Shown: in pieces, positions 1 to 64,000 of the stretch
How the letters are laid out: every line of letters starts with the position of its first letter
Numbering within the stretch: position 1 is the stretch's first letter
NCBI GenBank assembly: GCA_039566865.1
Contig: CM076943.1
Coordinates: 36,960,663-37,024,662 of the forward strand
DNA from: Aurelia coerulea
Taxonomy: Eukaryota > Cnidaria > Scyphozoa > Semaeostomeae > Ulmaridae
Direction: 5' to 3'
Length of the DNA: 64,000 bases
Program-made: the position numbers and the translations under genes
The notes under the pieces: model-generated
What the model was told of the DNA's origin: nothing
What the model saw: the letters and a program-made list of their open reading frames with translations, nothing else
The model's database searches: none

Positions 1-2039
1 CTTACCGTACAGTACTGTGTAGCAGGTACATGAAATAAGTATGAAATGCTGATGTACGTAAGAAAGAATATAATAGCAACAAACGGAAGAAATTATGTTC
101 TGTCCGACCAAGCTTCTTGAAACTATGCTTTGGGCTTCGAGTTTCCGTTGGTCAACATCAATCAATCAAATTTGCAGAAATTCTAATGGCGTTGCATTTG
201 TTGTATACTTTGTACATGACTGTGTATAGCAGCCTCGTTCCAAAGGGCGTTCAAAAGTGAAAAAGTCAGTCCAAAAATATTGCCGTAATAATATGAGTCC
301 CAGTATGAGCGGTCTCGGTCTGGTGTAATAGCCTCGTTTTGAATAGCGATTACTGGAATTCATTGTAATCAGTCTAACCCTTGGGACCGATTTTGTCAAT
401 TTTGAGCGGAATAATCAGCATAATTTGGCAGACAGCAGGTCCTTTGAATCTCATGTTCAACATTTTTGAAATGTAGATTCCAATGTTCGAATAGCACTCA
501 TTGTATCCACAGCCATTCGAATGTTCTTTATTTCGACTGAACGCCAGGGCTTCAAAGGTGAGAAACTTCTTTTGTTTCAAAAAGAGCCAGTCAAATTGCA
601 GAATAGCCTAACAGGTTCCAGGGTCAATGTAGGCGTTGAAGTTTACGGAAAACCTTCATTGTCACTGGGTACGAGGTTGGTGTGTTCTCAAATTCAAGCC
701 GCGTCTCAAGAGACCTGGATCACAATAGATTCCTTCGCAACTGCGTGCAGTCCCCAGAAATTCACCCCTCTCCCACCGTTCTGTTTTTGGCGGCTTGTAC
801 AGACGCAAAAAGCACTTTGCACAGCGGTCGAAACATTTCTGGTCTTTGCTGTTGCACCATAGTAAAAACAAGTAGAAAAAGACAGAAAAAGAAATTGGTA
901 CAGGCTCGTCGTTAGAAGTGCAAGTGCAAGGCAAGATCATGCTTCAAATGTTCCATCATTGAAAATATTAACACAATATGAATATACAGAAATACTCAGT
1001 AATTGTTCGAAAATTATTATCAAAATGTCTATATCTGCTGCCGTGTGCATTTGTTAAAAGCTCAAACACCACGGCTAGGAGCACCCATTGTTTGAGGTTT
1101 TCCTTTTCATCTGAAAATCAAGACTTTCTCAAGTAAAGGAAGGAAATACGCCTTCCCATAGGCAGTAACCAGGGGAGGCGTCAAAGCATAACTTATTATA
1201 CGATTTTACATCAACCCCAATGCCTCCAAAAAAGTACAGGTGAATTTGTGCACCGCTTGAATAGTTGCTGCGGAGGAGATTTGATTTAAATGCTCCTGTT
1301 TCTAAGTAAATCGGACGACTATGAAGGCATCACCCTCGTATAAGAAAATCAAAAGTCCAGCACGAAAGGGTCCCTGGGGCTCTACCCTCGCAATCAGTAG
1401 AAAAATCAAGTGGATATTGTAATATGATTTTTAGCATCGACCTGTGGCGGGAATTGCTTAGGACCTACACAAATGAGAGGCCTCTGGTTTAGCTTCTTCG
1501 TTGCTGGCTCTTGTTAATGTCTTTCGCTGTGAGTCCCGTTGTGTTGTGTAACTCATTTGGGGCAGCTCTGGTCCTCTTAGCAAGACAAAAACTAAGTGCA
1601 TAGATATGTCCGTATTTGGGCTCGTGCTCGTTTAGCACCCTTCCTCTGACCCTGTTCATGTAATTACCAAGTCAAACACCAACAATAGGCACACCCTCTA
1701 ACCTCATTAAGAAAGTAGCAATATGAATGGTTTCATGTAGTCAGTCTTAATCAACCACAGCACTAGCAATAAGACAAACTCTACTTAAAGCTCTTCCAAA
1801 GCAACAATGCAAGCACATATGTTCCTTGCAACAACCTGTAATTACATAATCATCTAACCAATGCGAGGCTACCCAGTTTTGAAATTAATAAAACCATTCT
1901 GCTTCTTAGAAATAGCAGCCAATATGAACATACGAAACAGTCTAAAATATAGACGGAAACGATTGTGAACTGCAGCGGTAAATGCAGCCAACTAGAAACA
2001 AAAGCATCAAACTTTCCTGCAAAAAGATAAAGTTTCACA
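1..2039. other. No supported gene
   Basis: Open frames here are short, overlap on both strands and show no recognisable domain, signal peptide or splice context. I see no tandem repeat, inverted repeat or RNA gene. It may be ordinary intergenic or intronic host DNA. Confidence 0.5.
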
Positions 2040-2121
2040 TACTGATATGCTTTTTAATAGCATCACAAGGATGCAATCCATTAGAAAACGGGGATCAATG
2101 CACCCTGCAAGAAAGATAAGG

Positions 2122-3510
2122 GGTCAGGTCGAAAACATGGAGACGTCGGAGATGTCGGAGATGTAGGAGATGTCGGAGATGTCGGAGTTGTCGGAGATGT
2201 CGGAGATAATCTCGGAGATGTCGGAGATGTCGGAGATAATCTCAGAGATGTCGGAGATAATCTCGGAGATGTCGGAAGAATTTTTTGCGTGAAGTAATTT
2301 GGGGTAATTTGTAACTTGCCTTGGTACCCACCTTAATGAAAGGGTTAATATGATTGTAAATAGGTTTAAAATTAGAATTCTAAATCTGTATATTGTAATC
2401 AAGTTTTTATCGTAGGGCCCCTTGAAAACTTGAAAGAATGAAATATGAAATATAATATGAAATTTTGAATTAGCATAATCTGCAAAACCTGCAAAACCTG
2501 CAAAATCTGAAAATATAATAAAAAAGAACATAAATCTGAGAAATTATCCATTGAAAATAAACATAAATGTTGTTATCGGAAGAAACGCAAAGAAAAAGAA
2601 CAATTTTTGTAGATTTCCATATGATATGATCTACTTCTATGGAAATGATCCTTGTAAAAACGGAAAACAGCATATGATTTAGTTTTATCACTAACAAAAC
2701 AGATAAACGATATTACTTAACAGAGGGTCAAGATAAACAGTACTTTTAGTGACTGGAAGTGCACAGTGTCTGGTGCTCCTCAAGGCTCAGTCCTTGGGCC
2801 CTTATTGTTCCATATATTCATCAACGACTTTGTTTTCGCTATACAGAGCTCCCAGGTATGCAATTTTGCTGATGATAACACGGTATTCGCATGTGGCAAA
2901 AATGCTGAGGAAGTAATCGCATGTCTTGAGTTTGATATTGAAGATGCAGTATCCTGGTTTAGGGAAAACAACATGGTAGCAAACCCGTATAAATTTCAAA
3001 TGAGGTTTCTTGGTCGGTCTCAAAGAGAGCAAAATATACTGTCTTGATATAAATGGAAAAATTATAGTCAATACAGACACGGTAAAGCTCTTAGGAGTTA
3101 CGATTGATTCAAAGTTGAATTTTCGGGATCACGTAACACACATTTGTAAAAAGATGAATCAGAAAGCAGGGGATTTTTCTCGGATTGCACGATGTCTTGA
3201 TGTAGACAAGGCCAAAATACTCTACCATGCATTTATTCTCTCAAACTTCAACTAGGTATTGTCCGTTAATTTGGATGTTCCGTGGGAAGACTGCAAACAA
3301 CACAATCAACCTTTTGCACAACGTTTGCATTTAAGTATTGTGTTGGTAAGCTGAAGGGATTTTTTGTGTATAAAGAATTTAAAATGAAAAATGAAACATC
3401 TCTGAGACTATCTCCAACAACTCTGAGATTATCTCCAACATCTCCGAGATTATCTCCGACATCTCCGACATCTCCGACATCTCCGACGCCTCCGTGTTTT
3501 CGGCCTGGCC
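2122..3510. mobile_element. Mutator-like non-autonomous transposon, copy A
   Basis: The left end reads GGTCAGGTCGAAAACATGGAG; the right end, reversed, reads GGCCAGGCCGAAAACACGGAG. Both ends run inward into tandem 9-mers (TCGGAGATG on the left, its complement on the right), giving inverted repeats of roughly 110-150 bp. Flanks are a perfect 9-bp duplication, AAGATAAGG, at 2113-2121 and 3511-3519, and the target is the satellite monomer (other monomers read AAGATAAGGTTATG without interruption). Nine-base duplications with long inverted repeats are typical of Mutator-like elements; that assignment is inference because no transposase is present. A LINE reverse-transcriptase piece sits inside. Confidence 0.85.
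2727..3345 (+). pseudogene. LINE reverse transcriptase fragment inside element A
   Basis: This is a non-LTR retrotransposon reverse-transcriptase piece. Reading + it shows the SGAPQGSVLGPLLF motif, then FADDNTVF (the YADD-type catalytic box with F for Y), then the thumb/connection region with LLGVTIDSKLNF. After a frameshift near 3005-3010 and a stop near 3255 it continues with CPLIWMF to about 3345. It lacks the endonuclease, the N-terminal palm and a (TAA)n tail, so it is truncated at both ends. It is closest in motif style to the copies at 22605-23767 and 28747-29590. It lies wholly between the inverted repeats of the Mutator-like element, so it was either captured or inserted and then trimmed. 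Confidence 0.85.
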
Positions 3511-5470
3511 AAGATAAGGTTATATAAACTGACCCGCTTTTTCCTAAACTGCATCACGAGGATGCAGCCTATTAGAAAAAGAGGATCAGTTTACCCTGTA
3601 AGAAAGATACAGACTCATAGTGAAAAGATTAAGCATTGAAATAGATTAAATTATATTATTCAACATAGAACGAGATAAAGTCTGAAAATCAAAATACCAA
3701 CTATTGCAGAGACAAATGTAAATTACTCCTGCAATAGAAATTAGTAATTACCCTGCAAACAGGATACAGTTGAGAAAGATAAGGTTATGTAAACTGACCC
3801 GCTTTTTCCTAGACTGCATCTCGAGAATGCAGCCTGTTAGAAAAAGAGGATCTATTTACCCTGCAAGAAAAACAAAGTTATGTAAACTGACCCGCTTTTT
3901 CCCAAACTTCATCACAAGGATGCAGCCTATTAGAAAAAGAGGATCAGTTTACCCTGTAAGAAAGATACAGACTCGTAGTGAAAAGATTAAGCATTGAAAT
4001 AAATTAAATTCTATTATTCAACATAGAAGGAGATAAAGTCTGAAAATCAAAATACCGACTATTGCAGAGACAAATGTAAATTACTCTTGCAATAGAAATT
4101 AGTAATTACCCTGCAAACAGGGTACAGTTAAGAAAGATAAGGCTATGTAAACTGACCCGCTTTTTCCTAGACTGCATCTCGAGAATGCAGCCTGTTAGAA
4201 AAAGAGGATCTATTTACCCTGCAAGAAAAACAAAGTTATGTAAACTGACCCGCTTTTTTCCAAACTGCATCACAAGGATGCAGCCTATTAGAAAAAGAGG
4301 ATCAGTTTACCCTGTAAGAAAGGTACAGACTCGTAGTGAAAATATTAAGCATTGAAATAAATTAAATTCTATTATTCAACATAGAAAGAGATAAAGTCTG
4401 AAAATCAAAATACCAACTATTGCAGAGACAAATGTAAATTACTCTTGCAATAGAAATTAGTAATTACCCTGCAAACAGGATACAGTTAAGAAAGATAAGG
4501 TTATGTAAACTGACCCGCTTTTTACTAGACTGCATCTCGAGAATGCAGCCTGTTAGAAAAAGAGGATCTATTTACCCTACAAGAAAAACAAAGTTATGTA
4601 AACTGACCCGCTTTTTTCCAAACTGCATCACAAGGATGCAGCCTATTAGAAAAAGAGGATCAGTTTACCCTGTAAGAAAGGTACAGACTCGTAGTGAAAA
4701 TATTAAGCATTGAAATAAATTAAATTCTATTATTCAACATAGAAGGAGATAAAGTCTGAAAATCAAAATACCGACTATTGCAGAGACAAATGTAAATTAC
4801 TCTTGCAATAGAAATTAGTAATTACCCTGCAAACAGGATACAGTTAAGAAAGATAAGGTTATGTAAACTGACCCGCTTTTTCCTAGACTGCATCTCGAGA
4901 ATGCAGCCTATCATAAAAAGAAGATCAGTTTACCTGCAAGAAATATAAAGAATCATAGTTAAAAGTTTTAGCATCAAAATAAATTCATTTCTATTATTCA
5001 ACATAGAACGAAATAAAGTCTTAAACATCAAAATACCCACTATTACAAAGACAAATGTAAATTATTCCTGGATAGAAATTACTATCTATTTGCCCTGTAA
5101 ATAGATACAGTTATGTAAACTGACCCTCTCTTTCCTAAACTGCATCACGAGGATGCAGCAAATTATGAAGAGAGTAACAGTTTACCCTGCAAGATAGATA
5201 CAGAATCATAGTTAAAGTTTCAGCCCATTAGCAAATGCAGCAAAACGAATACGTTTCTATTATTCAATACAGAACGAGGCACAGCGTGCAATTTTAAATG
5301 CAAACTTTTAGAAAAATGAATTTTATTGATTCCTGCAATAGAAACAAGTATTTACTCTGCAAACAAGATAAGTTATGTAAGGTTATGTGAACTAACCCCC
5401 TCCCTTCTCTTTCCTAAAATGCATCACGAGGATGCAGCCCAAATGACAAAGAGGATCAATATACCCTACA

Positions 5471-7333
5471 ACGATGATCTATATTCATAGTCCATAAGTG
5501 ACTGTAGCCATTGAAAATAAGAATTTGATTAAGTTGCTTAACTGCATTGCACATTGAGTTTAGCTTCACCATTCTCCGGCCGCAAGAATGATGATTCTAT
5601 GTACAAGGTACACCAAATAATAACATGATAATGTAATGTAAATATTGAAAGGAGCGAAGGGTACTTCATTTGAAATTAAGAAAAAAAGAAGTAGGCTTTT
5701 TCCTATCATAGAGAGATGCATTTAAAACTAATTTGTTCCTTTCTAGACTACGTGTAAATGACACAATCCTTTGCAAGGAAGAATCGATATTTTTTCCTTC
5801 TTATTTGGCAGGGAGATAGATGTTCAGCTACCGGATTAAAAAAAGAGTGGAATTCTAGCTACGCATCTCATCTGGCCACGCCTCACCATCAAACATTGAT
5901 CAGTAAACTCAATGTTAGGAAGCAACCCGGTGGCGCCACTCATTTGGTTTTTTGCAATTCTCTATTTACGCCCTTTTTTGGGGAATACCTGCCTCGACTT
6001 TTGCATATACTAGTTGCCTTAGAAGCCCAAACTAGAGGAGCATCGCCCTAAATGGCCAGCCAACGTTTTTCGTCATATCTGACCGCGCTGCAAACACTTC
6101 GTTTCAAAAGGAGTTCGGGCCTAGATTTTGCAGGAAAGTGCGTTAGAATTATTCGCTGATGCCAGTTCTCAGATTTTGTCTAGTTGCTGTCGTTTTGTAC
6201 CGCTTATCCTTGCCCTGAAGGATGTTTTTAAAACACTTATCTGAAATGGATAAAGGAAAGAGTATTTTATGTCCTTGTTGTTTTCCAAGCCCAATATTTG
6301 TTTTCTCCGCGTTGCCTCAGGATTTTGTATGAAGTACAACTAAAGTTTGTTTTCAAGCAACTCCAACCCTCCAAAGGTTATTTTTGAAGAAAAATCTCAG
6401 AAATTTTCATTGAATAAAAAAGCCAGGGGTTATTTCGGTTGTGATCAGACTGGCCAACCTGCGCCCCTATTGGTCAGCCTGTTGATTCTGACTTCCCTTA
6501 CTGATCCCCCTGTCACCCTGTCCCCAAATCATAAGGTTAAAGTCATTATCCTCAAGATAATGGTCAAATTATAAATCTTTATTTTTTGGTCAATTACTGC
6601 CTTGTTGATTTCATTTGTGTAAGGTTTCATTCACGAACTAACTTCCTGTTGTAGTCAATTTCATCATTTTATCTATCAATAATTTGAAATGTAACCATAT
6701 CAATTCATGCTTCTTGCAAACCCCTCCTCCCTTTGCTTCATTTTCAAAAATATCCCGTAGACCTCCTTATTCCTTCCCCCGGCACTCACAGTTTAATAAT
6801 CCTGCTTAGGTTTGCTGCAAGAAGATAAGTTCAACTAGGTAACTGCGAAGGCATTATTATTATTATTATTATTATCAAATTATTTACAGTTGGTATAATA
6901 CATAGTAAAAAACTAATTCAAACCAACTATTTACAATACCACGAATTAATAAAATATAAATATGCGATCCTCACTATCACCTAAGTTTCTTATTTAATTG
7001 CAAATCTTGCATGTGCAATTTTACCCATTCCATTCTTTGATCATTCTTTTAAATATCGCTGTTGAGTTTGAATTTTTTATGGTATCTGGTAGAGTGTTCC
7101 ATAGGAGAGCGCCTTTGAATGCAAGTGAATTAACTCCGAATCGAATCCGAATCAGAAGGCATCGTTATGAATTAAGGGTACGTCCAAATTAGACGCCATG
7201 CCAAAGATTAGTCCGTTCAGACCGGCTTGCGTTTGAACTGAAAAGTTACCAAGACAAACAAGCAGCTAGTCGTTATATTTAAGTTTAGCTTTCAGAAAGA
7301 GTTAATGAACATGTTTATCGTGATTTGCCCAAT
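5471..7333. other. No supported gene; (ATT)n microsatellite at 6854-6875
   Basis: No domain-bearing reading frame or paired inverted repeat was found. An (ATT)n tract lies at about 6854-6875. The open frames at 5758-6051 and 6347-6574 have low-complexity or unremarkable translations and no conserved motif. Confidence 0.45.
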
Positions 7334-7341
7334 CTTAGTGC

Positions 7342-8099
7342 CAGTGGCGTAACGGAGACACTCGGGGCCCGTAGGAGTTTGGTAAGATGGGGCCCTTATG
7401 TTGGAAGCAGGCTCGGGGTGGTGGGTAAATTTTTATACCATGCCCTTGAAAACCTCGAAAATCCACATTATGTTGAAAAGAAAGTTTTTACATAAGAAAA
7501 ATCAACAGTAAATTTAGCATAGGAATTGCGTTCCAAAAAGCTAACTAGTTTACATAACAAATTGTTGCTCTTCGGTATGGAATTATATGATATCTGAATC
7601 TCTTTTAAAGAAATACTGCAATATTCAAAGGTTCGCACGGTACTGTTGTGCTGTTTGACGAAGATTACTTTGAACACACACAAATGCGCGCAAATTTTAC
7701 CAAAAATGTCCTCCATGGCAGGTTCTTTGGCTTGAAACCTATGTTTAAAGCTTCTGCGGATAGTATTAGTGTAATAGGTGCAGTAAATTTAGTGCAGAAT
7801 AAGTGTTCTCCCTTTCTACCTGAAAGTTATCCATGCAAATAAATACAATAGTTTTAAAAAGAATTTTAGTAAACGCACAGCCACAGTATGTTATTAGGTG
7901 CTCTTGCTCACAAGAATAAAGTTTTGAGACAAATTATAGGGAATAAACGAAAACGGAAAGAAAATCCACTGTTGTGTTAGCAGACTTTTAGCGCAGTATG
8001 GCCAAAAAGCACACAATACCAAAAATTTGTTGGGGGCCCCTTTTCATCGGGGGCCCTTGGTTCTTGAACTAAGGTAGCCTAAACTGCGTTACGCCACTG
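7342..8099. mobile_element. hAT-type miniature element
   Basis: Terminal inverted repeats CAGTGGCGTAAC and GTTACGCCACTG bound a 758-bp unit. The flanks are CTTAGTGC (7334-7341) and CTTAGGGC (8100-8107), an 8-bp duplication with one mismatch. A start of CAGTGGCG and 8-bp duplications are classic hAT hallmarks. GGGGCCC-type motifs lie near both ends (about 7375 and 8035-8057), suggesting longer subterminal inverted repeats. There is no transposase, so it would be moved in trans. Confidence 0.88.
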
Positions 8100-8159
8100 C
8101 TTAGGGCGTTTCCTTATTTTCAAATCGATTTTTTGCGAAACCTGACCATTTTTAGGGCG

Positions 8160-8880
8160 AAGCCTCTCTATATCAATAACTGAACACATTTTGGACATGA
8201 CCATGCATCTGGCAAAATCTTGGAACTGTGTGTAGTAGCATGCATGTATATAGCCTCAAGAGTTGAAGCTGTGTGTATTCTATCAAAGATAATATCATTA
8301 CTTCTCGATTGAAATACCTCTTCGTATTGCCATTTAATAAACATTGTTTCCGCTTCTTTACAGCAGAAAAGATTTTTCGTACACATTCCATCATCAACAA
8401 GTATTATATTATTAGTGCAAATCATGGACCATTTCGCGGATGATTTGTTTGTTTCCTGGAGTTTTCCAAACACCGATTTCTGCATGTTTCCAAACAATGT
8501 GTATTAAGCTTGAGCGCTGACTTCCACCAGGAGTCTATACCCGTTTTTAAATGGGGACGGAACAACGATTGTAATTCATCCTGTTTCTCCTAATCCTAAA
8601 TGTTGCTCATAGGCACCTGGACCGCTTGCTGTTGTCCACGCTCCCTTTGTATTATTCTCATAACAAAGTATACAAATTTGGACATCTTCCCGGTATGAAT
8701 GGAATTCTTCTATAAGAGCAATGCAAACTGCTTTCTTTTGTCTTTAATCTCTTTGAAATAAATGTGCTTGTATTCCTCCAGTTTGAAAAGGTACCGCGGA
8801 CGGTCGACAAGCTGCCCTAAATATTGCACAACAAAGATGTTTTCTCATTGAGTTCTAGCGTAATTATATTGTGTCTTCTT
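8160..8880 (-). pseudogene. Decayed coding segment, unrecognised family
   Basis: Read on the minus strand from about 8880 to 8160, a mostly continuous protein of about 220 residues appears. It includes QLVDRPRYLFKLEEYKHIYF, then EEFHSYREDVQICILCYENN, GAWTTASGPGAYEQ, VVPSPFKNGYRLLVEVSAQA and, in the final 109-codon open stretch, TNNIILVDDGMCTKN and SWSCPKCVQ-like text. It is broken by at least one frameshift (near 8720) and two stops (near 8570 and 8510). The amino-acid composition is protein-like over the whole run, unlike neighbouring random frames. I do not recognise the family. It could be an old host gene copy or a transposon gene; its proximity to the hAT miniature element proves nothing. 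Confidence 0.5.
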
Positions 8881-9572
8881 TGGAAAAATGCACATATCAT
8901 TCGCGAAGCTGGACTGAAAAAGTTGAGATGCTTCCAAGAAGAACGCTAGGCTGCGTAAAAATCCCGTTATCCATGCAGCAAGGAAGAAAGGTTGTTCACT
9001 TATAGTATGCCAACTGGATCAGGATCTGCTATAGTTTGCATAGGATCTTTCTGAATAACCAAGGGCGCAAGCGGGATTGACTGGTTATTTTAATGGAAAC
9101 AGCAATATGGACACATAACTCAATACACGTTCTCGACATCTCTTCCTCTGCATTCCATGTTGATGCTGGAAATATTTTTGTCCAACAGGAAGGACTAAAA
9201 AAAGAGAGGCACCTATTAGGAACAGGCCCATGAACATTTTTCACAAGAAATCTGAAAATTCTAAAATGCAAACTACGCTGAATTAAGGTTACTGTAACGG
9301 TTCAAACGAGAATTTTTCGATTCTTCGTTTTCGTCTTATTCTGATGCTCCAAGTATTGAAGTACGGTTTTAGCCACCTCACTTCACAAAAACGAACCCAA
9401 TTACTTGCAAATTTGAGCAATATAAAAGAAGCACTCTTGTTTCTAAAAAATTGCGCGAACAAACAGCATTAGGCGATTAAGGTAAACTCACTGGACCTTG
9501 CGAATGATTCGCATACTCCTGTGGTTTAGAAGGCAATAATTTTAATCCGCACGGATATAATATTTGCTCTTT

Positions 9573-11330
9573 TTTTATATAATATATTCCAAATAAAATT
9601 TACAATACAAATTACGAACTACATTACTTATAAAATAACTCTACAATACTACTAGGACGATCAACCCCAGGGAGCAAAAGGCTGTGTCTAACCCGAGGCC
9701 ATTAAATAAAGATAATAAACGAAAAGAAACTACTTTAACTATGGGACAAATTGGGTGGCTTATGAAGGGATGGTTAAGTGGCTACAGAAATTCATTCGAA
9801 TCGGCCAGTTTCATGGATAAAATGTAGCGTAAGCTCAAGAATATGTCTATTTAGTGAAATGGGAAAATCTTAATTGCCATACAATAAAAGTTGTAGCAAA
9901 GCTTCATTTGCAAGATTTACATATCCAAGTGGTCGTATTAATGCATAGATTCCAGCGAGGAGGTCTCGTCTTTGTACATCAAAACAAGGGCAGAGCAACA
10001 AGAAGTGTTCCGTATCTTCAATACCATCATTTGTCGGACACATAGGATTTGTGGTATCTTTAAAATTGTGTTTAAATTTATGAAAATTTAACTTGCTAAG
10101 ACCGACTCTAAGTTGAGTTAGATAGGATAGACCTTTTGGGTCATGAATCCCATATACAGGTTTTCCAGGGGGGCGGATTTTTGATAACTTTTTCAATTTG
10201 AAAACGGCAACAGATGGTGCCAGCCTAGTTTCAGGTTCAAGTTCATTCCATTCGGACAGACAATGAGGATAAAAAGTAGATTTGAAATTTGCAGTTCTTG
10301 CCCTTATTTGCCCGATGATGTCAGGTTTGCGAAGAGAGTACTGAAACTGCTGAAGTGGTGGAATTGGATCCCTTGTATAGTTCGGAGTTAGGTTGTTTAC
10401 AATTTTATAGAACAAAGTCAGGCGTCTACTCCACCTACGAAGACTTAAAGATTCCCATCCAAGCTCAGCGTACATCTTCTCTCTAGATGTTCCCCTCCAT
10501 GTACCGGACACGGCTAAAGCGGCAGAATATTGGGCGGATTCTAGCTTTTCCATTAAATTAGACAAGGTGAAATTTCCGCTGAACTCGCATACTTTTGGGG
10601 GATCATGGTATATAACATCTCCATAGTCTAAATGGGGTCGGATATAGAGCTTGTATAGCTCGTTAAGGGTGTTCCTAGGTAGATATCTTGAAAGAAATCT
10701 CAGCATACCAATACCCTTTCTCGCTTTGGAGATAGCTGCTTTAATATGGGAAGAAAAAGACAATTTTGAGTCTAGAACGATTCCTAAATGCTTGTGTTCG
10801 ACTACTTGCATCACGGGCATGTTATTGAAAAGAATTTCGGGATGATTGGTTTCAGTTTTTCTCTTTGAAAATACCAATTCGACTGCTTGCTTTTGAGGGT
10901 CAGGATTAAAAGACATCCTCCAGTCATGAGCCCATTTACTGATCAACTCTAAGTCATGGTTCATGTCACTGGCAGCTGTATTTGAGTCTTGTACGATAGT
11001 AAAAAGTGATGTATCATCAGCAAAAAGTTTAACATTGCACTTCAAATCTGCTGTTAGATCATTAATGTAGACCAAGAAAAACAAAGGGCCCAGAATAGAA
11101 CCCTGGGGCACTCCTGCTGAAACATCTCCCCAACTCGAGCTCTGTCCATTCGTACAGTTCTCTGTTTGCGATTTAAAAAAAAATCTTTGATAAGACTTAG
11201 AAGTTGTCCGGAGACACCGCAACGCTTTAATTTATAGATTAGCCCATCATGCCATACCCTGTCAAATGCTTTAGAAATATCAAGGTACACAGAGCGAACA
11301 TCAAGAGGAGGATTGCAATCAAACGCTGTA
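9573..11330 (-). mobile_element. 5'-truncated LINE with 14-bp target duplication
   Basis: The duplication AATATTTGCTCTTT occurs at 9559-9572 and 11331-11344 and precisely bounds a minus-strand LINE. The reverse transcriptase begins mid-palm (SVYLDISKAFDRVWHDGL), and a frameshift near 11150-11220 separates this from the 450-aa downstream frame (9870-11222). That frame has AGVPQGSILGPLFFLVYIND, LFADDTSLF, LGIVLDSKLSF and a C-terminal knuckle of the form CPTNDGIEDTEHFLLLCP. The 3' UTR runs to 9573. The motif pattern is Jockey/CR1-like. It inserted antisense to the host transposase gene just upstream of that gene's start. A single frameshift and full 5' truncation make it inactive. Confidence 0.9.
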
Positions 11331-11387
11331 AATATTTGCTCTTTATTTAACAAAAACTCATTTGCTTTCGCAACTGATTCATTCGAA

Positions 11388-11951
11388 ATGGGGCGTTTTC
11401 GAAAAGCTGACTGGGCGCAGAAAAAACGACCAAAGTTTAGAAAAAGAATTACAAAATCCTTTGAAAGAGAAGAGAAAACGAATCTGGCGTCAACAGATAA
11501 GGGGTCGTGGTTTGACCAGGAAAGATTATATGCTGAGGAGAGATCAGAATCGGAGTTGGATGAGTTGGACGAAGAGGACACAAACGAAGAAAGCGTATCT
11601 GAATCATCAGCGAACCTTTTCTTGATAAGTTTATCCTTACTAGAAACCCAATTTAATGCGACCTCGGTTTGCAAGGAATGCCACATCGATTTAAAAATTA
11701 TCGATGAAAAAAAGAAGCGTCAGGGCCTCGGTGCCAGCTGGGAAATTTACTGCACTAATAATGACTGTCCATCAAAAAGCACAAAAAAGTCATTCCCAAT
11801 AAGTCCTAAAGATGGTCGATCGTTTGCTGTAAATAAAAAGTTTGCTTTCCATTTCCTTCAGCATGACCTGCAACATCCCTTGCTCCATTTTCACATCAAG
11901 CGGAATTTCGTGACAGCCACATTCGTAAATCCCTCGTTGCTGTTTTTTTGA
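11388..11951 (+). pseudogene. Mutator-domain-like transposase, N-terminal piece
   Basis: The predicted protein starts at MGRFRKADWAQKKRPKFRKR, a basic N-terminus, followed by an acidic Ser/Glu/Asp-rich linker. It then has a candidate zinc-binding module, CKECHIDLKI followed about 25 residues later by YCTNNDCPS, ending in SFPISPKDGRSFAVNKKFAF. This order resembles the N-terminus of 'mutator-like transposase domain' proteins (Pfam Mutator, PF20700, from memory) common in cnidarian genomes. The typical next segment does not follow: after residue ~165 the reading changes character and stops, so I regard the gene as truncated by an internal deletion. The start was chosen because the upstream codons in this frame lie in LINE-flanking sequence. 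Confidence 0.55.
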
Positions 11952-11954
11952 CAA

Positions 11955-12176
11955 AAAAAATTTACCTACACTACGCTTAAGCCTTATTGCTTGACCTGTG
12001 GTTTCATGTCTGCACTTACAAGCATAATCGTTTTTCCCGCACTTTTTTCCTGAATTTGATAAAAGCCTGATTTCTTGAAACAGGATTCTGGAGTACTGGT
12101 AGGTACTAAAACATCTTTGTGTACCCAACGGACCAATCAAATGGCTTGAAACTTGGCCCACATGGTCACAAAGCAT
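11955..12176 (-). CDS. Possible second, convergent frame in the TTAA element
   Basis: A minus-strand frame carries KKCGKNDYACKCRHETTGQA and, further on, RGIYECGCHEIPLDVK. The spaced cysteines and charged pattern look protein-like rather than random. It could be the 3' end of a second gene converging on the transposase fragment, or part of the same decayed transposase after an inversion. I do not recognise the family, and the frame extends to 11790 over the + strand gene. Confidence 0.25.
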
Positions 12177-12607
12177 GTAACTACGAAACCATGTTAGCGA
12201 TTTTCTACAGATCCACGGGTCCTATTTTTACAGAGGTTTCAAAGTTGAAAACGGCATTTCAGAAATTTACACAAATTTAAAATGGCATTATTTTTAGACA
12301 GTACATTTTATCAAAAATCCGTGACATGGTTTTGGAGTTCAAGACCTTAAGTCTATGGTAAATAGATAGTCGCAGTCCAACGATGGTCGCTGGGGTACAC
12401 AAAGATTTTTTCGCTAGGGTGGTCAATTTTGCCGAAAATCTGGAATAAATCATTTGTGCTTTCTTTAAATCGACTGCGCATATTTTCGCGATATTCTGCA
12501 TTTAATTCTGCATCGAATGATCTCTAGGTTTATTTGGTACATTTTGAGGAACGGCCATGGTAAACAAAGTTTCTTAATCACCGTCTGAACGGTTACAGTA
12601 ACCTTAA

Positions 12608-13261
12608 AGATATACCGGGTGCGCCAAAATAAACTATGCACGTTTGGCAGGCCACAATAAATCGTACAATGAACCGATTTTGAAGATATATGACTTATTC
12701 GTTAGCAGAAAGCCTGAATTAGATACTGGGATTTTTTGCAAATTTTTTTATTTTCAGTTTTTAGAGCTATAAGCGAGTTTCCTAAGATTTTAGTTTTCGA
12801 AAACACTGAAAGCGATTTAAAAAATAGATCACATTTTCTAAAGAATCGGCATGAATGGATAAAGAGAGAACCCCCAAGCTTCCCATATTCGCCTGCAGTC
12901 GCAGGGATAATCTATTATCTATTGGACTTATCTGACTGAAATGTTTCTTAACGGCATATTTGCTAGACTAAACTGGTTCTTGTTATAAAGACCGTTTAAA
13001 AGATACTAATAGTAGCCTCCGCCTCCTCTAGAAAATTAAGAAACTCTGCTATTGCCGATCAGGGGTTAACTATATTTTATACAGCTCAAAGTGCCTCTAA
13101 TAACACCTGCTATTACATTTCTATGTGCTATTACCTTGGTAATTATAACATTCAAGTAATCACGTCATTCTATTATGAGGTCTACATTTGCCTAGACTGA
13201 TTACATTCGTCTAAGTTTAACTCCTTTGAATTGAATTGTTATTTGATAGGCTCCAATGTCC
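12608..13261. other. Unpaired TA-type transposon end; otherwise empty
   Basis: At 12616 a TA is followed by CCGGGTGCGCCAAAATAAAC, close to the termini of the TA-flanked elements at 14466 and 25140 (CCGGGTGTCCCAAAA). I found no matching right end, so this is a solo end at best. No gene is visible in the rest. Confidence 0.35.
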
Positions 13262-13560
13262 TGGCGGGGGGGGGGGGGGTATTCTGGTATATTTAAGATA
13301 GGGATTCTCAAGTTATTTTTTTGTGTCAAAAATGTGGGCAATATTTATTTTTTGGTTCTATGATTTGTACAATTAGTTTTTTTTGGGTTCCTGAAATTCT
13401 GGCTTACTCTTTTGGGTCTCCAATATGCGGAAAGTTAAAACATTGAGGAAAATATAATTTACAAACTAAATTAAGCCAAGTAACATCCAATACTTTGGTC
13501 ACAGAAAGTGATAAAGAGAAAATAACCCCAATAGGCAACACATTCTTTCCCAAGTTATCA
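13262..13560. repeat. Truncated G-run terminal-repeat element
   Basis: A G14 tract followed by TATTCTGGTATATTTAAGATAG begins a segment that parallels the left half of the complete element at 25507-25960, including the TTTTTTGGGTC-type repeats and AATATAATTTACAAAC. The right terminus is missing, so this is a broken copy. Confidence 0.7.
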
Positions 13561-13609
13561 CTCGGTACGACGGCGGGCCAGCTCGGCGCCACAGGCGACG
13601 AGCGGCAAG

Positions 13610-14095
13610 CCTAGTTTCTTTCATATGGATTGCGTTCTCTAACGGGTAAAAACAGCCCCTTTTCATTTTTTAGCATAGAACGCAATGCTTGGAACAAAAT
13701 AAGGGGCCATGCATAAATATTCTGCATTTATCTCAATTTTCCCAGGCTTAGGACTAAGTTTAAGGATAGAGTATGAGCTTCTAATTTCTTCCCTATGGAT
13801 TGCATTCTCTAACGGGTAAAAACAGCCCTTTTTCATTGTTTGGCACAGAACGCAATGCTTGAAGGGAGAAGAGGGGCAATGCATAAAAGTTCTGCATTTT
13901 TCTCAATTTTCCCAGGCTTAGGACTAAGGTTAAGGTTAAAGTATGAGCTTCTAATTTCTTTCCTATAGATTGTTTTCTCTGACGGGTAAAGACAGCCTTT
14001 TTCATTGTTTGGCATAGAACGCAATGCTTGGAACGAAATAAGGGACCATGCATTAACGTTCTGCTTTTTTTCAATTGTCACAGGCTTAGGACTAT
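13610..14095. repeat. Three tandem copies of a ~174-bp repeat
   Basis: Copies start near 13615, 13787 and 13960 and carry GGATTGCGTTCTCTAACGGG, TAGAACGCAATGCTTG, CAATTTTCCCAGGCTTAGGA and TATGAGCTTCTAATTTCTT. Inside each, ATTGCGTTCT and AGAACGCAAT form an inverted pair about 45 bp apart. The third copy is the most diverged. Confidence 0.9.
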
Positions 14096-17000
14096 GTTAG
14101 TCTGATGTTAGCTTTACTGCATAAACAATGATCGATTAATTGAATGTTTATTTTCTCAATTTTATGAAAACAAATAATCAACACAAAAAGTGTGGATTAA
14201 CATAACTTAGTAGCTACTATTTATAATATAAAGAGAATTGCACTCTTTATTCTTTAAAACTTGAGTTCTGCTTTTAACTTCTTTCAGAGCATTATCTTAG
14301 TGATGCAGCTTCCATTCTTACAAACTTTACCATAGTCATTGGTTTTTTATTTAGTCTCATGTTAGCTTTACTGCATAAACAAACATCGATTAAATAAATG
14401 TTTATTTTCTCAAGGAAAACGAAATATCAACACAAAAAGTGTGGATTAAGGTGACCTAGTAGCTACCAAGTGTCCCAAAAAAGTACTCCCGTTTGAAAAA
14501 TCACCAAAATTTGATTACACGAACGATCTTCAAATTTATTTTTTTTGTCACGTAGATCAAGGACCAAATTATTTTCCAAAACATAGCTAATCTTGTAAGT
14601 TGTTTTAAAATGAGCAAATTTAACTCTTTTAGGGCTACCTGGTTTTGAATCAGACTGTAAAAAAGCACTGATGATTGCCAAATCAATTTCTTTGTGCGTG
14701 TAAAACTTCTAGTTTGGTCATAAATGACAAAAATAAATGCACACTATAATTGGAGACTTCAATGATGATCAAATATTTGAAAAGTTTTTCACAAGTCAAG
14801 TATTTTGCACAAAAACTATAGCTCAAAATAAGGTTTTTCAAAGCGTACAATTTCTACCTTGCTGTATCAAAAGCAAACATTTTATCATCTGTGAATATGT
14901 TTGGGTCTTTGACAAAGCAATTCAAAAAGCAAATTTTACCAAAGGTTTGATAATCAGTTTTTGGTTAATTTTAAAACATGAGTACTTTTTTTTGGGACAC
15001 CCGGTACAATTTACATTATAAAGAGTATTGCACTCATCTTTATTTAAAACTTTAGTTCTGCTATTAACTTCTTTCAGAGCACTTTATTAGTGCTGCATGC
15101 ACCTTTCTTTGAAACATTACTATGGCCAATAGTTTTTTCTTTTGTCTCCTGTTACATTTATTGCATCAACAAACATCCATAAATTAAATGTTTATTTTCT
15201 CAAAGAAAACAAAATATCAACACAAAAGTGTGGATTAACGTAACTTAGTAGCTACAATTTACATCATAAGGAGTGTTGCAGTCATCCTTCTTGAAAACTT
15301 TAGTTCTGCTATTAACTTGTTTCAGAGCGCTATTTTAGTGATGCAGCTTCCATTCTTACAAACTTTACCATAGCTATTAGTTTTTTCTTGAGTTTCATGT
15401 TACCTTTACCGCATTAACAAACATCGATTTATTAAATGTTTGATTTCTGAAAGAAACAACATTTTCCACAAAGAAAGTGTGGATTAACGTCACTTAGTAG
15501 CTATAATTTATATTATGAAGAGTGTTGCACTCATCATTATTGAACACTTTAGTTCTGCTATCAACTTTTTTCACTGTTAACTATTAACTTTGTTCTACTA
15601 TATTAGTGCTGCAGCCACCATTCTTTGAAACATTACCATAGCCATTAATGTTTTCTTTAGTCTCATGCTAGCTATACTGCATAAATGAAATCGATTAAAT
15701 AAATGTTTATTTTCTCAAGAAAAACTAAATATCAACTCAAAAAGTGTGGATTAACGTAACTTAGTAGCTACTATTTATATTATAGAGAGTATTGCAGTCA
15801 TCTTTCTTGAAAACGTTTGTTCTGCTATTAACTTCTTTCAGAGAAATATTTTAGTGATGCAACTACCATTCTTACAAACTTTACCATAGCCATTAGTTTT
15901 TTCTTTAGTCTCGTGTTAGCTTTACTGCATCAGCAAACATCTCAAGGAAAACAAAAATATCAACACACAAAATGTGGATTAACGTAACTTAGTAGCTACA
16001 ATCTATATTATAAAGGGTATTTCAGTCATCCCTCTTGAAAACTTTAGTTCTGCTATTAACTTCTTTCAGAGCACCATTTAACTGATGCAGCTACCTTTCT
16101 TACAAACTTTACCATAGCCATTAGTTTTTTCTTTTGGCTCATATTAGCTTTACCGCATAGATAAAAATCGATTAATTAAATGTTCATTTTCTCAAGGAAA
16201 ACAGAATATCAACACAAAAAGCGTGGATTAACGTAACTTAGTAGCTACTATTTATATTATAAAGAGTATTGCAGTCATCTTTCTTGAAAGCTTTAGTTCT
16301 GCTATTAACTGCTTTCAAAGCTCTATATTAGTGTTGCAGCTACCATTCTTTGAAACATTACTATAGCCATAAGTTTTTTCTTTTGTCTTCTGTTAGCTTT
16401 ATTGCATCAACAAACATCGATTAATTAAATGCTTATTTTCTCAAGGAAAACAAAATATCAACACAAAAGTGTGGATTAACGTAACTAAGTAGCTACAATT
16501 TAAATTAAAAGCAGTATTGCAGTCATCCTTCTTGAAAACTTTAGTTCCGCTATTAACTTCTTTCCAAGCACTATTTTAGTGATGCAGCTTCCATTCTTAT
16601 AAACTTTACCATAGCTATTAGTCTTTTATTGAGTCTCTTTTTACCTTTGCCACATTAACAAACATCGATGAATTAAATGTTTGATTTCTGAAGGAAACCA
16701 AATTTTCAACAAAGAAAGTGTGGATTAACGTTACTTAGTAGCTACAATTTATACTATGAAGAGTGTTGCACTCATCATTATTTAAAACTTTAGTTCTGCT
16801 ATTAACTTTTTTTTACTATTACAGCTGCAGCCACCATTCTTTGAAACATTACAATAGTCATTGGTTTTTTCTTTAGTCTCATGTTAGCTTTACTGCATAA
16901 ACAAACATCGATTAATTAAATGTTTATTTTTTCAAGGAAAACGAAATATCAACTCAAAAAGTGTGGATTAACGTAACTTAGTAGCTGCTATTTATGTGGA

Positions 17001-19345
17001 TTGAAGAACTTTGTAGGTACAATTTAGAATGTATGGGTTATTGCACTCATCATTCTTTTAAACTTCAGTTCTGCTACTAACTTCTTTTAAAGCACAATAT
17101 TAGTGCTGGAGCCACATTTTTTTAAACTTTACCATAGCCATTGGTTTCTTCTTAAGTCCCATATTAGCTTTACCGCAATAACAAACATCGATTATTTAAA
17201 TGTTTATTTTCTGAAGGAAAACAAATTTTTCACATGGAAAGTGTGGATTAAAGAACTTTGAAGGTACAATTTAGAATGTAAGGGGTATTACACTCATCAT
17301 TCTTTAAAACTTTAGTTCTGCTATTAACTTCTTTCAGAGCACTACATTAGTGCTGCATCCAGCATTTTTTTAAACATTACCATAACCATTAGTTTCTTTT
17401 AAGTCACATATTTGATTTACCGCATTAACAAAAATCGATTAATTAAATGTTTATTTTCTGAAGGGGAAACAAATTTTCCACATTGAAAATGTGGATTAAA
17501 GAAATTTGTTGGTACAATTTAGAATGTAAGGGGTATTGCACTTATCATTTTTCAAACTTTAGTTCTGTATTAACTTCTTCCAGAGAACTACATCAGTGCT
17601 GCAGCAGCCACAATTTTTTGAAACATTACCATAGCCATTATTTTCTTCTTAAGTTTCATATTTGCTTTACCACATTAACAAACAACGATTAATTAAATGT
17701 TAATTTTCTGAATGAAAACAAATTCCCAACATGGAAAGTGTGGATTAAAGAACTTTGAAGGTAAAATCTAGAATGTAAGGGGTATTACACTCATCATTCT
17801 TTAAAACTTTAGTTCTGCTATTAATTTCTTTCAGAGCACTACATTAGTGATGCAGCCACCATTCTTTAAAATATTACAATAAACATTAGTTTTTTCTTAT
17901 TAGCTTTACCGCAATAACAAACGTCGATTATTTAAATGTTAATTTTCTGAATGAAAACAAATTCTCCACATGTAAAGTGTGGATTAAAGAACTTTGTTGG
18001 TACAATTTAGAATGTAAGGGGTATTGCACTCATTATTCTTTAAAACCTTAGTTCTGCTATTAACTTCTTTTAAAGCACAATATTAGTGCTGAAGCCACAT
18101 TTCTTTAAACTTTACCATAGCCATTGGTTTCTTCTTAAGTCCCATATTAGCTTTACCGCAATAACAAACATCGATTATTTAAATGTTTATTTTCTGAATG
18201 AAAACAAATTTTCCACATAGAAATTGTAGGTTAAAGAACTTTGTAGGTACAATTTAAATTTTAATTGGTATTGCACTCATCATTCTCTAAAACTTTAGCT
18301 CTGCTGTTAACTTCTTTCAGAGCACTACATCAGTGCTGCAGCCACCATTCTTTAAAATATTCCAATAACGATTAGTTTCTTCTTATTAGCTTTACCGCAA
18401 TAACAAATGTCGATGGTTTAAATGTGAATTTTCTCAATGAAAACAAATTTTCCACATGTAAAGTGTGGATTAAAGAACTTTGAAGGTAAAATTTAGAATG
18501 TAAAGGGGTATTACACTCATCATTCTTTAAAACTTTAGTTCTGCTATTAACTTCTTTCAGATCACTACATTAGTGCTGCAGCAACCATTCTTTGAAACAT
18601 TACCATAGCCATTAGTTTCCTCTTAAGTCTTATATTTGCTTGATCGGATTAACAAACAACGAATAATTAAATGTTTATTTTCTGAATGAAAACAAATTTT
18701 CCACATAGAAACTATGGATTAAAGACCTTTGTAGGTACAATTTAAAATTTAATTGGTATTGCACTCATCATTCTCTAAAACTTTAGCTCTGCTGTTAACT
18801 TCTTTCAGAGCACTACATCAGTGCTGCAGCTACCATTCTTTAAAATATTACAATAACCATTAGTTTCTTCTTATTAGCATTACCGCAATAACAAACATCG
18901 ATTATTTAAATGTTTATTTTCTGAAGGAAAACAAATTTCCACATGGAAAGTGTAGATTAAAAAACTTTATGGGAACAATTTAGAATGAAAGGGGTATTGC
19001 ACTCATCATTCTTTAAAACTTTAGTTCTGCTATTAACTTCTTTCAGAGCACTACATCATTGCTGCAGCCACCATTCTTTGAAGCATTACCATAACCATTA
19101 GTTTCATCTTAAGTCCCATGTTAGCTTTACCGCAATAACAAACATCGATTATTTAAATGTTTATTTTCTGAAGGAAAACAAATTTTCCACATAGACCGCA
19201 ATACCACATAGACCGCATATACCGCAATAACAAACATCGATTATTTAAATGTTTATTTTCTGAAAGAAAACAAATTTTCAACATGGAAAGTGTAGATTAA
19301 AGAACTTTGTGGGTATAATTTAGAATGTAAGGGGTATTACACGTT
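14096..19345. repeat. ~248-bp satellite array, about 20 monomers
   Basis: The phrase GTGTGGATTAA recurs about every 248 bp (near 14191, 14442, 15229, 15479, 16223, 16718, 16967, 17239, 17741, 17980, 18461 and so on). Other shared anchors are CTTTAGTTCTGCTATTAACTT, AAACATCGATTA and TTTACCATAGCCATTAGTTT. Two subfamilies are arranged in blocks: left of about 16990 monomers read TAACGTAACTTAGTAGCTAC, right of it AAAGAACTTTGTAGGTACAATTTAGAATG. Minor internal duplications occur at 19185-19225. No coding frame runs through it. The interval 14442-15229 is long because of a TA-flanked insertion. Confidence 0.95.
14466..15004. mobile_element. TA-flanked miniature element in the satellite
   Basis: The ends are CCAAGTGTCCCAAAAAAGTACTC and its imperfect inverse ending TTTGGGACACCCGG. 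TA flanks it at 14464-14465 and 15005-15006. Other satellite monomers read GTAGCTACAATTT, so excision of 539 bp plus one TA restores the monomer. A TA target and CC(G/A)(G/A)GTGTCCC ends suggest a Tc1/mariner-type family. The inverted repeats are long (over 60 bp, imperfect). The element has no transposase. Confidence 0.85.
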
Positions 19346-20029
19346 GTAAAACTGGCACCATTTCATACCTCAGAAGCACATTGTGACAGAGTTTACCACA
19401 ACAGGATGTCATTTTGCTTTTAGGGTCAATCACCAGCGAACATTTAATGCCAACATTCATTCTAAATCAGTTGCTAGAATTTAAGAGGATGGCATTCCCC
19501 CCCCCCCGGGCCTCCCTTCAAGAAGAGAACTCTGCTTTCTGCTTGTTGCCCAAATTTTGGCAAGAAATACACCCAGAACTGTGATAGTAGCCCTAGTCTC
19601 CATCTCCTCGTTTTATCTGCTTCACACAAAATGAAAGGGAGTATGCAGTACAATGATCACCTAATTATTTTGTTATATCGAGGAAATTCAGTAAAAAATG
19701 TTCGTGCTCCATTGCCACGCTATCATTCAATTTTTGCCTCTTCGAGTTTAGTCTGCATCCATCACTGTTCTGGATGTTTCTGGTTGAATTTGAAAGGAGC
19801 CTAGTATTGAAACTAAAATTGATTGATAACAATCTTTTGCTGGACGTTGCGAAATAAGCTACAAATAGTCATTCTTAAGTCAGTTCTTCATTTCGATCGT
19901 CGCTGCTAGCTATAGCATCAGCTGATTCAATTTCTGCTTTCCACCGTTGTGATTGTCACGTGATCACTTCGCCTCGTTTCCAGGAGCCATTCATGACCCT
20001 CCTGCGCACGCATTAAAAACATTTTTGGT
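19346..20029. other. No supported gene
   Basis: Unique-looking sequence with a C12 tract at 19498-19508. No conserved frame, repeat partner or splice-linked exon was seen. Confidence 0.45.
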
Positions 20030-20425
20030 CTTTGCTGAAAAAGCATACGTTATTCATTTAATAATCTGATTTGATAACACAGAGTAAGAAGGAATTTTGT
20101 TTCGGGCGTGGTGATCAAATTTATGTGTGATTTTAAGCTGTGTGTACTTCCTTTTGGAGACTCAGTAGTTGCCAAGTTAAAAATGAAAAGATGAATTTGC
20201 CTAAAATTATATTGTCTTCATAGCAGTTGAGAAAATTTTTGGGGTTGGTTGATGGTAAACGTTTTGCACCATGGTCAGAGATTTCTTTCAAATATTCTTT
20301 TTTTTATAGTTGAGGCAAGTCAATGAAATTTTGAAATGACCCAAAAATATATCAAATTGGAGAAGTTTTAGCTTAAAAATAGATAATAGTGCAGATCTTG
20401 CACAAATTAACATCACAAGAATCCC
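20030..20425 (+). repeat. Arm 1 of a ~390-bp inverted duplicate
   Basis: This stretch, including ATCTGATTTGATAACACAGAGT, GTTGATGGTAAACGTTTTGC and GCAGATCTTGCACAAATTAA, reappears inverted at 24640-25050 at roughly 90% identity by eye. One arm lies outside and one inside the 26-kb transposon. It is not obviously coding; it is probably an unnamed dispersed repeat. Confidence 0.85.
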
Positions 20426-20429
20426 TAAG

Positions 20430-21043
20430 AACTTTCGAAAAATTTGCAGCCTATTCAACACGTCCATTTCTCAAGGTCGATTCCCAGGAAACTGGAAGAT
20501 TGCAAGGGTTTCCCCTATCTACACAGATGGCTCTACCGAAGATAAATCTAACTATAGTCCTATTTCTGTGCTTCCTGTATTTTCACTATTATTTGAAAAG
20601 GTAGTCTTTGATCAGTTATTTAATCATTTTGCTAAGAATGAATTTTTCTACTCATACCAGTCGGGTTTCAGGCTTTTTCACTCTTTATTGACATGCTTAG
20701 TAAAGTGTGCCAATGATTGGTATCTAAATTTCGACAAAGGGCTTTCTACTGGAGTCACTTTTATCGACTTAAAGAATGCCTTTGAAACTGTCGACCACGA
20801 TAATCTCGTCGCTAAGCTGCGTTTTTATGGAGTGCAGCTTGACTGGTTCATATCATACCTAAGTAATAGGAAGCAATGCTGTGAGGTAAATGGCAACATA
20901 TCTGAAATACAAGACATCAAATTTGCAGTGCCTAAGGGCTCCTGCCTTGGTCCACTCCTATTTTTTATCTATATAAATGACTTGCCGTTTGCCTTACAAA
21001 TAACTAAGGTCACAATGTATGCAGATCTATCTCCGACCTAAGC
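20430..21043 (+). pseudogene. LINE reverse transcriptase, 5' half, split by the 26-kb insertion
   Basis: This is the palm of a non-LTR reverse transcriptase. Residues visible include SQGRFPGNWKIARVSPIY (about 20460-20520, in another frame), PISVLPVFSLLFEKVVFDQL, the F-IDLKNAFETVDHD catalytic box, AVPKGSCLGPLLFFIYINDL and MYAD at 21018-21029. There the frame slips and sequence homology jumps to 47349, where the same protein resumes. The 9 bp at 21035-21043 (GACCTAAGC) are the left copy of the duplication left by the insertion. Frameshifts at about 20560 and after MYAD show the LINE is dead. Confidence 0.9.
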
Positions 21044-21640
21044 AAGATAAGGCTCAAATCCTTACTGGTTGCCAGAGTATGCAGAAATCATCTAATTTCA
21101 TGCTTGTCAGCCAATGAGATCACCGCTTTCTAGCCCCTGGAGACAAAATCGGTCGTTTGAGGTAAATTTTATAGTACCCTCACTAAAACTGAAATGGATG
21201 CTAAAATACTTCAGTTATTTCCAATTTGTTTTGATAAATCAGTTGTGGGGATGTCCGTCCAGAGTTGTTTACATGTTTAGGCACATAGCTTGTTTCGGGC
21301 CGGAGCTTCGTTCATTTTCCGGTCGAAGAATATTGACGTTCGTTGAAGTATCTATAGAAATCGCTACAAATGAGATGTACTGATAAGAATTCGCCTTTCT
21401 CATTATTCGTCGAGCACGCAATGCATTGTGGGAGATGTAGTATACGACGACACGTGCGTTATCAAAACAAACAGCGTTCGTATGGAGAGATATCTGGAGA
21501 TATGGAAAAACAAACGAATTCCGATGAAACATCTCCCGTATTTTCTACTGAACCCTACCCTAGTTTTTAAAAAACTCTTGCACGGGTACCGGGATCATTT
21601 AAAGTCAAGAAAAGCCTCTTGAAAGCGTGGAAAATGAGGG
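21044..21640 (+). repeat. Left long terminal inverted repeat
   Basis: The outer ~345 bp (to about 21388) match, inverted, 46997-47348 and both arms of 42884-44575. The inner ~250 bp (21389-21640) match, inverted, 45756-46003. So the original repeat was about 600 bp and the right arm has since been split by the palindrome at 46004-47008. The inner part contains the start of the reading frame shared by both genes. Confidence 0.9.
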
Positions 21641-24424
21641 TAAAGAGAATGAATCTGCAGTGGCAAACCAAGCCATTTGGCCAGAAATCACGGAAACCTC
21701 GTTGTGCGAAGACAAGGGATGGACTATAGATTTATCGAAAATGCCAAAGTTTACAGAAGACAGTTTGAGCAAAAAGTTAATCGAAGATTCTGAAACGATG
21801 CCAGACAAGGTAGCCCCATAAGCGTACCGAAACAAGATGCAGGGTTACAAACTTTGGAAAGAGGGCTATGTTTCACGGGTCAGATTTAAACCTGGTGTAA
21901 CGGCGGGCCTCATCACGTTGTGCCTGGCAAAGGCAAGTGTGTCTGCGTCGATGAAGAGCATAAAATACACTGTGTACTGTCACATGAATCAGGATACAGC
22001 AGAGGTTGTGTCTGCTAAGTGCAGTTGTAAGGCCGGACAAGGTGGATGTTACAAACATGTTGCAGCCCTGCTATACACACTACTGGACTTTTTGAATCTC
22101 GACCTTTCGTATGTTCCAGAGGATGTAACATGTACGCAGGTCCTGCAAAAGTGGAGTATGCCAGGAAAAAAATTGACAGGATATGTAGCTGTAAAGTTCA
22201 CTGACCTTGAATTTGAGAAAACTGATTATGCAAAGGAGAAATCTGTGAAAAGGAAAAGACCAGTTTTAACTGGTAACAGGGATGATTATTGTGCAACTCC
22301 ACCCTTTGGAAGAGAAGTCACTGTAGAAGACATAAGAAAATTATCAGAAGCATTTGAAGCAGCTGGAAGGGCCACATTATTTGTAGCCTCCTTGAAAGGG
22401 AATGATTATTCACCCTGCACAATGTTTGAGACATCCTGCACAAGGAACAATGATGGCGAGGACAGCAACTCTGCAAGGGAAAGTCGCAGCACCACTAGAG
22501 TAGATGTTTTTGACATTATGTCAGCCCAAATTGAAATTGCTGGTCTTGGTATTGAGACAACAGAGAAGATTAAACAAACTGTTGGGGTTACAGTTGATAT
22601 GGTTTTAGTAGAAGTGCTCTCGCTTATTCACAACTATCTTTCGAACAGAAGACAAAGGGTCAAAATTAATGGTTCCTTTAGCACGAGGAAAGAAACTAAC
22701 TTAGGTGTGCCACAAGGCTCGGTGCTAGGGCCCTTGTTATTTAACGTATATACTAACGATTTATTTCTTTTGATGAACGGAACCGAAATATGCAACTATG
22801 CAGATGATACTACCTTATACTCATGCGATTATGAGGTAAGAAATGTGATAACAAGACTAGAGCAAGATGCAAACCGACTAACAGCATGGTTTCCAGAAAA
22901 CTATATGAAATTAAATGAAGATAAATGTCACTTCATTCTTTTTGGGGTTAGCAAAGAAAAAGTTAATATACACGTTGGAGAAGCCCAGATAGAAGAAAGT
23001 GACGAAGAGAAGTTACTGGGCATTAGTCTTGATAAGAAATTAAGTTTTAAAAAGCATGTCCAAACGCTATGTAAAAAAGCTAGTCAGAAGCTTCATGCTC
23101 TTACTCGCATTTCAATCTTCATGGAGTCCGAGAAACTAAAACTGTTGATGAAAACATTCATTATGTCCAAGTTTAGCTATTGCTCGCTGATTTGGATGTT
23201 TCACGATAGAAATTTGAATAATAAGATAAACAGGATACATGAAAGGGCCCTAAGAATCGCATACAAGGACAATGTTTCTAGCTTTGAAAAATTGTTAGAA
23301 ATGGATAATTCGGTAACCGTTCTTCAGAGGAACCTGCAGTTGCTCATGGTAGAGATCTACAAAACAAAATATGATCTAAATCCCAGCTTTATGAAGCAAA
23401 TATTTGAAGAAAAAGAAATGCCTTACAACCTAAGGTGTTCTGATAAACTACAACTACCAAAGGCCAAAACAATTTGCCTTGGAATCGATACAGTCAGATT
23501 TATGGGGAAAAAAGTATGGGAGACACTACCACCAGAACTGAAAAATTCAGATTCCCTTCAGATTTTCAAAAGGCTTATCAAAGCCCATCAATGCCAAGCC
23601 TGCAACTGCAGATTATGTAACATATTTTATCCCAATTTAGGTTTTTTATTGTAAATTATATCTTCACTTGTAATATTATATGTATTTCTCGTGATTAGTT
23701 GGCCTTAATTAGCAATTGTAGCTATATTTTTTAGCCAACTTTAAATGAAAGAATTAATAATAATAATGATCAGTGTTGCATTATTGAGGCAGAAACAAGG
23801 GGGCAAAGCAGCAGCCAAATTTGGTTCTTGAGGTCAAAAGGAAGCACTGCCTCCATGTTTGGAAGGGTGTTGAATCGAGGAGAAAAAATCTTTCTAAAGT
23901 CAATCATTGACACACTTAGAAAAACAAGGGATGGCAAGAAAGGATATGCTGCTTCCCTTGAATGGGGAACTGAGAAGGAAAAAGTTGCACTGGATATCTA
24001 TCAGAAGAAGCATTGCCAAAATGATCTTCAGGCAATGTAAAGTGGTCTCGTCATTAATTCGCAATGGCCCTGGCTTGGTGCTAGCCCAGATGGATTATTA
24101 GTAACAGAGGGAAGAGCTGTTGGTGGAATTGAAATTAAAGGCCCATTCTCCAAGAAAGATGAAACTGTGATTGATGCATGCAAAGACAAGAGGTTTTTTA
24201 TGGAGATGAGTGCTACAGGACCAACACTGAAGGAATCACATGCATACTTTTACCAGTGTCAGGGTGTGATGAACAGAGTGGGATTGGACTGGCTGGATTT
24301 TGTGGTGCACACAGAGAAGGATTTGCATGTTCAGAGACATTCTTGCAAGAAACAATTTTGGAATGAAACAATGCTTCCAAAACTGACCAAATTTTATAAA
24401 GACTTTCTTTTAGACTTGTTGTAA
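21502..24424 (+). pseudogene. SWIM zinc-finger / YqaJ nuclease gene of the transposon (broken)
   Basis: The likely start is the ATG at 21502 (MEKQTNSDE), inside the terminal repeat. After a frameshift (21570-21627) the protein reads ENEGKENESAVANQ through KMPKFTEDSLSKKL. A TAA at 21819 interrupts before AYRNKMQGYKLWKEGYVS. A SWIM finger follows (CSCKAGQGGCYKH, near 22019-22060), then CTQVLQKWSMPGKK. A LINE (22605-23767) splits the gene. Beyond it the YqaJ-type nuclease resumes with EAETRGQSSSQIWF, ASMFGRVLNRGEK, WPWLGASPDGLLV and GGIEIKGPFSK; D in SPDG and E-x-K in IEIKG are the PD-(D/E)XK-type active site. The end is FYKDFLLDLL at 24424. YqaJ proteins are exonuclease-like; a role in transposition is inferred from recurrent pairing with ISL2EU transposases. 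Stops and frameshifts make it non-functional. Confidence 0.9.
22605..23767 (+). mobile_element. 5'-truncated LINE inserted in frame in the SWIM/YqaJ gene
   Basis: From about 22605 the frame becomes reverse transcriptase: LSLIHNYLSNRRQRVKINGS, GVPQGSVLGPLLFNVYTNDL, YADDTTLY, LLGISLDKKLSF, SYCSLIWMFHDR, and the C-terminal CNCRLCNIFYPNLGFLL ending at 23654. The 3' UTR ends in TTAATAATAATAATG (about 23754-23767), a (TAA)n tail typical of CR1/L2-like LINEs. The host SWIM frame runs into it without a stop, giving one 605-codon open frame (21837-23654). The frame is intact from truncation point to stop, so it is relatively young. Target duplication not resolved. Confidence 0.9.
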
Positions 24425-25139
24425 AAATTATGATACCAACACAGCTTTTTAGAACTTTATTGAAGAAGTGGCACATCATGTTTCAAAAGAAGTGTTCTTT
24501 TTAAGGTATATCTCACAACCACCCCTGGCAAAGGTTTATTACAGGTACAATAAAGGTCCTTGCACACATTAACATGGTTTACCTGCCTAACACTTCTTGA
24601 TAATATTATGGCTCAATGATTCTTATCAGGCTTTGAACAAATTTTCGAAAGTTCTTAATGAGTCTTGTGATGTTAATTTGTGCAAGATCTGCACTATTTA
24701 TTTTTAAGCTAAAACTTCTCCAATTTGATATATTTTTGGGTCATTTCAAAATTTCATTGACTTGCCTCAACTATAGAAAAAGAATATTTGAAAGAAATCT
24801 CTGACCATGGTGCAAAACGTTTACCATCAACCAACCCCACAAATTGTCTCAACTACTATGAAGACAATATAATTTTAGGCAAATTCATCTTTTCATTTTT
24901 AACTTGGCAACTACTGAGTCTCCAAAGGAAGTGCACACAGCTTAAAATCACACATAAATTTGATCATCATGCCTGAAGCAAAATTTCTTCTTACTCTGTG
25001 TTATCAAATCAGATTATTGAATGAACAATGTATGCTTTTTTCTATTGATGAAAAGGAAAGAATTGCCTTAAAAACCATAAATGCACACAAAGAAGATTGA
25101 TTTTGTATAAAGTTTTGCGGATTTTTCAAATGTCTTTAC
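24425..25139. other. Convergent intergenic region with arm 2 of the inverted duplicate
   Basis: This lies between the 3' ends of the two transposon genes. 24640-25050 is the reverse complement of 20030-20425. No frame with a domain is visible. Confidence 0.7.
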
Positions 25140-26634
25140 CGGGTGTCCCAAAAAAACGCAACAGATTTGAAAAATTCTACTACAAACTGTTTCATACTCA
25201 TTATTAAACAATCAGTTTTCTTCAAATCTGCAATAATTAGATTAAATTTCGATATATTTTTCAATATTTTTGGTGACTTGGTTGTAGAGTTAAGAATCAG
25301 CAAACTTCAAAATTGCCCCCAGGTCAAAACCAGAGCTGCTGCATTAACAGTGATGATTCATAATGTCAAATTGTAAAACGTGGCAATCCCTGCAATTGCA
25401 AAGAATTGCTGACAAACGCGCAAACACATGATTTAATTGAACATTGAACAGACACTGTCATAAAGATTTCAGTCAAAACACTGCCATGCTTCTTAAAGGA
25501 ATTGAGCCAAGGGGGGGGGGGGTTACTCTGGTATATTCAGGATAGGGATGCCCATGTTACTTTTTTGGGTCTAAAATTTAGGCAAGGATTATTTTTTTGG
25601 GTCAATGATTTGTACAGTTATTTTTTTGGGTTCAAGAAATTCTGGCTTACTTTTTTGGGTCTCAAATATGAGAAAAAGTAAAAAATTAGGGAAAATATAA
25701 TTTACAAACAGAATTAGAGCCAAATAACAGTACTAAAATAAAACAACATAAATATCCAAACACATTATGAGAAATCTAATCAGTTAGGGCACTTTTATGC
25801 AAATTTAAGATACTGACGTCATAACTGTTGGGTATATGTAAGGTCAGAACATTATTTTTTTGGGTCTATTAACATGCTAGAAATTACTTTTTTGGGTTGA
25901 TGCGTTGTACACCAGCCTGAGCACCCCTATCCTAAATATGCCTGAGCACCCCCCCCTGGGGAATTGAGTCCATATAAATAGCTGAGCGTTAACGTTATGC
26001 TGACAAACTACTGACGGCCCTTTGTTATCGCATAATTGTGCTAAAGTCATTAGTAGTGGAGACCAAAGGCTTCTTAATCCTTGCATTATCCTCAGGAATT
26101 TCTTTGGTTTCATTTCAATAGAGATTAAATCACAACTTTTGTTTTATGATTGAAAAGAAGCTGATATTGGTCACGAACGCGCTATTTATGGGGACTCAGT
26201 GCCTTTAAGTGTAAATGATGGTTGCTTGCTTTTTCTAAATGACTAGGCCATTATTAGATTTATACTTTCAATTATCAATGAACACTGAAAGCCCCCTCAA
26301 GAATGGATAACTCATGAATCTGTAAATGGTCCCTTTGTTGCAGTTTCTTAAAGAAGTTGTGTGCTTGTAATCATGTAAAGTTTCAGATATGGCCATTCTT
26401 TTAACTTTACAGTATACTTTGCACTAATGCTGATAGCTCTGGTTTTGCCCTAACGGCAAGTTTGAAGTTTGTTGATTTTTAACTCTTCAATCAAGTCACC
26501 AAAAATTCTGAAAAATATATCAATATTTAATCTAATCATTGCAGATTTAGATAAAAATAATCATTTGATTATTAATTTGAAACAGATTCCGTCAGAATTT
26601 TTTTTAATCTGTTGCGTTTTTTTGGGACACCCGG
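25140..26634. mobile_element. TA-flanked transposon with ~200-bp inverted repeats
   Basis: The ends are CCGGGTGTCCCAAAAAAACG and the inverse TTTTTTTGGGACACCCGG, with TA at 25138-25139 and 26635-26636. The arms 25140-25345 and 26435-26634 pair (shared GATTAGATTAAAT, TTTTTGGTGACTTG, CAAAACCAGAGCT). It is related to the element at 14466-15004. No transposase is recognisable, so it is non-autonomous. It lies between the YqaJ gene and the 3' end of the DDE gene and itself carries another element (25507-25960). Confidence 0.88.
25507..25960. mobile_element. G-run element with perfect 8-bp duplication
   Basis: It starts CCAAGGGGGGGGGGGG and ends CCCCCCCCTGGG, flanked by GAATTGAG at 25499-25506 and 25961-25968. 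Subterminal copies of TTTTTTGGGTC and a GGATAGGG/CCTATCC pair are inverted. An 8-bp duplication fits hAT-like or P-like transposition. The same family occurs at 51460-51769 (complete) and 13262-13560 (broken). Confidence 0.85.
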
Positions 26635-26679
26635 TACAAGTGCATCCTGGGACAACTGGTCCAGTCTATGAATGACTAC

Positions 26680-26975
26680 TTATTCATTAGCAATTAGTGT
26701 AAGTAACAAATTGGTAAGATAAGCACTAACAATCCATATTCTATTCAAGTCTGCAGCCATTGTGATAGGGAATATTGTTCTCAAAATCCTAAATGTCTTT
26801 ATGCTACGAATAGCTCGCTCAACATGCACTCTAACTGAAGTAATGCACCTTGTCTCAGTTTCTTCTTGCAGTGTCACTCAGGGATGCTTTATCATCTAGA
26901 AATGGAGGAATGTTCAAGTATGTGTTTGGTGGGAGATCATCTTCAATTGTGAAGCCTTTATTTGCCATTTAAATT
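26680..26975 (-). pseudogene. DDE_Tnp_4 transposase, C-terminal piece
   Basis: The minus strand reads MANKGFTIEDDLPPNTYLNI, PPFLDDKASLSDTAR, then after a one-base shift ETRCITSVRVHVERAIRSIK, TFRILRTIFPITMAADLNRI and WIVSAYLTNLLLTLI. In DDE_Tnp_4 (PF13359) transposases, D/N-KGF precedes the third catalytic region and the glutamate of HVERAI is the E of the DDE triad. The preceding residues (GRHSDKAITKDCGLYTLLEE) are found at 42815-42883, so the gene was split here by the 15.8-kb block. Confidence 0.9.
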
Positions 26976-28229
26976 AGAAGACCATGAGATATAGACACGT
27001 GTTGGGCCAAAGTTGTATTTATTGCTAAAGACAACTTACAGAATACTCCCATAAGACTAATACTACTACTAACATTAAAATACAACAATTGCAAACAATT
27101 AATCTAAAACAACAATAAGATACCTAAATAGTGTATATTGAATTTGAATGAATATGAAATATTCCCCCAAATCCAAAGGATAATGTGGAATGGTTGTTGT
27201 GGATGTGGGTTGTGGCATAAAGTGTATATTGGTTTGTTTAGGTTGAAACCTTACCTAGCCTGGCCCTGAAGTACAGAGGGATAGGTGCTTGCAAATGGAG
27301 AATTATACGATTATATGTACCACTGAAGCATAGCCGTTAGCTGGAAGGTAGACCCAGAGTTGGGGTGTGTGCGCCCCCCCCATATGCTGTTGAATGCTGT
27401 TGCAGGATATAAACCTGTTTAGGGGTAGCCAGGAGCAACATAGGGTCTGAGTTGGTGAATTGGTGACTTAACGCCAGTTGAAGCTGCGAGGCTCCTAGAA
27501 CCAAGAAGCCCAGGTCGAAAACAAGGGTGTCACGACATACTCCCAATGATACGAAGGCATGAAGGAGGAGCTAGCCTAGATGGTTTGGAACAAAATTACA
27601 GCAGCATGGGATGAAGGACCATGAGCCGGTGTATATGTTTGCGAGGGTGACAATTGAACCTATGTGAAGCAACATGGTTTGTACCACTTACTACGGAATG
27701 CTTGTACCGGACCAAAGCTGTGCAACACATGAAGGCGTGGCTTAGTGCCAACAAGATGAATCGTATTCAGATGCATGCAGAGAAACTATACCAAAGAGCT
27801 GTTTCTCTAAGGCCTGTTGTTGTAGGCGGTGTTGAACAAGCTTATGGCTGGAATAAGCATATACGAAAAAATGTATGGAAGCAGTTGCGAAAACATACAC
27901 AGAATGCTTGTGTGAGAGCCGTTGCAAAAACATAAACGGATTGCATGTACCAGACCAAAGCAGTGCAGCACATGAAGGTGTGGCTTGAAGCGCCAACAAG
28001 AAGAATCAAAATGCAGATGCAGGAAGAGAAACTGTACCCAAGGACTGTTTCCCTATAGGCCTGTTTGTGTTAGCTGTGTTGAATATAAACCCGACTGATG
28101 CACAAGCTTTGGGCTGGAACATAGTTGCTGTGACATGGGATGAAGGACCATCAGCCTGTGTTAATGTTAGCGAGGGTGACCATTAAAAAGCTATGTGAAA
28201 GCAAAATGGTTTTGTGCGGGGGACCGTGA

Positions 28230-30150
28230 CAGTGGCGTCGTGGGAGCATGATTTTAGGGGGGGCCAAGGGTCAGAATTTTCCGACAAAGACACATTTTTC
28301 CGACAAAAATGAAGCAGGAATATAACGTATAAAAAGTGGCAAAATGTCGCAGAACTTTAGTCATATAAAAGTTCCATGATAGCGAAGAATTTTTCAAAGG
28401 GACACAGCAGTCCTGTTAAGAGGCGATTCTTGTTGGAGGTGAGGCTGTTGTCGAGACGTGATTGATGTTGGGGGTGATGCTGAAGCTAGATGCGCAAGGA
28501 GGGAGGAAAACTGGGGGTCCGGGGGCTTGCCCCCGGGAAAATTTTCTGTGACCACGCCCTTTAGATCGTTGCAAAACGCCCCTATTTTGAAGAATCTACT
28601 GTTTGTTTTTCATGGGAAATTTCGAAAAAAGGACCTCAAAAGCGCTGAAAAATAGATCGTTTTCAAATTTTAGATAACAACGTGATAGCTTGATATAAAT
28701 CTTCATTCCTATAAGCATCCGTTTACAGAAACTGACAGTAGTTCCATCTTAGTACTCGGAGTTCAAATTGATAGCAAACTTTCCTTCGATAATCATGTTT
28801 CCAAATTGTGCCAAAAGGCTAGCAATAAACTTTATGCACTTGCTCGCATATCCCCATACATGGATCAGAGCAAACTAAGAACACTCATGAGGGCATTTAT
28901 TACCAGTCAGTTTCAATATTGTCCTTTAATCTGGATGTTTCACAGCAGGCAGCTTAACAAAAAAATTAACAAAATACAGGAAAGGGCTTTGAGAATTACT
29001 TATAAGGATGCCGAATCTACTTATAGTGAGCTATTAGAGAAGGACTGTGCCGTTACTATTCATACAAAGAACTTGCAGCTACTTATGACTGAAATGTACA
29101 AAACTAGAAATGACCTGAACCCTTCATTCATGCAGGAAATTTTCTGTGAAAATGAAAGTCATTACAATCTGCGCAACAATAACGAATTCTTTCAACCTAG
29201 GGTGAGATCTGTCAACAACAGGACAGAAAGCATCCGTTTCAAAGGTCCGCAGCTGTGGCAAATGTTACCACCAACGATACGTAGTTCAGAATCCCTTTGT
29301 CAGTTTAAAACAAAAATAAAAAGTTGGAACGGAGAAAATTGTCCATGCAAATTATGCCGCGTTTTTATTCCGAATTTGGGCTTTTTATGATGAATATTAT
29401 TAGATATCTACTTTTACTTTTACACTGTATACTTTTAATGATTTGTAAATATTTTATCCACTATTTTTCTTATGTAATATTTGTATTTTAATGTTTTAAA
29501 GTTGGAATAAATTAGCTAATTACTTTTAGCTATCTTTTGTCATTTATAATCCAACAATAAAGAAATTGATAATAAATAATAATAATTAGTAATCATTTCC
29601 ATCTTCCTCAACAATATTCACTTGTGCAAATTCTGACGAGCAACTCATTGAAAGCTTAATGCACAAACCATAAATGCATGACATTTTGTAAGTATGAAGC
29701 GTGCAAAATGAATTGTAAATTTATCGTTTTTAACCACCAAAATGAAGGTAAAACGACCGATTTTTCGGGGAAAACTCCAGGAATGTTTTGACCGAAAGCA
29801 TTTGTCTGAAATTTCTTCGTCCGAAAATTTTGCGCCTATTGTGTCTATTTTTCCAATAGAAAACACACTTTTCTATCGATTGAAAAAGGAATTTTTTGCA
29901 GAAAAACGAACGAAGGACCTAGTTTTTTGCCGAAAGACCTACTTTTTCATCAAAAACTACGTTTTCGCGACCGAAAAAGCGATATTTCATGTACACATTT
30001 CGATTACCATAAAGTAGCTATGTAAAGAAAATAGGTTAATTCAATTTTTTTCGATTTTCCGACAAGAGTGGAAAACTGACGAATTTTCCGACAACATTTT
30101 CACAGGGGGGGCCATGGCCCCCCCTGGCCCCCCCGGCCACGACGCCACTG
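28230..30150. mobile_element. hAT-type element carrying a LINE tail
   Basis: Ends CAGTGGCGTCGTGG and CCACGACGCCACTG with a perfect 8-bp duplication GACCGTGA (28222-28229 and 30151-30158). The target is the 305-bp repeat. Subterminal TTTTCCGACAA motifs are inverted at the two sides (28278-28305 and 30055-30090). There is no hAT transposase; the centre is occupied by a LINE 3' end. Confidence 0.92.
28747..29590 (+). pseudogene. LINE 3' end (reverse transcriptase thumb to tail) inside the hAT element
   Basis: The frame begins at LVLGVQIDSKLSFDNHVSKL and runs open through CPLIWMFHSRQLNKKINKIQ, ERALRITYKDAEST, YNLRNNNEF, and the terminal CPCKLCRVFIPNLGFL (stop at about 29390). The 3' UTR ends in an AATAATAATAAT tail near 29570-29590. 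It is heavily 5' truncated; the catalytic YADD is absent. The same LINE family occurs inverted at 51842-52330, with nearly identical SVNN/RTESIRFKGPQLWQ wording. The frame itself is undamaged. Confidence 0.9.
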
Positions 30151-30940
30151 GACCGTGAACCGTAGCGAAAACATATACTGACTGCTTGTACCAGACCAAA
30201 GCTGTGCAGCACATGAAGGTGTGCTTGAAGCGCCAACAAGATGAATTGAAATGCAGATGCAGGCAGAGAAACTGTATTAAGGGCTGTTTCTCTATAGGCC
30301 TTTTGTTTTAGGCTGTTTTGAACAATAACCTACTGATGCGCAAGCTTTGGGATGGAACAAAATTACTGCGACATGGGATAAAGGACCATGAGCCTGTGGA
30401 TGGTTTGTGAGGGTGGCCATTAAACCTATGCGAAAGCAACATGGTTTTGTGCGGGGTACCATGAACCGTTGCGAAAACATATACGAACTGCTTGTACCAG
30501 ACCAAAGCTGTGCAGCCCATGAAGGTGTGCTTGAAGCACCAACAAGATGAATTGAAATGCAGATGCAGGCAGAGAAACTGTAGTTAGGGCTGTTTCTCTA
30601 TAGGCCTGTTGTTTGAGGCTGTTTTGAACAATACCTACTGATGTGCAAGCTTTGGGCTGAAACAAAATTACTGCGACATGGGATGAAGGACCATGAGCCT
30701 GTGTGAATGGTTTGTGAGGGTGACCATTAAACCTATGCAAAAGCGACATGGTTTTGTGCGGGGGACCATGAACCGTTGCGGAAATTTATGAAATGCTGCC
30801 CCAGACCAAAGCTGTGCAGCACAGGAAGGTGTGGCTTGAGCGCCAACCAGATGATTCAAAATGAAGCTGTATAGCTAACCTGTAGTTCAAGGCTGCACGA
30901 AAAACCTACTGATGAGCAAGCTTTGGGCTGGAGCAAAATG

Positions 30941-31770
30941 AAACTTAACTACCTATAATTATATAAACACAAATAGAACACACAAATACCCATGTTAAAA
31001 CGAGCAATCAAGACTTTATGAGCTACTTGAAGGCTGGTAATAACTTACGTTTGAAAGTACACTAAAGGCACAAAATATATATCTGGAATATGAAGTGAGA
31101 CCATATTGAGTAGGAGGTGGTACTGCTATCTAGGGAGGAACCAGTCTATACCCCAGCCAGAAAACCATATGATGAAAACAAAAAGCCTAAAAATACAAGG
31201 AGCCATCGTTGGCTTCCTGAAGCCCGGTTAATAGGGCCAGTTGAAAGCACGAGGCAGCGTAGGCTCACCTTGGAGACAACGTCTCACTTCATATTATGCA
31301 AAGTAAGGCGTGGCAATCAACAAATAAAATGTTCAGAGATGAACTAAAGTTATTTGACAAAAGAAGCTAAGGTGAACAAACTTTGATTGAAGAGCGTTTT
31401 CGTGCCATCAGAGCCAACAATTGCAAAGTGGAATCACTCCATCTTGTGAGCATTGGAAAAGCATCGTTCTAGCGAGAAGCAGCCATCAAGCAGGACTGTC
31501 CAGAGCAGAGCAAAGGGAAACAAGTTGCGGAAGAAGTGCACGGACGACAAAAATTTTTGAGGATGAAATAGCAAATCAGCAAGGGCACTGAAAAACCCAA
31601 AGCCAGCAGTTGTTGGAATTCTCTATGCACATATGCAAAGCGATGAATGGCCAGCGTCTTGTTCCCGGCAAATATCAAGCCAGAGTGATGTCGGAGTTGA
31701 GCTGAAGCTCGGATGAAATGATCCTTCGATTTAGGCCATATGATGATGGTGAAAAAACACGATTTGTTAT
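30941..31770. other. No supported gene
   Basis: No conserved domain, repeat partner or transposon end was seen; the small open frames (for example 31117-31347) have no recognisable motif. Confidence 0.45.
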
Positions 31771-31779
31771 GATGCCAGC

Positions 31780-33723
31780 GGCCAGGTCGAAAACTCGGAC
31801 TTCTCGGACATCTCGGACCAGATCGTCCGAGTTTTCTAAGTCCGAGTTTTCGAATTAGCCCTAGTTCAAACTCGAAAACACAGACTTCTCGGACGAAATG
31901 GTCCGACTTTTCCTTTCTCCAACTTATCGAATTTCTCCTATGCTCTAGAACAAAACTCGGACATGTCGGAACTCGAAAACACGGACTTCTCGGACGAAAT
32001 GTCCTGACTTTCTGGGTATCAAAAGCAGGAAATTTTGCAAGAGCAGGCTGTCACAAACATGTGAAAAGGGAATATTTTGTTGGATCTGATTATGTAGATC
32101 ATAAGGGAATCTTTTTAGAAATTGTTATGTTCTAGAGCAGATAAGAAAGCGTTTATTCGTGGGCACAACCCGGTACGAATCCAAGTTCGAATACAACGTC
32201 AAATGCCCCCCGGGGGGCTGATAGTTAATTTGTAAAATTTTGTGACACTATTGCCTCAGACAGTTTCTGAATGAGTTTCTTTAATTCTCAAATTTTGGGA
32301 CACTATGTATTGCTTCCAACAGTTTCTGAATGAGTTTCTTTTAGTTCTAATTCCGCAATCGTAGGGTTAATTTTTGTTTTGTTAGAAGGGCTCCCAAATC
32401 TATGAGTGACCTGGGAAAATTAATGCTGCAAATTTCAAAAATACCTTGTCTTTTTTAATTCACAGAAGGGTACTGTAGTTTCATAACAGGGTGAAATATT
32501 GGTAATATTGCATGGCAAGATGAAATATTTATAATACATATATTCTATAAATTCACATTCAATTGCTGTTGTTTTTTCGTCGTATTGCCGTATTTCTGCC
32601 TTCGAATTTATTCATTCGTTTCCCCGAAAGCATCTTCGGATTCGACACGCTGGTACATTCATTTTTTTTATATGAGAAACCGCTTATCAGAAACGGTAGG
32701 CTCAATTTTTCGAAAGTCAAGGAACGACCCTACCTAATTGAAAAAGCGAAGAAACTTTTGTAATTTACAATTTTTATTTTCCTTTCGCACTCAAAAATGT
32801 TTGACAGTGTACAGTTATAGCAACTGTTTGGAAATTATTTTGATTGCGAATTGTGTTATTTACCTGTTTTGAGATCTTACCATTACCAAGTAATTCGGGA
32901 GCCCTTTGACCCTATTTTAACCGTGTAAAAAATTTTCAGAAAATTGGTATAAGGTCAGGTGTACTTTTTCGGAAAATTGGTATAAGGAACGGGCATGTTT
33001 TTGAAGCTTCGATGGCACGTCCTCGACCAAATCCTGGTCAAGTACACCCCCCCCCCACCATGCAAGATGCAATACACGAATATTCTCGTAAGAAATTAAG
33101 AATTGTGGCCAAGTTTCTCAACGCTTTCAGATTTCCTCCATGAACAGTTAAAGACTTGATTTTTCAAGCCGTTGCAATGTTTAGATATTACTCAAATTTC
33201 TTCCGAGTAATATGATGAAGGAAACAAGTCAGAATGAAGCAAAAATCCTTTTTTAATTTGTTGACGATCTGAATGTTGAGTTTCTCATAAGCAGTTTCTT
33301 ATGAAGAAATTACGTGTAAATAACGGGGCAGACTCTACATTGCCCGATTGCCACTGGATTCAAAATCAGGGCCTTCTTTAACATACCAGCTAGCTAGGCA
33401 ATTGGTCCCTTGTTTGTATCTAATGTTTTTCCTGTGGAAAATGTAGAAAATGAAATTCAATAAATTGGGAAAAAAGCGGACCATTTCGTCTGATTTCGTC
33501 CGAGAAGTCCGTGTTTTCGAGTTCCGACATGTCCGAGTTTTCTTCTAGAGCATAGGAGAAATTCGATAAGTTGGAGAAGGGAAAAGTCGGACCATTTCGT
33601 CCGAGAAGTCCGTGTTTTCGAGTTTGAAGTAGGGCTAATTCGAAAACTCGGACTTAGGAAACTCGGACAATTTGGTCCGAGATGTCCGAGAAGTCCGAGA
33701 AGTCCGAGTTTTCGACCTGGCCG
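31780..33723. mobile_element. Mutator-like non-autonomous transposon, copy B, ~240-bp inverted repeats
   Basis: The left end GGCCAGGTCGAAAACTCGG and right end CCGAGTTTTCGACCTGGCC are perfect inverses, and pairing continues for about 240 bp (31780-32015 with 33480-33723). The flanks are a perfect 9-bp duplication, GATGCCAGC, at 31771-31779 and 33724-33732. The arms are built of TCGGAC(T/A)TC-like 9-mers, as in copy A at 2122-3510, which shares the terminal GG(C/T)CAGG(T/C)CGAAAAC. The interior (32030-33470) has no transposase or other recognised gene. Confidence 0.93.
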
Positions 33724-33789
33724 ATGCCAGCCCTGTTAGTTGTTGTTGTTGAGAAACCAAGATAGTGCAGTGCAGACAAACGTTATTGC

Positions 33790-33840
33790 TAACTAGGCCC
33801 GCTCGGCGCGGCTTCGCCGCGCCTCCGCGTTCCTTTTAGC
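33790..33840. repeat. GC-rich hairpin
   Basis: GCGCGGCTTCGCCGCGC forms a perfect stem with a tight TTCG-type loop, bordered by CGCGG/CCGCG-like steps, in otherwise AT-rich DNA just right of copy B. Confidence 0.6.
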
Positions 33841-34616
33841 TTCGCTGTAGTTCGTCTAAGTGGCAGTACTTAAGTAGAAAATATATCTTCGTTAGTTCAT
33901 TCAATCTCAGTACTTAAGTGGAAATTCAAGGAAATGTGCATCAGTGCATTTTGGGATTGGCTTCTTCCGTGGAAGTTTGGAAATAGATGAATCTGCTGAA
34001 AAGTTAGTTGCCGTCGTTGTTGTGGGTGCCTCGGTTGCTTCAGTTGTTTCAGTTGAGTTAATCTAGCGGCGTTTCTTGCCTTATGGACTTAGCTGCCTTG
34101 CCATAGCGCTTTTAGTTGCATTAGTTGCCTAACGGGTCTCAGTTGGTTTAGTGGCCTTACTTACGTTAGTGGCTTCTTGTTTTAGTTTTTGAGTAGATTT
34201 AGCTGCGTTTCTTGGCTTAGTGGATTTGGTTGCGTCAGTACCTTTCGTGCCCTTAGTTGCCTTATTGGCCTTGGTAGCTTTAGTGGGCTTTCTTACGTTA
34301 GTTGGCGTCATGTTTTAGTTGCTGAGTAGATCTAGTTGCGTTCGTTGCCTTATTGGAGTTGGTTATAGCTTGATGCTATTTCATGTTATTTCATCTTTTT
34401 TACCGATGGTTGCCCCTCAGTTATAAAAACTGATGTACAGGGGGCCGTGGTAAAACTTAAAATAAGTAATAATTTACAATATATCCAATAATTGTTAATC
34501 TAACGAAACTAAATTACAATTTGTCATTAGATGATTCATTTTTGCACCTATTTCTTGAATGCTATCAGGGTTGAAGAATTTCTAACTTCAGCGCCTTTGG
34601 TGGTGTCAGTTGCCTT

Positions 34617-35036
34617 CAGGCCCGATACCATCCTTGATTCTTAGGGGGGCAAAAAACAAAAATTTTCCGACACTAAAATCAACAACAACAACAGCAACAA
34701 CTCCAGTTTTAGGAACATACGTTACAATCATGCAGGAAGGGACTGATGTGCTCCTTTAATGACAATATTTTGGAATCATTTTGCAGTTTTAAAGTTGGAG
34801 CCTTCAAAATTAGTGAATATGAAGGGCAAAATGCTGTAGATTCAAAATTCATGTCAGAATTTATCCTCGAAAGTCAATAAATTCATATTCTATGCATCAT
34901 TTCCCTAGTAAAATGTTCTAAATGTGGGCCTGTAGCCACATAAGATATCCGACAGGTGGAGTAAAATTTCCGACAAATAGCCTTCTGGGGGGGGGGGGCG
35001 CTCCGCCCCTCCAGCCCCCCACTGGCTTCGGCCCTG
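34617..35036. mobile_element. 420-bp hAT-type miniature element
   Basis: Ends CAGGCCCGATACCA and TGGCTTCGGCCCTG are imperfect inverses, flanked by the perfect 8-bp duplication GTTGCCTT (34609-34616 and 35037-35044). Subterminal TTTTCCGACA motifs are shared with the hAT element at 28230-30150, so the two are probably mobilised by the same transposase type. Confidence 0.88.
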
Positions 35037-36479
35037 GTTGCCTTATTGGCCTTAGTTGCTTCAGTGGACTTACTTATGTTAGTTGTTGTCTTGTTTCAGT
35101 TGTGGAATTGGTTTTGTGTTGTTTCTTCCCTTAGTGGACTTGTTTGCCTCTAGTTGTGTTAGTTGCTGTATTGGCCTTGCTTTGATGGCGTTACATACGT
35201 TCAATGATATAGAAGTTCCTTCGGTTATATTATAGTATACGTTACGTAGGATGATTACTGTGGTTGCTTTACTTGCTGTAATTGCTTTACTTGCCCCAAG
35301 TAATTTAATTAAAAAGTTATGGGGAGAATTAGTTGGGTATTGCCCCAGTAGCCTTTGTTGCGTCAGCTGCCTTAGGTAACCCTAATCCACATGGGCTGGC
35401 TTTTTTGAGCTACCATTTATGGGGGGGGGGGTCTTTCTACCCTTCGGTGAAAACTGCCTTAGACTCACCAAAATTCAATACAACTTGGTTCAGTTATAGA
35501 GCAAGTAGTTTGTAGCATGTAGTGAAGTGTGGGTATGGCTGCCATGTCTTATGAGGTGACAGTGACATCATGAAGTTGAAAATCAGTAAAAATTAGGCTT
35601 TCAAAGTTAAATTTGTGTTTAAAGACGATGTTGCATGACTCAATTTATCAACATAGCTGGTGAAAAAATATCATTTTATCGAAGGTGACGATTTTGGGGT
35701 GATATTTTGAGAGAAATCGGCCAATTCTGATGACGTAATTTGTGCGATTGCTTTTTTCAATGTAAAAATAGACAAAAAGAGGCTGCAAAATGGTGGTAAC
35801 CTATTACAAATGCATCCATGGAGTTCATTGAATGGGAAACGTTGGAGAAAATTCAAAAAATGTACTCATTAGGCGAAAATGGCAGCCAAAATGACATCAT
35901 GATAAAAGATGCTGACATCAGCAAATTCCAGAAATTCTGGCATAAAATGAACGCTCTGCATTATGTGATGCTTCATAATTCAATCAAATCTTTCCATTGA
36001 AATCATGGAAAACAATGATTTTGCTGCTACCTGCTTCCAAACATGGGCATGTCACGTGACTTGTGAGCTCTATTGTTTAAAAATTTTTCCGTCAAATTGT
36101 AGCTAATCAATAATTGGCAAAAGTCAGGGAGGTCGGGGTGACATAGCTGATTTCCTTTAACAACGTGGGAAGTAAAACCTCGAAGGAGGTGGAGAAGCCC
36201 GGCTCACATATGGATGAGGGTGAAGAAAATTGGCTTACTTGCCTTCTCAATTCCTTTAGTGTATCATTTACGTTGTTCTTAGTTAGTTAGTTTTCTACGT
36301 TGTTGCATTAGCATTTGCTGCGTTAGCTATCATAGCTGGTGCCGCCGTCTTACTTTGTAACGTTAGTTTCGTTTTGTAGTTGTCATTTGACAGGTCAGTA
36401 AATCTTGAATCTCCCTATGCAAGATAGCTATTGAAACAATCATCAGGGAAATAAGCTGCATGTCATCAGGGGTGAATTT

Positions 36480-37470
36480 AGGGGAAGTTGGCAAGGCGCC
36501 AAGTGACGTCACAGAACTTGGCACGGTGCCAAGTCACATGCTCAAAACCTGGCATTGTGCCAAGTCATGTGACCTACATTGGCAACTTGCCAAGTAAGTC
36601 ACGTGACATGGGGGCTAGGCACGTGACTGCCCCCAACAACTAAAAGTATCGTTACCCCACATCTTTGTCGGTAACTATGTTATATGCCCTTCACTTGGTG
36701 TCATCCCGGTATTGTAGCATTTTCATACAGGGGATCCCCGCGAGAAGGACCCATATGTTGCTAGATACGACACGTCACCTGAGTGGAGGCACGTGATTGC
36801 CCCCAACAAATGTCCAGTTTAGCACCCTTCTTACTCCTTAGTAACTAACTGATGTAGTCTTTACTTACTATCACCCCGACTATCACCCCTGTAATCAAGC
36901 ATTTTCATACAGGGAGGCCCGTATATTCTTAGAAAGAGCACCATTGTGGAGGAGAAAATATCACGTGATGTGGGTGTGGTCATGTGACAGCCCCCAATAA
37001 GTGGTACTAATCGCTGGCACCGACCATGCACCCCACCACCCTACGACATCGCCCATACTGTTAACCACACTGCAGGATTTAACCTCAGAGAGCACCGTTG
37101 TGAAGGAGGATACCGCTACCACAAGCCTGTCAGTCCCTGCGAGGGTGAATGTGCACGTGACGTGCGATGTGACGTCTTAGGTTGTTTACCATCGAGCACT
37201 GAGTGGATTGTTCGTTGATGACCCTTGATAGCACCACCAAGTGTCGTTAGTAACAATCGGCAGTCACTCAAAAAACAATAACCTGCTGAAGAAGGCTGCC
37301 AACAAATTTCCCCCACTGATACCCCAGCAGCAGAAGGTCACCCCAAAACATGGAGTCATTTGTACACACATAGATTTTCCCCTCGATTTTTGGAGACAAA
37401 GAGCGAGCTTCCAGGGCATGGGAGAGCTGACATCTCGGAGTGGCAAACAGACAAATTCAGCGTTTGATCT
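36480..37470. repeat. Repeat module, diverged copy A
   Basis: An NFI/E-box palindrome cluster (36488-36620) is followed by CACGTGA-rich sequence with CCCCCAAC runs, then TGACGTC...AGGTTGTT, GTTGATGACCCTTGATAGCACC, and a final TAGATTTTCCCCTCGATTTTTGGAGA. The same order is seen in the two tandem modules at 40640-41205 and 41820-42410 (TAGATTTTCGGGGCGATTTTCGGAGAG). The copies are clearly homologous but diverged. Confidence 0.75.
36488..36620. promoter_or_regulatory. Cluster of NFI-type palindromes with CRE and E-box
   Basis: TTGGC-N5-GCCAA is present at 36488-36502, 36518-36532 and 36579-36593, with a one-mismatch site at 36549-36563. Between or beside them are TGACGTCA (36504-36511), GTCACATG and GTCACGTGAC (36598-36607). 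The motifs match vertebrate NFI, CREB and bHLH consensus forms; function in this organism is inference, and they could simply be the unit of a short palindromic repeat. Confidence 0.6.
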
Positions 37471-37497
37471 TACCGCTCAGGCAGTAGTAATATAGAC

Positions 37498-37615
37498 TAG
37501 GAATCCGAACCCGCGCTGCGCGCGGGTTCGGAGTTCCTAGCTCCTGCGGAGGGCTTGGGCGCCTTCGGCGCCCGGGCCGCCTGCGGCGGCCACTGTCGCG
37601 CTCCGCGCGCCACAA
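37498..37615. repeat. Four consecutive GC-rich hairpins
   Basis: CCGAACCCGCGC-TGC-GCGCGGGTTCGG (extended by AGGAA/TTCCT with one bulge), then GGGCGCC-TTC-GGCGCCC, GGCCGCC-TGC-GGCGGCC and GCGCG-CTCC-GCGCGC follow each other directly. The island is over 70% GC in surroundings near 40%. Confidence 0.85.
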
Positions 37616-37769
37616 TATCAGTACTTTCAGTGTTATTCTCTTCGTTGGTATTATTGCTTTATACTTGCTCTTGTTATCCGTCATTGTTTGTAGTTACCTT
37701 AGCTGATGTAGTTGCATTGGTAGATGAAGTGAGAATAGTTGCCGCAGTTCTTCACGTACCTGAAGTGTG

Positions 37770-37930
37770 TTAGTTGTAGGCCTTAATTAGCAGTAGGCCT
37801 TAATTAGTAGTAGGCCTTCTTAGTAGGCGTTAATTAGCTCTGGTAGCCTGAATTAGTTGTAATTTTAGCTATTATTTTCTAGCCTACTTTAAATAGATTA
37901 TTGATAAATAAAAATAATAACAAAAATAAC
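37770..37930 (+). repeat. LINE 3' UTR remnant
   Basis: TTAGTTGTAGGCCTTAATTAG, TTTTAGCTATTATTTTCTAGCC and ACTTTAAATAGATTATTGATAA followed by AAAAATAATAAC parallel the 3' UTR of the LINE at 23660-23767. The GGCCTTAATTAG phrase is repeated three times. No coding part is attached. Confidence 0.65.
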
Positions 37931-39062
37931 AATGTCTATAGTTATTACAGTTAACTTTATTCTCTTCCTTTTTCATTAATTCACATTTTTTGTTATTGTT
38001 TTCTAGCTATCCTCTTTACTTTAATGGCGTTAGTAGCACAAGGGCGGGGTAGGGGAGCGGTGGTTTGCATTTGATTGAATCCATAATATTTTAAAGAAAA
38101 TTCCATAAAAATTCCCTACAAAGCCCATTGTTTTAAAGAGTCCCGTAGGCTTTTTGGAAAGAGAGATAGACCCCTTGGCTTCCTCAGGCAGCTTTGTGTC
38201 AGTAGGGTTGATTTAGTTGCCTGGTAATTGTTCACTTAGGTGTTTGTTTCTTATGTGGCGTTAGTAGCCTTCGTTGTTTGCCTTTGTTTTAGTGTATGTG
38301 CTATTTGTTTGGTAGAAATAATGTAGTCGTAATTCTTGGCTTAGCGGCCATAGTAGCTTTTTGCCGTTATTGACGGTACCATTGTTGTTGTGGTAGCGTT
38401 GTTCATTTGGTTGCCCAAGTAGCGTTTGTTGCGTTGACCCCTTGATTTAATGAAGTTGCTCTTCTTGCGTCATTGCCGTAAGTTGCAGTTGCATTTCGTG
38501 ACGTTGTGATTATTATGACCGCTTCGGTAGATCTCCAGTCTCCCTACTCGTAGAGCTTTATTTGTTCCAGTAGAGTTGATATAGATTCCTTCGTTGCCCT
38601 AGTTTTCTTTCTTTCTTATGTGGCGTTCGTAGCGTTTGTTGTGGGAGAAATTAGTTGTTAACTTCGTTTTGGTATGTGCGTTATTTGTTTAGTAGAGAAG
38701 ATGTAGTCGTAGTTGCCATAGTGGCCGTAGTAGCTTTTGTGCCCTTAGTTGCTATCCTTGCGTTATTAGTGTTATTTGTGCAAGGTAAACCTCGCTGTTT
38801 TGGTTGCATTAGTTGTTGAAGTTCCTCCCAGTAGCTTTAACTCCGTCCATTAATGTAGTTGCTCTTCTTGGCTGAGTTCCCTTAGTTGCATTTGCTGACG
38901 TTGTTGTTATTTTAGAGCGTTTCCATAGATCTTAACCTCCCTTGTGGAAGATAACATCAGTTAGGAAGACTGGAAGAGTTATACTCAGCCCTTGGAGGAA
39001 AGTTTTCAGGAAATAGTGAAGGAAATGGACTGCTCATGCACAGGGGCATTTGTGGGGGAAAG

Positions 39063-39215
39063 TTGGCACAGTGCCAAATGACGTCACATAATTTGGCAAA
39101 GTGCCAAGTCACATGACCGGAACTTGGCACCGTGCCAAGTCACATGACCAATTTTGGAACTTTGCCAAGTAAGTCACGTCACATGGGGGTAGACACGTGA
39201 CTGCCCCCAACTAAT
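39063..39215. promoter_or_regulatory. Second NFI/CRE/E-box cluster
   Basis: TTGGC-N5-GCCAA at 39063-39077, 39093-39107 and 39124-39138, plus a one-mismatch site at 39154-39168. TGACGTCA follows the first site, GTCACATGAC follows the second and third, and CACGTGAC lies at about 39195. The spacing of sites is about 30 bp, as in the 36488 cluster. Single further sites are at 40693-40707 and 41888-41902. Confidence 0.6.
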
Positions 39216-39253
39216 GTGAGATAGTATGACTGCCCTCACAGTGTAGCCTCCTT

Positions 39254-40099
39254 TTGTATGGGATAGGTCATTTGAAATTAGCCAATAAGAGTCGGCTATT
39301 ATGTTTAGTAAGTTCAGTATGGAGTTTGTACCAATTAAAATTAGCCAATGGCAATCTGCCTATGCTAGATGGGTTGGGTCATTTGAAATTAGCCAATAAC
39401 AGTCAGCTTTCATCTTTAGTAGCTTCACTATGGGGCTTGTACCAATTGAAATTAGCCAATGGCAATCAGCATATGCTAGATCGGTTAGGTCATTTGAAAT
39501 TAGCCAATAACAGTCGGCTTTCATCTTTAGTAGCTTCACTACTGGGTTTGTACCAATTGAAATTGGCCAATGGGAATCTCCATATGGTAGATTGTTTCGG
39601 TCATTTGAAATTAGCCAATAACAGTCGGCTTTCACCTTTAGTAGCTTCACTATGGAGTTTGTACCAATTGAAATTAGCCAATGGCAATCTGCCTATGCTA
39701 GATGGGTTGGGTCATTTGAAATTAGCCAATAACTGTCAGCTTTCATCTTTAGTAGCTTCACTATGGAGTTTGTACCATTTGAAATTAGCCAATGGCAATC
39801 TGCATAAGGTAGGTGGGTTGGGTCATTTGAAATTAGCCAATAACAGTCGGCTTTCGTCTTTAGTAGCTTCCCTATGGGATCTGTAGCAATTGAAATTAGC
39901 CAATGGCAATCTGCATATGCTAGATCGGTTTGGTCATTTGAAATTAGCCAATAACAGTCGGCTATCATCTTTAGTAGCTTCCCTATGGGGTCTGTACCAA
40001 TCCAAATTAGCCAATGGCAATCTGCATATGGTAGAGGGGCTAGGTAATGTGAAAATAGCTAACAGGAAGTACCTTTTGTCTTTCCTGGATAAGTGCTGA
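39254..40099. repeat. ~120-bp tandem repeat with CCAAT motifs, open in one frame
   Basis: About seven units, each made of two ~60-bp halves beginning TTGAAATTAGCCAAT. AGCCAAT (a CCAAT-box core) appears about 14 times. Because the unit is a multiple of three and lacks stops on +, 39254-39886 stays open for 210 codons (repeating LKLANNSRLSSLVASLWGLY), and 39890-40099 continues in another frame. The minus strand is also open for long runs. There is no similarity to a known repeat protein; I treat it as DNA repeat rather than gene. Confidence 0.85.
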
Positions 40100-42410
40100 C
40101 TGCTGCGCACAATAACCTCTGTGCAGGTGAACGTATTCATTATGCATTGAAGTAATGAGCAACTAATGATGTGATCGTCCTTATAACGATTGTTTCCCGG
40201 AGAAGTGGCTTCCTAATGATCTTGGCACGATTAACTTCCTACCTAATGATCTTGGCACGATAAAATTACCTGCAAAATCTGTTGCGTCGTAAGATTTGGT
40301 CGTGCAGATGAGCTTTAGTTGACCGCTGAATGTTAGGATAGTGATTCGTGAAGTTGAAATATCTACAGGAGTGTTTGTTTGGGGAGTAGATCTTGGAAAA
40401 CAGCGATTATGGAATTTAAATTGGATGAAATTACCTTGGGGGAAAAACTGATGGGAATTCAACGGAAGTTTCAGAATGAAGAGCATGGAAGTGAAACGTA
40501 AGTAGGCCTATGTTTTCGCTGGAGCAGGAAGAAAGCTGGAGTTATATGCTACTTGCGTATTTTTCGCGACAGAGCAGTGTTACTTCTTGCTTCAGTAGAG
40601 GGGAATAGGCCTAACTTGTTGTTTACTTCCACATTGAGCTCACTCAAAACGTAGGGACTTGCCAAGTCACATGATAGGTCACATGACCAATTTTGGCAAC
40701 GTGCCAAGTTAGTCACGTGACATGGGGTGCCATCATGTGACTGCCCCCAGTCAGTTTTCCCATTGTTTTTGTGGAGGTGAGCCCCAACTGTTGGGGAGGA
40801 GGACATGAGCCCCTGTGAGGTTCATTGCGTGACGTCGGTGTTACGTAGCCCCTAGGTTGTTGACAATCCAGCATTGTTTTCTGTTGACAAACCGATTTTG
40901 TCCGTTGACGACCCTTGATGACCCCATCAAGAGTCGTTAGTGACTCACCTCGATTGTTCCGTGACGTTCGACGTACGTCAAACTGGAAAATAGGATGTCT
41001 GCCAAAAAGTTTCCCCGCTCCTACCCCAGCTCGAGTGGCTGCCCCCAACTTCCCACATACATTCCACAAACTTAGATTTTCGGGGCGATTTTCGGAGAGG
41101 AAGAGCGGCGGCGAGGGGGCACGGGAAGGTGGAGATCCCGGCAGAGCAGACACATTAATTCGAGGACAATGGAACAATCTTAACCGACCTCTCACCCGTT
41201 ATATATAAGAAGGTTATGTGAAAATAGCCAACAGGAAGTACCTTTTGTCTTTGGTGGATAAGTGGTGAATGCTGCGCACAATGACCTCTGTGCAGGTTAA
41301 CGTATTCATTATGAATTGAAGTAATGAGCAACTAATGATGTGATCGTTGTTATAAAGATTGTTTCCCGGAGAAGTGGCTTTCTAATGATCTTGGCACGAT
41401 GAACTTCCTACCTAATGATGTTGGCACGATAATATTACCTGCAAAACTGTTGCGACATAAGATTTGGTCGTGCAGATGATCTGTAGTTGACCGCTGAATG
41501 TTAGGATAGTGATTCGTGAAGTTGAAATATCTACAGGAGTGTAGGTTTGGGGAGTAAATCTTCGAAGATAGCGATTATGAAATTTAAATTGGATGAAATT
41601 ACCTTGGGGGAAATAAAAGTGAAGGGAATTCAACGGAAGTTTCAGAAAGCAACAGGATGGAAGTGAAACGTAAGTAGGCCTATGTTTTCGCTGGAGCAGG
41701 AAGAAAGCTGGAGTTATTTGCTACTTGCGTATTTTTCATGACGGAACAGTTTTACTTCTTGCTTCAGATGGGAATAGGCCTAACTATACTCGTTGTTGAC
41801 TTCCATATTGAGCTCACTGCAAAACGTAGGGACTTGCAAAGTCACATGATAGGAATTGGGGGGTTGTGCCGAGTCACATGATCAATTTTGGCAACGTGCC
41901 AAATGAGTCACGTGACATGGGGTGCCATCACGTGACTGCCCCCAGTCAGTCTTCCCATTGTTTTTGTGGAGGTGAGCCCCACCTGTTGTGGAGGAGGACA
42001 TGAGCCCCTGTGCAGTTCCATTGCGTGACGTCGGTGTTACGTAGCCCCTAGGTTGTTGACAATCCTGCATTGTTTGCTGTTGACAAACCGACTTTGTCCG
42101 TTGACGAGCCTTGACGACCCCATCAATAGTCGTTAGTGACTCACCTCCATTGTTCCGTGACGTTCAACCTACGTCAAACTGGAAAATAGGACGGCTGCCA
42201 ATAAGTTCCCCCGCTCCTACCCCAGCCCGAGTGGCTGCCCCCAACTTCTCACACAGATTTGGCTAACTTAGATTTTCGGGGTGATTTTTCGAGAGGAATT
42301 GCGGCCGCTAGGGGGCAGGGGAAGCAGGCGATCCGAGTGGAGCACACACACAAATTCGAGGACAAAAGAACAATCTTAGCCGATCGTGCACCCGTTAGTA
42401 TATAGATATG
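40046..42410. repeat. 1.17-kb tandem direct duplication
   Basis: 40046-41205 and 41213-42410 align end to end: GTGAAAATAGC(T/C)AACAGGAAGTAC at the starts, GATTGTTTCCCGGAGAAGTGGC, TCCCATTGTTTTTGTGGAGG, and a final TTCGAGGACAA...GAACAATCTTA...CCGTTA(T)ATA. The left copy is fused to the last CCAAT-repeat unit. Frames of 90-160 codons inside (for example 40713-41195, minus) are conserved only because the DNA is, and carry no domain. Confidence 0.92.
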
Positions 42411-42814
42411 AAAGGATGGTAACACATCGCTGATGATTGCAAATGGGACCCCATGAGGCCCAAGGGCCCTTTGGGGGCCGAAGATTGACTGAGAAAATGT
42501 TTGTTGCGATGAAAATGCCAATTTTCGAGAACTGATCAGAGAATCTGAGCACAGGCTTATATAGTATAGCCAGACTAGGCCAATATGGAAGGAGGAAGTA
42601 CATCTCCAATATGATTGGCTGAGTGATGCTGACGTGCATGATTACGAAACAGAAACCAATTTTGACACATGGTTTCTGTGGGGGAGTATCCTCATGACTG
42701 CCACAATGGGCTGACAAGGTAAGCAGCAATATCCTAGCTATTGCAACTTAGGCCGACCTCACAGTTCCCTAATTTAAACTCACATTAAGGCAACCTGCCT
42801 CAATGTATACAAAC
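42411..42814. other. No supported gene
   Basis: Right-hand edge of the 15.8-kb block. A minus-strand frame (42376-42729) has no recognised motif. Confidence 0.4.
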
Positions 42815-42883
42815 AGAGTCACCCTCCTCCAAAAGAGTATACAATCCGCAATCTTTTGTAATTGCTTTATCACTATGGCGGCC
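42815..42883 (-). pseudogene. DDE_Tnp_4 transposase, middle piece
   Basis: The minus strand reads GRHSDKAITKDCGLYTLLEE then GDSV. It directly continues FVSDLYA at 44585 onward once the foldback element and one 9-bp duplicate are removed; SDLYAGR-x-SDK carries the second catalytic Asp region of this family. The next residues (MANKGF) are at 26970. Confidence 0.92.
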
Positions 42884-44575
42884 AAGATAAGGCTCAAATC
42901 CTTACTGGTTGTCAGAGCATGCGGAAATCATCCAATTTCATGCTTGTCAGCCAATGAGATCACCGCTTTCTAGCCCCTGGAGACAAAATCGGTCGTTTGA
43001 GGTAAATTTTCTAGTACCCTCACTAAAACTGAAATGGATGCTAAAATACTTCAGTTATTTGCAATTTTTTTTAATAAATCAGTTGTGGGGATGTCCGTCT
43101 AGAGTTGTTTACATGTTTAGGCACACAGCTCGTTTGGGGCCGGAGCTGCGTTCATTTTCCGGTCGAAGAATATTGACCTTTGTTGAAATATCTATAGAAA
43201 TCGCTACAAATGAGATATACAGATAGGAATTTCAGCGATTACGCATACTGACCTTAGCAATAACCGAAACTCTTTCACTGCTATCATATCTCAAAATTGG
43301 AGGCAATTTCTAACGATTTCTGGTAGAGACATCATTTGGGCCTAAGCTTGTCCTCGCTTAAAACTCATTCCATTGCACTTAAAAAATAATGGTTTAAGTT
43401 CTTGAGCTAGATAATGCACTTACCCATGACTCAGACACCAGTTTGACTTCGTTTGCCTTCTTTAATTTGCCAAATTTTTGTAAGAAACAACCAGTTGTGG
43501 GCGAATTGCAAAAACTTTCCTCGGTCCATATTTTTCTCTACACAGATTTTCCGCTTCAAACAACAAACAGTGAACTTTGACATTGTATCATAAAAGTCTT
43601 GCATCACAGAACATTCCTTTTGAACGATTCCATGCGCTTTAGCGAGGCACTCGTGAATTGTATTCACGCATTTCGTTCTTTTCGTTCTTATTTCAATCAA
43701 TGCAAACATAAAAGAACAAAACATTGTTTTGGGTTCGCTAAAAAAGATACCCGGTTTGGCACTTTTGTTTGTTTGCATTGACTGATTGAACCAAATGCGT
43801 GAAAACAATTCACGAGTGCCTCGCTAAGGCGCATGGAATCGTTCTATATGAATGTTTTGTGATGCAAGACTTTTATGATACAAAGTTCACTGTTTGTTGT
43901 TTGAAGCGGATAGACTGTGCAGATAAAAATATGGACCGAGGAAAGTTTTTGCAATTCACCCACAACTGGTCGTTTCTTATAAAAATTTGCTAATTTAAAA
44001 AAGGCAAACGAAGTCAAACTGGTGCCTGAGTCATGGGTAAGTGCATTATTCAGCTCTAGAATTTTACCATTACTTTTTAAGTGCAATGGAATGAGTTTTA
44101 AGCGAGGACAAGCTTAGGCCCAACTGATATCTCTACCAGAAATCATTAGAAATTGCCTGCAATTTTGAGATATGATAGCAGTAAAGGAGTTCGGGTTATT
44201 GCTGAGGTCAGTATGCATAATTGCTGAAATTCTTATCTGTATATCTCATTTGTAGCGATTTCTATAGATATTTCAACGAAGGTCAATATTCTTCGACCGG
44301 AAAATTGACGCAGCTCCGGCCCCAAACAAGCTATGTGCCTAAACATGTAAACAACTCTGGACGGACATCCCCACAACTGATTTATCAAAAAAAATTGCGA
44401 ATAACTGAAGTATTCTAGCATCCATTTCAGTTTTAGTGAGGGTACTAGAAAATTTACCTCAAACGACTGATTTTGTCTCCAGGGGCTAGAAAGCGGTGAT
44501 CTCATTGGCTGACAAGCATGAAATTGGATGATTTCCGCATGCTCTGACAACCAGTAAGGATTTGAGCCTTATCTT
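42884..44575. mobile_element. 1.69-kb foldback relative of the same transposon family, inserted in its DDE gene
   Basis: AAGATAAGGCTC at the left and GAGCCTTATCTT at the right; flanks ATGGCGGCC (42875-42883) and ACGGCGGCC (44576-44584), a 9-bp duplication with one difference. Each ~345-bp outer arm is an inverted copy of the other and of the big element's termini. The centre (43232-44227) is an imperfect palindrome of about 1 kb flanked by AATT. There is no coding capacity; it must have been mobilised in trans, presumably by the family's DDE transposase. Confidence 0.93.
43232..44227. repeat. ~1-kb near-perfect palindrome, copy 1
   Basis: Begins TCAGCGATTACGCATACTGACC and ends in the inverse (GGTCAGTATGCATAATTGCTGA), flanked on both sides by AATT. 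The arms, each about 490 bp, share GTGCCTCGCTAAGGCGCATGG, CAAAGTTCACTGTTTGTTGTTTG and others, and meet near 43730. A second copy is at 46004-47008. A 4-bp AATT duplication suggests it is itself a foldback transposon. Confidence 0.9.
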
Positions 44576-45971
44576 ACGGCGGCCAGCATACAGATCAGAA
44601 ACAAAAGTAACATTCCCTGAAGGAGCAATGCCAATCACGCCTTTTGCAGTGTTGTGGTGCTTGTAATGAGAATATGACTCACTTTGAGTCCTGAGGGAGC
44701 TTGGCATTTCTATGAAAATTCCTGTTGCATCTATTATCACTCGAGTTGTGGGATAAGTTTCTTTAAAAGATTTTCGAATTGTTTCATCAACAGTTTGGCT
44801 TTATGCCCAAATTGGCAAGGAACGAAATCTTGCGTGGAGAAAATCTATCCAAGTTATGAATATCCTTGAGTAATGTGCAACATGGGCAATGTCAGCCTCA
44901 AGTAATCAACAACGTAATCTCACTAAAACAAGAAACAACTCTTGCTCAGCAGGTAGTGACCTCCTTGGCCCACGCTTGCTTCTATCCTCCTTCAGACTCT
45001 CTACATTTGTGTTGGATTTATGATAAATCAGTTTCTCTGCAGCAGGTAAAAAGGACTCAAACAAGATTTTAAAAGTCTCATATTCCTTCAAGCCTGTTTA
45101 AAAATGAAATTTCTCACTGACATCTTTTATGCTCTCAACGGAAAGAGAAATCTTTGCAGTTCTGTCTTTCATAAAATTGTTTTCAGTTTGTAGCAAATCA
45201 TTTTTTTGTTGCGCCTGTCCCATTTCCTCTTCATGCTTCAATTTTAGCAAATCTAGCTGTGCTCTCAGAACAGCTAACTCCTCACCATTATCAGATTGAC
45301 TTTCTGCAGTGATACTTGTATATCCCTCTAGCTCCTTGTTGCCCTCTCGAGAAGTTGATTTCCAAGGAACGTTTGGATTTCGGTTCCTCGACTTTGTTGT
45401 TCTTCTTGGATTTGAAATAGTGGGCCTGGTTTTCTTTGGAACTATGAGGAGAAAATTGTTCATGTAAGTTTTTTGTCCTCCTGGAAAATGCTCTGAGCAC
45501 GATCTGTGACCTTTAGTAGGAGCGAAGTCCTTTCTGCTGATTAGTGAAATCCATCGCTTCCTTAACTCTATTTTTTCTGGTCCAACACCACTTGGAAAAG
45601 AGTAAAACCTCAAATGTTTGTTTTTCTTAGAATGGCTATAGCAATTTGGAACACAGCATATTAACCCACCACCAAGTCTACTCGATCTTCATAAGAACCG
45701 ACCTTCCCACTTTCAATTTGCAAATCACGAGAACCAGCACCTTCTTCCAAAGATCTCACGCTGCCATTTTCTCTTTCCAGAGGCGTTTCTTCACCTTGAA
45801 TGCTCCCAATACCCGTGCAAGAGTTTTTAAAAAAACTATAGGGTAGGGTTCAGTAGAAAATACGGAAGATATTTCGTCGCAATTCGTTTGCTTTTCCATA
45901 TCTCCAGACATCTCTCCATACAAACGCTGTTTGTTTTGACTGCGTCTTATACTACAACTCCCATAATGCAT
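44576..45971 (-). pseudogene. THAP-HTH-DDE_Tnp_4 transposase, N-terminal part
   Basis: The start (MEKQTNCDEISSVFSTEPYP, near 45880) lies in the terminal repeat and leads through KTLARVLGAFKVKK. After frameshifts a THAP zinc finger appears: CCVPNCYSHSKKNKHLRFYS, RKRWISLISRKDFAP, HRSCSEHF (C-x3-C and C-x2-H ligands present). A Lys/Gln-rich coiled coil follows (LRAQLDLLKLKHEEEMGQAQ). Next come SLPAEQELFLVLVRLRC and SRIFITWIDFLHARFRSLPI, a helix-turn-helix domain of the HTH_Tnp_4 type. Then VIIDATGIFIEMPSSL with the first catalytic Asp, YSHYKHHNTAKGVIGIAPSG and FVSDLYAGR, where the foldback copy interrupts. THAP binds the transposon ends and DDE catalyses strand transfer in this family. Several frameshifts and stops (for example after VRLRC) prevent expression of a whole protein. 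Confidence 0.92.
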
Positions 45972-47348
45972 TGCGCACTCGGTGAATAAGGAGAAAGGCG
46001 AATTTCAGTGATTATGCATACTGACCTGAGCAATAACCCAAACTCCTTCACTGCTATCATGTCTCAAAATTGGAGGCAATTTCTAATGATTTCTGGTAAA
46101 GACATCATTTGGGCCTAGCCTTTTCCTCGCTTGAAACTTTGCAACATTGCACCTAAAAAATTATGGTAAAATTCCTGAGCTAGATTATGTACTTACCCAT
46201 GACTCAGACAAAAGTTTGACTTCGTTTGCCTTTTTTACATTGGCAATTTTTTGTAAGAAACATCCAGTTGTGGGCGAATTAGAGAAACTTTCCTCGGTCC
46301 ATATTTTTCCCTGCACAGTCTCGCCGCTTCAAACAACAAACGGTGAACTTTGACATTGTATCATAAAAGTCTTGCATCATAGAACATTCCTAGAGAATGA
46401 TTCCATACGCCTTAGCGAGTCACTCGTGAATTGTTTTCACGCATTTGATTCAATCAGTCAATGCAAACAAACAAAAGAGCAAAACCGGGTATCTTTTGTA
46501 GCGAACCCAAAATAATGCTTTGTTCTTTTTATGTTTTGGATTGATTGAAATTTGAAAGAAAAGAACAAAATGCGTAAAAACAATTCATGAGTGCCTCGCT
46601 AAAGCGCATGGAATCGTTCAAAAGGAATGTTCTGTGATTCAAGACTTTTATGATACAATGTCAAAGTTCACTGTTTGTTGTTTGAACCGGAGAGACTGTG
46701 CAGAGAAAGATATGGACCGAGGAAAGTTTTGGCAATTCACCCACAACTGGTTGTTTCTTAAAAAGAATTGCCAAAGTAAAAAAGGCAAACGAAGTCAAAC
46801 TTTTGTCTGAGTTATGGGTAAGTGCATTATCTAACTCAAGAATTTTAACATAACTTCTTAGGTGCAATGGAATGAGTTTCAAGCGAGGAAAAGCTTAGGC
46901 CCAAATGATGTCTCTACCAGAAATCATTAGAAAATGCCTCTCCGTTTGAGATATGATAGCAGTGAAGAAGTTTGAGTTATTACTCAGATCAGTATGCATA
47001 ATCGCTGAAATTCTTATATGTATATCTCATTTGTAGCAGTTTCTATAGATATTTCAACGAAGGTCAATATTCCTCGACCGGAAAATGAACGAAGCTCCGG
47101 CCCCAAACAAACTATGTGCCTAAACATGTAAACAACTCTAGACGGACATCCCAACAACTGATTTATCAAAACAAATTGGAAATAACTGAAGTGTTTTAGC
47201 ATCCATTTCAGTTTTAGTGAGAGTACTAGAAAATTGATCTCAAACGACCGATTTTGTCTCCAGGGGCTAGAAAGCGGTGATCTCATTGGCTGACAATTGG
47301 ATGATTTCTGCATGCTCTGGCAACCAGTAAGGATTTGAGCCTTATCTT
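45756..47348 (-). repeat. Right long terminal inverted repeat, split by a palindrome
   Basis: 45756-46003 and 47009-47348 together pair with 21044-21640. They are separated by the palindrome 46004-47008 with AATT at both sides (46000-46003 and 47009-47012); the left arm reads AAGAATTCGCC without interruption, confirming the insertion point. Confidence 0.9.
46004..47008. repeat. ~1-kb near-perfect palindrome, copy 2
   Basis: Starts TCAGTGATTATGCATACTGACC and ends with the inverse; the arms meet near 46490. It is homologous to 43232-44227 over its whole length, with scattered substitutions. The 4-bp AATT duplication is perfect and the empty site is preserved in the opposite terminal repeat (about 21388-21394). 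Confidence 0.92.
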
Positions 47349-47946
47349 GACCCAAGCAATGCTATCAACTCAGATATTCAGAATCTTTGTTCGTGGCTAC
47401 AGAGAAATAAACTGTCTCGCAATGTAGCAAAGACACAGAGCATGATCCTTGGTACTGCACCCAACCTCAGAAGACTAGATTGCAATGATTCAACCAATTT
47501 TCCTGCTTTTTTCAAAAAAATGACAAAAAGATTGAATCTACGGGCAATAGATTCCTTGATATGAACCTTGAGGTACAAATTGATCCGTTACTGAAGTGGA
47601 AAGAGCAAATCAACATTGCTATCGGTAAGATTTGACGAGGAATAGGAATACTCAAGCATTCCAAGAAATATCTTTTGTTGGAAACCATCCAAACGATGTA
47701 TTATAGTATAGTAGATTCGCATCTTAGATATTGCTGCTCTGTTTGTGGCTGTGCTGGTGATACCATACTTAGAAAATTGCAAAAGCTGCAAAATCAAGCA
47801 GCGCGTGTCGTTATAAATAGTCCATTTGATCAAACATTGTTGCCATTAATATCACAGCTAGGGTGGTTAATATCACAACAAGAAGTGACTGACTTTGAGA
47901 GAGCTTGTATAGTTTATAAAGCCTTGAATGGGCTTGCACCTCCCTA
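47349..47946 (+). pseudogene. LINE reverse transcriptase, 3' half of the split gene
   Basis: Reads DPSNAINSDIQNLCSWLQRN, KLSRNVAKTQSMILGT, then after frameshifts VQIDPLLKWKEQINIAIG, HSKKYLLLETIQTMYYSIVD, LRKLQKLQNQAARVV and KALNGLAPPY, the usual order after YADD in CR1/L2-like reverse transcriptases. At APPY it runs into an (ATA)n microsatellite (47947-47985) instead of continuing, so the C-terminus is lost. Confidence 0.9.
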
Positions 47947-47947
47947 C

Positions 47948-47985
<38 letters not shown>
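47947..47985. repeat. (ATA)n microsatellite
   Basis: About 12 ATA/TAA units; it marks the junction between the split sense LINE and the antisense LINE that follows. Confidence 0.95.
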
Positions 47986-47986
<1 letters not shown>

Positions 47987-48082
47987 GCAACCAATTCTCC
48001 ATTCCGGAGCAGTTACAAGCTACAAAACATGGGTATTGCACCAGTAACACAGGTTTTTTTTGGGTGTTTTTCTTTTTCCTAT

Positions 48083-51000
48083 TTATGATAAAAACATCTC
48101 AACCATTTTAAAAATCTTTTCGAGTTTTGTTGGGTCACTTTTCAGTAAATCATTTGTGTTTAAAGATCTTTCTTTAAAATTTTGGCACTGAAATAAGTGT
48201 TCAATGGTTTCTTCTTGAGCTCCACACCTTCTGCATAAGGCATTTTCATGTTTTCCCTTATAGTTAGCTTTTAAGTCAGTCATGTTTAGTTTCAAAGACA
48301 ATAGGTTTGCTGCATGTTTATGATTAATGTATTCTTTTTTCCCAAAGCAATTGTTTTTTAGTAATCTTAATTTTGTTTTGCTACATTCCTTCATATCTTT
48401 TTTGTATTATCGAAGTTATTCTATTTACTATCATATTTTTCCAATTCTTTGCTTGTCAGCTTGCCTATTTGTTCCTCTGAGATATCTATGTTTAGCTCTT
48501 TTAAATCATTTTTTGTTTCTGAATCCCAGCATTTATCTAGATTTAGACGTTTTTGCTCCTCATAAACCTTTTTCGTTAGTCGACTGTCTTTCATTTTTGT
48601 CAACTTTCAAAGGTATACAAGTCTTTTCATTTTTATCCTGTAAGTAATTGGCATAAGACCACATTCATATGTTATACCTTCATATGGTGTTGTACTTGGA
48701 ATGGAATTAGTTTTTGTTACTGCATCTTTTTGTATTTTCTCTAGTATTTTTAATTGTTGTTTTGACACATTTGTCCATGTTTCACATCCATATAGTATTT
48801 TGGGAATTAGTATAGACTCAATAAGTTTTATACTGATCTCCATTTTTTGTTTTTTGAAAGTTGGTTGATCAACCAAAAATTTTATTCCATTAATTATACC
48901 CATTGCAGCTTTCTTTTTGTTTGAAATGTTATCATCTAATGTTCCTTTATTATTTTTCATGTCTCCAAGATATTTGTAGCTTTCTACCTCCTTTACTGTG
49001 CAGTTGTTTAATTTCAGTTCATTTGATTGGTTACCTCTTTTGAGCTCATTGAATTTCATTGTCAAACATTCACTTTTATCCATGTTAAAATTAAGTAAGT
49101 TTGTTTCTGGTATATTTCAAGAATATTTAACATTTCTTGCATTTTGTTTGTTGAAATTGAAGCAAGCATGATATCATCTTGGCAAAGTAACGGGGGTATC
49201 CAGATATTTCCGTACCTTATTCCTAAATTTTGATCATATATTCGTTTTACTCCTTTATCAATGTGGTTGGCACATATGGGTGCTGCTAGAATTGTACCCT
49301 GTTTTAGGTTTTCCCCTATTCCTATATCTGTTGTTGTTCCATTTGGGGAATCAATTCTTATGGAGCTTTCTTTGTTAAGTTCATATATGCTTTTCAAACA
49401 TTTTCCTTTTACTCCACTTCTGTATAGGTCTATCAGACACGATTTTAAATGTAGTTTATCAAACGCTTTCTCCAAGTCAAGAAACATGAATTTTATATTA
49501 CATCTTATATATTTGTAATAATCAATGATATGGCTAACAAATAAGTGGTCAACCTTTCCTTCCACCAGCCGCTGCCTCAGAAAAACCTTTATCTATGTTT
49601 GTAATCTGTCTATTTAAAATCATTTTTTCATAGATTTTACTGATGCTAGATGTGAGAAATATTCCACGCCAATTATTTAGCTCTCTTCTGTTCCCTTTCT
49701 TTTTATATAACGTGTTAACAATTATTTTCTTCCATTTTTTTGGAATTATCCCTTTCTCAAAAGAAATGTTAAAAATTTTCAGCATGAAGTCTAAAAATTT
49801 TTGTCCTGTATATATTTCATTGGAGATGTTATCATCTCCCGGTGCTTTTTTTGTTTTCAGTGGTTGAATTGCCTCCAAAAGCTCCCATTTTTTAAATGGC
49901 CTATCAGTGGGAAACTTAATTTTTTCATGTTTTTTCATAATGCCTAAAAATAATTTTTTTTAAATTTTATATGTCTTCTATATTGTTTTTCTGGTTCTCT
50001 GTTCGTTAGTAATTTTTTGAAGTAGTTCTCATGCTCTTTCAGAATTTCACCAACATCTGTCAGTTCTATCCCTTCGTCATTTATTAATGAGGTTGGGTAT
50101 TCATGTTTCTTGCCAAGTAATTTCGTTCTAAGATTGTAGAATTCTGTGCTGTTCACCTTAACCTTTTTAACTTGATCGATATTCTTTTCCAAATTTATCT
50201 TTTTAAGATCATTTTTGATCCTAAGGATTCTTTTATTGATTAATTTAATCCTAATTTTGTAAATTTCCACTTTTATTAAATTACCTGTGTTTACATAGTT
50301 TGTAAGTTTCCTTTTTAGCTGTCTCTTTTTTCCTCTTAATTCTTTTTCATTTTTTGTCACAGTTTGTTTGCTCCTTTCCTTTTATGATATTTTCTAAAGC
50401 ATTTCTCACTTACATTATTAACCTCTTCTTCCCATTTTTCATATATGCTATCTATATTCTTGTCATTTTTTCCAACCTTCAATTGGCAATCTTCTGTTTG
50501 TTTCTTAAATTCTAGAGGTGAGTTCTTTGTTAGGATCCATTTACATGACTTAGGATTACTTGTGAAAGGATTATTTGTTTTAAGATTCAAGTTAATGGTG
50601 ATTGCATTGTGGTCTGATTCTTTCACACTATCCTTAGAGTACCTTTGCATGACAAAGTTTCTGTCTTCATCTATATACATTTGTTCAGTTTTATGATAGC
50701 ATTTTTGATTAGTTAGGACATAGTCTAAAACTGATTTCCTTTCATCATTTTCACTGTCAGTTGTTACAATCCTTGTCCATAACCCTGAGCATTTTGGACT
50801 GTTGTTAACTATTTCAAGTTTTCTTTTATTTATGAGTTTCAGTAGTATTTTACCACCTTTGCTGATTCCTTCATGGTTTCCTTTAATTGTTTCCCCTACT
50901 TTCATGTTAAAGTCTCCAACCACAAGCAGTGATTTACCTTCATTTTTTGCTTTTATTGCATAGTAATCAATTTTTTCTAAGAAACTTTTAATATTATTTA

Positions 51001-51840
51001 TATCCGCTCTTGATTCTTGCTTCCCATATACCACTCCTAGAATCGTATCTTCTGGTCCTGTTTTAATATTAAGCCAAATTTGTTCAATTTCATCATTTCC
51101 TATTTCAAGAACTGTTATTTTGTTCTTTAAATACTCCTTATAGGTTATCCATATACCACCTCCATTTTTGGTTTCCCTTCTTAGTTCAATTGGTTTACAA
51201 TATCCATTTACTACTATTGTTTTTTCATATTGTTTAATCTTACACTCATTTACACATATTATTGACAGATTTATTTCATCAACATTTTCATTTAGACTGT
51301 TTAACTTTGAATTTAGGCCGTTTGCATTAGTGTAATATACTTTCAAGCAATGTTTTCCATACCTTTTCTTTCTTTTGTGTCTTGTATTTGTTACACAAGG
51401 TACATGCAATCTATGTTTCACAAATTGTCCGATGACCTTACGTAATACCAGTACTGACCCCAAGGGGGGGGTACTCCCATACTTGACCTGACGGGATATG
51501 CCGCTCAACAGGGTGTCCTTTTGCGGTGCAAATTATGTGACAGGGCGTCCTTTTCTAACGAAATTTATGCGACAGGGTAATATAATAGGTAAAAAAATTA
51601 TGCGACTGGGTATCACAAGCAAATATTGCGTTCTACATTGTATTTGAGAGGCAAAATTTTTATGCCACAGGGTATACTTTTGGCCTAGTTTTTATGCGAC
51701 AGGGTGCAGGGTGTGGACAGGTTTTCCGCACACCCTTGTCACTTCCCTAGTCAAATATGCCCCCCCGGGTACTGACCTCAGGATGCCACTGTGTAAGACC
51801 TCAAATCGGCAGCGGAGCTTTTTATATCGAGGGGGTACTG
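48083..51840 (-). mobile_element. Antisense LINE with endonuclease and reverse transcriptase, decayed
   Basis: On the minus strand from about 51.4 kb: an APE-type endonuclease (YYTNANGLNSKLNSL, GGGIWITYKEYL, GVVYGKQESR, LLVVGDFNMKVGE, SDHNAITINL), then a Lys-rich linker, then reverse transcriptase. The latter has KTKKAPGDDNISNEIY, WRGIFLTSSISKIYEKMI, FMFLDLEKAFDKLHLKSCLI, LKQGTILAAPICANHIDKG and LLCQDDIMLAS, where QDD replaces the usual YADD/FADD. A later SYKYLGDMKNNKGTLDD follows. The C-terminal knuckle reads CRRCGAQEETIEHLFQC. At least five frameshifts separate the pieces (about 50360, 49940, 49560, 49070, 48600). The 5' end is split by a G-run element (51460-51769). The clade is uncertain because of the unusual catalytic box. 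Confidence 0.88.
51460..51769. mobile_element. G-run element, complete copy
   Basis: Starts CCAAGGGGGGGGTACTCC, ends CCCCCCGGG, flanked by the perfect 8-bp duplication TACTGACC (51452-51459 and 51770-51777). Internally TATGCGACAGGGT is repeated several times. It is related to 25507-25960 at the termini only. Confidence 0.85.
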
Positions 51841-51841
51841 T

Positions 51842-52330
51842 TTGGATTATTATTATTATTATTATTATTATTATCAATTTCTTTATTGTTGGATAACAAA
51901 TGTCAAAAAAGATAGCCAAAAGTAATTAGCTAATTTATTCCAACTTTAAAACATTAAAATACAAATATTACATAAGAAAAATAGTGGATAAAATATTTAC
52001 AAGTCATCAACAGTATACAGTGTAAAAGTAAAAGTAGATATCTAATAAGATTCATCATAAAAAGCCCAAATTCGGAATAAAAACGCTGCATAATTTACAT
52101 GGACAATTTTCTCCGTTCCAACTTTTATTTTTGTTTTAAACTGACAAAGGGATTCTGAATTACGTATCGTTGGTGGTAAAATTTGCCACAGCTGCGGACC
52201 TTTGAAACGCATGCTTTCTGTCCCGTTGTTGACAGATCTCACCCTAGGTTGAAAGAATTCGTTATTGTTGCGCAGATTGTAATGACTTTCATTTTCACGG
52301 AAAATTTACTGCATGAATGAAGGGTCCAGG
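51842..52330 (-). pseudogene. LINE 3' end, antisense
   Basis: A (TTA)n tract at 51848-51878 is the complement of the (TAA)n tail. The minus strand then matches the 3' UTR and last ~95 codons of the LINE at 28747-29590 (MRSVNNGTESMRFKGPQLWQ; C-terminus with a frameshift). The 5' side ends near 52330 in ENESHYNLRNNNEF. Confidence 0.9.
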
Positions 52331-52599
52331 TGAGCTATGAAATCAAATCTTATCCTTCGCTAGCTACTTTCAAAACGAGGCCAAAATCATTTCTGAAAGA
52401 TCAAAGGTTGATAATCTAATTCAACGCTCTTCTGAGTCCCTTTCTTTTTATATATATATTTTTTTTTTACATAGGATCTTCAAGTTGGTTTGTTTATATA
52501 CATGTAATTAAGTCCATTTTTTTTCATTTATCATATTTAAACACAAAAACCCTATCAGCTAAAAAAGAACTATTCCTATACAAAATAAACGTCTATTTA

Positions 52600-53719
52600 C
52601 AAATAGAATATTACAAATTTGCTGATCTTCTTACGGATCGTGCTTTGGGAAGGATGCTAATTGTTTAGGAATTCCTTCAGCTTCCTTTTGAATATGCTAA
52701 TTGTGGAACTCATTCTGATTTCTAATGGGATTTCATTCTACGTCTTAGCACCAGAGTAGAAAAACTGCTTTTGGAGAACACTAGGTTCTGTCTTCGGGTG
52801 TCCAGATCTAACTGATTTCTTGTTCGATAGTTAGATAATTGAGATCTGGTAACAAGACTCCCTCTTAAATTGTCCGGGCAGAGATCGTTAATTATTTTGT
52901 AGATCATCACGGCCCTGTCAAATTTTATTAAGTTTGACACTGAAAGCCAGTTGCAGCTCCACCCATCCTTTAATCTAGAGCCTTCTATTAGCGATCTTGC
53001 TCTAGTTTGTAGACGCTGAAGATGATCAAGCTTTGTGTTTGACAAACTTCCCCAAAGTTCATCACTGTGTCTCAGATGACTCTTAAGCAATGCCTTGTAC
53101 ACCTGATCCAATTTTGATGGCGGTAATATGTTCTTTAGTTTCCGCAGGGACGAAAGGGCACTTTTAATTTTGCCTTTGTGATTTTTATATTGCTGTAAGG
53201 TTTTCGTCCACTGTAATGTTTTCGTCCACTGTAACTCCAAGATATTTAACTTTTGTGACTCGTTTGATTGGTGTTCCATTTATGTTTACTTCTATTGGAC
53301 CTACCTTGGATACAGGTAGTTTGTCTTTTGTGACCAACAACCATGTATTCTGTTTTTTTCGTGTTCAAACTAAGCTTATTCTGCAGTAACCATTCTGCAA
53401 TATTGTCAACCTCAGTCTTTAGATCATTGCAGAGTTCGTCAATATCTTCAGCAGAGCAGGTTACGCTGGTGTCGTCCGCATACATGCTTGAGGTGCATTT
53501 TTTGAGGCACTGCTCAAAGTCATTGACATACAGAATGAAGGGGAGGGGCCCCAAGCACGAGCCCTGAGGAATACCCCAAGCACGAGTCCTGAGGAATAAT
53601 AAGTTGGATATGTTGTTAAGCAGGGCACATTGTAAATCAGTTAATTTATTTTTACTAAATGTATTTAACCCTGTTAAAATAAATGAAAATGGAAATGAAT
53701 GAAATGAAGAGTAGAGCAC
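52600..53719 (-). pseudogene. LINE reverse transcriptase, C-terminal part, antisense
   Basis: Two overlapping minus-strand frames (53246-53719 and 52722-53279) hold GIPQGSCLGPLPFILYVNDF, SMYADDTSVTCSAEDIDEL, LLQNKLSLNTKKTEYMVVGH, then RKLKNILPPSKLDQVYKALL, LDHLQRLQTRARSLIEGS and FDRAVMIYKIINDLCPDNL. This is a Jockey/L2-like pattern in which the last region is the RT thumb and C-terminus. A frameshift lies near 53260. Two short tandem duplications are embedded: TGTAATGTTTTCGTCCAC twice at 53193-53232, and a 24-25-bp CAAGCACGAG(C/T)CCTGAGGAATA pair at 53549-53600. The N-terminal palm and endonuclease are missing. Confidence 0.9.
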
Positions 53720-54246
53720 CCTTTCAGTGCAACTAAAACTTTATTTTTCATTACTATCTCTCAATTTATCCAAACATGTATCTAGCTGTTTTTCAGTTTA
53801 AGGTCTTCTGCTTTAATGTAGTAATTAAATTCTTGATAGGATAGTTTTCATAGGTACGTAGAGTTAGTTATATCATCAAATCGGAAGAGTTAACAGGAAA
53901 TGTGAACAGATTGATGGTTGTTTACTAATATTTGATACCAAAGGCTATGTTAATCACAACGATGTCCTGTGTGCTACATTATATATTAGGTTATACGGAG
54001 CTGCGATCACTAATTTGAAACTTGAAAATGGGGAGCCTTCATGACAGGTTATTATGAAAATTTAATGAGGTTTTTGCTTTGAATAGCAGCGCTTCTGAAT
54101 AATAGATCTATTTGCGGATGCAAAATATATTCAAACCTGTTTGAGCTAGTTAACATCGGAAGCTTGGGCAAGTCGAACCATGCAAAGAAAACATATCCTG
54201 TGTTAAACAACTGTCCTACAAATCTAATCTAGAAGCTTCAAGAAAG
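53720..54246. promoter_or_regulatory. Putative upstream/5' UTR region of the receptor exon
   Basis: No gene, transposon end or repeat is visible. It is unique-looking and directly precedes the candidate host exon, so a promoter would be expected here, but I cannot point to a core element. Confidence 0.25.
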
Positions 54247-54394
54247 ATGAGCCCACTTTATGCCACCGTCCTCTGTTTTTATATCTACAGCGTGCAAATA
54301 TGTCAGTCACAGCAGAAGAACTCGACAGAGCTCACTCAGATGCTTCGAGAAATTATGAAGACCTATGACAAGCGTATCTTGCCAACCAAAGATG
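54247..54394 (+). CDS. Exon 1 of a probable Cys-loop ligand-gated ion channel subunit
   Basis: The ATG at 54247 opens a hydrophobic signal peptide (MSPLYATVLCFYIYSVQICQ) and a short mature N-terminus ending TQMLREIMKTYDKRILPTKD. The pattern hydrophobic-hydrophobic-x-x-YDKR-(I/L)-(R/L)P is the start of the extracellular domain of nicotinic/GABA/glycine-type receptors (compare the YD-x-R-(I/L)-RP motif). After the first base of the next codon comes GTAGGT, a good donor, so the exon is 148 bp and ends in phase 1, as is common after this motif in the family. The following open sequence (LLNIYFLNFF) is intron. No later exon is found in the remaining 9.6 kb. This is the only likely host gene in the window. 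Alternatives (another secreted protein) are possible given 49 residues. Confidence 0.55.
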
Positions 54395-55636
54395 GTAGGT
54401 TGTTGAATATTTATTTTTTGAATTTCTTTAATTGCATATCAAAATTACGAATTCATTTATATATAGTTCTACATTTGAAGTACTTTAGCTGCAATCTGTT
54501 TCCTGTATTCAAGATAAATTTTGACACAGAAAGACGAAGTTTTCGTCTTTTGTAGATTTATTCAAGTCCCAATTGAGAATTTCTTCAATAATTCAAGTCA
54601 GTTCGCTTCAAACTGAATTGAACAAGTCTTTTATTGATTATAGAGAACGATTTTCATTGAGTGCTCAGCAGCGCAACAACCAACTTTGAAGAAACAATTT
54701 GCATAGCTACAAGTGTCCCTAGCACCAAAGTTTTCACAAAGATTTATGCAAGATACTTAAAAGATTGCTTTTTGGAGTCATCAAATTAATTTTAAGACTG
54801 GACAGCAGCACTTTAACTGGTTTGTTATGGTTAGGCATTAAAAGGTAAACAATTACTTAAAGAGTACGATGTTTACCTCGCCAATGGCGTCAAGGATTCA
54901 TTGCGAGGTTTTTCAACAATCAAAAATCGCTACAACTTCTTTCTGAAGACCAGTCTTTAAAGTAATATTCGGTCTCTCGTGGTATCGTTCCTGATATGAT
55001 AACGAAACGTTGTAAATCTTAACATAACTGAGGATATAGGGCGCAATTTCAACATAAGTGTTTTTAATTTTACTACCGTGTCTTCAAGGTTTTTTATTCA
55101 AAAAGGAGGACTTGTGCAGTGGAACCAGTGAGATTAAATCTAGTATTCATTGAAAGCATAAGCAAGTTCTTCTGTGTTGAATTAATAGAGAATCGAAGTG
55201 TTTTTGATTTGCCTCCACGCGTAAGTCAAGGCATTTCGGTGCACGGATGAAACAATGAGCATTTTAACCATAGAGGTTTTGCACTTGCATTTGAAGTTCT
55301 GCATGTGTTTTGTATAAATTTAACAATAATTCGAAATACTTTTTGGTAGGTTAATCAGTACTAGTTTATGTCGATTATCAATTCTGTATGACTGTTCATG
55401 CAGGCTTTCTGAAAGCTGACAGCTCTGATCTCTTTTCTTTGAAAGTCGAGGCTCAAGGTTTTATATCTTATCAACTTAAAAACAGAATGCAACTAGCAAT
55501 TACAATTAACTGTACCCCTCATATGGGGAAAAACGCAAGGCCATCGTGTTCCTGCACTATGAAAGACGCAATCATAACACAAGGAATGGGGCTACTGTAG
55601 CTCACGATGGAGATTCACTAAATGAGTTGAGTTGTT
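54395..55636. other. Presumed first intron of the receptor gene
   Basis: Follows the donor at 54395. No repeats or transposons up to 55636; the frame at 55388-55600 has no recognised domain. The P-like transposon then begins, so it would lie in this intron. Confidence 0.4.
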
Positions 55637-56230
55637 TTAACCCTATTTGGATCGGGCTGAAATTTTGATATTTTTGACCGCGGGTGTGGGCCTTTTTCGC
55701 CCCTCCCTCTTTTTATTTAAAAATTGCAAGAGATATAACAATGAAACATATGCCAATTGTTCTTTGGACAATTAGTTTTACAAAAACAACAATAGAAGTT
55801 TCATTGGTCACGTGGATCGATGCTAGGCAACCAAAAAGAATGGGAGAATGGTCAGCATTGAGCTACTGACTTAAAAAGGCAATTTCTTCCAAATTAACAT
55901 GAGATAACAGGCAAAATTGTAGCCAGAAGTAGCAAATAAGAGTAGAGAAAGATATTTAGGCAAGAAAATTTCATTTTAATTCGCAACTCTTGCTAATTAA
56001 GAGCAATTAGCAATTGAATAAACCAAAGATATTGGAAGAGAGACTGGATAGGAATCTCGGCAAGATCAAAGGGCTAACTTGCGTCTATGCAGATTTTTCA
56101 AAAAGAAGTCAAACTTCACTTCCGGTTGAGACGATCGCAACACGAAAGACTTGGTCGCGCACGTTAGCATCGATTTAAAAACTAGAAATCTTGCGAGAAT
56201 AGTCGTTCTTTTAATCAATTTGATGCATTA

Positions 56231-59200
56231 ATGCCTGGAGCAAGTTGTTGTATTGTGAACTGCACAACATACGCATCGAATGCAAAGTATCCGCAGCTGA
56301 GTTTCTTTAAAGTGCCTTCGACTTCGAGTAGTGCAAAGAATGAACAGAAGAAAGAGTGGAGATCAAAACTGCTGCATTTGATCAACCGAGCAGACAAAAC
56401 CTTCAATCCAGAAAGAGCATTTATTTGTTCACGCCATTACACAGAAGACTGCTTCAAAACAGGTAAAAAATCCACATGAATCTGAATGAAATTATTTGTT
56501 TTCTGTTGGTGTAGTAAAGCATGCCTAGGCCAGCAAGAAAGAAGGGGGTCGATAATGGAAAGATAAAATCTAAACTGCCTCCAAAGAGATCTGCAAAAGT
56601 GCATCAGTACCAAGTCTTTAGTCTAATTTCTTTCGTCCAGGTGATGGGACTGCTCTTTAAGGATGCATTTTCCACATTTAATGAAATTTTTTTTGACTTT
56701 TGTAATGAAATCATCAGTTCATTTAAAACGTGCAACCCAACAACATTACAGGCAAATTTAAGCTCAAAACAGATTGAATTGGGCAGTTTATAACCATGCC
56801 TTTTTAATGTACTATTCAGCTGATATGATTTGCTCTGCTTCAATCTTTGGTTTTCTTTGCTTGTAAAGTTTTTTAACGTGCTCTCTTTGGTTTTTAGGGA
56901 ACAAAGGCAGGAAGACATTGAAAATTGGGAGCCTTCCAACATTGTTTCTTCCTCAGAAAAGTATAGAGACCCCAAAAGCAAAACCAAGGCGTGATTTAAG
57001 CAGATGCGCATCATCATCATCTTTGCCAGCACCCCCTGAGTTGTATAGGTATACAACTTTTTGTGACTTACAAAAAGACTTTGCGAAGATAAAAGATCCA
57101 TGGAAGATACTAGTGAAAGAAGATAATAAGGTAATTTTTGGATGGATTGACAGTGATGGAGAAGTTGTTTTCCGAGTAACTGTTGATGAAGCTCTAGAAT
57201 TTTCAGTTACGTATTTGTCAATTGATTTACCAGTGACGCATGCAATCTACAAAGAGCACAAGCATAGCATAGCAAAAACCCGTATACAATGGCTCCTAAA
57301 CTCAATCATGAAGTGGAAAACTTGCAAAGGAGTTGCAGATCCTACAAGAAAGAGATTTGCAATGCAGTCCCAAATGACTGCTACAACTACTTCCGATTTC
57401 AAAGTTATCGTTACAAACACTGATGGCCAAAGTTTGATGAGGGTGCATGGATCCTCATGTGCTGCCCTCATATCAGATGGAGATATTTGCAAAGAATGCG
57501 CTAAAATTGAAGCAAAATTGAAAAGGAAAATTGTGCTGTCAAATGAAGGGAGTAAAAAGCCTCTTGCCTCAAATGCACCATTGAAGAAAGTTGCCAAAGA
57601 GAAGCTTACACATGCCATTAAAATTCTTCGGTTGAAACAAAAAAAATTGGAAAATAAAATCAAGGAGTTAAACTTTGAGCTCAAGCAAAATGGAATTTCA
57701 ATAAATGAAAGCCTGCATGATGATTTCACAAATCTTATCAACAGTGCGCAAGAGAAACTGCCAGATGAGTCCTTTGAAAAACTTTTTTGGGAACAACAGC
57801 AAAAAGCATTCAAACGTGAAGCAAAAGGTGTGCGTTGGCATCCTATGATGATCAGATTTGCTCTACACATTCACTTGCGTTCTCCGTCTGCATATAGAGC
57901 TTTAAAAGAAAGTGGTGTGATCAAATTACCATGCGAAAGAACATTGAGAGATTACTCAAACATTATACATCCCAAAGTTGGTTTCAACAAGGAAACTTTT
58001 GATGACCTAAAACATCAGGCATCCAAACTGGAAGGTACTGGAAAGTATGTTGTTTTAATGTTTGATGAGGTGTCCATCAAGGATGACTTGGTGTTTGACA
58101 GTCACACTGGAGACCTTGTTGGATTTGTTGATATTGGGGGGGATTTGAATGATATGTTTGTTGCTCAAAACAGAGATGTCACAACAGCCATTGCATCTCA
58201 TGCTCTTGTTTTTATGGTTGGAGGGCTTTCATCAAGGTTGAAATTCAGCTTGGGCTACTTTGGCACACAGTCAGCAACATCATATATGCTATTTCCTTTG
58301 ATGTGGAAAGCAGTTGGTTTTTGTGAGACATATGCAGGGTTAAAAGTTGTGTGTGTTGTCTCAGACAAGGCCAGTCCCAACCAGAAGATGTATAAAATGC
58401 ACAAATTACATGATGGTGTTGTTTACAGTACACCAAATGTATTTGCAACAGATGAGGACCGTGATCTTTACTTTTTCTCAGATCCTCCACATTTATTGAA
58501 GACAACCAGAAATAATTTTTCTGCATCAGGCTTTCAGAGCAGCAGGCTAATGTGGAATCACAAAGACATAATCTGGAAGCATTTGGTTGACCTTTACGAG
58601 AGCGACAGGACATCTCTTATCCGGAAGATGCCAAAGTTGACAAATGAGCACATTCATTTAAACCCCTATTCTAAGATGAGAGTAAATTTGGCTGCTCAAG
58701 TCATGAGTGAAACTGTTGGCAAGATCATGGCCTCATATGGACCACCAGCTTCATCCGAGACAGCAAAATTCATTTTGATGATAGATAAGTTTTTTGACTG
58801 TTGCAATACCAGGTCATTAGAAGAGGGGGCACACAAAAGAAAGCCTTATCTTGCTCCATTTGTTTCAGAAAATGATGAAAGATTTGTTTTTCTAAAGGAT
58901 GGCTTTTTGAAATATCTTAATGATTGGAAAGAGGCCATAGACCGTAGGCCAGGTGCTTATTCAAAAGAGGACAAGGCAAAGATGTTTCTTAGCACTCAAA
59001 CCTTTGAAGGGATCCAAACAACAGTACTTTCACTGATAGAATGTGTGAAATTTTTGCTTCGTCATGGTTTCAAATATGTTTTGACAAATAAGATTAGCCA
59101 AGACCCACTTGAGGACCACTTTGGCAGACATAGAGGCCTTGCAAGAAGGTCAACCAATCCAACTCTTCATGCTCTTGGCTTTCAAGAAAATAAATTGAGG

Positions 59201-59317
59201 TTGCAACGAAGCATTGCTACATCAATAACTCCAAAAGGTAACACAAAAGGATCTAAGAGACCTACAGAACGAATTACTTTATCTCATAGTCCACTAAAGA
59301 AAAGGAAAAAGGTTTGA
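56231..59317 (+). CDS. THAP / P-element-like RNase H-fold transposase, two exons
   Basis: Exon 1 56231-56462, exon 2 56898-59317 (donor AG|GTAAAA, acceptor TTTTTAG|GG, phase 1), 883 aa; human THAP9 is about 900. Residues 1-~95 are a THAP finger: CCIVNC, FFKVP, ERAFICSRHYTEDCF and, across the splice, TLKIGSLPTLFLP. About 310-355 is a coiled coil (LTHAIKILRLKQKKLENKIK), placed as the P-element zipper. Then the all-helical P-transposase domain (WHPMMIRFALHIHLRSPSAY; LPCERTLRDYSNII). The RNase H-like domain has VVLMFDEVSIKDD, VCVVSDKASPNQKMY, FFSDPPHLLKTTRNN and SQDPLEDHFGRHRG, which supply the acidic residues. A basic KKRKKV at the C-terminus is a candidate nuclear signal. It would bind the inverted ends and cut and join the element; P-like enzymes use GTP. 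No stops or shifts. The protein lacks the usual module after the catalytic Glu, which appears on the other gene of the element. Confidence 0.92.
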
Positions 59318-60497
59318 AAAAAACATTTTACATGAAGTTTTTCCAGCATTTTGTAGATTGGAGACTGAAAGTGCAACAATGATCAACTGTACATCTTTTG
59401 CTAGCTACAGCAGTATCATATTTGCAATTATTACTTTATTTAACTTACAGAGGAAATCTCGTGCAGCAGTATAGGTTATCAGCCACAGTACAGTACAGGA
59501 CTTGCACACATCAATCAAACTTGTTAATTCCTTGTGTAAGAAAGAATTCTTACAAAAGTTCAAGTTGCATACCACTCAAGAATTCTTCAGTTCAATTCAT
59601 TTCAAAGGGTGGAGATAATTCTTAAGAATCCTTTAAAAATTCTTGGATGTTGATGTATGCAAGGCCTGTATTTTACTATCGTACATATACAGTACATACA
59701 AGCGCGTTGCGTTGCCAGGAGATGGATTGGGGTGAACATATTTTCTGAAAAGGTATATCCAACCGCATACCTTATACAACTCAATACCATAACTTGAGAA
59801 TCATTCCTTATAGGGTCTACTGGGTATAATGGGTAAGTTTAGGGTAAAATGGGAGGGCAAGAAATATGAATGAACTTTAATAAGATCCTTTTTTCAAAGT
59901 ACAAAGCTACAAAGTACCCTTCTTGGTGTAGTGAATGTTGATTTATCAGTTCAGGGTCTACTGTTTTCCAGCAATCAGCACTACCCACTTTACCCTCAGC
60001 CTACCCATTTTACCCCAGCAGACCCTGCCAAAATCGTGAACAGCAATACCCTTCTCAATGACACTTTCCCATAATACCCAAAATTTTTGCAGTGCAAAAC
60101 CCCCTATCCCAGGAAGAGTAGGGCTTTCAGATGATTTGATAGATGTTTTTCAAAAAATTATTTTCAAAAGGATCAATAAATTCACAAGGGACTAAATCCC
60201 AGTAACTTATCTCAAACTGTAAACTAAACACCAGATCCCATTGCACTTCAGTGGAAGCATTGATTTAGCTGATATGTGTATTACTTTATTCTAAAATAGC
60301 TGACAGGGGATATAGATAGTGCATCCATAATTTTGTAAACGTCAAATTCAATACTGTGACAAATCTCAAATGAACTCAACCTAGTTTTTCTTACAAATTA
60401 ATTCTGTCTTTTGGTGATTAAACGAGCCTATCTCCAAAAAAAATGCACGCATCAAACTGGCAGACCTTTCAGTCATAAAATTGATAAAAATTGCTCA
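59318..60497. other. Convergent spacer between the two transposon genes
   Basis: Contains GGGTCTACTGGG / TACCCATTTTACCC-type short direct and inverted pieces (59812-60020) but no coding frame with a domain. Polyadenylation signals of both genes would be expected here. Confidence 0.55.
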
Positions 60498-61890
60498 TTA
60501 GTTTTTGCTTTGTTCTTTAGAGTCTTTCTTTTTCAAGTTCTTTCTGAGGGCTTTCTTCTTTCGTTCAGTCTGTGTTTTGGCACGGTACTTCTCAATAGAA
60601 TTTTTAGCATGTGCGAAAGACCTTATCTTAATGTATAAGGCAATGCAGCATTTCAGTACGTCTGTTTTATCTCCATCAGTTGCCTCCACAGACTCAGTTG
60701 ATTGATAAAAATTATCAGTAATTGTAGCCATTTCAAGGCAAATAGCCTGTATCTCTTCAGTGTTTATATTTGTGGAACTTTCTCCAACAATCTCACGGAA
60801 AATCTTCTCAACCTCTAAAAATGAGTTTACAAATTCACGTTTTGGGTACACCAGTCCACCTCTGTTAAGGGTGTCAATCAATTTATTATGTGAGTGGAGA
60901 CGGGGGGCACTGTGCAAGTCTTGATCTTTGCAAGCAGAAATTATATCGATATGCTTCTGTATCAAGGGCACATTTTCAATTTTTGTTTTGCGCCTCAAGA
61001 TATGAAACTTTGAAATGAGTTTCCTAATAATGCTTCCACAGATATAAGTCACAGTCTCCTTTTCATCATCAGTGAACTTTTGTGGCACAACTCGTCTGGT
61101 TTCAGGAAAGCTCTTTTTGGAGATAACCTGTTGCATGTTAAAAAGAAACCAAGAGCAGAAATCTTTGGACACAGCCAGTGCTTCTCTTATGGCAACAGTA
61201 ATGGCTTTGTCCGTCCAGATCTTGTTAAAGTGGGTCCACATTGTTTCCTTTGCTCGAGGAGAGGGAACTGGTTCTGTTGGTATTCCTTTGTAACTTTCTA
61301 CAAAGGTAGACCTGAGTTTCTCTAGCGATGGGAAGTTGTCAAATGCAGCCAGTCTCTCTAATTCATTTGCATATGTCACTGCCACCATCTCATCAGTCGC
61401 CATAAACTGCAGTGTATCTTTAATAAGAGCATCCATATTGTCAAAGAGAGTAGTGGTATGAAACTGTGTTTTTGAATTTTGTTGTTGTTTTTTGGCCACT
61501 ACTGGTTTTGCTACAGTTCGCTTCTTGGGAACGGGCTCAATCTCCAAGTCGATTTGATTTTCATTGCAGAAAGTAATTGTAACTTCCTGAAAGAAATGAA
61601 GAAACTTTGTCTCAGTAAAGGATTATTACAGTAAGGGTGGGAAAAGTACGATCAATAATTGGCGAGCAGTTTTGAAAGGATTTCATTTATTTAGTCTAGG
61701 CCTATAGGCCCAACAAAGTGAAAGTTGCTGAACAACGAACGTGGCTCTTTGTGTTGAGATAGATTTACAACATTATTTGCGATAGTACTAATGATTCGAA
61801 AAAAAAGAAGTTTCATACCTCAGCTAATTCATTTAAAGTGTCCTCGTCGAAATCCGTCATAAATTGGGTAAAGTCTTCGGCTTCGGCCAT
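60498..61890 (-). CDS. Second transposon protein: separate C-terminal transposase module
   Basis: Exon 1 61890-61819 (MAEAEDFTQFMTDFDEDTLN, acidic), intron 61818-61587 (GTATGA...TTTCAG), exon 2 61586-60498; 386 aa in total. After a basic stretch (KKRTVAKPVVAKKQQQ) the protein is helical. It contains ETVTYICGSIIRKLISKFHI and, ~65 residues on, HNKLIDTLNRGGLVYPKREF, VNSFLEVEKIFREI. In THAP9-like and other large transposases, 'YI-x-G-x-(I/V)-x-x-KL ... GGL-x-(Y/F)P' follows the catalytic Glu near the C-terminus. Here it stands alone on the opposite strand. The C-terminus is very basic (KKKALRKNLKKKDSKEQSKN). Role inferred: partner of the transposase at 56231-59317, working in trans. It could instead be a regulator. 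Gene structure confidence is high because the exons join in frame and share the terminal inverted promoter region. Confidence 0.75.
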
Positions 61891-62536
61891 AGCGAGAGTA
61901 ACTGATTGCGTTCAACCGGAAGTTGGCGTTGACTTCTTTCTCAGAGTTGGCCCTCGTTCCAAGTTCAGATTGAGATTCTATTGTTCTCGGTCGAAGATTC
62001 CTATCCAGTCTCTCTTCCAATATCTTTGAATAAACCAATTGATATTTCTATTGTGAATTATTTTCTGTTTTTAGACTTCTAATTAGTGAAAATAGTTAGT
62101 AACAAGGAACCTGACACTGTTTTCTGCACTTTTTGAGATACATTGCCATAATTCATCAATTCTATGACGTCATTAATATAAATGTTGTCATGGATATCAA
62201 AAGTTGCTGATGTCAGCAAATATAAATAAACTATATATTAAATGAAATTATTCTTCAAGACCAATCGAATGGTGTATATAACTTTATCATTAGTGCTATT
62301 TGCAAGAATTTAGCGAGGATTTTAAGATTTCACTTGTGACCAGTCTCCTAATAAAGGCATCTGGAAGTCACATGGTAGAACAATGGGCAATACAATTTTT
62401 AAACTTTGATGGCCAATTAAATTTTAGGAAAAGCCAAGACGTTGCAGCACCATATCTACAACAGCGGTGGAGATATTTGAGAAAGTTTGGTAGGGGGGGG
62501 GGGGCGAAAAACGCCCCCCGGTCCTAATAGGGTTAA

Positions 62537-64000
62537 TGTATAATATAGTGGCGTCCATGGCCATTCAGTTGGTAATTGTCTTCATGCATGAACTGTCATG
62601 TAAGAGGAAATTGCATAAGGCTGTTACGTATCCATATCATTGACATCTAGAATCACTTACAAAATTGTTGAGCCACCCTGAAAAAAAGGAGCTTTTTGCT
62701 CCCCCCCCCCTTCCCCCATGTCAATGTTGTTTGGAAAAAAGGACTTGGTCATGCTGACAGGCGTGGTTTGGCAACTTTCTAGTGGTTTTTCAACATTGAC
62801 CAGGTGGGAGGGGGGAAGCAGAGGCAAAAAACTGAAAATCTGAGGGTGGCTCAACAATTTTGTAAGTGATTGTCTGAAATTCTCGCAACTTCGACTTCAG
62901 TTTCCAAGAAGAATACCAAGGCTAACTGCATGAAAATTTGTACTTGGCATGGCTATATTGACACATAGTTTCAAAATGTGTTGTTTTAAAAAAATTTTAC
63001 CAGCTGTAAATAATTCACGAGATTTTTGAAAAAGACATTTTTTCGCCATTTTGCAAGGAAATGGCATAATTGCATAGTTTTCTCAAAATATTCTTTTTTT
63101 GACGTACTTTCCCATTAGCTTAAATCTTGTAAGAATTTGATATGATTTTTGTTTCATTTGCCTTCAATCATACTCTGGCAACTGCGATGCTACTAGGGTG
63201 GGAGAGGGTATTTTCGTTTGGCCTATTTTATGGAATTCTCCCTTTGACTGGCTATATTGTTCTTAAACGCTGTTCATAAACGTCATTTTTACAACAGAAG
63301 TTTATAGTGATGATATTCTATATGTTTGAGTGATACAATTGAATAAAATGTTCTATTTACAATTATAAACGATATACAACTGTAACATTGCCATCTGGTT
63401 CGTGTGTATTCATGGTGAATTACATCCTCGCATCAGTGCTCGCCACAAGGCTCACTACAATGCTCGCCAACATCGTTCGTTTGTATTCCTTGTTTCTAAC
63501 GAAGGAAAACGAAAAAACTTTGCGCAAAACGTATATTATCTTGTCAGTATGCGTAGACACTCTCATTGAAGACCAATAAAAATAACAAATCTCCGCGGCG
63601 AGTTGAAATTGAACCAATTTACCAACATTGCTCATTTTTAGTACCTTTAAAAAAATTGAAATCCTTTTTTAGTGGCTATAAAGTGGGAATTGTTGAAGTT
63701 TTAGTCATTTTGCATCTAATCGAAGTAGAATTTGGGAGTAAAAAGCTAGCCTATGTGTACACACGGGCTTTCGCTACATATTGGGTGGCTTTGTTTATTT
63801 GTTGATCAACTTTGTTGGACGCATAAGAAACTTTAAAAAGTTGAGAATGGTTGACGAGAAATGTTCAAGATCACTCACTCAGTCTATCATTTAGTGATTT
63901 GACCTTATGAACAATTGAAGTTCAGTGGTCCGATGATAAATTGTTTGTCATCGTTTATAACTGGTTCCAAAAAAACAAATGCTGGTTTCAAAGGGGAAAC
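62537..64000. other. No supported gene apart from one small inverted-repeat element
   Basis: Unique-looking AT-rich sequence. The frames at 63388-63579 and 63566-63805 are short and show no motif. If the receptor gene continues, this is still intron. Confidence 0.4.
62651..62871. repeat. 221-bp inverted-repeat (miniature) element
   Basis: AATCACTTACAAAATTGTTG and AGCCACCCT at the left are repeated inverted at the right (AGGGTGGCTCAACAATTTTG then TAAGTGATT), a 29-bp perfect pair. The interior holds a C10 run and a GGGAGGGGGGAAG tract on opposite sides, which can also pair. A TA pair lies at the fourth step inward of both arms, but a target duplication is not clear. Confidence 0.8.

Follow-up and report, generated by a model that had tools for sequence, protein, structure and literature searches.

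Within a stretch of 64,000 nucleotides of Aurelia coerulea DNA (the window; C1:36960663-37024662 in an assembly of 574 Mb and 294 contigs), a LINE is split by an insert of some 26 kb that encloses the remains of an ISL2EU gene pair, and the locus raises the question of whether the outermost ends of such an insert belong to the genes found between them. A first-pass annotation had answered that all of 21044-47348 is one very large ISL2EU transposon plus what arrived in it later. Part of that reading stands, as a single insertion event into the LINE took place, the ISL2EU gene pair lies inside and other insertions lie within. However, the inverted AAGATAAGG ends and the 9-bp duplication that it assigned to ISL2EU are owned by a 1.69-kb palindromic, non-autonomous family, and the ISL2EU element is bounded by a separate pair of ends with an AT duplication. 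The insert is almost certainly a palindromic foldback copy split by a gene-bearing ISL2EU element, a nested stack and not one giant element (Table 1).

Table 1. Features of the split LINE and of the elements nested in it (window positions)
Feature	Position	Strand	Evidence or remark
LINE 5' part, reverse-transcriptase ORF	20340..21043	+	RVT_1 6.1e-16 over 20340-21038; ends with left 9-mer
Left 9-bp target site duplication GACCTAAGC	21035..21043	+	single copy GACCTGAGC in three other LINE copies
Foldback no. 1, left 345 bp	21044..21388	+	15/345 differences from 22-copy consensus
Left AT duplication of ISL2EU insertion	21389..21390	+	empty site GATAAGAATTTCAG in foldback consensus
ISL2EU element, 24.6 kb including present insertions	21391..46001	.	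inverted ends TCGCCTTTCTC...
SWIM/YqaJ gene, first part	21558..22598	+	tblastn 54% to L084 protein; SWIM weak, below cut-off
Partial LINE (RT 3' part) in YqaJ gene	~22599..23740	+	RVT_1 4e-16 over 22617-23585; splits YqaJ homology
SWIM/YqaJ gene, second part, YqaJ domain, one TAA inside	23741..24397	+	tblastn 53%
LINE fragment	24638..25040	-	94.6% identical to 20038-20446
TA-flanked inverted-repeat element, ends CCGGGTGTCCC, between ISL2EU genes	25139..26634	.	ends and TA by eye
ISL2EU transposase, C-terminal piece	26744..26968	-	tblastn 45% for residues 512-585, with 76% in a 38-aa part
Block of ~15.8 kb parting transposase pieces	26969..42811	.	tblastn
Long-TIR element, ends GGCCAGGTCGAAAAC, in 15.8-kb block	31780..33722	.	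identical 9-bp flanks GATGCCAGC; ends by eye
ISL2EU transposase, middle piece	42812..42883	-	tblastn 85% over 26 aa
Foldback no. 2 in transposase gene	42884..44575	.	1692 bp; K2P 0.014 to consensus
ISL2EU transposase, THAP + HTH + DDE_Tnp_4 start, in-frame stops	44579..45676	-	tblastn 59%
Right AT duplication of ISL2EU insertion	46002..46003	+	foldback consensus empty site
Foldback no. 1, other 1347 bp	46002..47348	+	starts with the 2-base AT duplication
Right 9-bp target site duplication GACCCAAGC	47349..47357	+
LINE 3' part, coding homology to ~47947	47358..47947	+	tblastn with related LINE from L034; joined-flank search

The break in the LINE is bordered by 9-mers and inverted ends, as had been proposed from the sequence, with termini at 21044 and 47348; the outer ends of the insert read AAGATAAGGCTC...GAGCCTTATCTT. 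The two flanking 9-mers match at 8 of 9 bases, and a match of at least this quality has a chance of about 1.4e-4 at the given base composition. Removal of the insert and one 9-mer in silico, which the annotation had suggested as a check, restored the LINE. In a genome search with the resulting 745-bp joined query, for which 40 of 651 candidates were scored, 43 matches were obtained, two of them the window's own halves; 36 of the 41 others cross the join, while the remaining five span it by less than 30 bp on at least one side, some of these being pieces of one broken copy. The same search places the two halves, which might have come from different families, in one family. Three aligned copies, fetched in part, carry the 9-mer once and are continuous on both sides, and the empty site of the outer insertion can thus be observed directly in them. 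The LINE of the window also lacks 28 bp that these copies have, a separate deletion located some 10 bases ahead of the 9-mer. Its open reading frame (20340-21041) fails after MYAD because of this loss, and not, as had been supposed, because of the transposon break.

The 12-base terminus AAGATAAGGCTC is present 551 times in forward and 528 times in reverse orientation in the 574-Mb assembly (reversed-pattern control, 10 and 7), roughly 540 copies' worth of ends. End pairs in forward-reverse order, no more than about 11 kb apart and with the exact terminus at both ends, were chosen by hand from the first 100 listed places, all on C1; 34 stretches were fetched, giving 35 pair readings (L017 holds two forward ends). 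A tabulation of the flanks of other such pairs had been called for, and it revealed a 9-bp duplication at 8/9 or better in 27 of the 35, with 24 identical, 3 at 8/9 and 8 at 6/9 or less, against 9/9 identity in 0.2% of 1190 swapped pairs. L031/L032 and L018/L019 are probably duplicated loci, because the flanks are identical within each pair; L031 and L032 are both counted among the 24 and probably represent one insertion that was copied later.

Twenty-two of the end pairs enclose 1640-1770 bp. The halves of each of these copies are 91-97% identical to one another, and their majority consensus of 1693 bp, with a longest ORF of 111 aa, aligns with its own reverse complement over the whole length at 92%. 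Nine of the 22 lie within 2% of the consensus (K2P). The family is a non-autonomous, fully palindromic foldback element. Judged by its sequence, it is MULE-like in structure: duplications of 8-10 bp are expected of MULE/foldback elements and were found here as perfect 9-mers in 24 of the 35 pairs, and its inverted repeats exceed 100 bp, the whole element being palindromic. MULE domains gave at least 105 matches in the genome when 150 of 224 candidates were scored; in this search no link between such matches and foldback ends was found, and the two matches on C1 are each more than 150 kb from all of the first 100 listed ends. Of the longer pairs (L019, L021, L028, L034, L039-L040 and L042), three readings were examined by eye for ORFs of at least 80 aa, namely L021, L034 and L039-L040; these contain other insertions, some of them LINEs, and no transposase was recognised among their ORFs. 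Within the two foldback copies of the window, no tandem arrays scoring 50 or more were found.

The outer pieces of the insert, 345 and 1347 bp long and together 1692 bp, form one member of this family. Joined, they match the 1693-bp consensus over its full length, gap-free near the join, with 1502 of 1673 compared positions identical (K2P 0.11, the joined query being one base too long), and the join itself reads GATAAGAATTTCAG, the same as in the consensus. This second empty site is likewise directly observed, as none of the 22 genome copies compared is interrupted at this point; 21 read AATTTCA and L027 differs by a point change. The uninterrupted copies include L014, which is longer. The arm ends of the copy differ from the consensus by 4.3% and 5.0%, while its core differs by 13-16%. 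This pattern points to a different subfamily or to partial conversion rather than to simple age, and the age of the copy cannot be read from a single K2P value.

ISL2EU elements are described as encoding a transposase and a YqaJ ORF and as duplicating AT within A|AT|T (PMC4482050, partial text). The inverted ends that lie just inside the foldback pieces reach 85-89% identity across their first 100-235 compared bases, and an AT duplication in A|AT|T is present for 21391-46001; the whole of 21044-47348 is instead flanked by the 9-bp duplication. The duplication at this site could also be AATT, which gives the same empty site as AT. The ends in the window start TCGCC and those of relatives in the genome AGGCC, the published start being "usually" GG. 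In the relatives, AAT adjoins A-GGCC at all 12 distinct ends that were found; L070, L075 and L076 showed no such end, nor did L086 on the side of its YqaJ gene. AAT does not vary at either end of the relatives, and the flanks alone would be the same for a duplication or for terminal sequence; the ends are read as AT because AT is the published ISL2EU target. These distant, AGGCC-ended relatives reach 57-62% over the transposase fragment, and the closest relative, L084, reaches 84%, with ends that adjoin AAT (placed by alignment with the window only).

Because published ISL2EU elements use A|AT|T and duplications in their superfamily range from none to 4 bp (PMC10045372, partial text), the 9-bp duplication is not that of the ISL2EU element. 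Neither a 9-bp duplication for ISL2EU nor a nested transposon involving ISL2EU was found in the openly accessible literature. A new ISL2EU variant with a 9-bp duplication was considered and dropped, the outer pieces being those of the 1.69-kb family and the inner ISL2EU ends having been found.

The recognition of a transposase plus a YqaJ nuclease as the ISL2EU gene pair proved correct, and domain searches and tblastn place both inside the insert. The genes are convergent, with SWIM/YqaJ on the plus strand and the THAP/HTH/DDE transposase on the minus strand. All three transposase domains are present, THAP (7e-11) and DDE_Tnp_4 (1.6e-12) above cut-off and HTH_Tnp_4 weakly, below it. The YqaJ nuclease domain of the second ORF was recovered in a genome search at C1:36984490-36984933 with 44 bits, over cut-off and with one stop inside; its open part alone falls just below cut-off. 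L084 has the same convergent order with both reading frames open (585 and 580 codons between stops) and with THAP, HTH and DDE of its transposase all above cut-off. A protein search with this transposase gave 389 matches, and among the 120 listed every one of the 11 that carry an organism name is from a cnidarian (Rhopilema, Hydractinia, Hydra, Dendronephthya, Exaiptasia and Paramuricea).

In tblastn comparisons the transposase and YqaJ pieces are collinear on both sides of every interruption. The 15.8-kb block falls between transposase residues 511 and 512 (L084 numbering), and its edges share no direct match of at least 5 bases. The second foldback copy is flanked by ATGGCGGCC and ACGGCGGCC, which match at 8 of 9 bases. 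The tblastn match of the middle transposase piece (42889-42812) extends by its first codons into this foldback element.

A relative order for about ten insertion events had been anticipated. The count was close, at eight insertions plus the LINE, but the order is only partial, and five of the insertions have clean ends: the two foldback copies, ISL2EU and the elements at 25139-26634 and 31780-33722. What the observed nesting makes certain is that the LINE is older than the outer foldback insertion, that the first foldback copy is older than the ISL2EU insertion into it, that the LINE in the YqaJ gene, the second foldback copy and the 15.8-kb block all came after an intact ISL2EU gene pair, and that the element at 31780-33722 is younger than the DNA around it. 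It is unlikely that the gene-breaking insertions preceded the landing of this ISL2EU copy here, because a broken and enlarged element would have needed help in trans. The nesting fits entry of ISL2EU into the first foldback copy either before or after that copy arrived in the LINE.

That a single 26.3-kb ISL2EU transposon with AAGATAAGG ends made the 9-bp duplication is suggested by the position of the ISL2EU genes between those ends and by the 9-mer in the flanks. This explanation is hardly tenable, as the outer 345 and 1347 bp make up a complete 1.69-kb element of a different family, the ISL2EU genes have inverted ends of their own at 21391 and 46001 with AT, and AT is used both by the relatives in the genome and by published ISL2EU (PMC4482050, partial text). 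Ectopic recombination could instead have joined outer ends from different copies, and the foldback family does offer many copies for such an event; however, the 9-mers match, the LINE is unbroken after the join and the complementary pieces together make one element, which makes a hybrid origin extremely improbable.

The palindromic element might also have carried ISL2EU already when it entered the LINE, the composite moving jointly. Nesting alone is compatible with either order, and L034 (with a LINE) and L039-L040 carry foreign sequence between their ends together with perfect 9-bp duplications, although the order is open in those cases too. Long elements usually move less well, and the great length of the composite disfavours its movement; moreover, no further copy was found among the listed C1 places. 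Joint movement is therefore judged unlikely, and the same caution, in somewhat stronger form, applies to the broader idea that unrelated transposons repeatedly land in the foldback family and travel with it, so that a nested ISL2EU could be taken to a new site by the foldback's transposase as a natural composite of two superfamilies, which is rather improbable.

In the preferred reading of a nested stack, a LINE copy received a 1.69-kb non-autonomous, palindromic, MULE-like foldback transposon, giving rise to the 9-bp duplication, and an ISL2EU element interrupts this foldback copy after base 345, with duplication of AT in A|AT|T. The ISL2EU element has decayed, probably for the most part in place, through further insertions of a LINE, the second foldback copy, the TA-flanked element and the 15.8-kb block. 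The two empty sites, the two sets of ends with the family to which each belongs, and the nesting itself are observed. Weighing against this reading are the uneven divergence of the outer copy, the TCGCC start and the alternative AATT at the ISL2EU ends, the constancy of AAT in the relatives and the loci where no end was found, the single mismatch in the outer and in the inner 9-mers, and the MULE-domain matches, none of which could be linked to the palindromic family. The palindromic family is presumed to have moved by cut-and-paste through a transposase encoded elsewhere, probably of MULE type.

Every part of the stack is of a known type, and the whole is ordinary in kind but unusually readable. 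Of most interest at the locus are the palindromic family and a nesting that is reciprocal, in that this family is both carrier and invader of the same ISL2EU element. A clean empty site can give the right boundary and the wrong element, as the ends that lie furthest out are not necessarily those of the enclosed genes. Without the correction, the locus would present an ISL2EU element with a 9-bp duplication; in the corrected reading, the superfamily's limit of none to 4 bp (PMC10045372, partial text) stays intact. The value of the analysis lies in the corrected anatomy, in the partial insertion order and in the description of a large palindromic family from an animal, easy to recognise and of use in following insertions and in the search for its transposase.

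The inner element shares with ISL2EU of the PHIS superfamily the THAP/HTH/DDE transposase, the YqaJ ORF, the A|AT|T target, inverted ends and an animal host, and differs in its length (24.6 kb, swollen by insertions, versus a published average of about 4.8 kb), in ends that begin TCGCC where GG is usual and in having both genes broken (PMC4482050, partial text). The foldback family resembles Tm1, a Mutator/Foldback element of root-knot nematodes for which composite motifs have been described, in its long inverted repeats, mostly 9-bp duplications and non-autonomous copies; arm identity averages about 93% in Tm1 and is 91-97% here, while the whole 1.69 kb is here one palindrome with arms of about 845 bp, and no transposase-bearing copy was found among the end pairs read for ORFs (PMC3169594, partial text). 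Long TIRs, duplications of 8-9 bp and hundreds of non-autonomous copies are also common to Muta1 and other animal MULEs, although Muta1 includes a copy with a transposase and carries subterminal tandem repeats, whereas here the end pairs read for ORFs held no such copy and the two foldback copies of the window gave no tandem array with a score of at least 50 (PMC5225508, partial text). Finally, nested insertions of maize and rice MULEs likewise place transposons within transposons, some of them in coding regions; those hosts are plants and the maize invaders are mostly LTR elements, whereas here the foldback carrier belongs to the same family as an invader (PMC3903597, partial text).

Two ISL2EU relatives elsewhere in the genome, L085 and L086, share 99.7% identity across 4.4 kb, which suggests that this family was active recently. 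Within each of two pairs of foldback insertions, L018/L019 and L031/L032, the flanks are identical and the loci occupy separate places on C1 (contig CM076943.1), suggesting duplication of the DNA surrounding the insertions.

Coordinates of ISL2EU relatives (C1, C2) and of window features
Feature	Position	Strand	Remarks
L084, ISL2EU relative	C1:32032800-32040600		both genes open
L085, ISL2EU relative	C2:15653800-15660400
P-element-type open frame, 816 codons	56867-59317	+	domain matches
Repeat region, ~248-bp units	14097-19342		array and related flanking copies
Direct repeat, ~1.2 kb, 89% identity	40042-42404		within the 15.8-kb block separating the ISL2EU transposase pieces

A further element, with termini resembling GGCCAGGTCGAAAAC, lies at 2122-3510 and is bordered by a perfect 9-bp duplication, AAGATAAGG (2113-2121 and 3511-3519). 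This 9-mer happens to be identical to the foldback-family terminus, a match perhaps owed to the adjoining tandem repeat of similar sequence.

Related copies flank, on either side, an array of 16.8 copies of the ~248-bp unit (15005-19182; 76% matches), and a 111-bp tandem array (39258-40059) adjoins the ~1.2-kb direct repeat.

The 816-codon frame carries a TNP-like RNase H domain (4.5e-30) and a GTP-binding insertion domain (1.9e-17), and is possibly an almost intact P-like transposase.
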